From: Phycicoccus sp. M110.8 | GTDB lineage: Bacteria; Actinomycetota; Actinomycetes; Actinomycetales; Dermatophilaceae | Assembly: GCF_032464895.1 (NCBI RefSeq) | Contig: NZ_JAWDIC010000001.1 | Location: 992,001-1,056,000 of the forward strand | Direction of reading: 5' to 3' | DNA: 64,000 bases | In this document: positions 1-64,000 of the stretch, piece by piece | How positions within the stretch are numbered: position 1 is the stretch's first letter | Layout of the letters: each line of letters begins with the position of its first letter | The notes under the pieces: generated by a model | Database searches by the model: none | What the model saw: the letters and a program-made list of their open reading frames with translations, nothing else | What the model was told of the DNA's origin: nothing | Made by a program: the position numbers and the translations under genes

Positions 1-58
1 GGCCGACCCCCACGGCGACGGCGGCGGACAGGGCGAGGGAGACAGCGGTGCGGCGCAT
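1..58 (-). CDS. Start of a probable exported protein (partial, cut by window edge)
   Basis: An ATG at 58 on the minus strand opens a frame that runs off the window after 19 codons. The visible peptide begins MRRTAVSLALSAAVAVG: two arginines followed by an Ala/Val/Leu-rich stretch, the shape of the n- and h-regions of a signal peptide. The product is therefore probably secreted or a lipoprotein, but nothing of the mature part can be seen. The gene is divergent from the acetyltransferase to its right. Function unknown. Confidence 0.45.
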   Translation of the reverse strand, partial: MRRTAVSLALSAAVAVGVG

Positions 59-226
59 GCACCCGACCGTATTGACCCCTTGCGCCCGGTGAGGGCCGTT
101 TCGCACCTCTGCCGACCCGGACCGACCGAACGGACGAGGCCGGACGGCACGATCATGCCCTCCGGGCCGCGACCCGGCGCACCGGACCGGAGGGCGCCGG
201 TGCGGCGAAGGTGCCGCCCGGCGGCA

Positions 227-238
227 TACGGTGCCCAC
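227..238 (+). promoter_or_regulatory. Leaderless promoter -10 box of the GNAT gene
   Basis: TACGGT at 227-232 fits the actinobacterial -10 consensus TANNNT and is followed by exactly six bases (GCCCAC) and the GTG at 239. This spacing puts the predicted transcription start at or next to the start codon, so the mRNA would lack a leader; no Shine-Dalgarno sequence is seen. The box overlaps a copy of the recurrent octamer CGGCATAC (222-229). No clear -35 element. Confidence 0.45.
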
Positions 239-730
239 GTGATGATCCGCGAGATGACGGCGCAGGACGTACCGGCGTTCCTGCCCACCTTCCACGCGGT
301 CGTCGACGACGGCGAGACGTACGCCTACCCGCAGGGCCTGGACGAGGACGCGGTGCGCGGGCTCTGGCTCGAGCAGCCGCCCGGCCGCACGGTGGTCGCC
401 GTGGACGACGACGGCACCCTGCTCGGCAGCGCGAAGATGGGGCCCAACCGGCCGGGTCGCGGCTCGCACGTCGGGACGGCGAGCTTCATGGTGGCCGAGG
501 CCGCGCGCGGTCGGGGGGTCGGGCGCGCGCTCGCCGCGGAGGTGCTGGCGTGGCACCGGCGCGAGGGCTACGCGGGCATCCAGTTCAACGCGGTCGTCGA
601 GACGAACACCGCGGCCGTGCGGCTGTGGCAGGACCTCGGGTTCGAGGTGCTCACGACCGTCCCAGGAGCCTTCCAATCCAGGCGGCACGGCCGCGTCGGC
701 CTGCACGTGATGTACCTGCCCCTGGGCTGA
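239..730 (+). CDS. GNAT-family N-acetyltransferase
   Basis: Predicted cytosolic acetyl-CoA-dependent N-acetyltransferase of 163 residues, the usual size for a single GNAT domain. The acetyl-CoA pyrophosphate-binding loop (motif A, Q/RxxGxG/A) is visible as RGRGVG at residues 90-95, followed by an amphipathic helix, the NTAAVRLW segment and GFEV near residue 134, all standard GNAT landmarks. The substrate cannot be told; the C-terminal HVMYLPL resembles small-molecule or amino-acid acetyltransferases. GTG at 239 is preferred because a -10 box lies six bases upstream; ATG at 242 is the alternative. The frame is open further upstream, but that part is Arg/Pro-rich and not protein-like. The 3' end overlaps the convergent DUF1992 gene by 80 bases. 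Confidence 0.8.
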   Translation: MMIREMTAQDVPAFLPTFHAVVDDGETYAYPQGLDEDAVRGLWLEQPPGRTVVAVDDDGTLLGSAKMGPNRPGRGSHVGTASFMVAEAARGRGVGRALAAEVLAWHRREGYAGIQFNAVVETNTAAVRLWQDLGFEVLTTVPGAFQSRRHGRVGLHVMYLPLG

Positions 731-1181
731 CCTCGGCCGCCGCTGCCGCCCGGGCTCGTTCGGCGCGCGCCTGCTCGGCCCGCTCCTCCCGCAGGCGTCG
801 CCACTGCCCGACCATGTCCTCGACGTCGACGGTGGGGGCGATCAGCGGCGGCATCGCACCGACAGCAGGGCGCAGCCGGTCGAGCTTGACGCGCCGGTTG
901 AAGTCCTCGAGCACGGCCCGCACCGACTCCTCCGTGCGCAGGTCGAGCAGCGACTCGGGGAAGGTCTGCCGCTCCTTGCGCAGGGCAATCGCGGGCGGCA
1001 TCGCCCCGGTCATGTCGAGCTGCTCGCGCTGCACCAGGCCCTTGACCCACCAGTCCGGGTCGTCGACGTCCGAGGCCCCGATCCCGCGCAGCGGCTTCCC
1101 GGCGCCGGGCAGGTTGTCGAACTCGCCGCGCTCCTGCGCCTCGCGGATCGCGCGCTCCACCGGCGACTCCCAGGGGTCCAC
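651..1181 (-). CDS. DUF1992 (DnaJ-homologue subfamily C member 28 type) protein
   Basis: A 176-residue cytosolic protein. The N-terminal half shows the DUF1992 hallmarks: ERAIREAQERGEF, NLPGAGKPL near residue 24-32, a DDPDWWVKGL segment and a series of charged helices. The family is widespread in actinobacteria and also forms the conserved part of eukaryotic DNAJC28; its biochemical role is unknown. The tail from about residue 130 is Arg/Ala-rich, suggesting a disordered basic extension. GTG at 1181 is chosen because MDPWESPVERAI begins the family domain and a TAGGGT box lies six bases upstream. It is divergent from the B12-binding-type gene, with a short G+C-rich spacer holding mirrored promoter boxes. 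Confidence 0.75.
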   Translation of the reverse strand: MDPWESPVERAIREAQERGEFDNLPGAGKPLRGIGASDVDDPDWWVKGLVQREQLDMTGAMPPAIALRKERQTFPESLLDLRTEESVRAVLEDFNRRVKLDRLRPAVGAMPPLIAPTVDVEDMVGQWRRLREERAEQARAERARAAAAAEVSPGAGTSRAGRRGRAAWIGRLLGRS

Positions 1182-1185
1182 CCCT

Positions 1186-1285
1186 CGACCCTACGTCGGG
1201 CACGCGGCCCGGCGCCGCCGTCGCCGCCCCCCGCCCGCCCGGCCGCCGCCCGCCCGGCCGCCCGGCCGCGGGCCGCGTAGGGTCG
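1186..1285. promoter_or_regulatory. Divergent leaderless promoters with mirrored CGTAGGGTCG boxes
   Basis: The two divergent genes carry the same ten bases, CGTAGGGTCG, read in the direction of each gene: 1195-1186 for the minus-strand DUF1992 gene and 1276-1285 for the plus-strand gene. Each contains TAGGGT (1193-1188 and 1278-1283) followed by six bases and a GTG start. The pattern fits TANNNT -10 boxes driving leaderless mRNAs from both genes. The bases between are a C/G-only-rich tract with no other recognisable site. Confidence 0.5.
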
Positions 1286-1289
1286 CCGC

Positions 1290-2180
1290 GTGCGGATCGT
1301 CTCCCTGCTGCCCTCGACCACCGAGATCCTGTTCGCGATCGGCGCGGGCGACGACGTCGTCGGCGTGACGTTCGAGTGCGACACCCCGGCGCAGGCCCGC
1401 GAGCGCCGGATCGTGTCGACGACGGCGATCCCCGAGGGCCTGTCGTCGGCCCAGATCGACGCGTTCGTCACCCGCGCGATGGCCGCCGGCGAGGACCTCT
1501 ACCACCTCGACGCGGGCGCCCTGGCCGACCTCGACGCCGACCTCGTGGTGACCCAGGACCTGTGCGCAGTCTGCGCCGTCGACGTCTCCAAGGTGGACGA
1601 CGCCCTCGCGCACCTCGGCTGCACCGCCGAGGTCCTCACCATCGACCCGCACAGCCTCGAGGAGGTGCTCGGCTCCGTCCTCACCCTCGGCGCCGCAACC
1701 GGTCACGAAGACGAGGCCGCCTCCCTCGTGGCCGGGCTGCGCGAGCGCCTGTATGCCGTGGAGCGGCGCGTGCGCGACCGTCCCCGCCCGCGGGCGCTGG
1801 TGCTGGAGTGGACCGACCCGCCGTTCGCCCCGGGCCACTGGGTGCCGGAGATGGTCGAGGCCGCCGGCGCGGTGAGCGCGCTCGGGTCGGCCCGGGAGAA
1901 GTCGGTCCGCGTGACGTGGGACGACGTGCGCGCGAGCGCGCCCGAGGTCATCGTCTGCGCACCGTGCGGCTACGACCTGGAGGGGTCCGCTGCCCTCGCC
2001 CGCGCGGCGCTCGACGCCGGCGAGCTGCCGGACGGCATACCGGTGTGGGCGGTGGACGCGAACGCGTCGTTCGCCCGCCCCGGGCCCCGGCTCGTCGACG
2101 GCGTCGAGGCGCTGGCCTCGGTCCTGCACCCGGACGCGGCGCAGCCGCCGCGCCCGGACATGGCGCGACGGCTGCGGTAG
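1290..2180 (+). CDS. Cobalamin-binding (BtuF-like) protein without export signal
   Basis: A 296-residue protein of the periplasmic-binding-protein type II fold (Peripla_BP_2, BtuF/FhuD class). The start RIVSLLPSTTEILFAIGAGD is the typical first strand and helix of B12-binding proteins, and the two lobes (about 1-110 and 140-290) are present. There is no signal peptide or lipobox, so unlike transported BtuF it should act in the cytosol; no transporter genes are adjacent. Cysteines cluster as DLCAVC (C92, C95) and CAPC (about C223, C226), plus C30 and C111; I recall similar pairs in unexported members of this family. A role in corrinoid or metal handling is inference. GTG start follows a leaderless -10 box. 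Confidence 0.7.
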   Translation: MRIVSLLPSTTEILFAIGAGDDVVGVTFECDTPAQARERRIVSTTAIPEGLSSAQIDAFVTRAMAAGEDLYHLDAGALADLDADLVVTQDLCAVCAVDVSKVDDALAHLGCTAEVLTIDPHSLEEVLGSVLTLGAATGHEDEAASLVAGLRERLYAVERRVRDRPRPRALVLEWTDPPFAPGHWVPEMVEAAGAVSALGSAREKSVRVTWDDVRASAPEVIVCAPCGYDLEGSAALARAALDAGELPDGIPVWAVDANASFARPGPRLVDGVEALASVLHPDAAQPPRPDMARRLR

Positions 2181-2191
2181 CGCCGGCACCG

Positions 2192-2245
2192 TGGGATTGG
2201 GTGCCCGGACGGTCGGAAACCCGACCGTCCGGGCACCCAGTCCCA
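2192..2245. terminator. Long bidirectional hairpin between convergent genes
   Basis: Arms of 25 bases (2192-2216 and 2221-2245) pair with a single T/C difference that still allows a G-U pair, around a four-base loop AAAC. It lies between the convergent ends of the B12-binding-type gene and cystathionine beta-synthase, so it can terminate transcription from both sides. No U-tract follows, as is common in high-G+C actinobacteria. Confidence 0.75.
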
Positions 2246-2252
2246 GCGAGCG

Positions 2253-3635
2253 TCAGTCGACCAGTGCGATGAGCAGGTCGGCGCGGGTCAGGACCCCGAC
2301 CGGCTTGCCGTCCTCGACGACCATGATCGCGTCGTGCTTCTCGAGCTCGGCCCGCGCGGCCGAGACGGGCTCGCCCGCGCCGACGAGCGGCAGCGACTGC
2401 TCCATGTGCTTCTCGACCGGGTCGGTGAGGTGGGCGGTGCCGTTGAAGAGGGCCTCGAGCAGCGCGCGCTCGCTCACCGAGCCGGCGACCTCGCCGGCCA
2501 TGACCGGCGGCTCGGCCTTGACGACCGGCATCTGCGACACCGAGTACTCGTGCAGGATCTCGATGGCGTCGCGCACGGTCTCGGTCGGGTGCGTGTGCAC
2601 CAGCGCGGGCAGGTCGCCCGCCTTCTTGTGCAGGACCTCGCCGACCGTCGTCTCGGTCTGGGAGTGCATGAAGCCGTAGGAGCTCATCCACTCGTCGTTG
2701 AAGATCTTGCTCATGTACCCGCGACCGCTGTCCGGCAGCAGCACGACGACGACGGCGTCGGCCGGCAGGTCCTTCGCCGCGCGCAGGGCGGCGACGACCG
2801 CCATGCCGCAGGAGCCGCCGACGAGCAGGCCCTCCTCCTTGGCCAGGCGCCGGGTCATGGCGAAGGAGTCGGCGTCGCTGACCGCGATGACCTCGTCGAC
2901 CACGGCGGGGTCGTAGGCGCTCGGCCAGAAGTCCTCGCCGACGCCCTCGACGAGGTAGGGGCGGCCGGAGCCGCCGGAGTAGACCGAGCCCTCGGGGTCG
3001 GCGCCGATGATGCGGACCCGGCCGCCCTCGCGGTCGGCCGAGACGTCGCGCAGGTAGCGACCGGTGCCGGTGATGGTGCCGCCGGTGCCGACCCCCGCGA
3101 CGAAGTGCGTGACCTTCCCGTCGGTGTCGGCCCAGATCTCCGGGCCGGTCGACTCGTAGTGCGAGGCCGGGCCGTTCTGGTTCGCGTACTGGTTCGGCTT
3201 CCAGGCGCCCTCGATCTCGCGGACCAGCCGGTCGGAGACGGAGTAGTAGGAGTCGGGGTGGTCGGGGGCGACCGCGGTCGGGCAGACGACGACCTCGGCG
3301 CCGTACGCCTTGAGCACGTCGCGCTTGTCCTGGCTCACCTTGTCGGGGCAGACGAACACGCACTTGTACCCGCGCCGCTGGGCGACCAGGGCCAGGCCCA
3401 CGCCGGTGTTGCCGGAGGTCGGCTCGACGATGGTGCCACCGGGCTTGAGCTCCCCGGACTCCTCCGCGGCCTCGACCATCTTCAGGGCGATGCGGTCCTT
3501 CACCGAGCCGCCCGGGTTCATGTACTCCACCTTGGCGAGGACGGTGCAAGCCACACCCGCGTCCTCGGTGACCGTGTTGAGCTTGACGAGGGGCGTGTTC
3601 CCGACCAGGTCGGCGATGTGCTCTGCGTACTTCAC
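2253..3635 (-). CDS. cbs: Cystathionine beta-synthase
   Basis: PLP enzyme of 460 residues condensing homocysteine and serine to cystathionine (transsulfuration). Residues 1-320 form the fold-type II PLP domain: NPGGSVKDR carries the Schiff-base Lys46, TSGNTGVGLA binds the substrate carboxylate and GTGGTITGTGRYL the PLP phosphate. Residues about 335-460 form a CBS-domain pair (Bateman module) ending VGVLTRADLLIAL, which separates it from plain cysteine synthases. No haem-binding N-terminal extension, as expected in bacteria. GTG at 3635 begins the family N-terminus KYAEHIADLVGNTPLVKL. O-acetylserine-dependent activity cannot be excluded from sequence alone. Confidence 0.88.
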   Translation of the reverse strand: MKYAEHIADLVGNTPLVKLNTVTEDAGVACTVLAKVEYMNPGGSVKDRIALKMVEAAEESGELKPGGTIVEPTSGNTGVGLALVAQRRGYKCVFVCPDKVSQDKRDVLKAYGAEVVVCPTAVAPDHPDSYYSVSDRLVREIEGAWKPNQYANQNGPASHYESTGPEIWADTDGKVTHFVAGVGTGGTITGTGRYLRDVSADREGGRVRIIGADPEGSVYSGGSGRPYLVEGVGEDFWPSAYDPAVVDEVIAVSDADSFAMTRRLAKEEGLLVGGSCGMAVVAALRAAKDLPADAVVVVLLPDSGRGYMSKIFNDEWMSSYGFMHSQTETTVGEVLHKKAGDLPALVHTHPTETVRDAIEILHEYSVSQMPVVKAEPPVMAGEVAGSVSERALLEALFNGTAHLTDPVEKHMEQSLPLVGAGEPVSAARAELEKHDAIMVVEDGKPVGVLTRADLLIALVD

Positions 3636-3929
3636 CCGGCCATCCTCTCAGATGCTGGACACCGGGCCGGCCGGGCCGGGGCCGGCCCGCGGGGAGCCGC
3701 GGCCGACCCACTGCGGGCCCCGGATGCCCGCGAGCGCCCTCCTCCAACGGGGCTACCGCGGGTGTCGGATGCGGGGTCGGGCTGCGGGGCGCACCATCTC
3801 ATCAGGGCGACCACACCGGGCCACCTCGACACCGCGACGCAGCACCGCACCCGGAAGGGGGTGGAAACCCCGATGACGACCTCGACCGTTAGCGTCAGTG
3901 GGACAGTCGACGAGAGGGGTGGTGTGCCC
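3636..3929. other. Divergent intergenic region, cbs / SGNH hydrolase
   Basis: About 290 bases separate the two divergent starts. The cbs-proximal part (3655-3720) is a run of GGCCGG-type inverted motifs able to fold into several alternative stems; the right part holds an in-frame ATG at 3873 that I do not take as the SGNH start. No clear promoter hexamers or protein-coding segment were recognised. Confidence 0.4.
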
Positions 3930-5126
3930 ATGGGCAGGGCTCGACGCGCACGCAGGATCGCCGCGACGGCCGCCTACGGGGGCGGTGGGCTGGCTGCGGG
4001 GATCGGTGCGCTGGGGGCGCTCGGGTACGGCGTGCTCAAGGTCGAGGCGATGATGGCGCGCCGCGTCGTCGGCCAGCCGTTCGACGGCGCGCCCGACGAC
4101 AACGGCGTCTACGGCGCCGGCACCGGCGACCCCGTCGACCTCGTGGTGCTCGGCGACAGCTCCGCGGCGGGCATGGGCTGCGATTCCCCGCACCAGACCG
4201 TCGGCGCGATCATCGGCAACGGCGTCAGCGCGCTGACCGGCCGGCCGGTACGCCTCACCAACACCGCCGTGGTCGGGGCGGAGTCCTCCGACCTCGAGCT
4301 GCAGCTCGCCAACGCCCTCGACCTGGTCCCCCGGCCCGACGTCGCGGTCATCATGGTCGGCGCCAACGACGTCACCCACCGGATCGACCGGGCCGTGGCC
4401 GTCCGCCACCTCGAGCAGGTGGTGCGGGCCCTGCGCGAACTCGGCACCGAGGTCGTCGTCGGCACCTGCCCGGACCTCGGCACCATCCAGCCGATCCCGC
4501 AGCCGCTGCGCCTGCTCGGCCGGCGGTTCTCCCGCGACCTCGCGGCGGCCCAGACCGTGGCGGTCGTCGAGGCCGGCGGTCGCACCGTGTCCCTCGGCGA
4601 CCTGCTCGGCCCCGAGTTCGCCGAGCGCCCGCACGAGATGTTCAGCGAGGACCGCTTCCACCCCTCCCCGGCGGGGTACGCGCGGGCCGCGGCCGCGCTG
4701 CTGCCCAGCGTGTGCGCCGCCCTGGGCGTGTGGCCGGAAGGTACGGGCGCGGCACGCACCCCGGACTCCCGCCGCGGTGAGGGCGTCGGACCTGTCGCCG
4801 TGGCGGCGAAGTATGCCGTCATGGACCCCGGCACGGAGGTGAGCGCGACCGATGTCGGCGGCCAGAGCCGGGGACCCCGGGGCCGCTGGGCCATGCTGCT
4901 GCGCCGCCCGCGCGGTGGCGCGGCCGCGGCTGCCCCCGCTGCGGCAGCCGAGGGGAAGGCGGCGGGCTCCGAGGCGACCGGGACGGCGGGCCGCCCGGCC
5001 GACGCGACGCCGGTGGGGGCCACGGACGCCCGGACCCGGGCTCGGGACACATCCCCGACCGGCTCGGGCGAGAGCAAGCCCACATCCCCCGGACCGGCCG
5101 CACGGCATACCATCGACACGGACTAA
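3930..5126 (+). CDS. SGNH/GDSL-family hydrolase, membrane-anchored
   Basis: A 398-residue serine esterase/lipase-type protein. The four SGNH blocks are visible: GDSS at 75-78 (nucleophile Ser77), a Gly in the RLTNTAVVGA block (115), GAND at 144-147 (Asn146) and DRFH with Asp241/His244. A basic start (GRARRARRI) followed by a Gly/Ala/Leu-rich segment at about 12-36 looks like an uncleaved anchor. From about residue 330 the protein is a low-complexity Ala/Gly/Pro/Thr tail with no recognisable domain. ATG at 3930 is chosen because GRARRARRIAATAAYGGGG is the usual N-terminus of actinobacterial relatives and AGAGGGG precedes it; the ATG at 3873 would add 19 residues. Substrate unknown. Confidence 0.8.
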   Translation: MGRARRARRIAATAAYGGGGLAAGIGALGALGYGVLKVEAMMARRVVGQPFDGAPDDNGVYGAGTGDPVDLVVLGDSSAAGMGCDSPHQTVGAIIGNGVSALTGRPVRLTNTAVVGAESSDLELQLANALDLVPRPDVAVIMVGANDVTHRIDRAVAVRHLEQVVRALRELGTEVVVGTCPDLGTIQPIPQPLRLLGRRFSRDLAAAQTVAVVEAGGRTVSLGDLLGPEFAERPHEMFSEDRFHPSPAGYARAAAALLPSVCAALGVWPEGTGAARTPDSRRGEGVGPVAVAAKYAVMDPGTEVSATDVGGQSRGPRGRWAMLLRRPRGGAAAAAPAAAAEGKAAGSEATGTAGRPADATPVGATDARTRARDTSPTGSGESKPTSPGPAARHTIDTD

Positions 5127-5167
5127 GCGGCCGCTTATCGCGCGGCCCTCGACGAGGAGGAACCCCC

Positions 5168-6391
5168 GTGACCGAAGCCGTCATCGTCTCCACCGCCCGC
5201 ACGCCCATCGGGCGCGCGTTCAAGGGCTCGCTCAAGGAGATGCGGCCCGACGACCTGTCCGTGCAGGTGATCCGGGCCGCGCTGGACAAGGTGCCGGGCC
5301 TGGACCCCGCCCTCGTCGAGGACCTCTACTGGGGCTGCGCCGAGCCGTCCGGCCGCCACGGCTCCAACATGGCACGCGTCATCGCCGTGCTCGCCGGCCA
5401 CGACCACCTGCCCGGAGCGACGGTGAACCGGTTCTGCGCCTCGTCGGTGCAGACGACCCGCATGGCGTACCACGCGATCAAGGCCGGCGAGGGTGACGTC
5501 TTCATCAGCGGCGGCGTCGAGTGCGTGTCGCAGTACACGAACTGGGCCGGCGCAGGCGGCTCCGCCGGGGACGACCAGAACCCGCTCTTCGCCGACGCGC
5601 AGGCGCGCTCGGAGCAGATCGCGAAGACCAACGAGACCTGGACCGACCCGCGCGAGCAGGGGCTGCTGCCCGACGTCTACCTCTCGATGGGCCAGACGGC
5701 GGAGAACGTGGCCACCCTGCGCGGCATCTCCCGCCAGCGGATGGACGAGTGGGGCGTCACGAGCCAGAACCGCGCCGAGAAGGCCATCGCCGACGGCTTC
5801 TTCGAGCGCGAGATCGCGCCGGTGACCCTGCCCGACGGCACGGTCGTGAGCAGGGACGACGGCCCGCGCGCCGGCGTCACCCTCGAGTCCGTCTCGCAGC
5901 TGCAGCCGGTGTTCCGCGAGCAGGGCACCATCACGGCCGGCAACTGCTGCCCGCTCAACGACGGCGCCGCCGCCGTCGTCGTCATGAGCGACACCAAGGC
6001 CAAGGAGCTCGGCCTGACTCCCCTGGCCCGCGTCGTCGCGACCGGCGTCTCCGGCCTGTCGCCCGAGATCATGGGGCTCGGCCCGGTCGAGGCGTCGCGT
6101 CAGGCGCTGGCCCGCGCCGGCATGACCATCGGCGACATGGACCTGTACGAGATCAACGAGGCGTTCGCGGCCCAGGTGCTGCCCAGCGCCGACGACCTCG
6201 GCATGGACCTCGACAAGCTCAACGTGCACGGCGGCGCCATCGCGCTCGGCCACCCGTTCGGCTCGACCGGCGCCCGCATCACCACGACCCTGCTCAACGG
6301 GCTCGAGGCGCGTGACGGCCAGTTCGGCCTCGAGACGATGTGCGTCGGCGGTGGCCAGGGCATGGCGATCATCTACGAGCGCCTGAGCTGA
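5168..6391 (+). CDS. Thiolase (acetyl-CoA C-acyltransferase)
   Basis: A 407-residue thiolase, full length for the family. The acyl-accepting Cys90 lies in NRFCASSVQ, His362 in GGAIALGHPFGSTG, and the second catalytic Cys392 in TMCVGGGQG. These residues mark either a degradative thiolase (FadA type, last step of beta-oxidation) or an acetyl-CoA acetyltransferase; the sequence alone does not decide. GTG start at 5168 has a strong Shine-Dalgarno GAGGAGG nine bases upstream. No FadB-type partner lies next to it. A large hairpin follows the stop codon. Confidence 0.87.
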   Translation: MTEAVIVSTARTPIGRAFKGSLKEMRPDDLSVQVIRAALDKVPGLDPALVEDLYWGCAEPSGRHGSNMARVIAVLAGHDHLPGATVNRFCASSVQTTRMAYHAIKAGEGDVFISGGVECVSQYTNWAGAGGSAGDDQNPLFADAQARSEQIAKTNETWTDPREQGLLPDVYLSMGQTAENVATLRGISRQRMDEWGVTSQNRAEKAIADGFFEREIAPVTLPDGTVVSRDDGPRAGVTLESVSQLQPVFREQGTITAGNCCPLNDGAAAVVVMSDTKAKELGLTPLARVVATGVSGLSPEIMGLGPVEASRQALARAGMTIGDMDLYEINEAFAAQVLPSADDLGMDLDKLNVHGGAIALGHPFGSTGARITTTLLNGLEARDGQFGLETMCVGGGQGMAIIYERLS

Positions 6392-6428
6392 CCCGCAGGG
6401 CCGTCGCGTGGACGCGATGGCCCCCACG

Positions 6429-6494
6429 CGTTCGAGAGGGTGTCGAACGGCTGCTCCCGGGAGTCCGGGGAGCCGTTCGGCACCCTCTCGAACG
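6429..6494. terminator. Large hairpin terminator between convergent genes
   Basis: Arms of 24 bases (6429-6452 and 6471-6494) match with one T/C difference allowing a G-U pair; the 18-base loop contains a further CTCCCGGGAG palindrome. It lies just after the thiolase stop and before the end of the convergent small gene, so it probably serves both. It shares its design, but not its sequence, with the hairpin at 2192-2245. A copy of the octamer GTATGCCG follows at 6504. Confidence 0.7.
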
Positions 6495-6521
6495 TGGTGG
6501 CAGGTATGCCGTGTGCGCGCC

Positions 6522-6806
6522 TCAGCCCAGGGCGCGGCGCAGGTCGGCGAGGCGGCTGCCCAGCCCCTCGGCCCGCCCCGCCGCGCAGGCGTCGAACACC
6601 AGGACGGTGAGCTGGTCCAGCAGGACCGCCGGGCCCAGGTCCGGCACGGTCCCGCCCGGCCGGTCGGCGGCGGCAAGGTCGTCGACCAGGGCCCGCACGG
6701 CGGGGACGCGAGTGAGCGCGCGGTCCAGCGGCAGCTCACGCCACCGCCGGGCCACGCGCTCGAGCTCGGTCGACACCTCCTGCGGCACCGGCGAGGTCGG
6801 CGGCAC
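6522..6806 (-). CDS. Small conserved-looking protein of unknown function
   Basis: A 94-residue acidic/Leu-rich helical protein that I do not recognise. The segment ELERVARRWRELPLDRAL is followed by ALVDDLAAADRPGG and a Leu-rich helix (AVLLDQLTVLVFDAC), then RLADLRRALG at the end. No membrane segment, signal or motif. The GTG at 6806 has GAGGAG ten bases upstream and lies 20 bases after the stop of the Bax-inhibitor-1 gene, so the two probably form one transcript and this may be an accessory gene of it. Codon bias (G/C at third positions) supports a real gene. Confidence 0.6.
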   Translation of the reverse strand: MPPTSPVPQEVSTELERVARRWRELPLDRALTRVPAVRALVDDLAAADRPGGTVPDLGPAVLLDQLTVLVFDACAAGRAEGLGSRLADLRRALG

Positions 6807-6826
6807 GGAGGAACTCCTCGTCAGGG

Positions 6827-7684
6827 TCAGTTGCTGCGCATGCGGCCGAGCAGCCGCAGGATCTCGAGGTAGAGCCAGACGAGCGTCACGACGAGGCCGT
6901 GGGCCAGGAGCCACGAGTACTGCCGGGGGGCGCCGGCGGCGATGGCCCGGTCGATCGAGTCGAAGTCGACGGCCAGCATGAGCGAGGCGAGCCCGATCGC
7001 GAAGATCGAGATGCCGAAGCCGAGCATGCCGGTGCCACCGAGTCCGAACGACTGGCGCGCCACGAGGGCGTAGACGAGGTTGACCAGCGCGAAGATGGCG
7101 TAGCCCATGACCGCCATGACGACCATGCGACGGAACTTCTCGGTGACCTTGATCAGGCCGGTCTTGTAGGCGATGAGCATGCCGGCGAAGACGGCGAGCG
7201 TGCCCATGACGGCCTGCGGCACGATGCCCTGGAAGGCCGTCTCCTGGCCGGGCTGGTAGAACGCCGCGCTGTACGACTCGCTGATCGCGCCGACGAAGAG
7301 CCCCTCGAAGACGGCGTACGCCACGATGAGCGGCACGCTGACCGTCTTCTTGAAGGCGATGGCCAGGCCGAGCACGAGCGTGGCGACCACGCCGACGCCC
7401 CAGATCGCGATGCCCCAGGTCGGCGAGAGCGCCCACCCGACGGCCCCGGACACCAGCACGATGGCCAGCAGCGTGGCCGTCTTCATGATGACGTCGTCGA
7501 TCGTGACGCGGCCGGTCTGGACCGGGCCGGCGGACGGGCCGTTGTAGAGGTCCTCGAGCTGCCGCTGCGACATCGCGTCGTTCGCACCCCAGCCGGTCGT
7601 GGGCTGCTGCGGGGCACGGCCGAACCCGGCGTAGCCCCGGCGGGACTCCTTGTCGATCCGGTCGATCACCGGGTTGCTGGCCAT
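6827..7684 (-). CDS. Bax inhibitor-1 / YccA-family membrane protein
   Basis: A 285-residue integral membrane protein of the BI-1-like family (actinobacterial branch). About 65 hydrophilic N-terminal residues rich in Gly, Gln and Pro precede roughly seven membrane spans. The spans include AVFEGLFVGAISESY and the C-terminal SLMLAVDFDSIDRAIAAGAP, in which acidic residues sit at the site that in BI-1 proteins forms the pH-sensitive di-aspartyl latch. Members act as calcium-leak channels or stress modulators in other organisms; the role in actinobacteria is not established. ATG at 7684 follows GAGGAG. Cotranscription with the small downstream gene is likely. Confidence 0.8.
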   Translation of the reverse strand: MASNPVIDRIDKESRRGYAGFGRAPQQPTTGWGANDAMSQRQLEDLYNGPSAGPVQTGRVTIDDVIMKTATLLAIVLVSGAVGWALSPTWGIAIWGVGVVATLVLGLAIAFKKTVSVPLIVAYAVFEGLFVGAISESYSAAFYQPGQETAFQGIVPQAVMGTLAVFAGMLIAYKTGLIKVTEKFRRMVVMAVMGYAIFALVNLVYALVARQSFGLGGTGMLGFGISIFAIGLASLMLAVDFDSIDRAIAAGAPRQYSWLLAHGLVVTLVWLYLEILRLLGRMRSN

Positions 7685-7918
7685 CGTTCGTCTCCTCGGG
7701 AGGCTGGTGCGGCCCTGCGGTCGGCCGCCTGCTGTCCAGACTACGTGCGACACCCGGCCCGCAGTTCCCGACGCACCAGGTCGCCCCCGGTGGCGTCGGG
7801 TCAGGAACCGGACACGTCCACCTTTGTGCGTATTTTCCCTGATGCGCCCGGCGGACCCCGTGGCCGTGCCCCCGGCACATACTCGTGCGCATCCGGGCAA
7901 CCACAGGGGAGGACTGCC

Positions 7919-8737
7919 ATGGTCGGACCGGTCTCCAGCGACCCGACGGTGCGGTGGCGCACCACGGCGCTCGTCCTGGGCGGTGTGCTGGCCCTGCTCG
8001 GGCCGTACGTCGTCCTCACCAGGGCCACGCCCTCCGACGCGAGGGACTCGACCGCCCAGGCGGTCCTGACGACCCCGCCCGGCGTGGCGAGGATGACCGT
8101 CTCCCGGGCCCCGACCTCCACCCCGCGCCCGGCGAGGCCGACCACCAGCGCGACCAGCGGGGGCGGCGACGTCACGGGCGCGGACGTCTCACCGGGCTCG
8201 CCGCTCGGTGAGGCGATGGCGTCCTGCCGCCTGGCGTCGCTGCGGGTGGCGGCCTCGATGGGGGCGGCCGACGTCTCGCTCTCGCAGTTCGACAAGCACA
8301 TCGATGCGATGAACCTGCTCGTCGCCGGCAAGATCAGCCTCGCGGTGGCCACCCAGTTCTGGGACCAGACGCGGGTCGGCGCGACCCAGAACGCCGCCGA
8401 CTACCGGCGCACGCAGGACTCGACGAGGGACAGCCGGTCCCAGTGCCAGGGCCTGGACCCGGACGTGGCCGCCACCCTTCCCTACGGGCCGGTGGACCAG
8501 CTCAACCGGTGCGTCTCCTACGTGGGCCGGGCCTCGACCGCCCTCACCCGTGCCGACGCCGCGGTCACCACGTGGCAGCACCACATCCACGACATGGAGA
8601 TGCTGCGCATGGGCGACATCACGCCCGCCCAGGCGACCGCGATGTGGCGGAAGAACTGGCACACCGGCCAGCGCCAGCTCGCGGCGTTCGAGGCGGCGCA
8701 GAAGCAGGCCCGCGCAGTGCACTGCCCGCTCGACTGA
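7919..8737 (+). CDS. Membrane-anchored protein with two copies of a Cys-His-Trp-Cys domain
   Basis: A 272-residue protein I do not recognise. Residues 15-33 form one membrane span; a Thr/Pro/Ser-rich linker (about 35-95) leads to an extracytoplasmic region made of two similar units: C103-H127-W148-C176 and C198-H222-W243-C269. Cys-to-His and His-to-Trp distances are identical (24 and 21 residues) and the helices around KHIDAM and HHIHDM match, so one approximately 75-95-residue domain has been duplicated. Each unit could have its own disulphide. The Met/His-rich helices resemble metal-binding four-helix proteins, but that is speculation. ATG at 7919 follows AGGGGAGG. Monocistronic, divergent from the BI-1 gene. 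Confidence 0.7.
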   Translation: MVGPVSSDPTVRWRTTALVLGGVLALLGPYVVLTRATPSDARDSTAQAVLTTPPGVARMTVSRAPTSTPRPARPTTSATSGGGDVTGADVSPGSPLGEAMASCRLASLRVAASMGAADVSLSQFDKHIDAMNLLVAGKISLAVATQFWDQTRVGATQNAADYRRTQDSTRDSRSQCQGLDPDVAATLPYGPVDQLNRCVSYVGRASTALTRADAAVTTWQHHIHDMEMLRMGDITPAQATAMWRKNWHTGQRQLAAFEAAQKQARAVHCPLD

Positions 8738-8796
8738 CCGACCCGGGCCGGCCTGCCTGACCGGGAACCCGCCGCGTGGGTCACGAGGGCCGTGTG

Positions 8797-8871
8797 TGCC
8801 CCCGACGGGAGTCGAACCCGCACCCGGGGCGATTTTAAGTCGCCTGCCTCTGCCAGTTGGGCCACGGGGGC
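8797..8871 (-). tRNA. tRNA with anticodon UAA (Leu by decoding), short class I form
   Basis: A clean cloverleaf: acceptor GCCCCCG/CGGGGGC, three-pair D stem with GG in the loop, anticodon stem GGCGA/TCGCC with loop CTTAAAA, six-base variable loop, T arm with TTCGACT, discriminator A; 75 bases, no encoded CCA. Loop positions 34-36 read UAA, so it would decode UUA (leucine). Bacterial tRNA-Leu normally has a long variable arm (class II), absent here, so the charging enzyme is uncertain. It stands alone between convergent genes; no integrase or duplicated 3' end suggests an attachment site. Confidence 0.85.
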
Positions 8872-8897
8872 GCGCCCAGTATGCCGGGGGCCGCGGC

Positions 8898-9741
<844 letters not shown>

Positions 9742-9758
<17 letters not shown>

Positions 9759-11235
9759 GATCGGCCTCCGAGGCGGTCGGGGTGGACAGGGGCTGGAAGT
9801 CCTCGTCGCGGCGGCGGCGGGTGCGCCACCAGTACGAGACGGTCGAGCCGGGCCAGAGCGTCGCGTTCCTGCCGTGCTCGTCCAGGTACCAGCTGTGGCA
9901 CCCGGTCGTCCACACCGTGTGCTGCGACCGACGGTCCATCTCGCGGCGGAAGGCCTCCTGCGCGGCGGGCGTGGTGACGGCGGGACCCTGCACCCGGGCG
10001 CGGGCCAGCGAGTCGAGGACGTAGCGGGTGGCGAGCTCGATCATGAGGACCACCGAGTTGTGGCCGAGGCCGGTGTTCGGCCCGAGCAGGACGTACAGCT
10101 CGGGGAAGCCGGCCACCGTCACACCGAGGTTGGTGCGCATGCCGTCGGCCCACGCGTCCGTGAGCGTGCGGCCGCCGAGGCCCCGGATGTCGATCCGCTC
10201 GTAGCTGCCGCGGACGTCGAACCCCGTGCCCAGGACGACGGCGTCGACCTCGTGGCGCGAGCCGTCCGCGGCGACGACCGCGCCGTCCTCGACGGCGGCG
10301 ATGGCCGACGTCACGAGGGACACGTCCGGCCGGTTGAAGGTGGGCCAGTAGTCGCTGGACAGCAGGATGCGCTTGCAGCCGATGCGGTAGCGCGGGGTGA
10401 GCTGGTCGCGGACCTGCGGGTCGTCGACGGCCTTGTGCAGCTCGCGCAGGGCCAGGCGCTCGACGAGCCGGGCGATGGCCGGGAAGCGCACGAACAAGGG
10501 CGCCCGTGCCTCTAGCTCCCAGTAGGTGCGCCACCGGACCGCGCGCTGGAGGGCCGGGAAGCGCCGGAAGAGCCGCTGGCGCCGCGGGCTCCACGGACGG
10601 TCCTTCTTCGGTATGGTCCACGCCGGCGTGCGCTGGAAGACCGTGGTGTGCGCGGCCCGCGGGGCCAGCTCGGGCAGCAGCTGCACCGAGCTCGCGCCGG
10701 TGCCCACGAGCGCGACACGCTTGCCGTCGAGGCCGTCCTGCTCGGGCCAGTCGGCCGTGTGCAGCACCGGCCCGGGGAACGTGTCGAGCCCCGGCACGTC
10801 GGGCACCCGGGGCTCGTGCAGCGCGCCCACGCCGAGGACCAGCGCGCCCGCCGTCCAATGCCGCCCGTCGGCCGCGGTGAGGTGCCAGCGGCGGGCCTGC
10901 TCGTCCCACTCGGCCGCGCGCAGGTCGGCGCCGAAGACGGTGCGCTCGCGCACGGCATACCGGTCGGCGACGTCGCGCAGGTAGGCCCAGATCTCGCCGG
11001 CCGTGGCGTAGTCGCGGGACCAGGACGGGTTCTGCTCGAAGGAGAAGGAGTAGAGCCGTGAGGGCACGTCGCACGCGCATCCCGGGTAGCGGTTGTCGCG
11101 CCAGGTGCCGCCGACCTCGGCGGCCTTCTCCAGCACGACGTAGTCGCGCTCGCCGCGCTGGGCCAGCCGGATCGCCATGCCGAGGCCGGAGAACCCGGTG
11201 CCCACGATCGCCACGGAGTGGTGGGGGACGGACAT
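9742..11235 (-). CDS. Baeyer-Villiger-type flavin monooxygenase
   Basis: A 497-residue FAD/NADPH monooxygenase inserting oxygen next to a ketone to give an ester or lactone. GTGFSG (12-17) is the FAD Rossmann loop, GTGASS (178-183) the NADPH loop, and between them lies the Baeyer-Villiger fingerprint FPGPVLHTADWP (153-164; consensus FxGxxxHTxxWP). Length and order match small type I enzymes. ATG at 11235 is preferred over a TTG three codons upstream, because the operator and -10 box leave no room for a leader; no Shine-Dalgarno is present. It precedes and overlaps an SDR gene and is divergent from a TetR regulator. Substrate not predictable. Confidence 0.86.
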
Positions 11236-11239
11236 GCTG

Positions 11240-11264
11240 CACAACTTACCATGAGTAAGTTGTG
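11240..11264. promoter_or_regulatory. TetR operator overlapping the monooxygenase promoter
   Basis: Perfect inverted repeat with ten-base arms CACAACTTAC / GTAAGTTGTG around CATGA. It begins five bases upstream of the monooxygenase ATG and covers that gene's probable -10 box (TAAGTT, 11248-11243, seven bases before the ATG), and lies near the -35 position of the divergent tetR promoter. A repressor bound here would block both genes, the standard arrangement for a TetR regulator and its divergent target. It is A+T-rich against its surroundings. Confidence 0.8.
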
Positions 11265-11276
11265 GGCGGGAGGCCC

Positions 11277-11288
11277 TAGGATCGCCGG
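11277..11288 (+). promoter_or_regulatory. Leaderless -10 box of the tetR gene
   Basis: TAGGAT at 11277-11282 followed by CGCCGG and the GTG at 11289: the same TANNNT-N6-start layout as at 1278 and 227. The operator at 11240-11264 covers the expected -35 position, implying autoregulation. Confidence 0.5.
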
Positions 11289-11924
11289 GTGAGCACCGCC
11301 CCGCAGGACCGCCCGACCCGCCGCCGGATGCCGCGTGCCGAGCGCGAGGCGCAGATCCTCGTGGTCGCCGAGCAGGTCTTCGCCGAGCGCGGGTACTCGG
11401 CCACGACCATGGAGGACGTCGCCGAGCGCGTCGGGGTCACCAAACCGCTCATCTACGAGTACTTCGGGTCCAAGGAGGGGCTGCTCTCGGCCTGCATCGT
11501 CAAGGCGCGCACGCAGCTGCGCGAGGTCACCGAGGCCGCCTGGGAGGCCACCGGGCCGGGGGCCGAGCTCGTGGACGTGTTCCGCGCGGGGGTCCTCGCC
11601 TTCTTCGAGTTCATCGACGAGCACGCCAACGCCTTCGTCCTCATCCAGCAGGAGGGGGCGATGGCCTCGCAGGCGAGCCCCCTCATCGAGAGCATCCGCG
11701 AGCAGCAGTCCGAGGCCATCGCCCGCACCCTCGCGTCCGCGTCCGGGCTCGGCCAGGTGCCCTTCGAGCTCCTCCAGGGGTATGCCGAGGTGGTCGTCGG
11801 CGCGTGCGAGCGGGTCGCCGTGTGGCGCGCCCGGCGTCCGGGCACGACCGCGGGCGAGGCGACCGAGCTCGTGGTCTCGGCCCTATGGGGCGGCCTGGCG
11901 TCCCTGCAGCCCGACGCGGTCTGA
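11289..11924 (+). CDS. TetR-family transcriptional repressor
   Basis: A 211-residue regulator. Residues about 20-66 form the TetR DNA-binding domain, with the helix-turn-helix TTMEDVAERVGVTKPLIYEYFGSKEGLL and the usual Tyr/Phe at its end; the rest is an all-helical ligand-binding and dimerisation domain. It is divergent from the monooxygenase/SDR pair with a perfect palindrome between, so it very likely represses that pair and itself, released by the substrate or a related lipid or ketone (inference). GTG start is supported by a -10 box six bases upstream. It converges on the MCE gene with only 19 bases between the stops. Confidence 0.85.
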   Translation: MSTAPQDRPTRRRMPRAEREAQILVVAEQVFAERGYSATTMEDVAERVGVTKPLIYEYFGSKEGLLSACIVKARTQLREVTEAAWEATGPGAELVDVFRAGVLAFFEFIDEHANAFVLIQQEGAMASQASPLIESIREQQSEAIARTLASASGLGQVPFELLQGYAEVVVGACERVAVWRARRPGTTAGEATELVVSALWGGLASLQPDAV

Positions 11925-11943
11925 CGGCAGCGGGCGCCCGGGG

Positions 11944-13419
11944 TCAACGCTGGTCGACGGTGCTGCCGCGGAGCATCGGGCCGGCGAGCAGGGTCGTGAT
12001 CGCCGACGGCGAGGTGGCCTGGGGTTCCAGGAGCGCGGTCACGAGCTGCTGCTCCTGCGTCGTCCCCGCGAGCCCCGCGTCCGGGTCGGGGATCGCCGCG
12101 CCCGCCGCGCCCGCGAACATCTGCGGCAGCGCCGAGTAGGACGGGTCGGAGCTGTAGCCGCCGACGTTGTGCGTGCCGTCGTCGAACTTCTTGCCCGGGA
12201 CGGGGTACTCCTGGCTCGTCGGGTGGCCGAACCGGTCGTGCGGGTTCGGCAGCAGGTTGCAGGCGGCGGGACGGTGCTCGCCCCAGCGGGGCTCCTCGCC
12301 GGGTGCGTAACCGGGCCGCTGCGAGGAGCTCAGCTCGACCGTGATGTGGAACCGGCGGTCGCGGAACGCGTCGTCGATGCGCGGCTGCCAGTCGACCAGG
12401 GCCTGGGTGAAGCAGGGGTACTGCGGCGAGTACTTGGCGAACAGCTCCATGGTCGGGCGGCCGACCTGCCCGACCCGGATGATGCGGTCACCGTTGGCAT
12501 CCAGGAAGTCTGCCGTCGTGTTCGCGAACCCCGCCGTCCCCGCCAGGAACCCCGCCAGCTGGTCCTTCTTCGTCACGATCGTCGTGTTCGTCGTGATCAG
12601 GTTCGTCGCCGCCCGCACCAGGTCCGGCGCCGCCACGGCATACGTGCTCGCCAGGTCAGCCAGCCCGCTGATGTCCGCCTTGATCACAGGCATCTTCGGG
12701 TTCAGCTGCTTGAAGTAGTCGTCCACCAGCACCAGGTTCTGACCCAGCCGCGTGCCGCGGCCCTCCAACGCCGACGCCAACGCGTTCAACGTCGTCGCCA
12801 GCTTCTCCGGCCGCACCGTCCGCAACAACGGCAACAGGTCGTCGAACACCTTCTCCAGCTCGATCGCCACACTCGTGCGGTCCTGCCGGATGGTGTCGCC
12901 CGACTCGAGGTGGCGCCCGGACGGGTGCGCCGGGGGCACGAGGTCGACGAAGCGCTCCCCGAACAGCGTCTTGGGCAGCAGGCGCGCGGACACGTCGGCG
13001 GGGATGAGGTCGACCTGCGCGGGGTCGAGCGCGAGGCGGAGCAGGGCACCGTGGCCGGTGGTGGAGATCCCGCGGACCTCGCCCACGATGAGGCCGCGGA
13101 TCTTGACGTCGGCGGAGGTCTGGAGCTGCGAGCCGATGCGGTCGGTCAGCAGGGTGACGTCGACCGTGCGGGTGAAGACCTTGGCGTACGACGCGACGCA
13201 CAGGGCCATCAGCAGGCCCACCACGAGCAGGAAGGCTGCGCCGTAGGCCCGGTCGCTCAGGCGGGCGATCCAGCCGCGCGCCGGGCCGATGGGCGAGGTC
13301 GGCGTGGTCGGGAGCACGGCGGCATCGAGGGCCCCCGGGTCGGCTGCCCGGTCGTCCTGCGGCGGTCGCACCCGTCCCTCGACCGTCCTCACCACCCCTC
13401 GCTGCGTGATGTGCGTCAC
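11944..13419 (-). CDS. Orphan MCE/MlaD-family protein
   Basis: A 491-residue protein with a cytoplasmic N-tail, one membrane span (about 60-79) and an extracytoplasmic MCE (MlaD) domain (about 86-165, with SADVKIRGLIVGEVRGI), then a long helical region with the Asn/Thr-rich stretch NLITTNTTIVTKK and a C-terminal tail. MCE proteins form hexameric rings or tunnels carrying lipids or sterols through an ABC permease (YrbE/Mla). In actinobacteria they normally come as yrbEA-yrbEB-mceA-F operons; no permease or other mce gene is here, so it must work with proteins encoded elsewhere or is a relic. Start GTG 13419 is uncertain; several in-frame GTGs follow. Confidence 0.75.
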   Translation of the reverse strand: MTHITQRGVVRTVEGRVRPPQDDRAADPGALDAAVLPTTPTSPIGPARGWIARLSDRAYGAAFLLVVGLLMALCVASYAKVFTRTVDVTLLTDRIGSQLQTSADVKIRGLIVGEVRGISTTGHGALLRLALDPAQVDLIPADVSARLLPKTLFGERFVDLVPPAHPSGRHLESGDTIRQDRTSVAIELEKVFDDLLPLLRTVRPEKLATTLNALASALEGRGTRLGQNLVLVDDYFKQLNPKMPVIKADISGLADLASTYAVAAPDLVRAATNLITTNTTIVTKKDQLAGFLAGTAGFANTTADFLDANGDRIIRVGQVGRPTMELFAKYSPQYPCFTQALVDWQPRIDDAFRDRRFHITVELSSSQRPGYAPGEEPRWGEHRPAACNLLPNPHDRFGHPTSQEYPVPGKKFDDGTHNVGGYSSDPSYSALPQMFAGAAGAAIPDPDAGLAGTTQEQQLVTALLEPQATSPSAITTLLAGPMLRGSTVDQR

Positions 13420-13480
13420 CGGGCCAACGAGGCGGCGACCCGCGAGGTTACGGCCAGTCAGTTCCGGCCCGCGCTTGCTC

Positions 13481-13579
13481 CCGAAGTCCCGGACTTCGGC
13501 GGTCAGGCCCGGCTGGAGCCCCGAAGTCCCGGACTTCGGCGGTCAGACCCGGCTGGAGCCCCGAAGTCCCGGACTTCGG
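13481..13579. repeat. Tandem 40-base repeat carrying three identical palindromes
   Basis: The 19-base palindrome CCGAAGTCCCGGACTTCGG (nine-base arms around one C) occurs at 13481, 13521 and 13561, exactly 40 bases apart; the 21-base spacers GGTCAG[G/A]CCCGGCTGGAGCC differ at one position. It lies between the stop of ppx (13596) and the start of the MCE gene (13419). A one-base loop is poor for an RNA hairpin, so repeated protein-binding sites, or arms meeting across units as a terminator, are both possible. Confidence 0.8.
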
Positions 13580-13595
13580 GGTCAGGTCCCAGGCG

Positions 13596-14549
13596 TCAGG
13601 CGGTGCGGCCGGCGACGGACAGCGCGATGCCGTCGAGGATGTCGTGCTCGGAGGTCACGACACGCTCGACGCCGCGGGCGGCCAGGCGGGAGACGACCTC
13701 GCGCCAGATCAGCGCCCCGCCGCCGATGACGTCGACGCGACCGGGGTGCATGAAGCCGAGCTCGGCGCGCTGGGCCCGGGTGCGGTGCAGCAGGTCCTCG
13801 CACGAGGCGATGACCTCGTCGGGGGTGAGCGTCGACAGGTGGATCCGGGCAGGGTCGTACTCGGGCAGGCGCAGGGCGTTCGCCGTGATCGTGGTGACGC
13901 TGCCGGCGAGGCCGACGAGCGAGGCGACGCCGTCGAGGTCGACGACCTCCTCGGCCAGGTCGAGGGCCGCGCGGACGTCGCGCACCGCCGCCTCGACCTC
14001 CTCGGCCGTCGGCGGGTCCGAGACCAGGTGCCGCTCGGTCATCCGGACGCAGCCGATGTCGACGGAGCGAGCGGACTCCACCCGGTCGGTGCCCCGGACG
14101 AGCTCGGTCGAGCCACCGCCGAGGTCGACCACGAGGTACGGCCCCGGGATGCCGTGGGCCCGCAGGTCCCCGGTCGCGCCGCGGAAGGACAGGGCGGCCT
14201 CCTCGTCGCCGGAGACGACCTCGGGGGCGACGCCGTAGTCGCCGAAGGCGTCGCGGACCCCGGCCACGAACTCCCCCGCGTTCGAGGCGTCCCGGGACGC
14301 GGAGGTGGCCACGAACCGCACCCGCTCGGCGCCCAGCTCACGGCACTGCCCGGCATACGTGCCCGCCATGGCCAGCGTGCGGGCCATGGCCTGCGGGTCG
14401 ATCGAGCCGGTGCGGTCGACGCCGTAGCCCAGGCGCACGACCTCCATCCGGCGCAGCACGTCGGTGAGCTCGCCGGTGGCCGGGTCGACGTCGGCCACGA
14501 GAAGGCGGATGGAGTTGGTGCCGCAGTCGACGGCGCCGACGCGCGTCAC
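13596..14549 (-). CDS. ppx: Ppx/GppA exopolyphosphatase-type phosphatase
   Basis: A 317-residue member of the ASKHA-fold Ppx/GppA family, degrading polyphosphate and/or pppGpp. Phosphate loop 1 is AVDCGTNSIRLLVADVD (6-22), loop 2 DLGGGSTEL, with the acidic SGDEEAALSFRG segment between. The length matches the short actinobacterial form (two ASKHA domains, no C-terminal HD domain); some short homologues bind rather than hydrolyse substrate, so activity is not assured. GTG at 14549 overlaps the DUF501 stop by four bases (GTGA), giving a coupled ftsB/divIC - DUF501 - ppx operon, an order common in actinobacteria. Confidence 0.87.
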   Translation of the reverse strand: MTRVGAVDCGTNSIRLLVADVDPATGELTDVLRRMEVVRLGYGVDRTGSIDPQAMARTLAMAGTYAGQCRELGAERVRFVATSASRDASNAGEFVAGVRDAFGDYGVAPEVVSGDEEAALSFRGATGDLRAHGIPGPYLVVDLGGGSTELVRGTDRVESARSVDIGCVRMTERHLVSDPPTAEEVEAAVRDVRAALDLAEEVVDLDGVASLVGLAGSVTTITANALRLPEYDPARIHLSTLTPDEVIASCEDLLHRTRAQRAELGFMHPGRVDVIGGGALIWREVVSRLAARGVERVVTSEHDILDGIALSVAGRTA

Positions 14550-15058
14550 GCGCCCGCCGCCGGGGCGTCGGGCACGCAGGACCCGTCGGCCCACCACTCG
14601 CCGAGCATGGCCAGCGCCTCGTCGCCCAGCGGGTTGACCCCGGGGCCGACGGCGAGGGAGTGCGCCACGAGGACGTGCAGGCACTTGACGCGCGTGGGCA
14701 TCCCGCCGGCGGAGATGCCCTCGATCTCGGCGACCGTGCCCAGGGCCGCGCGGCGGGCGAGGTAGTCCTCGTGGGCGGCGGCGTACGCGGCGGCGAGGTC
14801 CTCGTCGGTGCCGAGCCGCTCGGTCATCTCGCGCATCACGCCCTGGCTCTCCAGGGTGGAGATGGCGCCGGTCAGCTTGGGGCAGGTGGCGTAGAAGGTC
14901 GTCGGGAACGGCGTGCCGTCGGGCAGCCTCGGCTCGGTCATGAGCACGTCCGGGCGGCCACAGGGGCAGCGGTGGGCGACGGCGGCGACGCCGCGCGGCA
15001 CGCGACCGAGCTGGGCGTCGACGGCCTCGAGGTCCGCCGCGGTGGGCTGCTCGCTCAC
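14546..15058 (-). CDS. DUF501-family protein
   Basis: A 170-residue cytosolic protein with the DUF501 domain through most of its length: CPCGRP near residue 32, PFPTTFYATCPKL, MREMTERLG, AGGMPTRVKCLHVLVAHSLA and a conserved NPLGDEAL segment. The function is unknown; the family sits almost always between a FtsB/DivIC-like gene and ppx in actinobacteria, as here. The Cys/His content suggests metal binding but no set of ligands is proven. GTG at 15058 overlaps the upstream stop by four bases (GTGA). Confidence 0.85.
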   Translation of the reverse strand: MSEQPTAADLEAVDAQLGRVPRGVAAVAHRCPCGRPDVLMTEPRLPDGTPFPTTFYATCPKLTGAISTLESQGVMREMTERLGTDEDLAAAYAAAHEDYLARRAALGTVAEIEGISAGGMPTRVKCLHVLVAHSLAVGPGVNPLGDEALAMLGEWWADGSCVPDAPAAGA

Positions 15059-15723
15059 TTGCCGGGCGCCGTCGTCTCGCGCGGCCCGGCGTCGGCGGCA
15101 CGGACCGACTCCCACAGCTGGCCGTACCACGGGTGGTCGCTCGCGCCGGCCGGCGCCTTCGCGACGCCGGGCTCGGCCTGGGCGACCGGCTTGCCGTCGA
15201 TCACGGTGTACGACTTCTCCCCGACCTTGACGAACTTGAGCCGCTCCCGCGCCTGTTGCATGACGTACGCGTTGTCGTTCCAGCGCGCCTGCTCCTTCTG
15301 GAGCCCGATGACGTCGTCGCGCTGGCTCGCCACCTGGCCGCGCAGGGCCTCGATCTCACCCTGCTGGCGCAGGTAGGAGCGCAGCGTGGGCACGAGGGTC
15401 ACGGCGAGCAGCACGAGGATCGAGGCGAGCACGACCACGCGCATGACGCCGCGAGCCGCCTTGCGCTCCTGCGACACCTGGACGGACGTCGCCTTGCGCA
15501 GGGCGCCCGAGGCCGTGGCGCGCGGGCGCCCGGGACCGGCGCCCGGCCGGGCGGAGGTGCCCCGCGCCGCGGCCCCGCGGGCGGACGACGGGCGCGCCGA
15601 CGCCCCACGCGGGGAGGCCCCGCGGGGGGCGGCGGGACGGCCCGAGGCGGTGCCGCCCGGCGTCGCCGCGGTGCGGCGTGCCGGTCGCCCGCGGCCGGCG
15701 CTGCCGTGCCCGGTGCCCGCCAT
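15055..15723 (-). CDS. FtsB/DivIC-like septum formation initiator
   Basis: A 222-residue bitopic membrane protein of the cell-division FtsB/DivIC family. Residues 1-90 are a disordered Arg/Ala/Gly/Pro tail, 94-113 the single span, 116-148 a coiled coil, and residues about 150-175 (RERLKFVKVGEKSYTVID) the conserved end of the septum-initiator domain. The protein should pair with an FtsL-like partner and recruit FtsW/FtsI at the septum. The long basic tail is usual in actinobacteria. ATG at 15723; 61 bases separate it from enolase upstream, so eno may share its transcript. Confidence 0.85.
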   Translation of the reverse strand: MAGTGHGSAGRGRPARRTAATPGGTASGRPAAPRGASPRGASARPSSARGAAARGTSARPGAGPGRPRATASGALRKATSVQVSQERKAARGVMRVVVLASILVLLAVTLVPTLRSYLRQQGEIEALRGQVASQRDDVIGLQKEQARWNDNAYVMQQARERLKFVKVGEKSYTVIDGKPVAQAEPGVAKAPAGASDHPWYGQLWESVRAADAGPRETTAPGK

Positions 15724-15784
15724 GTCGAGCCCTCCCTCGTCCCCTCGGTGGCGTGTCGTCGGATGCGTGCTGCGGACGCCGGCG

Positions 15785-17116
<1,332 letters not shown>

Positions 17117-17122
17117 CTACCG

Positions 17123-17159
17123 GGCGAGCGGGTCGCCATCGACGACCGACCCGCTCGCC
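17123..17159 (-). terminator. Hairpin between psuG and eno
   Basis: Perfect 13-base arms GGCGAGCGGGTCG (17123-17135) and CGACCCGCTCGCC (17147-17159) around an 11-base loop. In minus-strand transcription it follows psuG by about 95 bases and precedes enolase by about 50, so it is either the psuK-psuG terminator or part of the eno leader. Confidence 0.5.
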
Positions 17160-17255
17160 GGACCGGACCAATGGGGCGTATGCCGCGCGGCACACGCGGC
17201 GGCCGGGCTGGTCGAAGGCCCCGGGGAGGGCGGACCCCCTCGCGGGCCCGCGGGC

Positions 17256-18178
<923 letters not shown>

Positions 18179-18182
<4 letters not shown>

Positions 18183-19333
18183 CGCTTCTTCTCCTGGCTG
18201 GGTCGGGGTGCGTGCCGGCGCAGCTCGGCGTCGACGAGGCTGGCGGTCAGGTCGGGGCGGACGGTCTCGGTGCTGGCGACGGTCAGGCCGGCGGCGGCCT
18301 GGCCGAAGCGCGCCGCCTCGACCGGGCTGTCGCCACGCAGCCACGCGTGGACGAACGCCGCGGTCATGGAGTCCCCGGCGCCGGTGACGTCGGCCACCTC
18401 CACAGTGGGCGCGGCCAGCGTCGTCACCGTCACGCGCCCGTCGTCGTCCCGGCTGCTGAGGATGCTGCCCCGGACGCCGCGGCGGACCCAGACGTGCGTC
18501 ACTCCGCGCCCGTGGAGGACACGCGCGGCACGGGTGATGGCGGCCCTGGTGTCGGCCACCGGCTCGTCGACGATCGCCGACAGCTCGTCCGAGTTCGGGG
18601 TGATCGCGAGCACCGGCCGCTCCGGCGAGAGCGTGGCGGCGAGGTGCCGGGCCTTGGGGACGCTCACCGGGTCGAGGACCACCGGCACCCCGACCGCGTG
18701 GGCGAAGTCGAGCAGCCAGGCGGTGGGCGCGGCGGGGATGTTGCCGTCGACGACGAGCAGGTCGGCGTGGGCGAGCAGGTCGCGGGCCGCCCCGAGCTGG
18801 CGGACGGTCAGGGCGTCGGTGACGGTCATGTTGGAGATGGCGACGAGCAGCTCGCCCGTGGCGTCGAGGACGGCGAGGTAGGTGCCCGTCGGGCCGTCGA
18901 CGGCGATCATGTGGTCGACCACCACGCCGGCGTCGCGGGTGAGCGCCACGACCTGGTCGCCGAACGGGTCGCGGCCGACGGGGGCGACGAGATGCGTCGG
19001 GGTGCCGAGCCTGGCGAGGTTCTCGGCGATGTTGCGCCCCACCCCACCGGGTGTCGTGAACGCCTCCCCCGGGTTGGAGGTGCGCAACTCCACGGCCGCA
19101 CGGGAGTGCGCCTTGATGTCCATGTTGGCGCCGCCGACGACGACGACCGAGTGGGCGGCCGCCCGCACGACGTAGCCGCGGCCCAGGATCACGCCCTTGC
19201 GGGTGAGGTTGGACAGGTGCACCGACACGGCAGCCTTGGTCGACCCGACGCGCTCGGCGAGGGCGGCGGCGTCGAGCAGGGGGTCGGCGCGCAGCAGGTC
19301 CACGATCTCGCGCTCGCGCTGCGTCAGGCTCAT
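18179..19333 (-). CDS. psuK: Pseudouridine kinase (PfkB) with N-terminal helix-turn-helix
   Basis: A 384-residue fusion. Residues 1-60 are a winged helix-turn-helix (LTQREREIVDLLRADP, then AAALAERVGSTKAAVSVHLSNL), residues 62-384 a PfkB/ribokinase domain with the sugar site GGVGRNIAENLARLG and catalytic DVTGAGDS (Asp321). Next to psuG, the kinase would phosphorylate pseudouridine at the 5' position. The HTH suggests that the enzyme also controls its own operon, sensing substrate directly (inference). Leaderless ATG at 19333 with TAGAGT seven bases upstream. Confidence 0.85.
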
Positions 19334-19340
19334 GCTTGGA

Positions 19341-19400
19341 ACTCTAAGGCATCTTCAACAAACCAAGTAGACCCCGCCGGTCCGGCGGGTCGCGCACAAT
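19341..19400. promoter_or_regulatory. Divergent leaderless promoters, psuK / 2H phosphoesterase
   Basis: On the minus strand TAGAGT (19346-19341) lies seven bases before the psuK ATG; on the plus strand CACAAT (19395-19400) lies six bases before the GTG at 19407. Between them are a CTTGG...CCAAG pair flanking the psuK start region and a perfect hairpin CCCGCCG-GTC-CGGCGGG (19373-19389). Either could be the operator for the PsuK helix-turn-helix domain. Confidence 0.4.
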
Positions 19401-19406
19401 GGCTCC

Positions 19407-19928
19407 GTGGCCCTCGCGGTGTGCCTGCTCTTCGACACCCGGACCGACCGTGCGCTGCGCGGGCTGTGGGCCCGCCTCGAGGAGCACGGCATACCGACGC
19501 TGCTCACCCACACGCACCGTCGGCACGTGCCGCACGTGTCGTATGCCGTGTACCGCACCTTCGACGTCGACCGCGTGCTGGCGGCGGTCGCGGACCTCGC
19601 CCCCATCGAGCCGGTCACCCTGCACTTCGACGCGGTCGCGCTGTTCCGGCGGCGTCGCGCAGCCCTCGTCGCCGCCGCCACCCCGCAGCTCCTCGCGCGC
19701 CAGGCCGCGGTCGTGGCCGCCGGCGAGGCGACGGGCGCGGACCTGCACGTGCACTACCGCCCGGGTCAGTGGATCCCCCACGCGAGCCTGGCCACCAGCG
19801 TGCGGCGCGACGACGTCGCGACCGCCGCCACGACGGCGTTCGAGATCCTGCCGCTGCGGGCGGTCGCCGAGCGGGTCGCCCTCGTCGACAGCAGCACCGG
19901 CCGGCGGTGGGACCTGCCGGCGCCGTGA
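19407..19928 (+). CDS. 2H phosphoesterase (2'-5' RNA ligase family)
   Basis: A 173-residue two-histidine phosphoesterase. Two HxS motifs define the active site: HVS at 43-45 and HAS at 125-127, about 80 residues apart as expected for the bilobed fold. Family members open 2',3'-cyclic phosphates or join 2'-5' RNA ends; the physiological substrate here is unknown. GTG at 19407 fits a leaderless transcript (CACAAT six bases upstream). It contains two copies of the octamer motif, one forcing ATA (Gly-Ile-Pro) and one TAT. Convergent with mazG. Confidence 0.8.
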   Translation: MALAVCLLFDTRTDRALRGLWARLEEHGIPTLLTHTHRRHVPHVSYAVYRTFDVDRVLAAVADLAPIEPVTLHFDAVALFRRRRAALVAAATPQLLARQAAVVAAGEATGADLHVHYRPGQWIPHASLATSVRRDDVATAATTAFEILPLRAVAERVALVDSSTGRRWDLPAP

Positions 19929-19951
19929 CACCGGGGTGGGCCCGGCCCGGG

Positions 19952-20926
19952 TCAGGCCTGCTGGTCGAGGGCGCGCAGCGCCCGGCGCAGCTCGGCCTCG
20001 GCGTCCGTGCCCTCGGCGCGGGCGCGGGCGACCAGGGCCAGCAGCTGGGACGCCACGTCGTCGCCGGCGGGCGGCAGCGCGTCGCCCCGCCGCTCGAGCC
20101 GGGCGACGACCTTGTCCGCCGCGAGCAGCGCGGGCAGCGACGCCGGTATGCCGTGGAGCAGCCCGGCGTGCCCGGCCTCTCCACCGGCGTGCTCGGCCTT
20201 CGCCGCGCGCTCCTGGGCCTTGATGAGCTCCCAGTTGCGCTCGACCTCCTCGGGCGTGGCGGCCGCGTCGTCGGCGAACACGTGCGGGTGGCGGCGCACG
20301 AGCTTGGCGACGAGGCCGCCGGCGACGTCGTCGATGTCGAACGGCTGCTCCGGGTGCTCCTCGGCGACCCGCGACTGGAAGGCCACCTGCAGGAGGACGT
20401 CGCCGAGCTCCTCGCGCATGTGGTCGCGGTCGCCGGACTCGATCGCCTCGGCCGCCTCGTGCGACTCCTCGACGAGGTACTTCACCAGCGACTCGTGGGT
20501 CTGCTCGGCGTCCCACGGGCAGCCGCCGGGCGAGCGCAGGCGGTCCATGACGGCCACGACGTCGAGCAGCCGGGCACCCTGGACGTCCCAGGAGCCGACG
20601 ACGACCTCGACCTCGGGCGGCTCGGGCAGGCGCGACACCTCGGCGGCGACCGCGTCCGTCAGCCCCGGGTCCGCGTCGGCCGAGGACACCCACACGACCT
20701 GCCCGGCGCCCGCCCTGGCCACGAGCTCACGGGCCAGCGCAGGAGGAGGCGCGTCACCGACATACGCCACCGGCACGCCGGACTCCACGAGGGCGGCGGC
20801 GAGCGGCTCGTCGGCTGCGCGGGCCAGCACGGAGTCGGCCGCCTCGACGGCCTGCCAGGCGGACCGGCTCAGCAGCCCCGGGGCGACCCGGGGGCTGGCG
20901 ACGAGCAGGCTGAGGCGGCCGGCCAC
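19952..20926 (-). CDS. mazG: MazG nucleoside triphosphate pyrophosphohydrolase
   Basis: A 324-residue protein. The MazG domain (about 125-235) has CPWDAEQTHESL, the metal-binding EEshE set (Glu153, Glu154, Glu157) and EELGDVLLQV (Glu172, Glu173, Asp176). Residues 1-110 look like a degenerate remnant of the tetrapyrrole-methylase domain that precedes MazG in some bacteria; no S-adenosylmethionine motif is seen. The C-terminal 70 residues are helical. It hydrolyses (d)NTPs, including damaged ones, to monophosphates. GTG start at 20926, nine bases after the stop of the SurA-like lipoprotein; likely in one operon with it and mfd. Confidence 0.87.
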   Translation of the reverse strand: MAGRLSLLVASPRVAPGLLSRSAWQAVEAADSVLARAADEPLAAALVESGVPVAYVGDAPPPALARELVARAGAGQVVWVSSADADPGLTDAVAAEVSRLPEPPEVEVVVGSWDVQGARLLDVVAVMDRLRSPGGCPWDAEQTHESLVKYLVEESHEAAEAIESGDRDHMREELGDVLLQVAFQSRVAEEHPEQPFDIDDVAGGLVAKLVRRHPHVFADDAAATPEEVERNWELIKAQERAAKAEHAGGEAGHAGLLHGIPASLPALLAADKVVARLERRGDALPPAGDDVASQLLALVARARAEGTDAEAELRRALRALDQQA

Positions 20927-20935
20927 GACGGCGCG

Positions 20936-21472
20936 TCAGCCCTGGGGCGTGGCGGTCGCCGTCGGCGCCTGCTGCTTGATCCAGTTGGGCGAGGTCGCGT
21001 CGAACGCGATCCGCTTCGGGTCGAACGTGCCGTAGCGGGGGTTGATCGTCACCTTGGCCTTGTGCAGGGCCGCGATCGCCTCGTTCTGCTGCTGCTGGTC
21101 CAGGGCCGAGGGGTTGTTCGGGTTGAGCAGGTCGCTCGTGCGGATCAGCTCCAGGGCCGCCTCGCTGAGGCGACCGGAGGAGTCGTCCATGCTCGCGCGC
21201 ACCTGGCTGTCGGAGACGCCCTTGCCCGCGCGGTCGGCGACCGGCGTGACGAAGGGGGCGTAGACCAGCAACGTGAGCGCGGTCGCCGTGTCGATCTGCG
21301 CGTTGGGCACGACCTCCTTGATGGAGGTCACCGCCTGCTGCACCTCGGTCTCGGAGATGCGCTCGCCGTTGACGACGGCGGCGGTGTCGGCGGTGGCGCA
21401 GCCGGACACGGCCAGCACGCCGGCAGCCACGACGGCCACGGCGGACGCGCGCAGGACGCGAGTTGCGTTCAC
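20936..21472 (-). CDS. SurA N-terminal-domain lipoprotein
   Basis: A 178-residue lipoprotein. Signal peptide 1-24 ends in the lipobox AVSGC (Cys25), followed by AVVNGERISETEVQQAVTSI, the typical start of the SurA_N chaperone domain. No peptidyl-prolyl isomerase domain follows; the protein ends after a Lys/Pro/Thr-containing tail. It probably acts outside the membrane as a chaperone-like protein. GTG at 21472 has GAGAGGG upstream. Placement between mfd and mazG is conserved in many actinobacteria. Confidence 0.85.
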   Translation of the reverse strand: MNATRVLRASAVAVVAAGVLAVSGCATADTAAVVNGERISETEVQQAVTSIKEVVPNAQIDTATALTLLVYAPFVTPVADRAGKGVSDSQVRASMDDSSGRLSEAALELIRTSDLLNPNNPSALDQQQQNEAIAALHKAKVTINPRYGTFDPKRIAFDATSPNWIKQQAPTATATPQG

Positions 21473-21492
21473 GAAGTTCCCTCTCTCGGTGC

Positions 21493-24400
21493 TCAGCGGG
21501 CGGTCGCCGCTCCCTGTCCGGCTCCGACGCGGGCCGCGTCGGAGACGCTGCCCAGCAGCACGGCGCGGATGAGGTCGCTGGCCCACTGCAAGACTGCCGT
21601 GTCGCGCAGCGGTTTTCCACCCACCCGGGCCGTGGTCGGCTTCGGCACGAGAATGGTATGCAGTGCGTCCTTGACGAGTGACTTCGGGTACAGCCGCTGC
21701 AGGCGCAGCTGCGCCGACTCGGGCAGGTCGACCGGCCCGAACCGCACGTAGTTGCCCTGCACCGAGATGTCGGCGACCCCCGCCTGGCGGGCCACGGTGC
21801 GCAGCCTGGCCACCTCGAACAGGTGCTGCACCGGCTCCGGCGGGGGGCCGTACCGGTCCTGGAGCTCGGCCACGATCTCGGCCAGCTGGTCCTCGTCGAC
21901 GACGCTCGCGAGCTTCTTGTACGCCTCGAGCCGCAGCCGCTCCCCCGGCACGTAGTCGTGCGGCAGGTGCGCGTCGACCGGCAGCTCGATCTTGATCTCC
22001 GCCGGGGCCGTCTCGCCCTCGCCGCGGAAGTCGGCCACCGCCTCGCCGACGAGCCGGACGTAGAGGTCGAAGCCGACGCCGGCGATGTGCCCGGACTGCT
22101 CGCCGCCGAGCAGGTTGCCGGCGCCGCGGATCTCGAGGTCCTTCATGGCGATCTGGATGCCGGCGCCGAGGTCGGTGTGGCTGGCCATGGTCTGCAGCCG
22201 GTCGTGCGCCGTCTCGGTCATCGGCTTCTCGGGCGGGTACAGGAAGTAGCAGTAGGCCCGCTCGCGGCCGCGGCCGACGCGGCCGCGCAGCTGGTGCAGC
22301 TGGCTCAGGCCGAGGACGTCGGCACGCTCGACGATGAGGGTGTTGGCGTTGGAGATGTCGAGGCCGGTCTCGACGATGGTGGTGCAGACGAGCACGTCGA
22401 ACTTCTTGTCCCAGAAGTCGACGACGACCTGCTCGAGCTTGTGCTCGCCCATCTTGCCGTGGGCGGTGGCCACGCGGGCCTCGGGCACGAGCTCGCGGAT
22501 GCGGCTCGCTGCCTTCTCGATGCTCGACACCTTGTTGTGCACCAGGAACACCTGGCCGTCGCGGAGCAGCTCGCGCCGGATCGCGGCGACGATCTGCTTC
22601 TCGTCGTAGGCACCGACGTAGGTCAGGACCGGGTGCCGCTCCTCCGGGGGCGTGGCGAGCGTGGACATCTCGCGGATGCCGGTCACGGCCATCTCGAGCG
22701 TGCGCGGGATCGGGGTCGCCGACATCGCGAGGACGTCGACGGAGGTGCGCAGGCTCTTGAGCTGCTCCTTGTGCTCGACGCCGAACCGCTGCTCCTCGTC
22801 GATGACGACCAGGCCGAGATCCTTGTAGCGGATGTCCTTGGACAGCAGGCGGTGCGTGCCGATCACGAGGTCGACGCTGCCGTCGGCGAGGCCGGCGACG
22901 GTCTCGCGGGCCTCCTTGTCGGTCTGGAACCGCGACAGGGCCTTCACCGTCACCGGGAACTGCTGGTAGCGCTCGGTGAACGTCTGAAGGTGCTGCTGGA
23001 CCAGCAGCGTGGTCGGCACCAGCACGGCGACCTGCTTGCCGTCCTGGATCGCCTTGAACGCGGCCCGCACGGCGATCTCGGTCTTGCCGTACCCGACGTC
23101 GCCGCAGATGAGGCGGTCCATCGGGACGGTGCGCTCCATGTCGGCCTTGACCTCGTCGATGGACGACAGCTGGTCGGGCGTCTCGACGTAGGCGAAGGCG
23201 TCCTCGAGCTCGCGCTGCCACGGGGTGTCGGGACCGAACGCGTGGCCGCTGGTCGCCATGCGGGCGGAGTAGAGCTGGATCAGCTCGGCCGCGATCTGCT
23301 TGACATAGCGGCGGGCCTTGCTCTTGGTCTGCTTCCAGTCCGAGCCGCCCATGCGGTTCAGGGTCGGCTGCTCGCCGCCGACGTAGCGGGTCACCTGGTC
23401 GAGCTGGTCGGTGGGGACGAACAGCCGGTCGCCGGGCTGGCCCCGCTTGGACGCGGCGTACTCGATGACGAGGTACTCGCGGGTGGCACCGCCGACGGTG
23501 CGCTGGACCATCTCGACGAACTTGCCGACGCCGTGCTGCTCGTGGACGACGAAGTCGCCGGGCTTGAGCTGCAGCGGGTCGACCTGGTTGCGCCGCCGCG
23601 ACGGCATCTTGCGCATGTCCTTGGTCGAGCCGCCCGTGCCGGTCGAGCCGGTCAGGTCGTTCTCGGTGATGACCGCGAACCTGCTGGCGGGGCAGAGGAA
23701 ACCGTTGCCGACCGATCCGTTGGTGAGGTGGACGACGCCGTCGGTGAGGTCGGTCAGGTCGGCGTCGAGGCGGGCCGGCACCGACTCGGTCGCCAGCACC
23801 TCGGCGACGCGCCGGGCCATGCCGGGGCCCTCGGTGACGACGACGACCCGCCAGCCGTCACCGACCCAGCGCCGGAGGTCGGCCACGGCGTCGGGGGTGC
23901 TGCCGCGGTAGCGCGGCGCCTCCTCGAGGCCGGTGTTGACGACCACGGCGTCGTCGGCGGCGGTCTCCTCGTCGGCGACGAACGGCGAGAGGTCCCACCA
24001 CGGCATACCGAGCTCGGCGGCGTGGGCGCGCAGGTCGGCGACGGTCCAGAACGAGGCGGTGCCCAGCACGCCCTGCAGGTCGATCGGCACGGCGTTGCCC
24101 GCGGCGGCGTTGGCCCAGCCGGCGTCGAGGAACTCCTGGCTGGTGGCGACGAGGTCGTGGGCGCGGGTGCGCACGCGCTCGGGGTCGCACAGGACGACCG
24201 CGCTGCGCTCGCGCAGGGTGTCGAGGATGCTCTCCATGCCGTCGACGAGGGCCGGCGTCAGCGACTCCATGCCCTCGACGGCGATGCCCTCGGCCAGCTT
24301 GCCGAGCAGGTCGAGGGCCCCGGGCAGCTGGTCCATGAGCGCCCTGGCCCGCTCGCGGACGGAGTCGGTGAGCAGGACCTCGCGGCACGGCGGGGCCCAC

Positions 24401-25089
24401 AGGCCGTGCTCGGCCACCTCGAGGCTGCGCTGGTCGGCGACCTTGAACCAGCGGATCTCCTCGACCGTGTCGCCCCAGAACTCCACCCGGACCGGGTGGT
24501 CCTCCGTGGGCGGGAAGACGTCGAGGATGCCACCGCGGACGGCGAACTCGCCGCGCCGCTCGACGAGGTCGGTGCGCGTGTATGCCGCGGCCGCGAGGTC
24601 CTCGACGACCTGCTCGAGGGGTGCCTCGTCGCCGGCCCGGAGCGAGACCGGGGCGAGCTCGCCGAGGCCCTGCGCGAGCGGCTGCAGCACCGCGCGGACC
24701 GGGGCGACGACGATGTCGAGCGGGCCGTACGTGGCGTCGGTGGGGTCGGGGTGGCGCAGCCGGCGGAGCACGGCCAGCCGCTTGCCGACGGTGTCGCTGC
24801 GGGGGCTGAGCCGCTCGTGCGGCAGCGTCTCCCAGGCCGGGAAGTCGGCGACCCGGGCCGGCTCGAGGAAGCACCCGAGCGCGTCGACGAGGTCCTCGGC
24901 CTCGCGGGTGGTCGCCGTGACGACGAGGAGGGGGCGGTCGGAGGCCCGCGCCATGGCCGCGATGAGCTCGGGGCGCGCGCCGGCCGCCACGCTGAGGTCG
25001 GCGGACGGCTCGCCGGAGCGGGCGACGGTCAGGGCACCGGCCACCGCGGGGTCGGTGGCGAGGACGTCGAGCAGGGGGGCCAGCGACAC
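21493..25089 (-). CDS. mfd: Transcription-repair coupling factor
   Basis: A 1198-residue ATP-dependent translocase that displaces RNA polymerase stalled at DNA damage and recruits UvrA. Domains in order: UvrB-like N-terminal module (to about 400), RNA-polymerase interaction domain (about 495-580, with [20 protein letters not shown]), RecG-like translocase motor with Walker [10 protein letters not shown] near 665 and DEEQ near 763, then the TRCF C-terminal domain. Full length. GTG at 25089 preceded by AGGAGAG is chosen; the open frame further upstream is not conserved-looking. First gene of the mfd - surA-like - mazG unit. Confidence 0.94.
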
Positions 25090-25346
25090 GGGGACATCTC
25101 TCCTGGGGCAGCACGAACGCCCCACCGCAAGGAGCAGGTGGGGGTGCTCCCAATCTAACCGCGACCCCCGACACGGCACCCGGGCACGGGCCCGACGCGC
25201 ACCCGCCCACCAGCCGGTCGCGCATACGCGCACGGGCCGGTCGTGCAGCCGGCCCACGACCTCCTACAGCATCGGCATGGGGTGCCGGCCCGCCGGCGCT
25301 CGTACCGTCGAAGGGCATGGGCAGACCGACCACCCGGGGAGAGACC

Positions 25347-25964
25347 ATGACCACACGGACCCGCCTGGCCCTGACGAGCGCCGTGGCCGTCGTGGCCCTC
25401 GGCACCGCGGGCTGCACCGGCGGCTCCGGGTCCGGGTCGGGCGGTCACGGGTCGGCTGCACCGGCCCGCAGCGCGACCTCGTCCACGTCCGGGTCCACGC
25501 CGTCCCGGGCGACCGTCAAGGACACCCGCGCCGACATCCCGCGGGTGAGCCCGGCGAAGCTGGCCGACGTGTCGTACGCGAAGGCCTCGGCCGGGCGCAT
25601 GCAGCTGTTCAGCCCGGTGGCCAAGGCGTCCGGCGGCCTGGCGACCCAGCGGTCGGTCACCACGGTCCGCGTGGGGGGCAAGGACGCCGGCGTGGTGGCC
25701 GTCTACACGCTCAAGCCGGGCTCGTCGAAGAGCACCACCTTCCAGGACCAGTACGTCGTGCAGCTGCTCAACTCCGTCTCCCGGTCGACTGCCGAGCCGC
25801 GCTTCGTCAAAGTGGGCTCGCAGGTGATGGCGCTGTCCACCGGGCAGCGCTCCGTCGCGGGCTGGGTCAGCTCGAACCAGCTCGTGCTGGTCCTGCGCCA
25901 GGGGAGCCAGCCCGACCTCGCGGCCCTCGCCGCCGCCGTGCAGGCGACACCACTCAAGGGCTGA
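25347..25964 (+). CDS. Secreted lipoprotein of unknown function
   Basis: A 205-residue lipoprotein: signal peptide 1-22, lipobox LGTAGC (Cys23), a Gly/Ser/Thr linker to about 60, then a compact domain (about 62-205) with alternating strands (RSVTTVRVGG, GVVAVYTLKPGSS, QRSVAGWVSSNQLVLVLRQGSQ). I do not recognise the domain. Start ATG at 25347 with GGGGAGAG upstream; an ATG ten codons earlier is in frame but has no ribosome site. It is divergent from mfd across about 250 bases in which TACCGT (near 25305) is a plausible -10 box. Confidence 0.7.
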   Translation: MTTRTRLALTSAVAVVALGTAGCTGGSGSGSGGHGSAAPARSATSSTSGSTPSRATVKDTRADIPRVSPAKLADVSYAKASAGRMQLFSPVAKASGGLATQRSVTTVRVGGKDAGVVAVYTLKPGSSKSTTFQDQYVVQLLNSVSRSTAEPRFVKVGSQVMALSTGQRSVAGWVSSNQLVLVLRQGSQPDLAALAAAVQATPLKG

Positions 25965-26269
25965 GCCGCGCCGCGGGCTCCGGCCCACCCTGCCGGCACC
26001 CCACCCCCACCGACGGGCCGGGAGGCCGCGGTCGCCGACAGGTGTCGACGGGGCCTGTCCCGGGGTGCCCCGCCCCGGTGGTCGGGGCCGTCCACGATGG
26101 CGCGGTCCGTGCCGGTGCGTACGCATTCTGGACGATGTCCGCGCCTGCACCGCTCGGTAGCGTCGGCCGACAGTCGCACCTCCCCATGTGCAGGGCATGG
26201 GCGTCCCGGCGGCTCCACCACCAGGGAGCCGCCGGGACCTGCCTCGTCGTCCCCAGGGGGGTCCCGTCC
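25965..26269 (+). other. Intergenic region with leader hairpin before PAP2 gene
   Basis: About 305 bases without a gene. The one clear structure is a perfect hairpin of 12-base arms CCCGGCGGCTCC / GGAGCCGCCGGG (26205-26216, 26225-26236) with loop ACCACCAG, 34 bases before the PAP2 ATG. It may terminate the lipoprotein transcript or act in the leader of the phosphatase gene. No riboswitch was recognised. Confidence 0.5.
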
Positions 26270-27022
26270 ATGCGCGTCGTCCTCAGCAGGCTGCCCGGCA
26301 CGGCCTGGTTCGGGCTCGGCTCCGCGGTCTGCCTCCTCGCCCTCGGCCTGCTCGTCGCGACCGGCGCCACGCACGCCCTGGACGTCGCGACGACCGCCCG
26401 GCTGCGCCCGGGGGACGCCTGGGGCGGCGCGCAGGTCTCCGCGGCCCCGTGGATGGCACGCCTCTCCCCACCGCACATGGTGCTGGTGCTCGCGACAGCC
26501 ACCGCCACCGCGTGCGTGTGGCGCCGGACGTGGCGCCCGGCGCTGTTCGCCGCCGTCCTGGCCACCTGTGCCGTGGTGCTGACGGCGGCGGTCAAGCTGG
26601 CCCTGCAGCGCCCCGACCCGCACGGCTGGGTGGCACCCTCCGGCGGGGCCTTCCCCTCCGGCCACGTGGTGGCGGTGCTCGTGTGCTGCGCCGGATCGGT
26701 GATGGTGCTGTCGTCGCGGGTCCGGTGGTGGCAGTGGGCCCCCGTGCTCGCGGCCGGCGCGCTCATGGCCCGGGCGCTCCTGGTCTCCGCGGCCCACTGG
26801 CCCACCGACGTCGCCGGCGGCGTCCTGCTGTCCCTGGTCGTCCTCAGCGGGGTCGGCCTGCTGCCGCTGCGCCAGGGGCCGCTGCGCCAGGAGCCGTCCC
26901 GGGTGGGATCCGCGGGTCCTGGGTCCTTGCGTGCCCGGTCTCAGGCCGTCCTGGCGGTGCGCACGACCTCCGCGTCGCGGAGGAACGACAGCAGCCGCGG
27001 GGCCACCACCTCGGCGTCGTAG
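26270..27022 (+). CDS. PAP2-family membrane phosphatase
   Basis: A 250-residue integral membrane phosphatase. The tripartite signature is complete: K109-x4-RP (KLALQRP), PSGH at 129-132 and S173-AAH176-WPTD180. About six spans. Such enzymes dephosphorylate lipid phosphates; next to a polysaccharide locus, undecaprenyl-pyrophosphate recycling is a reasonable guess. ATG at 26270 follows AGGGGGG. The last about 25 codons overlap, convergently, the 3' end of the glycosyltransferase gene by 82 bases; that tail is Arg/Ser-rich and may not be conserved. Confidence 0.82.
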   Translation: MRVVLSRLPGTAWFGLGSAVCLLALGLLVATGATHALDVATTARLRPGDAWGGAQVSAAPWMARLSPPHMVLVLATATATACVWRRTWRPALFAAVLATCAVVLTAAVKLALQRPDPHGWVAPSGGAFPSGHVVAVLVCCAGSVMVLSSRVRWWQWAPVLAAGALMARALLVSAAHWPTDVAGGVLLSLVVLSGVGLLPLRQGPLRQEPSRVGSAGPGSLRARSQAVLAVRTTSASRRNDSSRGATTSAS

Positions 27023-28125
27023 TCGCGCTCGAACCGCGCCCGCGCCGCCCGCCCCGTGCGCAGCAGCAGCTCCGGTTCGCTCATGAGCGAGACCAGCACG
27101 CGAGTCGCACGGGCCACGTCGTCCACCGGCCAGAAGAACCCCTCGACACCGTCGTCGTACAGCTCTCCGATCCCGCCCGCCTCGGCGCACACGACGGGCA
27201 GCCCGGCCGCCATCGCCTCGATGACGGCGAGGGGTAGCGACTCGGACACGGAGGCGTGCACGTACGCCTCGTACTCGCCCAGCCGCTGCTGGACGTCCGG
27301 CTGGAAGCCCAGGAACCGGACCTGATCACCGACGCCGAGCTCCTCGCACAGCGCCACGAGCCGGTCGTGCTCGACCCCTTCGCCGAACACGTCGAGGACG
27401 TACCGGTGCCCCTGGTCGCGGGCCTGCGCCAGCACCTGCACGAGGAAGCGGTGGTTCTTCACGCCCTCGAGGTTGCCGACCGACACCAGGTGGCCCCTGC
27501 GGCGCGGCCCGTCCCCCACCCGGGGAGAGCGCACGAAGTTGTGCAGCACCCGCGCCGGTGTCCGGTCCACCTCTGGACACCACTCCCGCAGGGCGGCCCG
27601 CCCCCAGGACGACACGAAGACCAGGCCGTCGACGCTCGTCACGACCTCGCGCTCGATTCGCCGGATCCACCGGTAAACCGGCCCGCCCCTCGCGATCTGG
27701 CCCTTGTCGGCCCACTCGTCCGACTGGGAGATCCTGAAGTGCACAGCGAGCACCACGCGCTGGTGCGGGCCCTGGCGGGCCGCGAGGGCCGCCCGTGCCG
27801 AGACCGGGCACTGGGCGTAGACCGTGCACGCCCCCACGGAGGCGAGCCGGCGGCGCAGCACCCGGCGCAGGACGTACTCGTGGCCGGAGCGGTACCACCA
27901 GACGTTGGCCGGCCCCCAGACGCGCTCGAGCACCACCCGGGCGCCGAAGAGCGGCAGCAGCAGGGCCCGCCGCACGAGCGACCCCTCGGCCCAGCTGTGC
28001 GGGGTGAGCACCTCGGCGTCGGCACCGACCGAGCGCAGGTAGGCACGCAGCTGGCGCACGTGGGTGTGCACCCCTGTGATCCCCTGCTCCCTCGCGATCG
28101 AGGCGACCAGGACCGGCGTGTTCAC
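26941..28125 (-). CDS. Glycosyltransferase, family 4 (GT-B)
   Basis: A 394-residue GT-B retaining glycosyltransferase. The N-terminal domain starts NTPVLVASIAREQGITGVHTHVRQLRAYL; the C-terminal nucleotide-sugar domain has VSVGNLEGVKNHRFLVQVLA and the E-x7-E motif SESLPLAVIEAMAAGLPVV. It should act on the cytosolic face, adding one sugar to the lipid-linked repeat. The GTG at 28125 overlaps the stop of the upstream epimerase by four bases (GTGA). It is the last gene of a coupled unit gmhBA - GT - epimerase - GT. Confidence 0.85.
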   Translation of the reverse strand: MNTPVLVASIAREQGITGVHTHVRQLRAYLRSVGADAEVLTPHSWAEGSLVRRALLLPLFGARVVLERVWGPANVWWYRSGHEYVLRRVLRRRLASVGACTVYAQCPVSARAALAARQGPHQRVVLAVHFRISQSDEWADKGQIARGGPVYRWIRRIEREVVTSVDGLVFVSSWGRAALREWCPEVDRTPARVLHNFVRSPRVGDGPRRRGHLVSVGNLEGVKNHRFLVQVLAQARDQGHRYVLDVFGEGVEHDRLVALCEELGVGDQVRFLGFQPDVQQRLGEYEAYVHASVSESLPLAVIEAMAAGLPVVCAEAGGIGELYDDGVEGFFWPVDDVARATRVLVSLMSEPELLLRTGRAARARFERDYDAEVVAPRLLSFLRDAEVVRTARTA

Positions 28126-29234
28126 GTCGCCGCCCGGCGCACGACCCCGAGCTGGCGCATCTTGGCGTCGGCGTCGGCGAGCACGTCGTCCAGGCCCGGC
28201 ATCCCCTCCAGCCACGCGGCATACTCCGCGACGGAGTCGGCGGGGATCCGCTTGGGCTCCCAACCCAGGTCGCGCAGCGCCGAGATGTCCGAGTGGATGT
28301 GCCGGGTGTCACCGAAGCGGTACTCCCCCGAGACCCGCGCCGGCAGGTCGGACCCGTAGTGCGCCCGGACGACGTCGGCGAACTCCGCGGTCGTGTATGC
28401 CGTGCCGCCGCCGACGTTGAACACGTGGCCGGCCGCGCGGTCGTCGGTGAGGGCGAGCTCGTTGGCGGCGACGACGTCGTGGATGTTGACGTAGTCGCGG
28501 ATCATGCCGCCGTCCTCGTACAGCGTCGGCGCCGAGCCGAGCAGGTAGTGCAGGCAGAAGATCCGGCACGCACCGGAGTACGCGTTGTAGATGGACTGCC
28601 GCGGGCCCTGGACGATGCTGTACCGCAGGGCGACGGTCGGGATGTCGTAGCGGCGGCCGAGGTTGACCGCCACCATCTCCTCGCCGTACTTCGACATCCC
28701 GTAGGCGTTCTGGGGGTGCGAGAACGACTCGGGCGTGAGCAGCATCTCCAGCGGGCCACCGCACTGCGGGCACCGGTGGTCCCACTCCCCCTTCGCCAGG
28801 GCCGACTCGGGTCGCATGTCCGGGGCCTGGGGTCCGTCGACGGGGCAGGAGTACAGCCCCTCCCCCATGGCCGACTGCGACGAGGCGACGACGACCCGCT
28901 GCAGGTCGAGCCCCTCCGCCACCGCGATCTCGTAGATCAGGGCCGTGGACACGACGTTGGTGGAGGTGAACCGCGAGAAGTCGGTGAGGTAGTCCTGGTA
29001 GGCGGCGAAGTGGTACACCGCGTCGACCCGGCGCAGCAGGTTGGCGAGCAGGTCCTTGTCGCGGACGTCGCCCACCCACAGCTCCGCCCCGGGCGTCAGG
29101 TAGTTGGGCTTGCCGTCGCGGTGGACCGGCGCGGTGAGCGCGTCGAGCACGACGACGTCGTGGCCGAGCTCCACCAGCCGGTCGGCGGTGTGCGAGCCGA
29201 TGAAGCCGGCGCCTCCGGTGACCAGGATCCTCAT
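28122..29234 (-). CDS. NAD-dependent sugar epimerase/dehydratase with Cys-rich insert
   Basis: A 370-residue extended SDR acting on a nucleotide sugar. TGGAGFIG (6-13) binds NAD, VASSQSAMGEG carries the catalytic Ser, and Tyr178-GMS-Lys182 is the YxxxK pair. Between Ser and Tyr lies an insert (about 124-167) with Cys130, Cys155 and Cys158 (RCPQCGG), which looks like a zinc-knuckle and is not found in standard GalE/RmlB enzymes. The specificity cannot be assigned; UDP- or GDP-sugar epimerase are both possible. ATG at 29234 overlaps the upstream glycosyltransferase stop (ATGA) and the downstream gene overlaps by GTGA. Confidence 0.82.
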   Translation of the reverse strand: MRILVTGGAGFIGSHTADRLVELGHDVVVLDALTAPVHRDGKPNYLTPGAELWVGDVRDKDLLANLLRRVDAVYHFAAYQDYLTDFSRFTSTNVVSTALIYEIAVAEGLDLQRVVVASSQSAMGEGLYSCPVDGPQAPDMRPESALAKGEWDHRCPQCGGPLEMLLTPESFSHPQNAYGMSKYGEEMVAVNLGRRYDIPTVALRYSIVQGPRQSIYNAYSGACRIFCLHYLLGSAPTLYEDGGMIRDYVNIHDVVAANELALTDDRAAGHVFNVGGGTAYTTAEFADVVRAHYGSDLPARVSGEYRFGDTRHIHSDISALRDLGWEPKRIPADSVAEYAAWLEGMPGLDDVLADADAKMRQLGVVRRAAT

Positions 29235-30373
29235 CGTCCGCTCCTCATCGCGTGGACCTCGCGGTAGACCTCGAGGGTCGACTTCGCCGTCTGCGCCCAC
29301 GTGAACTCGCCGGCGCGGGCGAGGCCTCGTGCCCGCAGGCCGTCGGCCGACGCCATCGCCTCGAGGATGGCGCGGCCGATCGTCTCGGGCGCCTCGGGAT
29401 CGGCGAGCACCGCTGCGCCACCGGCCGTCTCGGGCATCGCGCTGCGGTCCGACGTCACCACCGGGCACCCGCACGCCATCGCCTCGAGGATGGTCAGCCC
29501 GAACGTCTCGTTGTGCGACGGGTACACGAACACGTCCGCGGCCCGGTAGAAGTCCACCGTCTCCTCGAGCGCGACGCCCCCGACCCAGACCACGTCGTCG
29601 GCGATCCCCAGCTCGTCGGCGAGGGCGTGCAGCTGCGCGACGTATGCCGTGTCGCGGCCGGGACCCACGACGACCAGCTTGTGCCCGTCGAGGTCGCCCT
29701 TGACGAGGGCGAACGCGCGCAGCAGCCCCTCGCAGTTCTTGTACGGCCACAGGGAGGACACGAAGAGCACGAACGGCCCGTGCACGGCATACCGCTCGGC
29801 GAGGCGCCGCCGCGCCTGCTCGGGGTCACCCGGCCGGAACACCTCGTGGTCGACGGCCTCGGGGATGAGCCGCAGCTTCGACGGGTCGACGTCGAGGTGC
29901 TTCTCCACCTCGGCGCGCAGGCTCTCGGAGTTGATGATGATCGCGTCGGCCACGCTCGCGGTGCGCGGGTAGCCGATGCGGCGGTACATCCGTGCCGCGG
30001 CACCGATCGCCTCGGGCGCGGTGAACGCGTGCATCGTCTTGAAGTGCGCCACGAGCCCGGGCGCCGGCTTGACCATCGGCGCGATCAGGGTGTTGAAGAC
30101 GTCGATCCTCTTCAGGGGCAGGCGGATCGGCGCGTAGAGGTGCTCACTGAGGGTGCGCAGGTTCCGCCGCTCGTTCGACCACGGGAAGGTCACGTAGTGC
30201 ACCCCGCGGCCGTAGCCCTGGTGCATCGACCGGGTCCGCGGGCTGACCAGCAGGTGCAGCTCCTCGTCCTCGGTGAGGTTGGCGGCCATCTCGGGTATGA
30301 CCCTGGTCCAGAACCAGTGGGCGCCGGAGGGGTGGTCGGGGTCGTCGGTCAACAGGTTGATGGCGACACGCAT
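29231..30373 (-). CDS. Glycosyltransferase, family 4 (GT-B)
   Basis: A 380-residue GT-B glycosyltransferase. After the N-terminal domain (RVAINLLTDDPDHPSGAHWF) come FVSSLWPYKNCEGLLRAFA, the usual start of the donor domain, and HNETFGLTILEAMACGCPVV with the E-x7-E motif. It probably uses a GDP- or UDP-sugar to extend the repeat unit; a mannosyl- or heptosyl-type donor would fit the neighbours. ATG at 30373 lies three bases after the stop of gmhBA, so the two are coupled. Confidence 0.85.
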   Translation of the reverse strand: MRVAINLLTDDPDHPSGAHWFWTRVIPEMAANLTEDEELHLLVSPRTRSMHQGYGRGVHYVTFPWSNERRNLRTLSEHLYAPIRLPLKRIDVFNTLIAPMVKPAPGLVAHFKTMHAFTAPEAIGAAARMYRRIGYPRTASVADAIIINSESLRAEVEKHLDVDPSKLRLIPEAVDHEVFRPGDPEQARRRLAERYAVHGPFVLFVSSLWPYKNCEGLLRAFALVKGDLDGHKLVVVGPGRDTAYVAQLHALADELGIADDVVWVGGVALEETVDFYRAADVFVYPSHNETFGLTILEAMACGCPVVTSDRSAMPETAGGAAVLADPEAPETIGRAILEAMASADGLRARGLARAGEFTWAQTAKSTLEVYREVHAMRSGR

Positions 30374-30376
30374 CGC

Positions 30377-31642
30377 TCAGAACACCGCGCTCTCGACCGC
30401 GGCAGCCTCCATGTGCGACTGGCGGACGTACTGCGCCAACAGGTGCATGCACGCCTGGTGGCTGTCCTCGATGACGCCGTAGTTGAGCGAGTCGACGTGG
30501 ATCGACACCGTGGCCAGCTCACGGGACGGACCGCCCGTGAAGCCGGTCAGCGCGATGGTCTCGACGCCGTTGGCCGCGCACCACTCCAGCGCCCGGACGA
30601 TGTTCGGCGAGCGGCCCGACGAGCTGACCGCCACGACGACGTCACCGGGGCGCGCCTGCGACTGCAGCTGGTACTCGAACACGCTGTCGTAGCCGATGTC
30701 GTTGGCGATCGCGCTGAGGATCTCCACGTTGGTGCTCAGGCTCTGCACCCGGGTGAGCAGGTCGGTGCCGATGCGGACGCCCTTCACGTGGTCGCACTGG
30801 AAGTGGTTGGCGATCGAGGCCGAGCCTCCGTTGCCGATGGAGAAGACCGCAGCGCCCCGGGTGTATGCCGCGTCGAGGATCCGCGCGGCGGCCTCGAACC
30901 GCCCCTCCTCGACCGTGGCCAGTGCGCGGGCCAGCTCGTCGGCGTAGTCGCCGGCGAACCACCCGGCGTCGCCGTAGGCGTGGGCGGGGAACGCGGTCGC
31001 CGCGGCCGGCGGGGCCGCGGACACCGGCGACGGCGCGGAGACACGCGAGGACGCGGCCGCCGCGAGCGCTGCACCGTCGACCGGCCCGGCGGCCAGCTCG
31101 GCCAGGATCAGCTCGACGGCGTCGGCGAGGCTCGCCACGCTCGTGATGCCCGGCTCCACGGCCGCACTCCCGCCGACGAGGAGCGGCGAGGCGCCGACCG
31201 CGCGCGCCAGGCCGACGTCGCAGGCACTGTCGCCCACGACCCAGGAGCGGGCGAGGTCGAGCTCGAGCGCGCCGGCAGCGGCGATCGCCATGCCGGGCCC
31301 CGGCTTGCGGTCGGCGCTGGCCCGGGCGAACGGCGCCACGGTGCCGTCCGGGTGGTACGGGCAGGAGAACCACGCGTCCACGTGCGCGCCACCGCGGGCC
31401 ATCTCGGCCGCCATGTGCTTGTGCACGAGCTCGACGTCCTCGAGCTCGTAGTACCCGCGCGCCACCCCCGCCTGGTTGGTCACGACCGCGACCGGGATCC
31501 CGGCGGCGTTGAGGCGGGCGATGGCCTCGATCGCGCCGTCGAGGAAGACCACGTCGTTGACCGATCCCACGTAGCCGCTGTCGACGATGATCGTGCCGTC
31601 CCGGTCGAGCAGGACTCCCCGCCCGGCGTGTCCCAGAGCCAT
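30377..31642 (-). CDS. Fused heptose-bisphosphate phosphatase (GmhB) and sedoheptulose-7-phosphate isomerase (GmhA)
   Basis: A 421-residue two-enzyme fusion. Residues 8-180: HAD phosphatase of the GmhB class with DRDGT (Asp13, Asp15), Lys113 and VGDSACD (Asp138). Residues 226-421: SIS isomerase of the GmhA class with FSIGNGGSASIANHFQCDHVKG. They are joined by an Ala/Pro/Ser linker (about 185-225). Together they supply the first and third steps from sedoheptulose 7-phosphate to heptose 1-phosphate; hddA and hddC 20 kb away supply the rest. Odd point: of the zinc site known in E. coli GmhB (Cys, His, CxC), only CPYH (94-97) remains and the CxC is ASAD. ATG at 31642 follows GGGGAGACGG. Confidence 0.88.
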   Translation of the reverse strand: MALGHAGRGVLLDRDGTIIVDSGYVGSVNDVVFLDGAIEAIARLNAAGIPVAVVTNQAGVARGYYELEDVELVHKHMAAEMARGGAHVDAWFSCPYHPDGTVAPFARASADRKPGPGMAIAAAGALELDLARSWVVGDSACDVGLARAVGASPLLVGGSAAVEPGITSVASLADAVELILAELAAGPVDGAALAAAASSRVSAPSPVSAAPPAAATAFPAHAYGDAGWFAGDYADELARALATVEEGRFEAAARILDAAYTRGAAVFSIGNGGSASIANHFQCDHVKGVRIGTDLLTRVQSLSTNVEILSAIANDIGYDSVFEYQLQSQARPGDVVVAVSSSGRSPNIVRALEWCAANGVETIALTGFTGGPSRELATVSIHVDSLNYGVIEDSHQACMHLLAQYVRQSHMEAAAVESAVF

Positions 31643-31890
31643 GTCCGTCTCCCCGCGCTCCGTCGTCACCCGGTCGCCCCCGCGACCGCAGCCCCCGGCA
31701 GCACGCGCCCACGTCGGTGGGGTCGGACCGGGTCGGGGCAGAACCGCTCCGTGACCCTTGCGGAGTCGGTCACGGACGTCGGTGCGCCTTGGCTGAAGAG
31801 CACTCGAGAATCGTCGTCCCGCAGCGGAGGGGACGGCACGGGCCCGTGTAGTACAAGGGTCTACTGCACCTGCATGAGCGGCGACGGGGG
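31643..31890 (-). other. Intergenic region upstream of gmhBA
   Basis: About 250 bases. A perfect 12-base palindrome CACGGGCCCGTG (31837-31848) and, beside it, a comparatively A+T-rich segment (31846-31870) with TTGTAC and TACTAC-like elements on the minus strand suggest that the gmhBA promoter lies here, about 200 bases upstream of the start. No reading frame with coding character was seen. Confidence 0.35.
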
Positions 31891-32757
31891 TCAGGCCCGG
31901 GCTCGCAGCCAGACCCACAGGTGCCAGCCCATGGCACGGCCCAGGGGGCGTAGGCCGTGGACGGGGAGGGGAGGCGCGTGCATGTACCGCTTGAAGTGCC
32001 TGGTGAGCTCGAAGTCCGGGAAGTCCTCGCGGACCTGGGCCGGGCTGTACACGCGGGCGAACGGGTTGAGCGGCCCGTCAGTGCTGTGGTGCGTGAACGT
32101 GTCGAGGTCGAGGTAGCGCCGCAGTCCGACCTCCTCGGCGTTGGCGAGGTGCTGGCGCATCATCGAGGACCTCACTGCGACGGGGCTGTTCCGCAGCGGG
32201 TACGCCGCGGCCACGGCCGCGCGGCGCAGGACCCGGATGCTCACGAGGTGGTTGAGCGAGCGCCGGGCGTACAGCATCGCGACGAGCGTCCCGCCCGGCC
32301 GCAGGACGCGGTGGATCTCGGCCTGGGCGCGGTGGATGTCGGGGACGTGGTGCAGGACGCCGTGGCTGAAGGCCAGGTCGAAGCTGCCGTCGGGCCAGGG
32401 GATGTCCAGCACGGACCCCTGCCGTAGGTCGTCGAAGGGCTGGCCGCGGGTGGTCAGCCGGGTGCGCACCCGGTCGACCGACTCCTCGGTGAGGTCGAGC
32501 CCGGACCACGAGGCTCCCCGGCGGATCAGCTGCTCGGACTCCGCACCCTGACCGAGGCCGACTTCGAGGACCCGCTTGCCGCGCCAGTCCACGAGGTCGA
32601 GGCACTCGGGGATGTGGCGCTCCTGGTCGTACCGCCAGGCGTCGTAGGCCGCGAAGAACCGCTCGTAGTCGTCCCGGAAGCCCTCGTGCAGGCCACCCAC
32701 GATGTGGTCACCGCACGGGTGGCTGTTCCAGAAGGACTGGACCGCAGACTCATCCAT
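31891..32757 (-). CDS. Class I SAM-dependent methyltransferase
   Basis: A 288-residue methyltransferase. Motif I is VLEVGLGQGAES (63-74), with GLDLTEESV and AFSHGVLHHVPD (motifs II and IV, methyltransf_11 type) following. The long C-terminal part with HLANAEEVGLRRYLDLDTFTHHSTDGPLNPFA is seen in polysaccharide-locus methyltransferases. The likely role is O- or N-methylation of a sugar or of the chain end, which in other systems stops chain growth (inference). ATG at 32757 is preferred over GTGs up to 15 bases earlier because AGGGG sits at the right distance. It overlaps the end of the wzy-like gene by eight bases and closes the large coupled unit. Confidence 0.8.
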   Translation of the reverse strand: MDESAVQSFWNSHPCGDHIVGGLHEGFRDDYERFFAAYDAWRYDQERHIPECLDLVDWRGKRVLEVGLGQGAESEQLIRRGASWSGLDLTEESVDRVRTRLTTRGQPFDDLRQGSVLDIPWPDGSFDLAFSHGVLHHVPDIHRAQAEIHRVLRPGGTLVAMLYARRSLNHLVSIRVLRRAAVAAAYPLRNSPVAVRSSMMRQHLANAEEVGLRRYLDLDTFTHHSTDGPLNPFARVYSPAQVREDFPDFELTRHFKRYMHAPPLPVHGLRPLGRAMGWHLWVWLRARA

Positions 32758-34045
32758 CTCCACCCCTTGCACTCGACGGAGCCGTCTCGTGTCGCCTGCG
32801 CCACTGCGCAGCCTCTCGTCCTCCCACTGGTGCCGGGGCGAGCAGGGAGGCGGCGACGAAGAGGTCCAGCAGGTAGGGGGACGCGTCCCCGGGGCCCGTC
32901 TCGGTGAACGACGCCGTGATGCAGTAGACGGTGAGGAACAGCGCCATGGCCCGGCGCAGCCCGCGCAGGTGCGTGGCCGCCATGAGGAGCAGCAGCAGGA
33001 GGAAGGCGACCTGGACGACGATGCCGAACCACCCGAGGTCGAGGTAGGTCGCCACCCAGTTGCTGTCGATCGGCAGGCCGTTGAAGGACTTGTTGGACAG
33101 GCCGTCCCCGAAGAGCTGGCTGGTGAGGGGGCGCTCGCCCTGCGTCGCGGCGCTCCACACCTTGGTCCGGCCGGTGAGCTCCGAGGCGTCCTGCGCGGAC
33201 TGGCCGCGCGCCAGCCACTTCACCAGCTGCGGGGCGAACAGGGTCCCCCCGGCGATCCCGATGACGATGGTCCACACCGAGGTCCGGCGCACGCGCGCGT
33301 GCCCGAGGAAGAGGCTGGCCGACCCGACGGCGAGACCCACGACACAGCCCAGCAGCGCGGTTCGCGTGTGGGTGCCGATAAGCACCGCCACGCCCACCAC
33401 GATCGCGAGGGAGGCGTGCCGTCCGCCGATCACGCGGCACATCCACAGCAGCGCGGAGCTGCCGACCAGCACGGCGGCGTAGTGCGCGACCTGGGTGGCG
33501 GGCATCGGCCACAGCGTCCCCGACAGGCGGCCCGACTCCCCGAACGCCGCTCCGGGGGCGATCACCGCACCGACCACGACCGAGCCCACGGCGGCCCACA
33601 GGCACAGCCGGTGCACCCGCAGGAGGGGCAGCTCGCGCCGCCCCCACCACGGGGTGAGAAGCCACAGGGCCAGCACGAAACCACAGAGCCGGACGGCCCG
33701 GTAGGTGGACCCCACCACGAACTCGCTGTGGATGCTGACGATGAGCGCCATCACCGCCATGGCGCTCACGAGGACCATGAACACGTTGGGCCGGATCACG
33801 ATCCGCGGGTTGACCAGCAGGGCGAGCACGATGGCCACCAGGAGGGCGCCCTGGGCGATCGCCTGGTTGGCCGCGTGCGGGATGGGGAGGACCGTCCCGG
33901 CTCCGTAGGGAGGAAGGACGTTGAGCAGCAACGCCCCCCACGCCAGCAGCAGCAACCTCGGCACCTCGCTCGCCCGCGTGCGCAGCGACGCCGGCACCTG
34001 CGTCGCGCGCAGCGGACGCGGCAGGGCGCGAGCCCCCACGCTCAC
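32750..34045 (-). CDS. Wzy-like O-antigen polymerase/ligase-family membrane protein
   Basis: A 431-residue protein with roughly eleven spans, the Wzy_C/O-antigen ligase architecture: hydrophobic N-terminal spans, then the large outer loop (about 275-330, containing LARGQSAQDASELTGRTKVWSAA and FGDGLSNKSFNGLPIDSNW) before the last spans. The Arg in LTGRTKVW matches the usual loop arginine. It should polymerise lipid-linked repeats outside the membrane, working with the Wzx-type flippase and Wzz-like proteins. GTG at 34045 overlaps the upstream stop by four bases (GTGA). Confidence 0.8.
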   Translation of the reverse strand: MSVGARALPRPLRATQVPASLRTRASEVPRLLLLAWGALLLNVLPPYGAGTVLPIPHAANQAIAQGALLVAIVLALLVNPRIVIRPNVFMVLVSAMAVMALIVSIHSEFVVGSTYRAVRLCGFVLALWLLTPWWGRRELPLLRVHRLCLWAAVGSVVVGAVIAPGAAFGESGRLSGTLWPMPATQVAHYAAVLVGSSALLWMCRVIGGRHASLAIVVGVAVLIGTHTRTALLGCVVGLAVGSASLFLGHARVRRTSVWTIVIGIAGGTLFAPQLVKWLARGQSAQDASELTGRTKVWSAATQGERPLTSQLFGDGLSNKSFNGLPIDSNWVATYLDLGWFGIVVQVAFLLLLLLMAATHLRGLRRAMALFLTVYCITASFTETGPGDASPYLLDLFVAASLLAPAPVGGREAAQWRRRHETAPSSARGGDG

Positions 34046-35664
34046 GACTGCCCGACCAGCCTGCGCGCGGCCTCGCCGAGCGCGACGGCCCCGAAGCTCT
34101 CGTCAGTGCGGTCGGCCCCCACGAGCATGGCGAAGGGCAGGACCAGCCCGGCGGCCCGGACGAGCTCGGCGGTCGTCTCCAGCAGCTCGGCCGACGCCTC
34201 ACCGGCCGTCACGAGCGGCACGACGCGGTCGACCCACGTCCTGAGGTTCTCGGCGTCGATGCCCGGGTCCACCTGGACCAGGGCCAGCACGACGTCCGCC
34301 TGCTCCCACGCCTCGCGCCACGACACGTCGTCAGGGAGGTCGACCGCCCTGCCGTGTCCGGCGGCCGGGCCGGTGGCGAGGGCCGGGACCCCCGTGGGTC
34401 GGAACACCGTGACCCCGTTGGCCGCTGGGCCACCCCTGCCCCCGGACGCGTGCCGGTCAGCCGCCCGACGCCGCGCCAGCGCACCGGCGGCGCTCAGGTC
34501 GGCGACGAACGGCACCCGTCCGTGTGCGCGGACCGCGTCCACCAGCGAGTCCACGACGGCCGCGGCGATCCTGGGGTCGCCGATCGCTGCCACGGCGACG
34601 CCGTGACCGGGTCCGGGGGTGGAGAGGCGCTCGCCTCCCGCCGTCGGCGCGGACTCCTCGAGGTGGGCCTCCAGGCCCCGCACCAGCACGTCGAGGTCAC
34701 TCGGCCCGGACCTCCCCCGGCGGCGCAGGCGGTTGCGCAGCCGCTGCGGCAGTCGCGAGGCGGACGCCACGCTGTAGCGGACGGGCACGCTCATGGCGAC
34801 GGCCACGTCCTCACGACGCCGCACCGTGGTCGAGGTCAGGGCGCGGAACAGCACGAAGCCGACGCCCAGGGCGGTCCCGCCGATGAGCCCGGAGGCCACG
34901 TCGAGGGCCGCCGCGCGCTTGAGCGATCCCTTGACGGGCTGGGCCTCGTCGATGACATGGGTGGAGGACACGGCAGCGTCCGTGGTCAGCGCCGCGTCGG
35001 CGATCGACTGCTGCATGTCGTAGATCTGGGAGTTGAGCTGGCTGCGCCGCGTGAGCAGCTCGGTGGCCTGCGTCTGGTTGCCGCCCTCCTGGCTCGCGAC
35101 GGCGTACTGCGTGTTGAGCTGCGCGACCTCCTTTTGCATGCCCGCGACGCGGGCCTCGTAACCGTTGACCAGTCCGCTGCTCAGCGAGCGCAGCTGGGTG
35201 GCCCGGAAGTCCAGGTAGACCGACGTGAGGGCAGCCGCCCGCCTGACGGCCGACTCGGTGTCGGGGGCCGAGACCGTGATGGTGAGGACCTCCGTGGTCA
35301 CCGGGTCGGCCGTGATGGTCGCGCGGAAGGCCTCGGGCGTCATCGGCAGGCGCAGCCTGGCCACGGTCCTCGCCGACACCTCCCTGGTCGTCAGCAGGCT
35401 CACGTCCGTGGACATCGCCGACTGCGCCTCCAGGTTCGCCGGGTGCGCCATGAGCAGGGTCACCGAGCCCTGGCTCGGGGGTGGCAGGAAGACCGCCAGC
35501 CCGAGGCCGATCAGCGCTCCCGCGAACGACAGGCTCGCCCACGTGCGCCAGCCGCGACGCAGCGAGTTGCGCAGGTAGTGCCAGGTCCCCATCAGGGGGC
35601 GGGGCGTCCCGGTGAAGTCGACGTCCTGCTCCTCGTCCTGGATGCGCCAGGCCATGTCGATCAT
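34042..35664 (-). CDS. Wzz-like polysaccharide co-polymerase with degenerate nucleotide-binding domain (second copy)
   Basis: A 540-residue protein with two spans (about 43-61 and 252-275) around an extracellular region of about 190 residues that begins like a Wzz domain and contains a coiled coil (GYEARVAGMQKEVAQLNTQYAV). The C-terminal cytoplasmic part (about 290-540) looks like the CpsD/BY-kinase Rossmann fold (HGVAVAAIGDPR, ADVVLALVQVDP) but lacks a Walker A GxxxxGK[ST] and a tyrosine-rich tail. It probably controls chain length without kinase activity. ATG at 35664 overlaps the previous gene by four bases (ATGA). Confidence 0.75.
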   Translation of the reverse strand: MIDMAWRIQDEEQDVDFTGTPRPLMGTWHYLRNSLRRGWRTWASLSFAGALIGLGLAVFLPPPSQGSVTLLMAHPANLEAQSAMSTDVSLLTTREVSARTVARLRLPMTPEAFRATITADPVTTEVLTITVSAPDTESAVRRAAALTSVYLDFRATQLRSLSSGLVNGYEARVAGMQKEVAQLNTQYAVASQEGGNQTQATELLTRRSQLNSQIYDMQQSIADAALTTDAAVSSTHVIDEAQPVKGSLKRAAALDVASGLIGGTALGVGFVLFRALTSTTVRRREDVAVAMSVPVRYSVASASRLPQRLRNRLRRRGRSGPSDLDVLVRGLEAHLEESAPTAGGERLSTPGPGHGVAVAAIGDPRIAAAVVDSLVDAVRAHGRVPFVADLSAAGALARRRAADRHASGGRGGPAANGVTVFRPTGVPALATGPAAGHGRAVDLPDDVSWREAWEQADVVLALVQVDPGIDAENLRTWVDRVVPLVTAGEASAELLETTAELVRAAGLVLPFAMLVGADRTDESFGAVALGEAARRLVGQS

Positions 35665-37247
35665 CGCAGCCTCCGGCGGGACTCCAGGGCGGTCGCCTCG
35701 CCGGCGACCTCCGAACCGGTCATGAGGGACGGCAGGACCACGTGCTGGGCGCGCTCGGCCGGGGCCAGGCGTCCGGTGGTCCGGTCGAGCGGGTCGGCGT
35801 CGATGACGAGGAGGCGGTCGATCGGGTGGCCCGCGTCGTCGGCGGCCAGCGCCACGCGGGCCAGCTCGTCGGCCGTCGCCCCGGCCGCCGTCACCGCGAG
35901 GAGCACCGCGGAGCCCTCGACCCGGGGCAGGTGCAGCACCGGCCGGACCCGGTCGATGACGACGACGTCGACGGCGAGGTCTCCCGTGGCCCGGCCGCCG
36001 GGCCGGGTCTCCACGGTCAGCCCGGGCCTGGGCTGGGCCTCGGTCGGAATGCCGGCGCAGGCCGCCCAGAGACGGTCACCGGAGTCGTGCGTCTGCGCGG
36101 TCACGAGGCGCGTCCGCAGGCCCGTCGACGCGGCGAAGGACGCCAGCTGCGGACCGGTCGCGAGGGCGCGCAGGTCACCGGCCAGGGTGATGACGACGAC
36201 GTGGGTCGGCTGCGACTCCGGCGCCGCCGTCACGATGCTCCCCGGGTGGCCCGGGGTGAGCATCCGCAGCAGCTGCCGGAGCGTCCACATCCCGACGTTG
36301 TCCGGGGAGTACGCGGCGAGCAGGGTCGTCCACGCGGCGACCGACTTCGGCGCGCGGCTGCGCAGGGACGCCAGCACCGGGATCCCCACCGCGTCCGCGA
36401 TCTCGTCGCGAGAGCGCAGGCTGCGCTCACGCCGACCGGCAACGACGATGACGCCGGCGACCACGAAGAGGTCGAGTCCGACCCCTGCGAGACCGGCGAG
36501 CGCCATCCGCAGCACGAGTGGCGTCCGCTCCGCGGGGGAGGCCTGCTGGATCACCGTGGCGTTCGCCGCGGCCGTGGTGTCGCCGGACGCCGCAGCGGCG
36601 GACTCCTTGTCGATCTGGTCCAGCTGGAGCACGAGGCTGGCCTGCTGTGCCGTCAGCTCGGCGAGCGCAGCGGCATCCGCCCGTCCCGCCGTCGACGTCG
36701 GCGACTCGCCACCGATCCGGGTCTGGGCGGCCTTGATCTCCTGGTTGACCGAGTCCAGGCTTCCCTTCAGGGTCGCGGCCCGCTCGTTGAGGGCGCTCTT
36801 CTTGTCGTCGCTGAGAGCGTTGGCCGCGTTCTTGAGGTAGTCCAGCTCCGCCTTGGCCACGGCGTTGGCCAGCGCCTCGGCCTGCGCCGGCGTCGTCCCG
36901 GTCGCCGTGATGTCGAGCACGTCGCTGGTGGGCGACTCGACGGTGACGAGCCGGGCGACTTGCTCGCCGCTGAGGGACGGCGTCACCGCCTGGCCCGCCG
37001 GGCCGAGGACCGCCTGGCTCTGGGCGATCGCCACCTGGGTGTCGATGCTGTGGCTGGAGGCCGAGGAGCTCGCCCCCGGTGACGCGGAGGGCAGCAGCAC
37101 CATGCTCGTGCTCGTGTATGCCGGGGGCTGCACGTAGGCGGTGGCCGCCCCGCCCGCGGCGCCCAGTGCCGCTGCCGCGACGAGGACACCCGTGCGACGC
37201 CTCAGGATCGCCCACGTCGACCGGAGGTCGATCACCTGCTCGCTCAT
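35661..37247 (-). CDS. Wzz-like polysaccharide co-polymerase with degenerate nucleotide-binding domain (first copy)
   Basis: A 528-residue protein with spans at about 19-38 and 240-268. The loop between carries the Wzz segment YTSTSMVLLPS, an Asn/Ser-rich region and a coiled coil (LNERAATLKGSLDSVNQEIKAA). The cytoplasmic half (about 275-528) resembles the ParA/BY-kinase fold, with THVVVITLAGDLRAL in place of a Walker A and DVVVIDRVRPV in place of Walker B, and no tyrosine cluster. ATG at 37247 follows AGGAGGG and overlaps the heparinase stop (ATGA). It pairs with the similar next gene. Confidence 0.77.
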   Translation of the reverse strand: MSEQVIDLRSTWAILRRRTGVLVAAAALGAAGGAATAYVQPPAYTSTSMVLLPSASPGASSSASSHSIDTQVAIAQSQAVLGPAGQAVTPSLSGEQVARLVTVESPTSDVLDITATGTTPAQAEALANAVAKAELDYLKNAANALSDDKKSALNERAATLKGSLDSVNQEIKAAQTRIGGESPTSTAGRADAAALAELTAQQASLVLQLDQIDKESAAAASGDTTAAANATVIQQASPAERTPLVLRMALAGLAGVGLDLFVVAGVIVVAGRRERSLRSRDEIADAVGIPVLASLRSRAPKSVAAWTTLLAAYSPDNVGMWTLRQLLRMLTPGHPGSIVTAAPESQPTHVVVITLAGDLRALATGPQLASFAASTGLRTRLVTAQTHDSGDRLWAACAGIPTEAQPRPGLTVETRPGGRATGDLAVDVVVIDRVRPVLHLPRVEGSAVLLAVTAAGATADELARVALAADDAGHPIDRLLVIDADPLDRTTGRLAPAERAQHVVLPSLMTGSEVAGEATALESRRRLR

Positions 37248-39346
37248 CGCCGTCCCTCCTGCCGGGCCGTGGCGGTCGTCCCTGCGCCTGCGTCCGTCAC
37301 GCCGACCAGCTGCCTCTGCGCCTCGGCCTGTCGTGTCGCTGCGAGGTCGAGGGTCGTGGCCAGGACGAGCTCGCCGTCCAGCGCGCCGGAGCCGACCAGC
37401 GTGGTGGCCGGGACCCGCGCGCCGAACCGGGGTGAGTACCAGCCGACCACCGGGTCCGTCCCGCCACGGTGGGCGGCCCAGCCGAGCTCGTCGGGCAGCC
37501 GCAGCCGGGCGGTGCCCGCGCCGGAGGGGCCGTGCCAGGACAGCTCGGCGACCGGGCCGTCGAGGGCCACCTCCACCTCCGGGCCGAGGTGCCAGGCGAG
37601 CCGCACGGTGTGCGGGCGTGAGGACGTCAGGGTGTCGCGCACGGTGAGCAACCGCTCCCGAGTGTCCAGCCGCACTTGCCGGTCGTGGCGCAGCGCCGGG
37701 TCCAGCCGCCCGTACCCCGTGTGGTGGGCCGACCACGCCTGCACCTCGCCGTCGAGGTCGCACTCGTCGACCACCGCGTCCGTGCGGCTCGACCACAGGA
37801 ACGGGCCACCCTCGACCGACTGGCTCTGGCCGTCGACCTCGATCGTGTTGTGCGCCAGCGTGGAGCGGAAGTACGACCGCCACTGCGGCTCACCGTGGTA
37901 GCAGTACGTGCCGGGGTCGGCGAGGAGGTCCACGCCGTCGCAGCGCAGCTCGACCGACAGCGCGTCGGCGTGGCCGTGCGCCGCCATCGAGCCGAAGCCC
38001 TGGGGGCCCCCGTCGCAACGGCACCAGATCTCGGGGGCGGCGTCACGGGTGCGCAGGAGGTAGAGCCCGGCGTCGGGGAACCGCACCGGTGCACGGTCCG
38101 GCCGGCCGGCCACCGGCTGCCCCGGCGTCGACCCGGTCAACGAGCCGAGGAGCACCGACCCCACGGTGGCGGGCACCGGCTGCCACCACGGCTGGGGTCC
38201 GACGACCGCCTCCCCCCACGCCAGCACCGAGGCCCACGGGTCGCGCTCGGGGTCGTCGACGACCAGCCCGCGGCCCTCGTCACCGTCGCCCTGGCGCGGC
38301 GGCCTGCCGGTGGCGTCGACCATCGCGGCGGCCGCGTCGAGGCAGGCGGCCAGCAGCCGGCGCGTCCCCGCACCCAGCGGCTCCCCCGCCGCGTCCGCCT
38401 CGACCAGGCCCAGCAGGCCCAGCTCGGCCACGAAGCGGTGGTAGTCGCTGGCCTGTTCCCGGTTGACGCCGCTGGGGAAGGTGTTGGCCTCCAGCGAGGA
38501 CTCGAGGTCGGCCGCGGCGGACCGGCGCCACCGGCTGCTCTCGTCGAACCACGGGAACGCGCAGCCGGCGGCCAGCCGGCCGACCGCCTCGGCGACGAGG
38601 TGGTTGTTCGACGAGGAGCCCCGGCTGCGGAAGGCGGCGAGGTACTCCTGGTGCCAGCGCAGCTGACGCAGGGCCTCGGGGTTGTCCTCGAAGAGGGCGG
38701 GCGCACCGGCCCACCCGTCGAGCAGCCGGCGGACCCAGACCCAGCTCACCAGCCGCGTGCCCAGCTCGATGCCGCTCGTCCAGTGGACGCCCGACAGGAA
38801 CGGGTTGGCCGCCCACCACGACCGCAGCTGGCGGTCCACCACCACGGCATACCGGTCGTCGCCCGTGAGCCACCACGCGGCCGCGAGCACCGTGAGGTGG
38901 TGGTGCCGCGAGAGCTCCCACACCGACTTCACGTTGCCGGTCACCGACTCGTCCCGGTGGTCCACGCGGAAGGCGAGCAGGTCCTGCGGTGCGCGCCGCC
39001 CGGTCACGGGGTCGGCGAACCAGTCGGGGTCGGCGACGTCCTGCCGCGGCACCCCCAGCACGAGCCAGTGCCCGGCGAGGATTCCGTCGGCCGCCGCGAG
39101 GACCGCCTCCCGCGCGGCGGCGGGCACGTCCTCGCGCGTCCCGGCGGGCACGGTCGAGGCGAACCGCCGCGGGCCGAGCAGCCCCGGCACGCCGTCGACG
39201 CCGGCGCCCCCGGGCGGGAGGGTGCCGGGCGCGACGCGGCGACGCGCCCACGCGAGCTGCCGGGCGCGGTCACCGACGCGCGCGCCGACCTCGCCGGGCG
39301 ACATCGCGCGCAGGCGGCGGGCGTACCAGGACAGGGACCTGCTCAC
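37244..39346 (-). CDS. Heparinase II/III-family polysaccharide lyase
   Basis: A 700-residue protein: an alpha/alpha-barrel N-terminal part (about 110-370, with NPFLSGVHWTSGIELGTRLVSW and SSSNNHLVAEAVG) and a heparinase II/III beta-sandwich domain (about 440-660, with GSMAAHGHADALSVELRCDGVDLLADPGTYCYHG). The HGHAD segment supplies catalytic His. No signal peptide is evident, so location is unclear. Such lyases cleave uronic-acid polymers by beta-elimination; with an AlgD-type gene in the same operon, a trimming or clean-up role like AlgL for alginate is likely (inference). GTG at 39346 overlaps the upstream stop (GTGA). Confidence 0.82.
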   Translation of the reverse strand: MSRSLSWYARRLRAMSPGEVGARVGDRARQLAWARRRVAPGTLPPGGAGVDGVPGLLGPRRFASTVPAGTREDVPAAAREAVLAAADGILAGHWLVLGVPRQDVADPDWFADPVTGRRAPQDLLAFRVDHRDESVTGNVKSVWELSRHHHLTVLAAAWWLTGDDRYAVVVDRQLRSWWAANPFLSGVHWTSGIELGTRLVSWVWVRRLLDGWAGAPALFEDNPEALRQLRWHQEYLAAFRSRGSSSNNHLVAEAVGRLAAGCAFPWFDESSRWRRSAAADLESSLEANTFPSGVNREQASDYHRFVAELGLLGLVEADAAGEPLGAGTRRLLAACLDAAAAMVDATGRPPRQGDGDEGRGLVVDDPERDPWASVLAWGEAVVGPQPWWQPVPATVGSVLLGSLTGSTPGQPVAGRPDRAPVRFPDAGLYLLRTRDAAPEIWCRCDGGPQGFGSMAAHGHADALSVELRCDGVDLLADPGTYCYHGEPQWRSYFRSTLAHNTIEVDGQSQSVEGGPFLWSSRTDAVVDECDLDGEVQAWSAHHTGYGRLDPALRHDRQVRLDTRERLLTVRDTLTSSRPHTVRLAWHLGPEVEVALDGPVAELSWHGPSGAGTARLRLPDELGWAAHRGGTDPVVGWYSPRFGARVPATTLVGSGALDGELVLATTLDLAATRQAEAQRQLVGVTDAGAGTTATARQEGRR

Positions 39347-41538
39347 AGCTTGACCGGCCCTCCCGTGGTGAGGCTCTCCTCGACCGCGATCGTGGCGAGC
39401 GTCGTGGAGACCAGCGAGTCCAGGGCGATCGGCATCGGACCGCCGGTCCGGACCGCCTCGACGAACGCGGCCACCTCCGCACGCTGGCCCTTGTCCTGGC
39501 CGGCATACGACCGCTTGACGTCCTTGCCCGAGCGGCTCCACACCGTGGCGCGGGTGAAGTTGTCGAGCCGGGCGTTGCGGCCCGCCCCGGAGACGTCAAT
39601 CGTCTCCTTGGGGAAGCGCGCGTTGCCGTCGGTGGCGTACGTCAGCGTCGCGAGCGAGCCGTCGGCGTACCGCAGCGTCGCCTGGAGGTCGGCGCCGTCG
39701 CCGGTCTGGAACGCGGTGACCTCCACGGGGGCGGAGCCGATCCACGCACCGACGGTGTCGATGAAGTGGCCACCCTCGCCGAGGAACCGGGATCCCTCCT
39801 GCTCCTCGTTGAGGTACCAACTGCCCGAGGACAGCTGCCCGGCGTTGACGAGGTAGCGGACGCTCACGGGTCCCGCCGTCGGGCCGAACCGCCTGCGCAG
39901 GTCCGTGAAGAGCGGGGCGAACCTGCGGTTGAAGCCGACCATGATCCTGTCGTTCCCGGTGCGGTCGACGGTCTCGAGCACCCGGTCGACCTGCTCGGCG
40001 GTCAGGGCCAGCGGCTTCTCGACGAACACCGCCTTGCCGGCCTCGAGGGCACGGCAGACGAAGTCGGCGTGCGAGTGGTGGCGCGTGACGACGAAGACCG
40101 CGTCGATGGCGGGGTCGTCGAGCACGCTCGACGCGTCGGTCGTCAGGGCGCGGAACCCGAACTTGCGCTGGGCATTCACCGCCGACAGGGACCGGGTGGT
40201 CGCCACGGTGCCCAGCGTGGCCCCGGGCAGCTTCGCCAGGTGCGGCAGCAGCATCGAGCTCGCGTAGGCACCCGCGCCGATGAAGCCGAGCCGGACCGTA
40301 CCGCTGTCCGTGCCGGTCCGCGGTGACGTGCCGGCCTGCCGCGGTGCAGCCATGGTGCGGGCGTGTGCCGGTGCCGGAGCCGCCGCGAGCTGGGCCTGGT
40401 CGGCGGCCTCCGGGTACTCGAAGAGGAAGCCGATGCCCTTGAGCGAGCCGTCCCGCAGCTGTCCGTAGACCGACTCGGCGTCTGCGACCGGGTGCGTCCC
40501 GGACACCAGCGCACCGACGTCGACCGAGCCCGCGGCGAGGAGCTGCAGGAAGCACTCGAGGTTGCGGCGCTCGGTCCAGCGGACGTAGCCCGCCGGGTAG
40601 TCGACGCCCTCGAGCTCGTACCGGTCGTCGTACCGGCCCGGCCCGTACGAGCGCGAGAACCGGACGTCGAGCTCCTTCTCGTAGTAGGCGTTCCACGGCA
40701 GGTCGAGCTTGGTCTTGCCGATGTCCACGACGCGGGCGCGGTCGCGGGCGATCCGGGAGGCGAGCTCGACCGGGCCGTTGCTGTCCCCACCGGCGGCGAG
40801 GAAGACGTGGTCGGCACCCAGGCCACCGGTCGCGGCGGCGATCGCCCGCTCGAGGGCAGCGGCGCCCTCGCCGTCGGGTGTCCCGCTCGCGATGGCACCC
40901 GCCTCCTCGGCCATCCCGCAGCGCGCGGGCACGGTGTCGACGCCGACCACGCGGACCCCCGACGCGACGAGCAGCCGGACGACGAGCTGGCCGATGAGGC
41001 CGAGGCCGATCACGCAGGCGAGCTCGCCGAGCTGGGGCTCGCTGCGGCGCACGCCCTGCATGGCGATGGCGCCGACGGTGGCGAAGGCCGCGTGCTCGGG
41101 GGCGACGCCGTCGGGGACGCGGACGCACAGGTTGCGCGGCACCCAGTTGAGCTCGGCGTGGAGCGCGAACTCGTTCCCGGCCGCGGCCACGAGGTCGCCG
41201 ACGGCGAACTCCTCCGCGCCGGCGCCGACCTCGACGACGACCCCGCACAGCGAGTAGCCGAGCGGCGTGTAGCTGTCGAGGGTGTTGATGGCCTTCTTGT
41301 AGGTGGCGACCGGGCCCTGCTGGGCCATCGAGTCGAGCACCTTCTTGACCTGGTCCGGCCGGGCGCGGGCCTTGCCGAGGAGCGACAGCCGCGCCTCGGT
41401 CACCTTCATCATCTCGGTGCCCGTGGAGATGAGGGAGAAGAGCGAGCGGACCAGCACTCCCCCCGGCTTGCACGACGGCACCGGGACGTCGAGCACCGTC
41501 AGCTCGCCGGACCGGTAGTTCTGCGCGACCTGCTTCAC
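39343..41538 (-). CDS. Two-domain oxidoreductase (zinc-less alcohol dehydrogenase-type plus Gfo/Idh/MocA)
   Basis: A 731-residue fusion. Residues 1-375 are a medium-chain dehydrogenase with Rossmann GLGLIGQ near 178; the catalytic zinc Cys of classical enzymes is not apparent at the usual place. After an Ala/Pro linker (about 376-410), residues 411-731 form a Gfo/Idh/MocA domain (LGFIGAGAY, FVEKPLALTAEQ, GFNRRFAPLF). This fusion is known from polysaccharide loci, commonly beside a heparinase as here; the reaction is not established, probably redox modification of a nucleotide-uronic acid. The GTG overlaps the preceding small ORF by four bases (GTGA). Confidence 0.85.
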   Translation of the reverse strand: MKQVAQNYRSGELTVLDVPVPSCKPGGVLVRSLFSLISTGTEMMKVTEARLSLLGKARARPDQVKKVLDSMAQQGPVATYKKAINTLDSYTPLGYSLCGVVVEVGAGAEEFAVGDLVAAAGNEFALHAELNWVPRNLCVRVPDGVAPEHAAFATVGAIAMQGVRRSEPQLGELACVIGLGLIGQLVVRLLVASGVRVVGVDTVPARCGMAEEAGAIASGTPDGEGAAALERAIAAATGGLGADHVFLAAGGDSNGPVELASRIARDRARVVDIGKTKLDLPWNAYYEKELDVRFSRSYGPGRYDDRYELEGVDYPAGYVRWTERRNLECFLQLLAAGSVDVGALVSGTHPVADAESVYGQLRDGSLKGIGFLFEYPEAADQAQLAAAPAPAHARTMAAPRQAGTSPRTGTDSGTVRLGFIGAGAYASSMLLPHLAKLPGATLGTVATTRSLSAVNAQRKFGFRALTTDASSVLDDPAIDAVFVVTRHHSHADFVCRALEAGKAVFVEKPLALTAEQVDRVLETVDRTGNDRIMVGFNRRFAPLFTDLRRRFGPTAGPVSVRYLVNAGQLSSGSWYLNEEQEGSRFLGEGGHFIDTVGAWIGSAPVEVTAFQTGDGADLQATLRYADGSLATLTYATDGNARFPKETIDVSGAGRNARLDNFTRATVWSRSGKDVKRSYAGQDKGQRAEVAAFVEAVRTGGPMPIALDSLVSTTLATIAVEESLTTGGPVKL

Positions 41539-41642
41539 GACGCCTGCCCCCTGCTCGTGCTGTTCTCGTTCTCAGTGCTGCTGTTGCTGTTGTCGGTGCT
41601 CGTGCAGCTGCCGCTGCGGCTCCTGCTGTCGGTGCTGTTCAT
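41535..41642 (-). CDS. 35-residue Ser/Thr/Asn-rich small ORF coupled at both ends
   Basis: A short frame of 36 codons exactly fills the space between asnB and the two-domain oxidoreductase. Its ATG overlaps the asnB stop (ATGA, 41642-41639) and its TGA overlaps the next GTG start (GTGA, 41538-41535). The peptide starts MNSTDSRSRSGSC and ends with GQAS; more than half its residues are Ser, Thr or Asn, with Glu/Arg and a single Cys, no hydrophobic segment. No family is recognised. It could be a true small protein or a translated bridge that keeps ribosomes moving to the downstream gene. Confidence 0.5.
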   Translation of the reverse strand: MNSTDSRSRSGSCTSTDNSNSSTENENSTSRGQAS

Positions 41643-43555
41643 GCGGTGGCCACCCCCGAGGCCCGGACGTTGCGGTACCAGTACTCCAGGCACAGCAGCT
41701 GCCAGATCTGCTTGGACTCGTCGCGCCGCCCCGCACGCTGGTCGTCGACGAGTCGCTGCAACGGGTCCCGGCGCAGGAAGCCCGACCCGACGAGCTCGCC
41801 ACGCAGCAGCGTGTCGTCCACCAGCTCCCTGAGGTCGTTCCCGACCCACGCGCGCAGCGGGACGCCGAAGCTCGCCTTGGGCCGGTCGATGACCTCGTCG
41901 GGCAGCCAGGCGCGGGCGGCGTCCTTGAGCGCCGCCTTCTGCACCCGGCCGCGGATCTTCTCCGGTCCGGGGATGGAGAAGGCGGCCCGGAAGACCTCGA
42001 TGTCGACGAACGGCACCCGCACCTCGGTGGACGCCGCCATGCTGGCGCGGTCGGTGTAGGTGAGGTTGAGCCCCACCATGAACATCCGCGCATCGGCCAG
42101 GCACATCCGGTCGACCTGGTGCTCCAGCGCGTTGTCCTCGTACACCTCGCGGTGCCGGTCCAGGACCCGGTCGACCGTGCCGGCCAGCGCCGGGTCGACG
42201 AGGTCGACCAGCTCGTCCCGGTCGTACATCGTGTAGCTGCGCCGGAACGCCTCCTCCTCCGGCAGCTCGGCGAAGGTGAGGAACCGCTGGGCCCAGCGGA
42301 CGGTGCGTATGCCGCGGCCACCGACGGCGACCGGCGTGGCCCGCACGAGCGGGGCGATGACACCCGTGCGCAACGGCGCAGGCAGCCGGCGGTACCGGGC
42401 CGTGGCGAGGGTGGCCAGGTGCTTGCGGTAGCCGCCGAAGAGCTCGTCCGCACCCATGCCGGACAGCAGCACCTTGACGCCGGCGTCGCGTGCCGCGTCG
42501 CACATGAGCAGCGTGTTGATCGCCGCCGGGTCGCCGATCGGCTCGTCGAGGATGTCCACCATCCGCGGCAGCAGGCTGACGACGTCGGGCCGGATCTCGA
42601 TCTCGTGCAGGCGGATCCCGAGCGTGCGGGCCATGATCCGGGCGTACTTGGCGTCGTCCGGCATCGCCTCCAGCTTCTGGTCCTCGGCCCGGAACGCGAT
42701 CGTGTACGCCTCGATGGACGGGTCGTGGCGGTGGGCAAGAGCGGTGATGATCGAGGAGTCGAGGCCGCCGCTCAGGAACGACGCGACCGGGGCGTCGGAC
42801 ACCAGGTGTGCCCGCACCGACTCGGCCACGACGTCCCGCAGGTCGGCCTGCGGGCCGCGCGAGGCGCGGGCGGCCTCGTCGGCGACGTCCCAAAAGGCGC
42901 CGGCGGACCGCGACCCGTCGCGGTGGTAGGTGCGCCAGGTCCCGGGCGGGAGCTTGGAGACGCCGCGCACGGAGTCGAACTCCTGCGGGACCCAGTAGTA
43001 GAGGGCCGAGGCGACCATCGCCTGCGGGTCGACGGTCAGCTCCCGGCCGACCGCCGCGAGAATCGCCTTGAGCTCGGAGGCGAAGACGACCCCGTCACCG
43101 CGCTCCATGACGTACAGCGGCTTGATGCCCAGCGGGTCGCGGACGAGGGTGATCGAGCCCGTCGACGCGTCGTGGACGGCGAAGGCGAACATGCCCCGCA
43201 GCCGCGCCAGCGACGCCGGCCCCCAGGCCCGCCAGGCCTCGAGCACGACCTCGGTGTCCGATGCCGTGGCGAAGCGGACCCCGTGGTGCCGCTCGAGCTC
43301 GGACCGCAGCTCGCGGTAGTTGTAGACCTCGCCGTTGTAGCTCAGCGTCAGGCCGTCCTTGGCGAACGGCTGGTCCGACGCGGTCGACAGGTCGATGATC
43401 GACAGCCGCCGGTGACCCAGCACCACGGAGGTCTCCGGGTCGACCAGCTCGAGCACACCGCACGCGTCCGGGCCGCGGTGGTCGATCCGCTCGACCATCG
43501 TGCTGACCACGACCTTGCCGTCCGGCTGCTGGTAGGCCCCCGCCACACCGCACAC
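41639..43555 (-). CDS. asnB: Asparagine synthase-family glutamine amidotransferase
   Basis: A 638-residue class II amidotransferase. Cys2 (MCGVAGAY) is the glutaminase nucleophile; the Ntn domain (to about 205) includes HRRLSIIDLS and SYNGEVYNYRELR. The synthetase domain has the PP-loop SGGLDSS near 263-269 and SGMGADELFGGY. Inside a uronic-acid polysaccharide operon such enzymes (compare WbpS of Pseudomonas O-antigens) amidate the uronic-acid carboxyl rather than aspartate; this is the likely job. GTG at 43555 is two bases after the upstream stop. An octamer copy forces ATA at about residue 416. Confidence 0.85.
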   Translation of the reverse strand: MCGVAGAYQQPDGKVVVSTMVERIDHRGPDACGVLELVDPETSVVLGHRRLSIIDLSTASDQPFAKDGLTLSYNGEVYNYRELRSELERHHGVRFATASDTEVVLEAWRAWGPASLARLRGMFAFAVHDASTGSITLVRDPLGIKPLYVMERGDGVVFASELKAILAAVGRELTVDPQAMVASALYYWVPQEFDSVRGVSKLPPGTWRTYHRDGSRSAGAFWDVADEAARASRGPQADLRDVVAESVRAHLVSDAPVASFLSGGLDSSIITALAHRHDPSIEAYTIAFRAEDQKLEAMPDDAKYARIMARTLGIRLHEIEIRPDVVSLLPRMVDILDEPIGDPAAINTLLMCDAARDAGVKVLLSGMGADELFGGYRKHLATLATARYRRLPAPLRTGVIAPLVRATPVAVGGRGIRTVRWAQRFLTFAELPEEEAFRRSYTMYDRDELVDLVDPALAGTVDRVLDRHREVYEDNALEHQVDRMCLADARMFMVGLNLTYTDRASMAASTEVRVPFVDIEVFRAAFSIPGPEKIRGRVQKAALKDAARAWLPDEVIDRPKASFGVPLRAWVGNDLRELVDDTLLRGELVGSGFLRRDPLQRLVDDQRAGRRDESKQIWQLLCLEYWYRNVRASGVATA

Positions 43556-43557
43556 GA

Positions 43558-44850
43558 CTAGGCCCCCGACCCCACCCGTGGGCGTCCGGCCGCCGTCGAC
43601 CGGGCGGACCGCGCCGGCCCGGCGGACGCGGACCGGGTCCGCCCGCTGAGGTCGTCGAAGACCGCGAGGTAGCCGCCCCGCTGGTGCTCCCAGGCGAGCT
43701 GGGTCTCCACGCGCTCGCGGCCGTACCGGCCCATCTCCGCCCGGGTGGCCGGGTCGTCGACGAGCTCGACGATGGCACGGGCGTACGCCTCGACGTCACC
43801 GGGCTGGACGTAGCGGGCGGCGTCCTGGGCCGACACGCGCGTCTCGTGCAGGTCGAAGGCCACGACCGGCAGGCCGAACGACATGTACTCCATCGTCTTG
43901 TTCATCGTGGAGACGTCGTTCAACGGGTTGAGCGGGTCGGGTGACAGGCCGACCTCGGCGGTGGAGAAGACGGAGACGACGAAGTCGTCCGGGACGCGCC
44001 CGGGCATCTCGACGTGGTCCTCCAGGCCCAGCCGGTTCCGCTCGGCGACCAGGTCGGCCCAGCAGTCGCCGCCACCCATGAGGCAGAAGCCGATGTCGGT
44101 GCGCCCCAGCCGGTTGACGACGATGTCGGCCGCCTGCAGGGCCACGTCTACACCGTCCTGGGGGCCCATGACCCCGAGGTAGGCGACGAGGTGGTCGTGG
44201 CCGCGCCGCAGCTCCGGCTCGGCCTCGCGGCGACGCAGCTTCTCCGGGTCCGGCCCGGTCCGCACCACGGTGACCCGCTCCGGCGGCTTGCCGCCCCGGG
44301 ACGTGGCGATCGCGGCATACGACTCGTTGGTGGAGGTGATCCGGTCGGCGGTCCGGAACGTCATCCGCTCCAGGAAGAGCAGGCCGCGCAGGAACGCGCG
44401 CCGGCCCGTCGGGAAGCGCGACTCGAACAGCTCGGGGCACAGGTCGTGGTGGTCGAAGACGAAGCGCGTCCCGTCGAGGACGCGCAGGGCCCACGCCAGC
44501 GGCCAGAAGATGTCCGGCGGGTTGCACGCCTGGACGACGCGGAACGCGCCGCTGCGACGGGCGCGCAGGGCCAGGCGCGCGGTGGCGAGGAAAGAGTAGG
44601 CGTACTCGGTGATGAAGCCCAGCGCTCCCCCGCCCGGGGCGTAGGGGCGGTAGGCGAGGATGCGCACGCCGTCGACGACCTGCGCGGCGCCGGTGCCGTG
44701 GCCCTGCGGGCAGACGACCGTCACGTCGTAGCCGGCCCCGGTGAGCGACTGGCACTCGAGCCAGACCCGGCGGTCGAACGGCACGGGGAGGTTCTGGACG
44801 ATGACCAGGACGCGGGGCCGCGCCGAGCCGCTGCTGCGACGTCGGCTCAC
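43558..44850 (-). CDS. Glycosyltransferase, family 4 (GT-B)
   Basis: A 430-residue GT-B glycosyltransferase. RVLVIVQNLPVPFDRRVWLECQSL is the typical start of a WcaI/WbuB-like group; FDHHDLCPELFESRF and STNESYAAIA follow, and the donor domain has VAYLGVMGPQDGVDVALQAA and a Glu-containing motif near TMNKTMEYMSFGLPVVAFD. It may transfer the uronic acid or an amino sugar, but specificity is not visible. The last about 30 residues are Ser/Ala/Arg-rich. GTG at 44850 overlaps the dehydrogenase stop (GTGA). Confidence 0.85.
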   Translation of the reverse strand: MSRRRSSGSARPRVLVIVQNLPVPFDRRVWLECQSLTGAGYDVTVVCPQGHGTGAAQVVDGVRILAYRPYAPGGGALGFITEYAYSFLATARLALRARRSGAFRVVQACNPPDIFWPLAWALRVLDGTRFVFDHHDLCPELFESRFPTGRRAFLRGLLFLERMTFRTADRITSTNESYAAIATSRGGKPPERVTVVRTGPDPEKLRRREAEPELRRGHDHLVAYLGVMGPQDGVDVALQAADIVVNRLGRTDIGFCLMGGGDCWADLVAERNRLGLEDHVEMPGRVPDDFVVSVFSTAEVGLSPDPLNPLNDVSTMNKTMEYMSFGLPVVAFDLHETRVSAQDAARYVQPGDVEAYARAIVELVDDPATRAEMGRYGRERVETQLAWEHQRGGYLAVFDDLSGRTRSASAGPARSARSTAAGRPRVGSGA

Positions 44851-46166
44851 CAGGCCACGCCCTCGTAGGACTCCAGCGCCTCCACGTCGGCACCCAGCCG
44901 GCCGTGCAGGTCGATGACCAGCGCCGGACGGCTGGCGGCCAGGGCGCGCAGGGCAGCCGGGTCCGACGAGGAGACGAGCACGACCTCGGCGCCCTCGAGC
45001 GCCTCCTCGGGCGTCTGCGCCAGGAGCCGGTTGACGTGCGCCAGCTTGCTCTGCAGGTGGCGCAGGTTGGCACCGACGAGCTTGTCGGGGTTAACGATCG
45101 GGTCGTAGATCCGCACGTCGAGGCCCTTGCCGACGAACCGCTCGGCCACCTCGAGGTTGGGGCTCTCGCGCAGGTCGTCGGTGTCCATCTTGAAGCTGAG
45201 GCCGAGCATGCAGACGCTGCGCAGGCCGGTCTGCAGCACGCGGTCGACGACGGCTCGGACGGCGATCTCGTTGCTCACCATGGCCGAGCCGACCATCGGG
45301 ATCTCGACGCCGCTCATCCGGGCCAGGCTCTGCAGGGCACGCAGGTCCTTCGGCAGGCACGAGCCGCCGAAGGCGAAGCCGGGGCGCAGGTAGGACGGCG
45401 CAATGTTGAGCTTGCGGTCCTCGCAGAAGATCTCCATGACGCGGCGGCTGTCGACGCCGTGGGCAGCGAAGACGCGGCCCATCTCGTTGGCGAAGGTGAC
45501 CTTCACGGCGTGGAAGGCGTTGCAGGCGTACTTCAGCGCCTCGGCCGATGCGACGTCCACGTGGTGGATCTCCATGCCCAGGAAGGCGAACAGCTCGCTC
45601 ATCGCCGCGCGGGTCCGGGTGTCGGCCGTGCCGACGACGACGAACGGCGGCGCGAAGAAGTCCTCGACACCGCAGCCCTCGCGCAGGAACTCGGGGCACA
45701 TGGCCGTGCCGACGTCCCAGCCGTCCGGCAGCTCGCCGTCGAAGACCGGTGCCACGACGCCGGCCACGGTGCCGGGCGGCACCGTCGAGCGGACGACCAC
45801 CGAGTGCATGCCGGATGCCGGCGGGCTGGCCACCTCCATGGCCTCGCGCAGGTCGGTCACCGCCCGCGAGATGTAGGTCAGGTCGGTGTCGCCGCGCGGC
45901 GAGGACGGCGTCCCCACGCACACGAGGGAGACGTCCGCACCCTCGACCGCGAGCCTCGCGTCGGTAGTGGCCTGCAGGCGGCCGGCGGCGACCGCGTCGC
46001 GCACCAGCTCGTCGATGCCCGGCTCCACCACGGGGCTGTGCCCGGAGGCGATCGCCTCGACCTTCATGGTGTCCACGTCCACGCCGACGACGTCATGGCC
46101 CCGCGACGCGAGACCCGCGGCCGTGACCGTGCCGACGTAGCCGAGACCGAAGACAGCAACCTTCAT
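44847..46166 (-). CDS. Nucleotide-sugar 6-dehydrogenase, GDP-mannose (AlgD) type
   Basis: A 439-residue NAD-dependent four-electron dehydrogenase. N-terminal FGLGYVGTVTAAGLASRGHDV binds NAD; KYACNAFHAVKVTFANEMG and RPGFAFGGSCLPKDLRAL carry the catalytic Lys and Cys (about 270); the C-terminal domain has GLSFKMDTDDLRESP. These stretches and the length fit GDP-mannose dehydrogenase AlgD better than UDP-glucose dehydrogenase, so GDP-mannuronic acid is the likely product; UDP-sugar use remains possible. ATG at 46166 follows GGAGGGGAAAG. First gene of the large coupled unit. Confidence 0.82.
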   Translation of the reverse strand: MKVAVFGLGYVGTVTAAGLASRGHDVVGVDVDTMKVEAIASGHSPVVEPGIDELVRDAVAAGRLQATTDARLAVEGADVSLVCVGTPSSPRGDTDLTYISRAVTDLREAMEVASPPASGMHSVVVRSTVPPGTVAGVVAPVFDGELPDGWDVGTAMCPEFLREGCGVEDFFAPPFVVVGTADTRTRAAMSELFAFLGMEIHHVDVASAEALKYACNAFHAVKVTFANEMGRVFAAHGVDSRRVMEIFCEDRKLNIAPSYLRPGFAFGGSCLPKDLRALQSLARMSGVEIPMVGSAMVSNEIAVRAVVDRVLQTGLRSVCMLGLSFKMDTDDLRESPNLEVAERFVGKGLDVRIYDPIVNPDKLVGANLRHLQSKLAHVNRLLAQTPEEALEGAEVVLVSSSDPAALRALAASRPALVIDLHGRLGADVEALESYEGVAW

Positions 46167-46322
46167 GAGCTTTCCCCTCCCACTGGAGACTTCATCGAAC
46201 CGCGCAGCAGCGCGAGGCGGGTCGTCCCGATGCGGAAGCGTGGAGTAGGCCAAATGGTGGAGGCGCCTGCCGCCTCGGGCGGCCGGCCGGGACGAGGAGG
46301 TCAGGACCCGTCCAGCGCGCGC

Positions 46323-47843
46323 TCAGGACGCGTCCAGCGGCTCCAGCCGGAGCACCCGGGCCACGGGCCGCGTCACCCTGGCGGGGACGGGCAGCAGGCC
46401 CAGCGCGTCGCGCAGCACGCGCCCGCCGACGAGGCGCAGCATCAGCACGTTGACCAGGACGGTGGCGGCCGCGAGGAGCGCCAGCCCGAGCCAGACCGAC
46501 GAGACGCGGGAGGTCCAGGTGGAGACCACCGCGCCGACGGCGAGGGTGACGGCCGTCGGGACCAGGGCCGTCAGGAACGGCCGCGCGACCTGGGCGGGAC
46601 GCATGCCCAGGAGCCGGCCCACGAGCACCCAGCGTGCCGCCGTGGCGACCGTGGCTACGACGAGGAAGCCGAACGCCACGCCCGGCAGCCCCCAGCGCAC
46701 CGCCACCACGGTGGTGGTCAGGGTCAGCGCGTCGATGACGACGGCGTACGCGAGCCACGTGCCCGGCCGGCCCAGGCCGTAGAAGAGTCCGTGGTCGACC
46801 ATCGCACCGAGGGTGATGACGGCGGCCACGGACAGGGCCTGCGCGGGCACGATGCTCGCCGTCCACTGGCTGCCGAAGACGAGCGGGATCGACTGCGGCG
46901 CCGTCACGGCGATGAGCACCATCAGCGGCGACACGACGCCGTACGCGACACCGAGCGCCTTGAGGTAGGAGGCGGCCAGGCGCTCGGGGACCTCGCGGAC
47001 CTTGGCGAACACCACGGTCGAGACGGGCACGAGCGAGCCGGCGGCGAGGTCCTGGGCGACCTGCACGACGCGCTGGCCGACGTTGAGCTGCCCCATCGCC
47101 GCCGGCCCCAGCACGACCGTCACCACGAGGCTCTCGGCCCACAGCCGGGCCGTGCCGACGAAGTCGACGCTGGACACGCGGACCCCGAACGCCGCCATCT
47201 GCCGGAACTTCTGCGGCGAGAACGCCAGGCCGGGGAACCACCGCACGCTCCACCAGGCGAGCACGGCGATGACCCACTGCGTCACGACCACCTGCGACAC
47301 CAGCGCCCAGACGCCCCCGCCCGACACGGCCACGGCGATCGCGGCGACCTGCCCCGAGATCGCCGCGACGAGGCTCTGGACGGCCACGGCACGGAACCGC
47401 AGGGCGCGGCGGAGCAGGGCGAGCGGGACCCCGGCGAGCACGGTCGGCACGACCGAGAGGATGAGGGCGCGCAGCACCCCGACGAGGGGCTCGCTCCGGA
47501 AGGCGGCGCCCACGAGCGGGCTGGCGACCCAGAGCGCGCCCGACAGGACGGCGCCCGCCACCACCGTCGTCCAGAACGCGGTGCTCAGGCTGCGGCGGTC
47601 GGAGTCCTCGCTCTGCAGCAGGTAGGTCGAGAACCCGACGTCCGACAGCAGGTAGATGATCGGGATGAACGTCGAGGCCGCGGCGACGACACCGAAGTCC
47701 CGGGGCGAGACGTGGTGCGTCAGGACGATCAGCGTCGCGAACGCGCTGAGCCGGACGAGCCACTTCTGGACGGCCAGCCACAGCACGCCGGAGGCGGCGG
47801 CCCTCCCGAGTCCCACCCGTTCCGTGCTCTCCTCGACGCTCAC
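46323..47843 (-). CDS. Wzx-type polysaccharide flippase
   Basis: A 506-residue membrane protein of the MOP superfamily (Polysacc_synt), with about 12-14 spans spread over the whole length. Landmarks are the first span GVLWLAVQKWLVRLSAFATLIVL, the segment HHVSPRDFGVVAAASTF and the central GQLNVGQRVVQVAQDLA. It should move lipid-linked repeat units across the membrane to Wzy. GTG at 47843 is chosen because the peptide upstream is not hydrophobic or conserved; a Gly-rich weak ribosome site precedes. 156 bases separate it from the downstream AlgD-type gene, so that gene may have its own promoter. Confidence 0.85.
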   Translation of the reverse strand: MSVEESTERVGLGRAAASGVLWLAVQKWLVRLSAFATLIVLTHHVSPRDFGVVAAASTFIPIIYLLSDVGFSTYLLQSEDSDRRSLSTAFWTTVVAGAVLSGALWVASPLVGAAFRSEPLVGVLRALILSVVPTVLAGVPLALLRRALRFRAVAVQSLVAAISGQVAAIAVAVSGGGVWALVSQVVVTQWVIAVLAWWSVRWFPGLAFSPQKFRQMAAFGVRVSSVDFVGTARLWAESLVVTVVLGPAAMGQLNVGQRVVQVAQDLAAGSLVPVSTVVFAKVREVPERLAASYLKALGVAYGVVSPLMVLIAVTAPQSIPLVFGSQWTASIVPAQALSVAAVITLGAMVDHGLFYGLGRPGTWLAYAVVIDALTLTTTVVAVRWGLPGVAFGFLVVATVATAARWVLVGRLLGMRPAQVARPFLTALVPTAVTLAVGAVVSTWTSRVSSVWLGLALLAAATVLVNVLMLRLVGGRVLRDALGLLPVPARVTRPVARVLRLEPLDAS

Positions 47844-48175
47844 GGCAGCACCCGCCCGCCCGGGCCCGCGCAGGCGAAGGGGACACGGGCACAAGCACTT
47901 TCGCGATGTGGCCTCACCCCTCGCCGAACCGTCACCGGGTCCGCGCAGACCCCGTCCACGAGGCATGGACCATCAGCACGGCCGGCAGTACCATGACCCC
48001 GCAGGGCGCCTCCGGCCGAGGTGACGACAGGCCGGATCAGGGGAAGCCGCCGGCGGGGGGCGGCCAGGGGACGCCGCCCGGGGGCGGCACGGGGAGGCCT
48101 TGTGTCCACTCCACGACGTGTGAGCACGCCACGACGAGACCGGCGACGACTGCCCGGTGACCCGGAGGCCCGGTC
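47844..48175. other. Divergent intergenic region, wzx / glycosyltransferase
   Basis: About 330 bases between divergent starts. The right half (48020-48100) is a run of GGGG/CCGCC motifs that can form stems (for example GCCGCCGGCGG). The left half holds no hexamers I trust. The Shine-Dalgarno GGAGG for the plus-strand gene lies at 48163-48167. No coding character was seen. Confidence 0.4.
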
Positions 48176-49372
48176 ATGAGGGTCCTGCTGTCGTCCTACC
48201 AGTGCATGCCCGACCAGGGCAGCGAGCTCGGCAACGGATGGCACTGGGCCCGGGCCCTGGCCGAGCTCGGCCACGAGGTCACGGTCCTCACGCAGCCGAG
48301 CCACATCATCCGGGCAGCAGCACCACCGGGCATCACGTTCCTCCACGCGGCGTGCAACACCTCGCCGCTGGCGCGCGTCTCCCACCAGCTCGGCACCACC
48401 CACCACTACCTGCACTGGCAGGACGCCGCGTGGGAGTTCGCCTCCGAGTGGGACCAGGCCTTCGACGTCGTCCACCACGTGTCGTGGGGCTCGCTGCACC
48501 TGGGCAGCCAGCTCTGGCGCCTGCCGGTACCCCTCGTCTACGGGCCCATCGGGGGCGGACAGACCGCGCCGTCCGGCTACTGGCGCCAGTTCGGCCGGAG
48601 CTGGCCGACCGAGGCGGTCCGGACGGGCATCACGCGCGGGCTGCTGCGGTGGAACCGGCGCAGCCGCGACACGGTGCGCGGCGCTGCCGTCACCCTGGTG
48701 ACGAACTCCGCGACCGCCGAGGCGTGCCGCGACCTCGGCGCCCGCGACGTGCGGTACATGCTCGCCGAGGGACTGCCACCGGACTGGGTCGGCGTGCCGC
48801 ACGACCGGCCGGTCGGGACGCCGGTGGTCCTCTGGGTGGGTCGGATGCTGCCGCGCAAGGCACCCCTTCTGGCCCTGCACGCGTTCGCCGAGCTGCGCCG
48901 GACCATGCCGGCCCGGCTCGTCGTCGCGGGCGACGGACCACTGCTGGACCGCCTGCGTGACACCGTGGCCGAGCTCGGCCTCGGCGACGACGTCGAGGTG
49001 CGCGGGCGCGTGCCGTGGACGCAGATGCGACCGCTGTACGACGGCGCCAGCGTCTTCCTCTTCACGTCGCTGCGCGACTCGTCCGGCTCGCAGTTCCTCG
49101 AGGCCCTCGGCCGGGGGCTCCCCGCCGTGGCGCTCAACCACCACGGCATCGGCGACCTCGACGTCGGCCGGGCTGCGGTCAAGGTCGACCTGCCGGACCG
49201 GCCCCGGGACCTGCCCTGCCTCCTGGCCGCCGCCATGGCCGAGGTCGTCTCGGACCCCACCTGGGCAGGGCGCAGCGCGGACGCCGTGCGGTGGGCGTCC
49301 GGCCACAACTGGGCCGCCAAGGCCGCGGCGGCCTCGGCCGTCTACCGCGACGTGGTCGGAGCCAGGACCTGA
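48176..49372 (+). CDS. Glycosyltransferase, family 4 (GT-B)
   Basis: A 398-residue GT-B glycosyltransferase, the only plus-strand gene inside the polysaccharide locus. The N-terminus RVLLSSYQCMPDQGSELGNGWHWARALAELGHEV is typical of a group in sugar-polymer loci; YGPIGGGQ, VLWVGRMLPRKAPLLALHAFA and DSSGSQFLEALGRGLPAV (donor domain) follow. The usual E-x7-E motif is changed: Ser replaces the first Glu. ATG with GGAGG eight bases upstream. It converges on the DegT gene with 30 bases between. Confidence 0.83.
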   Translation: MRVLLSSYQCMPDQGSELGNGWHWARALAELGHEVTVLTQPSHIIRAAAPPGITFLHAACNTSPLARVSHQLGTTHHYLHWQDAAWEFASEWDQAFDVVHHVSWGSLHLGSQLWRLPVPLVYGPIGGGQTAPSGYWRQFGRSWPTEAVRTGITRGLLRWNRRSRDTVRGAAVTLVTNSATAEACRDLGARDVRYMLAEGLPPDWVGVPHDRPVGTPVVLWVGRMLPRKAPLLALHAFAELRRTMPARLVVAGDGPLLDRLRDTVAELGLGDDVEVRGRVPWTQMRPLYDGASVFLFTSLRDSSGSQFLEALGRGLPAVALNHHGIGDLDVGRAAVKVDLPDRPRDLPCLLAAAMAEVVSDPTWAGRSADAVRWASGHNWAAKAAAASAVYRDVVGART

Positions 49373-49402
49373 GGGGTGGTGCACGGGCTCACCCGGCCGG
49401 GG

Positions 49403-50533
49403 TCATGGCGCCACCCGGACTGCCTGCCGCAGCACGTCGGCGACCCGCTCCTGCTGGCTGGGGGTGATGCCCGGGAACAGCGGCAGCGACAGGATCTGCT
49501 GCGACGCCCGCTCGGCCACCGGGAACCGGCCGGGTCCGTACCCGAGGTGGCCCATGGCGGGGGTCAGGTGCACCGGCGTCGGGTAGTGAACGCCGGCGCC
49601 GACGCCCTCCTCCTGGAGGTGGCGCAGGACCTCGTCGCGGCGGTCGACCCGCACCACGTAGAGGTGCCAGACGTGATCGTTGCCCTCCAGGGTCGTCGGC
49701 AGCCTCACGCCGTCGGTGTCGGCGAGCAGCTCGTCGTACACCGCGGCCGCGGCACGTCGCTCGGCGTTCCACCCGCGCAGGCGCGCGAGCTTGGCCGACA
49801 GCACCACTGCCTGGAGGGTGTCGAGCCGGGAGTTGAAGCCGACCACGGTGTGCTCGTACTTGGCGGGGCTGCCGTGGGCGCCCAGCAGCCGCACCGCCTG
49901 CGCGACCTCCTCGTCGTCGGTCAGCACCGCGCCGGCGTCGCCGTAGGCCCCCAGGTTCTTGCCGGGGTAGAAGCTCGTCGCCGCCACGTCGCCGAAGGTC
50001 CCGGCGGCCTTCCCGTGCCGCGTCGCCCCCTGCGACTGGGCACCGTCCTCGACGACGCGTATGCCGCGCTGCGCCAGGGCCGCGGGCAGCTGCTCGAAGG
50101 GCGCGACCTGGCCGAAGAGGTCGACGGGCACGACGGCCCGGGTGCGACCGGTCAGCGCCGCCTCGGCCGAGGCCGGGTCGAGCAGCAGCGCGTCGTCGTC
50201 GACGTCGGCGAACACGGGCGTGCCCCCGGCGCGCAGCACGGCCTCGGCAGTGGCGATGAAGGTGTTGGCCGGCAGGACGACCTCGTCCCCGGGACCGACC
50301 CCGACCGCCCGCATCGCCAGCTCCAGCGCGTCGGTGCCGTTGCCCACGCCGACGCACGCGCGGGCGCCGGTGAACTCGGCATACGCGCGCTCGAAGGCGC
50401 CCACCGCCTTGCCGCCGATGAAGTCACCGGTCGACAGCACCTCGGCGAAGCCCTGGGCGACCTCGTCCGCCACCTGCGCGTGCTGCACCGACAGGTCGAC
50501 GAGGGGCACCCCGGCCCGCTGCTCGGCGCCCAT
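49403..50533 (-). CDS. DegT/DnrJ/EryC1/StrS sugar aminotransferase
   Basis: A 376-residue fold-type I PLP aminotransferase adding an amino group to a keto-nucleotide sugar. GNGTDALELAMRA contacts PLP phosphate, VEDGAQSQGA holds the Asp, and SFYPGKNLGAYGDAG the Schiff-base Lys (about 192). The series resembles WbpE/FdtB-type 3-aminotransferases. The ATG overlaps the upstream aminotransferase stop by one base (TGATG), so the two are coupled. Two octamer copies lie in it, one forcing ATA (Gly-Ile-Arg), one TAT. Confidence 0.85.
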   Translation of the reverse strand: MGAEQRAGVPLVDLSVQHAQVADEVAQGFAEVLSTGDFIGGKAVGAFERAYAEFTGARACVGVGNGTDALELAMRAVGVGPGDEVVLPANTFIATAEAVLRAGGTPVFADVDDDALLLDPASAEAALTGRTRAVVPVDLFGQVAPFEQLPAALAQRGIRVVEDGAQSQGATRHGKAAGTFGDVAATSFYPGKNLGAYGDAGAVLTDDEEVAQAVRLLGAHGSPAKYEHTVVGFNSRLDTLQAVVLSAKLARLRGWNAERRAAAAVYDELLADTDGVRLPTTLEGNDHVWHLYVVRVDRRDEVLRHLQEEGVGAGVHYPTPVHLTPAMGHLGYGPGRFPVAERASQQILSLPLFPGITPSQQERVADVLRQAVRVAP

Positions 50534-51669
50534 CAGGCTGCCCTCAGCCCGGCCGCGCCGCGGACGCAGTCGACGACGTGCTGCTGCTCGGCCTCGGTCA
50601 TGGTGTGGAACATCGGCAGGATGAGCGTGGAGTCGGTGAGCCGTTCGGTCACGGTGAGGTCCCCCCTCGGGTGGTCGGAGTACGCGGGCTGTCGGTGGGC
50701 GGCCATGATCCCGGCGCGGGCCGAGACGCCCTGGTCGGCGAGCTGGGCCAGGAGGTCGTTGCGGGACAACGGGAAACCGGGCTCGAACTCGACCCAGAAC
50801 GACTGGAAGTTCGAGGTGCCCCACTCGGGGTCGCGCACGGTGCGCAGCCCCGGGACGTCGGCGAGCATCGCCCGGTAGGCCTCGGCGAGCTCGCGCCTGC
50901 GGGCGACCATGGCGTCGAGCTTGCCGAGCTGGACCAGGCCGACGGCGGCCTGGATGTCGGTCATGCGGAAGTTGAAGCCCACCTCGAGGTACTGCTCCAG
51001 GACCGGCTGCCTGCTCACGTGGCGGGCGGCGGCGCTCACGCTCATGCCGTGCTCCCGCTGGCGGCGGGCGCGCTCGGCGAGCTGCGCGTCGGTCGTCGTG
51101 AGCATGCCCCCCTCACCGGTGGTGAGCAGCTTGCGCGGGTGGAAGGACCAGGCCGCCAGGGCGGAGGACACCCCCACCGGCTGCCCGCGGTAGGTCGAGC
51201 CCGCGGCGCAGGCGGCGTCCTCCACGAGGGCGAGCCCCCGCGCGTCGCACAGCTCGCGCAGGGGCTGGACGTCGGCCGGCATCCCACCCTGGTCGACGAC
51301 CACGACGGCCCTCGTCCGGTCGGTCAGGACCGCCTCGACCGTGCGCACGCTGAGGTTGCCGTCGAGCGCCTCGACGTCGGCGAACACCGGCTCGGCGCCG
51401 ACGTAGCGGACGCAGTTCGCGGTGGCAATGAAGGAGAACGACGGCACGACGACCTCGTCGCCCGGACCCACCCCGAGGAGGTGCAGGGCGAGGTGCAGCG
51501 CGGTCGTGCACGACGACACCGCCACGCCCTCGGCCACGCCGACCCTGGCGGCGAAGGCCGACTCGAACTGGGCCACCCGGGGCCCCTGGGCCAGCCACCC
51601 GGAGGCGACGACGTCCGCGGCGGCCCTGGCCTCCGCGTCGTCGAGCCACGGTCTCATCACGGGGATCAT
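50533..51669 (-). CDS. DegT/DnrJ/EryC1/StrS sugar aminotransferase (second)
   Basis: A 378-residue relative of the next gene, only moderately similar to it. PVMRPWLDDAEARAAADVVASGWL opens it; SSCTTALHLALHLLGV, VEDAACAAGSTYRG and SFHPRKLLTTGEGG (Lys about 180) form the PLP site. The TGEGG version after the lysine is typical of perosamine/4-amino-sugar synthases (RfbE/PseC-like), so GDP-perosamine or a 4-amino sugar is possible. Start ATG 51669 lies 12 bases after the hddA stop. Confidence 0.83.
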   Translation of the reverse strand: MIPVMRPWLDDAEARAAADVVASGWLAQGPRVAQFESAFAARVGVAEGVAVSSCTTALHLALHLLGVGPGDEVVVPSFSFIATANCVRYVGAEPVFADVEALDGNLSVRTVEAVLTDRTRAVVVVDQGGMPADVQPLRELCDARGLALVEDAACAAGSTYRGQPVGVSSALAAWSFHPRKLLTTGEGGMLTTTDAQLAERARRQREHGMSVSAAARHVSRQPVLEQYLEVGFNFRMTDIQAAVGLVQLGKLDAMVARRRELAEAYRAMLADVPGLRTVRDPEWGTSNFQSFWVEFEPGFPLSRNDLLAQLADQGVSARAGIMAAHRQPAYSDHPRGDLTVTERLTDSTLILPMFHTMTEAEQQHVVDCVRGAAGLRAA

Positions 51670-51681
51670 GCGGTACGCACC

Positions 51682-52671
51682 TCAGCTCCAGATGTCTCGG
51701 TGGACGTTCAGGACCACGCGGGACCCGAACGGGTCGATCTTGATGGGAAGCTCCTTCATGGCGGCCAGGCGCTCACGCACCGCGCGCTGCCGCTCGAGCG
51801 GGCAGACGACGAGCAGGAACCCGCCGCCGCCCGCGCCGGTCACCTTGGCGCCCGTCGCGCCGCCGGCCAGGGCGGACTCGACCGCCTCGTCGATCTGGCT
51901 GTTCGACACCCCGGAGGCCAGCTCGCGCTTGGCGGCCCAGCTCTTGTTCAGCGCCACTCCGAGCGCGTCGACGTCGCCCTCGCGCAGGCCGGCGGAGGCC
52001 TCGGCCGCGAGCTCGCGCAGCTGCACGAGCTGGGCGATCCGGTCGCCGATGTTGGCCTTCTGCTCGCCGAGGATGTTGTCCGCCTTGCGGGTCGTGCCCG
52101 TGTAGAACAGCAGCAGCTCGTCCTGCACCTGGCGGCGGACCGGTGACGCGAGGTCGAGCTGGTCGACCACGACGCGGTCCCCGGGTCCGAAGTGCAGGTC
52201 GCAGATGCCGCCGTACGCGGCGGCGTACTGGTCCTGCTTGCCGATCGGCTTGCGGCAGCGGTCGATCTCGATGGCGCAGGCCCGGTCGGCGAGCTCCTCG
52301 GCCGTCACCTGGCGACCCTTGTACGCGAAGAGCGCGTGCAGCAGGCCCACGGTCACCGCGGACGACGAGCCGAGCCCCGAGCCGGCGGAGGGGATGTCGG
52401 CCAGCGTGGTGATCTCGACACCGCCCCGCACGCCGGTCATGTGCATCGCCTCGCGCACCAGCTCGTGCTGGAGGTCCTCCACGCGGGAGACGACCTCCTT
52501 GGCGGAGTAGTTGACGTAGACGTCGTCGTCGAACCGCTGCTTGACGACGACGTAGACGTACTTGTCGATGGCCGCGTTGAGGACCCGGCCGCCGTGCTCG
52601 CGGTAGAAGTCGGGCAGGTCGGTGCCACCGCCGACGAGGCCGACCCGCAGCGGGGTCTGCGTGATGATCAT
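51682..52671 (-). CDS. hddA: GHMP kinase, D-glycero-alpha-D-manno-heptose-7-phosphate kinase type
   Basis: A 329-residue GHMP-superfamily sugar kinase. ATP loop PSAGSGLGSSSA is at 94-105; the N-terminal TPLRVGLVGGGTDLPDFY and C-terminal VTGAGGGGFLLVVCP (motif 3) match HddA-type kinases. It should phosphorylate D-glycero-D-manno-heptose 7-phosphate at the anomeric position to give the 1,7-bisphosphate used by the GmhB half of the fusion at 30377. ATG overlaps the hddC stop by four bases (ATGA). Confidence 0.83.
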   Translation of the reverse strand: MIITQTPLRVGLVGGGTDLPDFYREHGGRVLNAAIDKYVYVVVKQRFDDDVYVNYSAKEVVSRVEDLQHELVREAMHMTGVRGGVEITTLADIPSAGSGLGSSSAVTVGLLHALFAYKGRQVTAEELADRACAIEIDRCRKPIGKQDQYAAAYGGICDLHFGPGDRVVVDQLDLASPVRRQVQDELLLFYTGTTRKADNILGEQKANIGDRIAQLVQLRELAAEASAGLREGDVDALGVALNKSWAAKRELASGVSNSQIDEAVESALAGGATGAKVTGAGGGGFLLVVCPLERQRAVRERLAAMKELPIKIDPFGSRVVLNVHRDIWS

Positions 52672-53369
52672 GCGCTCGCCCTCGCTCCCCACTCGGCCCG
52701 AGCCCGCTCCAGGGCCTGTGGCGTGCCGATGTCGAGGAACCAGCTGTCCCCGATCGAGACCGCCCGCGCCCGCCCGACCAGCCGCGGCAGCAGGTCGAAG
52801 CCCACGTCCCGCGGCAGCGAGTCGGGGATCTCGTCCAGCACCTCGGGAGCGAACGCGTACATGCCGGCGTTGGCGAGGTCGCTGCGCGGGGACGCCGGCT
52901 TCTCGACGAAGCCCACGACCCGGCCGTCGGCCACCTCGAGGATCCCGCACTCGGACGGGCGGGGCGTCCGGAAGACCGTCAGGGTCGCCACGGCCCCTCC
53001 AGCGCGGTGCGCGTCGACCAGCAGGCGGAGGTCGAAGTCGGTGAGGTTGTCAGCGTTGAGGACGAGGAACATGTCCTCGCCGTCGAGGAAGTCCCGGTTG
53101 CGCACCAGCGTGCCGGCACTGCCGAGCAGGACGGGTTCGTGGGAAAGGTGCACCTGCGGGCCCGCGGTGCGACCGGCCACGTGGACGGCGACCTGGTCGG
53201 CCAGGTGGTGGGTGTTCACCAGCACCTCGTCGACGCCGGCCACGGCCAACGCGTCGAGCCAGGTGTCCAGGAGCGTTCGCCCCGCGACCTCGACGAGGCA
53301 CTTGGGGACGGCGTCGGTGACCGGGCGCAGTCGGGTCCCCAGCCCCGCCGCGAGCAGTACGGCCTTCAT
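52668..53369 (-). CDS. hddC: Nucleotidyltransferase, D-glycero-alpha-D-manno-heptose-1-phosphate guanylyltransferase type
   Basis: A 233-residue sugar-1-phosphate nucleotidyltransferase (NTP_transferase). LAAGLGTRLRP (6-16) is the NTP loop; LVLNADNL carries the metal Asp, and GFVEKP and NAGMYAF are standard. The size and the coupling to the HddA-type kinase favour HddC (GTP plus heptose 1-phosphate to GDP-heptose). A plain mannose-1-phosphate transferase is the alternative. ATG at 53369 follows GGAGAGGGG. Confidence 0.78.
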   Translation of the reverse strand: MKAVLLAAGLGTRLRPVTDAVPKCLVEVAGRTLLDTWLDALAVAGVDEVLVNTHHLADQVAVHVAGRTAGPQVHLSHEPVLLGSAGTLVRNRDFLDGEDMFLVLNADNLTDFDLRLLVDAHRAGGAVATLTVFRTPRPSECGILEVADGRVVGFVEKPASPRSDLANAGMYAFAPEVLDEIPDSLPRDVGFDLLPRLVGRARAVSIGDSWFLDIGTPQALERARAEWGARASA

Positions 53370-53526
53370 GCTCCGGTCCCCTCTCCTGGCGTCGGGTGCG
53401 CCCGGCCCGGGCGGGCCGCGTCCCCCGTGTCCACCAGCTCCCTTTCGCTGTGGTCGCGGCAATCCTTCCGCCGTGACGCGCAGGGCACCTCAGCCATTTG
53501 CTGAAGACCGGAGGGGGCCGACGGCA

Positions 53527-53546
53527 TGAGGCGTGGTCGCGCCTCA
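53527..53546 (-). terminator. Hairpin at the end of the GT2 gene
   Basis: Seven-base arms TGAGGCG / CGCCTCA around TGGTCG; the right arm includes the GT2 stop codon (53544-53546). In minus-strand direction it ends that transcript or attenuates reading into the hddC region. No U-run. Confidence 0.4.
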
Positions 53547-54611
53547 GTAGCCGCGGTGGGTCCAGGCCCTGCGCCGCGCCCACCAGCGGCCCCGCTCGCG
53601 CACCATGAAGGCGATGTCGCGAGCGCCGAGGCGGTGGCCGCCCTCCAGGGTCCGGTAGAGCGGGAACCGCTTCACCTCCGGCCAGCAGTCTGCGGCGAAC
53701 GCGAGCAGCTCGGTCCGCTCCTCGGCGGTGCCGGTCCCGGTGCTGCGCAGCAGGACCCGCCCGGCAGCCGTCCGGGTCAGGGCGCCGCGGTCGTACTCGC
53801 GGCCCGCAGTCCAGAGGGCCTCCCGGGCGAGCTGGCGGTGCACGGTCGTCGACAGGTTCCGGACCCCGGAGAGCCGGTGGCCGTAGCGCTCGAGCACCTG
53901 CTCGAAGACGGCCCTGCGCTGCACGAGGTCGGCGAGCGGGTCCACGCCGGTGCTCATGTTGGTGCCGTGCCGACGGTGCAGGGCCTGGTCGACCCCGCGG
54001 AGGAACCCGACGTCGGCGTGCGCCGCGAACCGCATGAACAGCTCCATGTCGGCCGCCTTGGGCAGGTTCGGGTCGTAACCCCCGAGGCGGTGCTGCAGCG
54101 AGGTCCGGACGACGACCTCGGGGGTGGTGAGCTGGTTCTCGCCCTGCCGGAACCGGTGCTCCAGCCACTCCCTGCCACGGATGACGGACTCGCCGCGCAG
54201 GTGCGTGCGGGCCGGGGGCGTCGGGACACCGTCGGTGAACCACGCCGCCCTGCCGTAGACGAAGCCGACCTCGGGGTGGGCGTCCAGCAGGTCGCAGGCC
54301 CGGCGCAGCGACCCGGGGGCGGCCAGGTCGTCGGCCGACAGCAGGGTGCAGTAGTCGCCGTCCGCCCACTCCATCAGGCCCTCGTTGAAGGTCGCGATGT
54401 TGCCCTTGTTCTCCCGGTGCAGCCGAACCTCGACCCGGGGGTCCCGGGCGGCGATCCGGGCGGCGACCTCGGCGCTGTCGTCGGGCGACGCGTCGTCGAT
54501 GACCAGGACGCGGACGTCGACGCCCGGCTGGTCCTCGAGGACGCTGGCCACCGCGTCCTCGAGGAACCGGCCGTACGCGTAGCACGGGATGACGACGCTG
54601 ACCGAGCTCAT
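53544..54611 (-). CDS. Glycosyltransferase, family 2 (GT-A)
   Basis: A 355-residue GT-A inverting glycosyltransferase. SVVIPCYAYGRFLEDAVASVLEDQ opens the nucleotide-binding domain; VIDDASPDDS, GNIATFNEGL and LSADDLAAPG (the DxD-type metal site) follow, with KAADMELFMRFA (the ED-type base region). The C-terminal 110 residues are helical. Start ATG 54611 is chosen with AAGGGACAGGGG upstream, 14 bases after the stop of the giant secreted protein. Confidence 0.85.
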   Translation of the reverse strand: MSSVSVVIPCYAYGRFLEDAVASVLEDQPGVDVRVLVIDDASPDDSAEVAARIAARDPRVEVRLHRENKGNIATFNEGLMEWADGDYCTLLSADDLAAPGSLRRACDLLDAHPEVGFVYGRAAWFTDGVPTPPARTHLRGESVIRGREWLEHRFRQGENQLTTPEVVVRTSLQHRLGGYDPNLPKAADMELFMRFAAHADVGFLRGVDQALHRRHGTNMSTGVDPLADLVQRRAVFEQVLERYGHRLSGVRNLSTTVHRQLAREALWTAGREYDRGALTRTAAGRVLLRSTGTGTAEERTELLAFAADCWPEVKRFPLYRTLEGGHRLGARDIAFMVRERGRWWARRRAWTHRGY

Positions 54612-54625
54612 ACCCCTGTCCCTTC

Positions 54626-57600
54626 TCACCCGGTGCTGAAGACGATGTCGACCCAGTAGTTCGTGGCCTTGAACGAGTTGTTCGGGAACGTGCTGCTGGC
54701 ACCGTAGGCGTACACGCCGTTCCCGCCGCTCGCACCGTTCTTCAGCGCGTGCAGGGGTGGGTTGTCCACCCCTGCCGAGTTGAAGTACTGGCTGTCCTGG
54801 GAGTAACGGCCGACGGGCGCGAAGTACGACGCCACGTAGACGGTCCCGGCGGTGACGGCCACGGGTGTCGCGAAGCTCACCTGCTGCCAGCCCGAGGCGG
54901 TCTCACCGCTGAAGGTGGCCGAGGCCAGCTTCGTGCCGGTCGAGCTCCACAGGTTTCCGACGTGGGTGCCGGTGTTGGTCGAGCCCTTGTAGAAGCGGAT
55001 GCCGGTGACGAAGCCACTGACGTCCGACTTGAACTTCACCCCGACCTCGACCGAGGAGGTGTCGGTGGAGCTCGCCGTGCCCGGTGTCGCCGTGGCCGCC
55101 CAGATGGTGCAGGCGGTGCACGTCACCGACTTCGGCGTGACCGCGTTCGAGGCGGTCGACGCCGGCCCGGTGCCGACCGCGTTCGTCGCGGTGACGGTGA
55201 AGGTGTACGTGGTGCCGTTCGTCAGGCCGGTGACCGTCGCCGTGGTGGCAGGCGGGTTACCCGTCACCGTGGTCGGCGTCTGGGCGGTCGTGCCCACGTA
55301 CGGGGTGATCGTGTAGCTCGTGATCGCGCTGCCACCGTTGGACGGCACGCCCCAGCTCACCACCGCGCTCGCGTTGCCGGCGGTGGCCGTCACGCCCGTC
55401 GGGGCGCCCGGGGCCGTGGCGGCGGCGTTGCTGAACACCGCGTCGACCCAGTAGTTCGAGGCGTTGTACGAGTTGCTCGGGAAGATGCTCGTGCTGCCGT
55501 AGGCGTACACGCCGTTCCCGCCGTTCGTGCCGTCCTTGAGGGCGTGCAGCGGTGGGTTGTCCACCGCCGAGGCGAAGTAGCCGGAGTCGGCGGCGTAGTG
55601 GCCGACGGGCGCCAGGTAGGACACCACGTAGACGGTGCCCGCGGTGATGGTGACCGGCGTGGAGAAGTACGCCTGCTGCCAGCCCGAGGCTGTCTCGGAG
55701 GCGAACGTCGCCGACGCGAGCCTGGTCCCCGTGGAGCTCCACAGGTTGCCCACGTGGGTGCCCGTGTTGGCAGTGCTCTTCCAGAACCGGACACCGGTCA
55801 CGGTCCCGCCCACGTCGGAGGTGAACTTCACCCCGAGCTCGACCGAGGACGTGTCGCCCGAGTCGCCGTTCGCCGGCGTGGCAGAGCTCGACCAGATCGT
55901 GCAGGCGCTGCACGTCACCGGCGCGGGCGTCACGCTGTTCGAGGCGGCCGATGCCGGGCTCGTGCCGACGGAGTTCGTGGCCGTGACCTTGAACGTGTAT
56001 GCCGTGCCGTTGGTCAGGCCGCTCACGGCGGCCGACGTCTGGGGCGGGCTGCCGCTCACCGTCGTCGCCGTCTGGGCCGTCGTTCCGACGTACGGCGTGA
56101 CCGTGTAGGACGTGATGGGGCTGCCACCGTCGGCGGGCGCCGCCCACGTGACGGTGGCGCTCGAGTCACCGGCCGCCGCCGTCACACCGGTGGGTGCGGA
56201 CGGTGCGGTGGTGGCGGTCGTCGTGCTGAAGACGACGTCCACCCAGTAGTTCGACGAGTTGTAGGTGTTCGACGGGAAGGTGCTCGACCCGGCGTAGGCA
56301 TAGACGCCGTTCCCGCCGCTCGTCCCGTCCTTGAGCGCGTGCAGCGGCGCGTTGTCGACCGCGGCCGTGAAGTAGCCACCATCCAGGGCGTAGCCGCCCG
56401 CGGGGGCGAAGTACGACGCGACGTAGACGGTCCCGGCGGTGACCGCCACGGGGCTGGCGAAGCTGACCTGCTGCCAGCCGGAGGCGCTCTCGCCGGTGAA
56501 GGTGGCCGAGGCCAGCTTCGTGCCCGTCGAGGACCACAGCGAGCCGACGTGCGTGCCGGTGTTGCCGGAGCCCTTGTAGAAGCGCACGCCGGAGACGTAG
56601 CCGGAGACGTCGGAGGTGAACTTGACGCCCAGCTCCACCGACGACGTGTCGCTCGCGCTGCTGGTCGTCGGCGTCGCCGTCGACGGCCAGATGGTGCACG
56701 GCGTGCAGCTGGTCGGCGCGGCCGGGGTCACCGTGTTCGACGGCAGCGAGTCCGCGCTCGTGCCGAGGGAGTTCGTGGCGGTGACCGTGAAGGTGTACGC
56801 GGTCCCGTTCGTGAGCCCGGTGACCGTCGCGGTCGTCGCCGGCGGGGTGCCGGTGACCACGGTGGCGGCGAGGGTGGTGGACCCGACGTGCGGCGTCACG
56901 GTGTAGGCCGTGATGGCGCTGCCGCCGTCCGCGGGCGCGGTCCAGCTGACGGTCGCCGCGGCGTTCCCCGCCGTCGCCGTCACGCCGGTCGGCGCGCTCG
57001 GGACGGTGTTGCTGCTGGGCGTCACCGGTGCCGACGCGGCCGAGGCCGGGCCGGTCCCGATGGCGTTGGTGGCCGTCACCGTGAACGTGTACGTCGTGCC
57101 GTTGGTCAGTCCGGAGACGGTGCCGCTGGTGGCGGCCGGGGTGCCGGTCACCGTGGTGGTCGGCTGCGCCGTCGTGCCGACCCAGGGCGTGATCGTGTAC
57201 TGGGTGATCTGGCTCCCGCCGTCGGACGGCGCGGTCCAGGTCAGGCTCGCCGAGCCGTTGCCCGCCGTCGCCACGACGTTCGTGGGGGCCGACGGGGCGG
57301 TCGGGGCCTGTGGCGTGACCGACGCCGAGGCCGCGGACTGCGGACCGGTTCCCAGCGCGTTGGTGGCGGCGACCTTGAAGGTGTAGGCAGTCCCGTTGCT
57401 GAGCCCGGTCACCGTGGCCGTCGTCGCCGGCGGGGTGCCGGTGACCGTGGTGGGGGTGAGCGCGGTCGTGCCGACGTACGGCGTCACCGTGTAGCTCGTG
57501 ATCGGGCTGCCGCCGTCGGCCGGCGCGGTCCAGGTGACCGTGGCCGTACCGTTGCCCGCGGTGGCGCCGACGCCGGTCGGCGCGCCGGGCACGCTCGCGG

Positions 57601-60600
57601 TGACCGTCGCGAACACCGGGTCGACGTAGTAGCCCTCCGAGTTGAACGTGTTGGTGGGGAAGGTCATCGACGAGCCGTAGATGTAGACACCGTTCCCGCC
57701 GCTGACGCCGTCCCGCAGGGCGTGCAGCGGGGGGTTGTCCACGCCGGAGGCGGCGAAGTACCCGGTGTCGGCCGCGTAGTGGCCCGCGGGGGCGAACAGC
57801 ACGGCGACGTAGACCGTGCCGGCCGTGATGGAGACGGGGGTGGAGAAGTTGACCTGCTGCCAGCCCGACGCCGTCTCGCTGGTGAAGGTGGCCGACGCCA
57901 GCCTGGTGCCGGAGAGGGTGTAGAGACCGCCGACGTGCGTGCCGGTTCCGGTCGGGCCCTTGTAGAACCGGATGCCCTGGACCTGGCCGTTCACGTCGGA
58001 CGTGAACTTGGTGCCGAGGGAGATCGAGCCGGTGTCGCCCTCGTCGAGGACGTTCGGCACGGTCGTCGGCGTCCAGATGGTGCACGGGTTGCACACCACG
58101 GGCGACGGCGTGACCGCGTTGGAGGCTGTCGACGCCGGCCCGGTCCCGACGGCGTTCGTGGCCGAGACCGTGAACGTGTAGGTCGTCCCGTTGGTCAGGC
58201 CCTGGATCGTGGCGCTGGCGTCAGCGGAGCCGCCAGGGACCGTGGTGGGCGTCTGCGCAGTCGTCCCGATGTACGGCGTGACGGTGTACGAGGTGATCGC
58301 GCTGCCGCCGTCGGACGGGATCGTCCAGCTCACCTGCGCCGAGGCGTTGCCGGGCGTGGCCGTGACGGACGTCGGCGCGCCGGGTGCCGTGGCCGGCCCG
58401 GTGTTCGGCGTGAACATCACGTCGACCCAGTAGTTCGTCGCGGTCGCCCCCGCGGAGGGGAATCCGGCGCCGCTGCGGGACAGGCCGTTCAGCGTCCCGT
58501 TGACGTTGCGCAGGGCGTGCAGCGGCGGGCTGTCGACCGAGCTGTACGTGTACGGGGTCGGTGAGGGGTTCGGATAGAAGTACGCGTCGTCGCGCGCCGT
58601 GTGCCCGACGGGGGCGTAGTACGACGCCACGTAGACGCTGTTCGCGTTGACCTGGACCGGCGAGGAGAACGTCACCTGCTGCCAGCCGGTAGAGCTCTCG
58701 TTCGTGAATGTGGCGGAGGCCAGCTTCGTCCCCGACGACGTCCACAGGCTCCCGACGTGCGTGCCGGTGTTCGCGCTCGACTTGTAGAAGCGCACGCCGG
58801 TGACGTAGCCGGACACGTCCGACTTGAACTGCATGCCGACCTCGGTCGCGCTGCCACTGCCGGAGTCCGCCTTCGTGGGCGTGGCACCGGTACCCCAGAC
58901 GGAGCACGTGCAGCCGACGTTGAGGACGACTCCTGGCTTGGGCGTCTCGAGGTTGCCGCTGTCGTCGACGGCCCGCGAGCGCAGCGTCGTGCTGGGGCTC
59001 CCGTGGGCGTTCCAGGTGTACGACCAGCTCGTCGTGCCCGTCGCCGGGTGCCAGGTGGCACCGTTGTCGGTGGACACCTCGACACCCGCGACGACACCAC
59101 CGGTGTCGCTGGCCGTACCGCTGATGGTGACCTTGCCACCGTCACCGACCGTGGTGGAGGACGACGGCGAGGTGATGGTCGAGGTGGGCGCCGTCGTGTC
59201 CGTCGACGGGGTCGCGGCCACCAGCCCGCTCAGCAGGGCCCACGGCTGGGCCCCCATGTCGCCCAGCAGGTTGACGGTGGCCTGGCGCATGTTACGGTCC
59301 GGCGTGAGCACCGGGTCGGCCAGGCCCCACGACCACTGCACGGTGCCCGCGCCGAAGACCAGCGCGCCGCTGCTCGCCCGGTACAGGGTCATGTTGTGGG
59401 TCGCGGTCCCGGGGCTCTGGGTGCTGCTGCCGTAGTCGGTGAAGATCTCGGCACTCGTCGAGGTGGTGGAGGAGAGACGGAAGGCCCCGGCTGGCCGGAA
59501 GCCGTTGTCCGGGTCGGAGTCCCACTCGTAGCCGAGGGTGCCGAGCCCGGACCCCAGGGTGGTCGTCTGGCCGCTCGTGAGGTTGGCGACGTCGGTGTTC
59601 CGCCAGAAGCGCAGCTTGGAGTACGTCGACGGGACCCGGATGTCGATGGTGCCCGAGTTGACCAGGAACAGCTGCCCGGTGAGCGCGTTCTGGGGGCGTC
59701 CGCCGTTGGCCGGCGGGCTGTAACGCGGGTCCTCCCACGTGCCGGTCCACTCGACCGGGTCCACCTGGCCGTCGTAGTGGGTGTCCTTGTAGCAGACCAG
59801 GGTCCGGCCGGCCGTGTTCGTGCCGTCGAAGCTGGCCTCGAAGCGCGTCTTCCAGAAGACCTCGTTGCCCGAGAAGAAGGCCAGGTTCACGCCGGCGTCA
59901 CGCGCGGCCTCGACGTTGGCCCGCTGGATGCCCGACCAGTACTCGTCGTGCCCCGTGGACATGAAGACCTTGTGGTTCTGGATCAGGGTGCGCGCCCCTG
60001 TCGTCGACATGTCGACCCCGGTCGTGTACGAGACGTCGTACCCGTTCGCCTCCAGGAAGCGGATCATCGGGTACTCGCTGTACATCAGCCAGCTCCGGCC
60101 GCCCTGGTCGTCCTCGGCCGTGTGGAACGGGCGGTTGTACGACACCTTCGAGGCGCCCTTGTAGACCGCGGGGCTGCCCGGCGGGCAGTTGGTGAGCGTG
60201 CACTGGTAGAGGCTGTTGCCGCCGTAGGTGTTGTACGCCTGCCACGTCTCGTCGGACGTCTGGAACAGGACGTCGGAGTGGCTCGCGTCGTTGCGGACGA
60301 CGAAGACGATGTGGCTCGACCCCTTGCCGTCGTCCCGGATGAGGTGCGCGATGTACACGCCGGAGACGGCGGTGTTCGGGACGGTCCACGAGCCCGACAC
60401 GGCCCAGTTGCCGCAGTCGAACATCCCCGTTCCGTCCTGCACCGTCAGGCAGTTCGGCTGGCTCTGCGGCTGGGCCGCGGAGGGAGCGATGCCGGCGACC
60501 AGCTTCCGGGCGCCGTTGCCCTGGTAGTAGCCCATCCGCAGGATGTCGAAGTGGTACGGGTTGGCGGACTTCACCTTGAACTGGACGGTGTCACCCGGCT

Positions 60601-60883
60601 GGACGCTCATCTGCGTCGCGAAGCCCTGGATGGTGGCGTCGCCCGCCCCCGTGATCTGCCAGTCGGAGGTCGGCGTCCCGGTCTTGCTGTTCTCGCAGGC
60701 GATCGCGTTGACCACGGGCGGTCCGCAGGGGTCCGCGGCCGATGCCGTCGAGGCACCGATGACCTGCAGCGGCGCGAGGATCGTCGTGGCGACCGCAACG
60801 GCCACGCCAAGGGCGAGGCGGCCGAGGCGGCCACGCCCCGCAGAGCCTCCCGAGGGTCCAGGGGATGCTGACGACGCGCTCAT
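54626..60883 (-). CDS. Giant secreted modular protein: dimethylformamidase-like domain, Ig-like domain, five DUF4082 and six fibronectin III domains
   Basis: A 2085-residue exported protein. Signal peptide 1-49 (basic start, then LGVAVAVATTILAPL). Residues about 55-545 resemble the beta-subunit C-terminal domain of N,N-dimethylformamidase (FHTAEDDQGG, STGHDEYWSG, FSGNEVFWK); 565-650 is Ig-like. Then DUF4082 modules at about 658-828, 929-1094, 1391-1557, 1657-1820 and 1922-2085, with fibronectin III units between (one, three, one, one). Modules two to five open with CxxCTIW. No LPxTG or anchor, so it is released or held by its repeats. Thr/Ser/Gly-rich, unlike its neighbours. It lies within the polysaccharide locus, so it may bind or cut the glycan; the reaction is unknown. 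Confidence 0.82.
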   Translation of the reverse strand: MSASSASPGPSGGSAGRGRLGRLALGVAVAVATTILAPLQVIGASTASAADPCGPPVVNAIACENSKTGTPTSDWQITGAGDATIQGFATQMSVQPGDTVQFKVKSANPYHFDILRMGYYQGNGARKLVAGIAPSAAQPQSQPNCLTVQDGTGMFDCGNWAVSGSWTVPNTAVSGVYIAHLIRDDGKGSSHIVFVVRNDASHSDVLFQTSDETWQAYNTYGGNSLYQCTLTNCPPGSPAVYKGASKVSYNRPFHTAEDDQGGRSWLMYSEYPMIRFLEANGYDVSYTTGVDMSTTGARTLIQNHKVFMSTGHDEYWSGIQRANVEAARDAGVNLAFFSGNEVFWKTRFEASFDGTNTAGRTLVCYKDTHYDGQVDPVEWTGTWEDPRYSPPANGGRPQNALTGQLFLVNSGTIDIRVPSTYSKLRFWRNTDVANLTSGQTTTLGSGLGTLGYEWDSDPDNGFRPAGAFRLSSTTSTSAEIFTDYGSSTQSPGTATHNMTLYRASSGALVFGAGTVQWSWGLADPVLTPDRNMRQATVNLLGDMGAQPWALLSGLVAATPSTDTTAPTSTITSPSSSTTVGDGGKVTISGTASDTGGVVAGVEVSTDNGATWHPATGTTSWSYTWNAHGSPSTTLRSRAVDDSGNLETPKPGVVLNVGCTCSVWGTGATPTKADSGSGSATEVGMQFKSDVSGYVTGVRFYKSSANTGTHVGSLWTSSGTKLASATFTNESSTGWQQVTFSSPVQVNANSVYVASYYAPVGHTARDDAYFYPNPSPTPYTYSSVDSPPLHALRNVNGTLNGLSRSGAGFPSAGATATNYWVDVMFTPNTGPATAPGAPTSVTATPGNASAQVSWTIPSDGGSAITSYTVTPYIGTTAQTPTTVPGGSADASATIQGLTNGTTYTFTVSATNAVGTGPASTASNAVTPSPVVCNPCTIWTPTTVPNVLDEGDTGSISLGTKFTSDVNGQVQGIRFYKGPTGTGTHVGGLYTLSGTRLASATFTSETASGWQQVNFSTPVSITAGTVYVAVLFAPAGHYAADTGYFAASGVDNPPLHALRDGVSGGNGVYIYGSSMTFPTNTFNSEGYYVDPVFATVTASVPGAPTGVGATAGNGTATVTWTAPADGGSPITSYTVTPYVGTTALTPTTVTGTPPATTATVTGLSNGTAYTFKVAATNALGTGPQSAASASVTPQAPTAPSAPTNVVATAGNGSASLTWTAPSDGGSQITQYTITPWVGTTAQPTTTVTGTPAATSGTVSGLTNGTTYTFTVTATNAIGTGPASAASAPVTPSSNTVPSAPTGVTATAGNAAATVSWTAPADGGSAITAYTVTPHVGSTTLAATVVTGTPPATTATVTGLTNGTAYTFTVTATNSLGTSADSLPSNTVTPAAPTSCTPCTIWPSTATPTTSSASDTSSVELGVKFTSDVSGYVSGVRFYKGSGNTGTHVGSLWSSTGTKLASATFTGESASGWQQVSFASPVAVTAGTVYVASYFAPAGGYALDGGYFTAAVDNAPLHALKDGTSGGNGVYAYAGSSTFPSNTYNSSNYWVDVVFSTTTATTAPSAPTGVTAAAGDSSATVTWAAPADGGSPITSYTVTPYVGTTAQTATTVSGSPPQTSAAVSGLTNGTAYTFKVTATNSVGTSPASAASNSVTPAPVTCSACTIWSSSATPANGDSGDTSSVELGVKFTSDVGGTVTGVRFWKSTANTGTHVGNLWSSTGTRLASATFASETASGWQQAYFSTPVTITAGTVYVVSYLAPVGHYAADSGYFASAVDNPPLHALKDGTNGGNGVYAYGSTSIFPSNSYNASNYWVDAVFSNAAATAPGAPTGVTATAGNASAVVSWGVPSNGGSAITSYTITPYVGTTAQTPTTVTGNPPATTATVTGLTNGTTYTFTVTATNAVGTGPASTASNAVTPKSVTCTACTIWAATATPGTASSTDTSSVEVGVKFKSDVSGFVTGIRFYKGSTNTGTHVGNLWSSTGTKLASATFSGETASGWQQVSFATPVAVTAGTVYVASYFAPVGRYSQDSQYFNSAGVDNPPLHALKNGASGGNGVYAYGASSTFPNNSFKATNYWVDIVFSTG
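54629..58912 (-). repeat. DUF4082 / fibronectin III repeat region inside the giant gene
   Basis: Approximate spans: DUF4082 58400-58912, 57603-58098, 56215-56712, 55425-55913, 54629-55118; fibronectin III 58100-58400, 57310-57600, 57020-57310, 56715-57015, 55920-56215, 55120-55425. Units share long DNA identities (for example around the YWVDVVFS and TNGTTYTFTVTATN codons), so copy number could change by recombination and short-read assembly could collapse it. Confidence 0.75.
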
Positions 60884-60957
60884 CGGTGGGACCTTCCGAC
60901 AGGTGGGACGACGGCTGACCGGTGGTCAGCCGTGACGGACGACGATGTGGTGGGGGC

Positions 60958-61959
60958 TCACGAGGCCCCGGCCTTGAGGGCGCGCCCCGCGGCGACCTCC
61001 GCGCGCTGCGGACGCCACCACTCGACGAGCTCGCGCAGGCCGTCCTCGAGCCCGACCTCGGCGGTGAACCCGAGGTCCTGGCGGGCCGCGGTCGTGTCGG
61101 CCAGGCGGCGCGTGACGCCGTTGACCGCGCGGTCCGGGCCGTGCTCGACGGACAGGTCGGAGTCCATGGCGCGCAGCAGCGCCTCGGCGAGGCCCAGCAG
61201 GCTCGTCTCGGTGCCGCTGGCGATGTTGTAGACGCCGTCCACGACGTCGCTGCTCGCGGCCAGGAGGTTGGCCCGGGCGATGTCGCGGGTGAAGACGAAG
61301 TCCATCGTCTGCCGGCCGTCGCCGAAGATGAGGGGCGGCTCGCCATCGGCGATCCGCTCCATCCAGCGCACGAGCACCTCGGTATAGAGCCCGTGCACGT
61401 CCATCCGGGGGCCGTAGACGTTGAAGTAGCGCAGCCCGACGTGGTTGAGGCCGTACATCGCCCGGAAGCTGCGGGCCATGCCCTCGTTGAACGACTTGGC
61501 CGCGCCGTAGAACGTGTCGTTGTTGTGGTGGTGGTGCCGCTCCCCGGTCGGGAACTCCTCCGCCAGGCCGTAGACCGACGCCGACGAGGCGTACACGAGC
61601 TTGTCCACCTTGGCGCGGGCGCAGGCCTCGAGCACGGTGAAGGTGCCGTCGACGAGCACCTCGAGCGCGAGCCGGGGCTCCTCGGCGCACTGGGTGATCC
61701 GGATCGCCGCCTGGTGGAACACCAGGTCCTTGCCACGGGTCACGTCGTGCACCAGGTCGCGGTCGCGCAGGTCTCCCTCGACGAGGGTGACCCGGCCGCC
61801 GGCGAGCGCGTCGGCCAGGTTCTCCCGCCGGCCACGCACCAGGTTGTCGAGGACGTCGACGTGGGCGACGCCGGCCTCGAGCAGCTGGTCGACGATGGTC
61901 GAGCCGATCGTCCCCGCACCGCCGGTCACCAGGACCGTGGCGCCCTCGAGCGCGGTCAT
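60958..61959 (-). CDS. NAD-dependent nucleotide-sugar epimerase (GalE/WbpP-like)
   Basis: A 333-residue extended SDR. TGGAGTIGS (12-20) binds NAD; SSASVYG (125-131) and Tyr151-GAA-Lys155 complete the active site; YFNVYGPRMDVHGLYTEV and DFVFTRDIARANL are standard. A natural run of four His (142-145, RHHHHNND) precedes the tyrosine. It is probably a UDP-hexose or UDP-HexNAc 4-epimerase. ATG at 61959 overlaps the upstream oxidoreductase stop (ATGA); 74 bases downstream the giant protein begins. Confidence 0.84.
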   Translation of the reverse strand: MTALEGATVLVTGGAGTIGSTIVDQLLEAGVAHVDVLDNLVRGRRENLADALAGGRVTLVEGDLRDRDLVHDVTRGKDLVFHQAAIRITQCAEEPRLALEVLVDGTFTVLEACARAKVDKLVYASSASVYGLAEEFPTGERHHHHNNDTFYGAAKSFNEGMARSFRAMYGLNHVGLRYFNVYGPRMDVHGLYTEVLVRWMERIADGEPPLIFGDGRQTMDFVFTRDIARANLLAASSDVVDGVYNIASGTETSLLGLAEALLRAMDSDLSVEHGPDRAVNGVTRRLADTTAARQDLGFTAEVGLEDGLRELVEWWRPQRAEVAAGRALKAGAS

Positions 61960-63053
61960 CGCCCGGCTCCCGCCGCCACGAGGCCCCGCTGGGGCTGCAG
62001 GCCGGCGTGGCCGAGCGGCATACCCACTGCGGCCATGGCACCGGCACGGCGCTGGCTCTCCGTCGCGGCCTCGAGCACGGACAGCACGCGCAGGCCGGCC
62101 CACCCGTCGGTGGCGGGGGCGCGGCCCTCGGTGATGGCGGCCGCGAACTCGGCCGCCATGAGCCCCAGGGCCTCCCGCTCGGGGAGCGCCGGTGCGTGCA
62201 TGTCGCCCAGCCGGTAGTTGACGTTCACGAGCCGCTTCTCCGCGGTGTCCGCACCGTCGGAGGTCAGGTCGAGGTCGACGCCGCGGTCGTAGACGGACAG
62301 CCGCTGCTGCGGGTTGAGGTCGTCCCAGACCACGGTCCGGCGGCTGCCGCCGATGACCATGTGCCGGATCTTGGTGGGGCTGAGCCAGTTGACGTGCACG
62401 TTGGCGATGGCACCGCCGGGCAGCGGCATCGTCAGGTAGCCCAGGCAGGAGTGGCCGTTGCCGATCGGGTCGGCTCCACGGGCGGAGACCTCCAGCGGCG
62501 ACAGGCCCCCGGGGAGGACGAAGTCGAGGATGGACAGGTCGTGCGGGGCGAGGTCCCAGAAGACGTCGACGTCGGACCGCACGAGCCCGAGGTTGATCCG
62601 CACCGAGTCGACGAACAGGATGTCGCCGAGCTCGCCGCCCTGCACGAGCGCCCGCAGGTGCTGCACGGCGGGCGTGTAGCAGTAGGTGTGGTCGCACATG
62701 AGGACCAGGCCGAGCTCCTCCGCACGCGCGACCATCCGCTCGGCGTCGGCCCGGCTGGAGGCGATCGGCTTCTCGACCAGGACGTGCTTGCCGGCCTCGA
62801 GCGCGGCGAGCGCGATCGCGCAGTGCGTGTCCGCCGGTGTGGCCACGGCCACGGCGTCGACGTCGTCACGGGCGAGCAGCGCCTCGAGCGAGGTCTCGAT
62901 GTCGACCGTGCTGCGGGGACCGAGGACGGCCGCCGCACGCTGGGCGTCGAGGTCGCAGAGCGCGACGACCTCCCAGTCCGGGCTGGACCCGAAGTTCCGA
63001 ACCAGGTTCGGACCCCAGTACCCCGCCCCCACCACGGCCACGCGCAAGCTCAT
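61956..63053 (-). CDS. Gfo/Idh/MocA-family oxidoreductase
   Basis: A 365-residue NAD(P)-dependent sugar oxidoreductase. VVGAGYWGPNLVRNF is the Rossmann loop; VEKPIASS holds the catalytic-site Lys of the family, and the C-terminal domain has HVNWLSPTKIRHMVIGG. Together with a DegT aminotransferase and an acetyltransferase such proteins make 3-amino uronic acids (WlbA/WbpB series), so it may oxidise C3 of a nucleotide-uronic acid; this is inference. ATG at 63053; a small hairpin GGGGCC-CGTAC-GGCCCC (63072-63088) lies in its leader. Confidence 0.82.
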   Translation of the reverse strand: MSLRVAVVGAGYWGPNLVRNFGSSPDWEVVALCDLDAQRAAAVLGPRSTVDIETSLEALLARDDVDAVAVATPADTHCAIALAALEAGKHVLVEKPIASSRADAERMVARAEELGLVLMCDHTYCYTPAVQHLRALVQGGELGDILFVDSVRINLGLVRSDVDVFWDLAPHDLSILDFVLPGGLSPLEVSARGADPIGNGHSCLGYLTMPLPGGAIANVHVNWLSPTKIRHMVIGGSRRTVVWDDLNPQQRLSVYDRGVDLDLTSDGADTAEKRLVNVNYRLGDMHAPALPEREALGLMAAEFAAAITEGRAPATDGWAGLRVLSVLEAATESQRRAGAMAAVGMPLGHAGLQPQRGLVAAGAGR

Positions 63054-63198
63054 CGGACATCCCCTCTCGACGGGGCCCGTACGGCCCCTCTGACGGGAAT
63101 CGTCGCCGTCACCGCGACACGGCGCCTCGGCTCTTTGCGGTAGGGCAGGGGTGCACCATCTGCACGGTGCGGACCGGCCGCCGACGACGGCCCGGCCA

Positions 63199-64000
63199 TC
63201 AGTAGGCCCCAGTGCCGCGCAGGACGGCCCGAGCCGTGCGGAACAGGATCTGCAGGTCCAGCACCATCGACCAGTTGTCGACGTACCAGAGGTCGAGGCG
63301 CAGGCTCTCGTCCCACGACAGGTTGCTGCGGCCGCTGACCTGCCACAGCCCGGTGAGGCCGGGACGCACGCGCAGCCGGCGCACCGCGTCGGGCTCGTAG
63401 GCGTCGACCTCGCGCTGGAGGGCCGGCCGGGGACCCACGAGCGACATCTGGCCGGCGAGCACGTTGAGCAGCTGCGGGAGCTCGTCCAGGGAGTACCGGC
63501 GCAGGAGCCTGCCCACGCGGGTGACCCGCGGGTCGTCCTTCATCTTGAACATGACGTCGTTGCCGGCGTCACGCTGGAGGGCGGCCAGCCGCTCCTCCGC
63601 GTCCACGCACATGGTGCGGAACTTGAGCATGGAGAAGGTCTCGCCGCGGGCCCCGACCCTGTTCTGCCGGAACAGGATCGGACCCGGCGAGTCCAGGCGG
63701 ATCGCCAGGGCGATGGTGAGGCCGACGGGCAGCGCGGCCAGCAGCAGCAGCGCGGTGAGCAGCCGCTCCATGGCCACCTTGAGGACCCGACGCGCACCCG
63801 ACATGACGGGCCGCTCGACGTGCAGCAACGGCATACCCGCCGTGGGCCGAATGGACAGCCGCGGGCCGGCGACGCCGAGCAGGCCCGCGGAGACCACGAG
63901 GTCCACCTCCCGCTCCTCGAGAGACCACGCCAGCCGACGCAGCTCGGGACCGTGCAGGTCCGGGTCGCTGGACACCGCGACGACCTCGGCGTCGAAGAGG
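63199..64000 (-). CDS. Polyprenyl-phosphate sugar-1-phosphate transferase (priming enzyme), partial
   Basis: The 3' part of a bacterial sugar transferase (WbaP/CpsE class); the gene continues past the window end, and about 267 residues are visible. Before the catalytic domain come about 75 residues of the Rossmann-like part (LVVSAGLLG). Then a membrane helix (LTALLLLAALPVGLTIALAIRL), PGPILFRQNRVG, FRTM, RYSLDELPQLLNVLAGQMSLVGPRP and RPGLTGLWQVSGRS, all family signatures. It puts the first sugar phosphate on undecaprenyl phosphate and so starts the repeat unit. The codon at 63975 (GTG) is internal, not the start. Confidence 0.92.
   Translation of the reverse strand, partial: LFDAEVVAVSSDPDLHGPELRRLAWSLEEREVDLVVSAGLLGVAGPRLSIRPTAGMPLLHVERPVMSGARRVLKVAMERLLTALLLLAALPVGLTIALAIRLDSPGPILFRQNRVGARGETFSMLKFRTMCVDAEERLAALQRDAGNDVMFKMKDDPRVTRVGRLLRRYSLDELPQLLNVLAGQMSLVGPRPALQREVDAYEPDAVRRLRVRPGLTGLWQVSGRSNLSWDESLRLDLWYVDNWSMVLDLQILFRTARAVLRGTGAY

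What the first reader, a model, noticed from the sequence alone, without database searches (positions are those of the whole stretch)
222..63836. Over-represented octamer CGGCATAC that overrides codon choice
I count 34 copies in 64 kb, 17 in each orientation. With about 72% G+C, roughly 2 would be expected (my estimate: 0.36^5 x 0.14^3 x 128,000 positions). All GGCATAC heptamers extend to the octamer, so the unit is sharply defined, and a preceding CA (CACGGCATAC) is frequent. In genes it is read in different frames and forces rare codons: TAT Tyr (14 cases), ATA Ile (5, as Gly-Ile-Pro or Gly-Ile-Arg), GCA-TAC (7), GGT-ATG (3). Selection therefore acts on DNA, not protein. Balanced orientation and a density near one per 1.9 kb resemble DNA-uptake sequences of naturally competent bacteria; a methylation target or binding site of a nucleoid protein are other options. 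I know of no described motif of this kind in actinobacteria.
Basis: partly seen in the sequence, partly recalled or inferred. Interest (0 to 1): 0.85.

Follow-up and report, generated by a model that had tools for sequence, protein, structure and literature searches.

The report
DNA-uptake-like octamer in an actinobacterial family
An eight-letter DNA word, CGGCATAC, is stamped about 2,500 times through this actinobacterium's chromosome and, in the same form or in slightly altered 'dialects', through many of its relatives; it looks like the tags that two other families of bacteria use to recognise and take up DNA of their own kind, but that role is not yet tested here.

Summary
The organism belongs to the Dermatophilaceae (relatives: Knoellia, Terrabacter). 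By my cut-offs the octamer is enriched in 113 of 186 genomes (32 of 53 genera) of that family and in none of 22 from the rest of the order. Other members carry one-base dialects instead of it or beside it (CCGCATAC, CGGCATCC, CGGCGTAC, CGGCATTC, CG[TC]CATAC). Synonymous codons complete the exact octamer (TAT in 78% of contexts that make it, 1-7% otherwise); sites are conserved between relatives about twice as often as control octamers; inserted elements in two of three carriers are poor in it. A Micrococcus-type competence tadA was found in 36 of 36 carriers tested (31 whole, 5 interrupted or partial) and is missing in 10 of 41 others. Two amino-methyltransferase families are absent from this genome. 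Best reading: a DNA-uptake sequence, the first I know of outside Neisseriaceae and Pasteurellaceae. No receptor was found and I have no transformation data. Two related genera carry an unrelated octamer, CGAAGGGG, at like density; this is unexplained.

The parts
222..229 (+). octamer copy, outside called genes
1751..1758 (-). octamer copy, CTG-TAT-GCC-GTG in gene 1290-2180
2033..2040 (+). octamer copy, GGC-ATA (Gly-Ile) in gene 1290-2180
4811..4818 (-). octamer copy, AAG-TAT-GCC-GTC in gene 3930-5126
5103..5110 (+). octamer copy, CGG-CAT-ACC in gene 3930-5126
6504..6511 (-). octamer copy, outside called genes
8879..8886 (-). octamer copy, outside called genes
9164..9171 (+). octamer copy, TAT-GCC in gene 8898-9758
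9381..9388 (-). octamer copy, GCG-GCA-TAC in gene 8898-9758
10953..10960 (+). octamer copy, TAT-GCC in gene 9742-11235
11780..11787 (-). octamer copy, TAT-GCC in gene 11289-11924
12636..12643 (+). octamer copy, TAT-GCC in gene 11944-13317
14351..14358 (+). octamer copy, TAT-GCC in gene 13596-14549
17178..17185 (-). octamer copy, outside called genes
19487..19494 (+). octamer copy, GGC-ATA in gene 19407-19928
19541..19548 (-). octamer copy, TAT-GCC in gene 19407-19928
20146..20153 (-). octamer copy, GGC-ATA in gene 19952-20926
24001..24008 (+). octamer copy, GGT-ATG-CCG in gene 21493-25089
24580..24587 (-). octamer copy, GCG-GCA-TAC in gene 21493-25089
28217..28224 (+). octamer copy, TAT-GCC in gene 28122-29234
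28395..28402 (-). octamer copy, ACG-GCA-TAC in gene 28122-29234
29642..29649 (-). octamer copy, ACG-GCA-TAC in gene 29231-30373
29785..29792 (+). octamer copy, TAT-GCC in gene 29231-30373
30863..30870 (-). octamer copy, GCG-GCA-TAC in gene 30377-31669
37116..37123 (-). octamer copy, CCG-GCA-TAC in gene 35661-37247
38845..38852 (+). octamer copy, TAT-GCC in gene 37244-39346
39501..39508 (+). octamer copy, TAT-GCC in gene 39343-41538
42307..42314 (-). octamer copy, GGC-ATA in gene 41639-43546
44313..44320 (+). octamer copy, TAT-GCC in gene 43558-44850
50059..50066 (-). octamer copy, GGC-ATA in gene 49403-50533
50377..50384 (+). octamer copy, TAT-GCC in gene 49403-50533
55997..56004 (-). octamer copy, ACG-GCA-TAC in gene 54626-60805
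62016..62023 (+). octamer copy, GGT-ATG-CCG in gene 61956-63053
63829..63836 (+). octamer copy, GGT-ATG-CCG in gene 63199-63999

Best explanation
CGGCATAC is a self-recognition tag for natural transformation, that is, a DNA-uptake sequence (DUS). Shown: it is a sharply defined, non-palindromic, orientation-balanced 8-mer at about one per 1.7 kb; it is conserved between species more than control sequence; relatives carry one-base dialects; two of the three inserted elements examined are poor in it; and the genome encodes ComEC, what reads as ComEA and a ComF-like protein, and a tad pilus locus in the order known from Micrococcus luteus. Inferred: a surface part of the Tad-pilus/ComEA machine binds the octamer in either orientation and favours uptake of DNA that carries it; recombination of that DNA then favours octamer-bearing alleles and rebuilds decayed sites. 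Change of the receptor's specificity would give the dialects, and its loss would let the sites decay.
For: (1) 2,476 copies genome-wide, 1242/1234 by strand; no strand heterogeneity across 24 stretches (149/147, P=0.99), so not a polar motif. (2) Exact-octamer specificity: in nnG-Tyr-GCC-Gnn 136 of 175 Tyr codons are TAT, against 1-7% in the seven contexts with at least one neighbouring element off; before TAC, 85 of 121 Ala codons are GCA when the previous codon ends in CG, against 15 of 294 otherwise. (3) Family-wide but patchy: 113 of 186 genomes, 32 of 53 genera; in the 22 genomes of other families of the order at most 167 copies, 0.5 to 3.6 times the control, and none passes the same cut-offs. 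(4) Dialects. Whole genomes: CCGCATAC 1204 in G030 against 32 in G000 and at most 459 in the other 35 genomes; CGGCATCC 3816 in G026 and 1336 in G011 against 260-976 in the other 34. Samples only: CGGCGTAC in G033, CGGCATTC in G022, CG[TC]CATAC in G013, G014 and Flexivirga. (5) Conservation: 52 of 98 aligned window sites identical in relatives, 23.7 expected from frame-matched controls; 10 of 11 in G001, 9 of 11 in G004. (6) DNA inserted in tadA: 1 copy in 11.0 kb where 12.4 are expected (G017), 3 in the 22.6 kb examined where 12.9 are expected (G003); G009 3 against 4.3, not significant. (7) Competence-type TadA found in 36 of 36 carriers tested (31 whole, 5 interrupted or partial) and missing in 10 of 41 others (Fisher 0.0013; genus level 0.005; not corrected for descent).
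Against: No receptor: the three TadE/F-like pilins occur in carriers and non-carriers alike and show no consistent positive charge. ComEC is in 47 of 47 genomes examined, carriers or not, and 31 of 41 non-carrier or weak genomes have the TadA, so the machine is not sufficient. Some carriers have damaged machinery: tadA in separated pieces in G003, G009, G017 and G031, only its first 206 or so residues found in G027, and the ComEC domain in two pieces in G004. G134 lacks this tadA yet has 3,180 copies of the other motif, CGAAGGGG. Conservation fails in two low-density congeners (2 of 18 in G009, 1 of 6 in G010). Copies are not paired at close spacing more than random. Two paper searches gave no report of natural transformation in this family.
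Confidence: 0.6

Rival explanations
1. HIP1-like motif: the octamer is kept up by a DNA methyltransferase and methyl-directed repair or replication control, as proposed for the cyanobacterial palindrome HIP1, without any role in uptake.
For: HIP1 is the closest precedent for a dispersed, exact octamer with replacements in some genomes (PMC4390886, passages). Sharp specificity and lineage-specific variants fit an enzyme.
Against: HIP1 is a palindrome; this is not. No PF01555 or PF02384 match in G000; they are found in 8 and 16 of 30 genomes respectively, scattered over carriers and non-carriers. PF00145 and other methyltransferase families were not searched.
Confidence: 0.15
2. Binding site of a nucleoid, replication, segregation or recombination protein (Chi-, KOPS- or SMC-like), with dialects tracking that protein.
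For: Dispersed, near-random spacing; poor in two of three inserted elements and in the genes of lowest GC3.
Against: E. [quoted passage not shown] here orientation shows no heterogeneity over the regions sampled (P=0.99) and is balanced in 113 carriers (z SD 0.77). A core chromosome protein would not be expected to lose this site in 20 of 53 genera (a few of which have a dialect instead) or in single species of carrier genera (G127 19 copies, G151 50, G065 37).
Confidence: 0.13
3. Mutational or gene-conversion bias: a local process turns near-misses such as GTACGCCG into GTATGCCG without benefit.
For: The commonest coding change is TAC to TAT before GCC-G, a C-to-T step.
Against: GCA for Ala, ATA for Ile and nGT before ATG are favoured in the octamer context too. 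In non-coding DNA 41 octamers stand against 1.5 expected and against only 52 one-base variants of all 24 kinds, 47 expected, too many for one source. Dialects change different positions.
Confidence: 0.07

Closest known systems
DNA uptake sequence (DUS) of Neisseriaceae
   Same: Thousands of copies, short, non-palindromic, dialects that differ by few bases and follow the phylogeny, one family with both carriers and genomes without an obvious motif (PMC3630211: abstract and section 'DUS dialects' read).
   Different: 10-12 bp with a CTG core, unrelated sequence; Gram-negative type IV pilus with the minor pilin ComP as receptor (PMC6370729, passages). Here 8 bp, high-GC Gram-positive, Tad pilus, no receptor known, uptake bias untested.
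Uptake signal sequence (USS) of Pasteurellaceae
   Same: Short tag with two dialects in one family (PMC12616744, passages).
   [quoted passage not shown] receptor predicted to be a type IV minor pilin (title and passages). Here flanks are nearly free (mainly C at -2 and A/G at -1).
HIP1 of cyanobacteria
   Same: Exact octamer at high frequency, low or absent in some genomes and apparently replaced there by other motifs (PMC4390886, passages).
   Different: HIP1 is palindromic and tied to methyltransferases; ours is not a palindrome and two methyltransferase families are absent from the genome.
Flp/Tad-pilus transformation of Micrococcus luteus
   [quoted passage not shown] our locus).
   Different: 'Uptake sequence' does not occur in the main text of that paper; here the tad locus occurs in the same genome as an uptake-like motif, and a role in uptake is inferred by homology only.

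Membership tests
DNA uptake sequence (DUS/USS) | hundreds to thousands of copies, far above chance, both orientations | tested here: met
   2,476 copies, 1242/1234; letters read backwards 135; 296 against 8.7 in a 524 kb sample
DNA uptake sequence (DUS/USS) | dialects in related taxa | tested here: met
   two in whole genomes; others in samples
DNA uptake sequence (DUS/USS) | scarce in foreign or mobile DNA (used for Neisseriaceae to find integrative elements: PMC7371117, title in the listing) | tested here: met
   2 of 3 inserted elements significantly poor, third in the same direction but not significant; parts only of two of them; small sample
DNA uptake sequence (DUS/USS) | competence machinery in carriers | tested here: met
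   ComEC in all 47 genomes examined; competence-type TadA in 36 of 36 carriers tested, 31 whole and 5 interrupted or partial; also in 31 of 41 others
DNA uptake sequence (DUS/USS) | a pilin receptor that binds the motif | tested here: inconclusive
   three TadE/F-like pilins present; no charge or sequence feature seen that separates carriers; binding cannot be tested
DNA uptake sequence (DUS/USS) | the motif raises uptake or transformation | not testable with these tools
   needs a transformation assay
HIP1-like methylation motif | palindrome | tested here: not met
   reverse complement is GTATGCCG
HIP1-like methylation motif | cognate methyltransferase in all carriers | tested here: inconclusive
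   PF01555 and PF02384 absent in G000 and scattered; PF00145, PF02086, PF07669, PF20473 not searched
Chi or KOPS (polar recombination/segregation motifs) | polarity along the replichore | tested here: not met
   balanced over 24 stretches, chi-square P=0.99
Dispersed repeat or insertion element | conserved sequence beyond the core | tested here: not met
   flanks carry at most 0.4 bits per position

The most novel reading that the evidence does not exclude
The first DNA-uptake-sequence system outside Neisseriaceae and Pasteurellaceae, evolved independently in Gram-positive actinobacteria and read by a Tad-pilus competence machine. In a single family it would have diversified into at least five one-base dialects (two confirmed on whole genomes, the others on samples) and have been replaced wholesale by an unrelated motif (CGAAGGGG) in two related genera, giving a natural series for locating the receptor by co-evolution.
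Probability: 0.45. Interest if true: 0.92.

Novelty: new variant of a known kind. Interest (0 to 1): 0.82.

Why it matters
Uptake sequences are known to me from two families of Gram-negative bacteria, both using type IV pili. A third, independent case in high-GC Gram-positives with Tad pili would show that self-tagging of DNA evolves repeatedly, would predict natural transformation in a largely environmental family (wastewater and soil genera among them) where my searches found no report of it, and would help genetics: DNA for these strains should carry the octamer of the recipient's dialect. If it is not an uptake sequence, it is still a family-wide selected octamer that overrides codon choice and whose cause is unknown.

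Tried and rejected
Adapter artefact: rejected, flanks vary. Dispersed repeat: rejected. Polar motif: rejected. Single mutational hotspot: rejected. Inverted pairs as terminators: two intergenic hairpin-like pairs were seen (L060 918/944, L070 11290/11308), but intervals under 100 bp in any orientation are not above random (4.4% against 6.0% expected), so I do not claim it. Pilin replacement as the cause of the G030 dialect: dropped when the tad locus proved interrupted after tadC, with transposase-like genes. Loss of pilins as the cause of motif loss in G127: suggestive (no hit to Flp or the three TadE/F-like genes within 6.6 kb after a tadC cut at the same place as in G030), but a displaced cassette further along the contig could not be excluded. 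Electropositive pilin as receptor: no signal. G065 octamer CGTAGACC: 21 copies in 40 kb, but this word is on average 2.2-fold above expectation in the other samples too; left open. Not run: structure predictions, fold searches, protein-against-library scans, viral-contig scans (Pfam families were used only to search genomes).

Limits: coding status rests on my own simple gene caller, not a standard one. Carrier status uses my own cut-offs (at least 75 per Mb and at least 2.5 times the control); 4 of 186 genomes fell between and are called weak, and the two weak ones tested for TadA were counted with the non-carriers. Dialect genomes G011, G026, G030 and G033 count as non-carriers there. The TadA test covered 77 of 186 genomes, which I chose. 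Only gap-free aligned sites are counted.
Full report
WHAT IS THERE. The window holds 34 exact copies of CGGCATAC, 17 on each strand. Dinucleotide shuffles give 0.88 on average and at most 4. The window lies in a 4,117,279-base genome, which holds 1242+1234 copies; the same letters read backwards give 61+74. In a 524 kb sample the octamer is the most enriched of all 8-mers (296 against 8.7) and the next two in rank overlap it. All 24 one-base variants together sit at expectation, 361 against 375.5. Flanking positions carry little information: the strongest are C at -2 (71%), C at -5 (55%) and A or G at -1 (69% together), partly codon structure.

WHOSE GENOME. The window protein at 21493-25089 (Mfd-like by my reading) matches best a MAG labelled Dermatophilaceae (86%), then Knoellia, Phycicoccus, Janibacter, Intrasporangium and Terrabacter at about 72-79%. 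So the family is taken as Dermatophilaceae in the broad (GTDB) sense; the genus was not named by any search.

SELECTION ON DNA. Where the frame lets a synonymous Tyr codon complete the octamer (nnG-Tyr-GCC-Gnn), TAT is used 136 of 175 times; in the seven contexts with at least one of the three neighbouring elements off it is used in 1-7%. Before TAC, with CG ending the previous codon, Ala is GCA 85 of 121 times, against 15 of 294 otherwise. Six of eight positions (0, 1, 3, 4, 6, 7) show a bias to the octamer base. For positions 0, 1, 3 and 7 that test is confounded, because the rare codon in the rest of the context is itself mostly there because of the octamer; the clean evidence is at positions 4 and 6. 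Position 5 could be tested only in two rare frames with 14 contexts each and showed no significant bias (1 of 14 in each), and position 2 gave no testable context. In non-coding DNA there are 41 octamers against 1.5 expected. By third-position G+C of the gene, copies per kb are 0.21 and 0.29 in the two lowest classes (10 and 23 genes), 0.61-0.68 in the next three and 0.35 in the highest. The same two codon contexts are filled 101 of 118 times in G001, but 0 of 17 in G127, 0 of 10 in G151, and 9 of 146 in 41 loci mostly from other families.

CONSERVATION. In 10 congeners and one named MAG, aligned window sites are identical in 52 of 98 cases; frame-matched control 8-mers predict 23.7. The effect is strong in the two densest regions (10 of 11 in G001, 9 of 11 in G004) and absent in the two sparsest genomes of the genus, G009 (2 of 18, genome count 836) and G010 (1 of 6, genome count 625), as would be expected where the pressure has weakened.

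DISTRIBUTION AND DIALECTS. Over 186 genomes and 53 genera of the family, 113 genomes in 32 genera pass my cut-offs, 69 do not and 4 are weak. The 22 genomes of other families of the order have at most 167 copies, 0.5 to 3.6 times their control. Among named loci (75 of 80 analysed, five under 9 kb skipped), Knoellia (3), Terrabacter (2), Humibacillus, Intrasporangium oryzae, Janibacter HTCC2649, Tetrasphaera australiensis, Phycicoccus elongatus, Ornithinimicrobium and Flexivirga have 10-25 copies in 18-24 kb, while Phycicoccus jejuensis and sonneratiae, Janibacter indicus and anophelis have none and Agilicoccus has one. The 41 lower-ranking loci, mostly named members of other families, have 13 copies in 879 kb. 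Some genomes have a variant instead. Whole-genome counts show CCGCATAC in G030 (1204, control 107; next G028 459 and G021 433) and CGGCATCC in G026 (3816) and G011 (1336); a sample shows CGGCGTAC in G033 (66 against 11.2 in 116 kb). Others have a variant beside the standard form, seen in samples: CGGCATTC in G022 (13 against 0.4 in 14 kb), CG[TC]CATAC in G013, G014 and Flexivirga, CCGCATAC in G028. Within three mostly-carrier genera one species lacks the octamer: G065 (37 copies), G127 (19), G151 (50).

MACHINERY. The genome has comEC (PF03772 match; [quoted passage not shown] That is the order reported for M. luteus (PMC4322843, passages), where tad genes are needed for transformation. ComEC is found in 47 of 47 genomes searched. 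The full tad set was found in 20 of 21 genomes first compared, carriers and non-carriers; G030 is interrupted. TadA of this type was found in 36 of 36 carriers tested and was missing in 10 of 41 other genomes, from seven genera; Fisher P is 0.0013 by genome and 0.005 by genus, without correction for descent. It is whole in 31 of the 36 carriers. In G003, G009 and G017 it lies in pieces about 71, 79 and 11 kb apart, in G031 in pieces on two contigs, and in G027 only about the first 206 residues were found. In G003, G009 and G017 a serine-recombinase-like gene lies in the inserted DNA near an edge (named by my reading). Mobile elements in competence genes have been reported elsewhere (comEC of another species, PMC12955456, start of abstract in the listing), so this fits a live competence system under attack, but it also means those cells may not be competent now. 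The inserted DNA examined is poor in octamers in G017 and G003, and not significantly so in G009.

READING. An uptake sequence accounts for the set: exactness, lack of polarity, dialects, patchiness, conservation, scarcity in inserted DNA, and the tie to the tad locus. The receptor and the uptake bias are inferred. A methylation-linked motif is the main rival; two amino-methyltransferase families are absent from this genome, others were not searched. A polar chromosome motif is contradicted by orientation. A simple mutational hotspot cannot supply the non-coding copies.

WHAT DOES NOT FIT. Genera g62 and g66 have few CGGCATAC but 1781-3180 copies of the unrelated CGAAGGGG in the seven genomes counted, against 84-297 in the other 25, balanced in orientation and, in samples, mostly inside called genes (45 of 57; the 20 kb sample of G098 held only one). 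The named Janibacter indicus and anophelis share it. G134 has 3,180 of these without this tadA. Either this is a second uptake motif outliving its machine, or over-represented octamers in this family have another cause. I keep the confidence at 0.6 for this reason.

LITERATURE. Searches for uptake sequences, over-represented octamers, and transformation in actinobacteria or this family showed no such motif; only open-licence papers are held and I saw the top of each listing (for example 25 of 102, 25 of 13,382). A direct search for the octamer is useless because sequencing primers contain it.

Noticed in passing
G132, G133, G134, G098, G100, G103, G110; named loci L122 and L125: Unrelated octamer CGAAGGGG at 1781-3180 copies per genome in two related genera that lack CGGCATAC; orientation balanced, in samples mostly inside genes.
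   Followed up: partly
L239/L240 (G003), L241/L242 (G009), L243 (G017), L244 (G027), L245/L258 (G031): Competence-type tadA cut at about residues 205-230 in G003, G009, G017 and G027 (G031 elsewhere, on two contigs), with 11-79 kb between pieces in the first three; serine-recombinase-like genes near the edge in G003, G009 and G017.
   Followed up: partly
L248 6556 (G127) and L090 about 8400 (G030): tadC departs from the family sequence at the same place (KEIAMMV) in two different genera, followed by other DNA; perhaps a second preferred insertion point in the tad locus.
   Followed up: no
L202, L203 (G065): CGTAGACC, 21 copies in 40 kb in both orientations, in the one species of its genus that lacks CGGCATAC.
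   Followed up: partly
G012 C17:129291-130273: CCGCATAC recurs about every 61 bases, 17 times: probably a CRISPR array.
   Followed up: no
G004 C1:1517076-1517881: ComEC domain matched in two adjacent pieces in a dense carrier (2,537 octamers), perhaps a frameshift.
   Followed up: no
L213 (G132 C1:1-20000): The same sequences appear on both strands of one contig end: an inverted duplication or assembly artefact.
   Followed up: no
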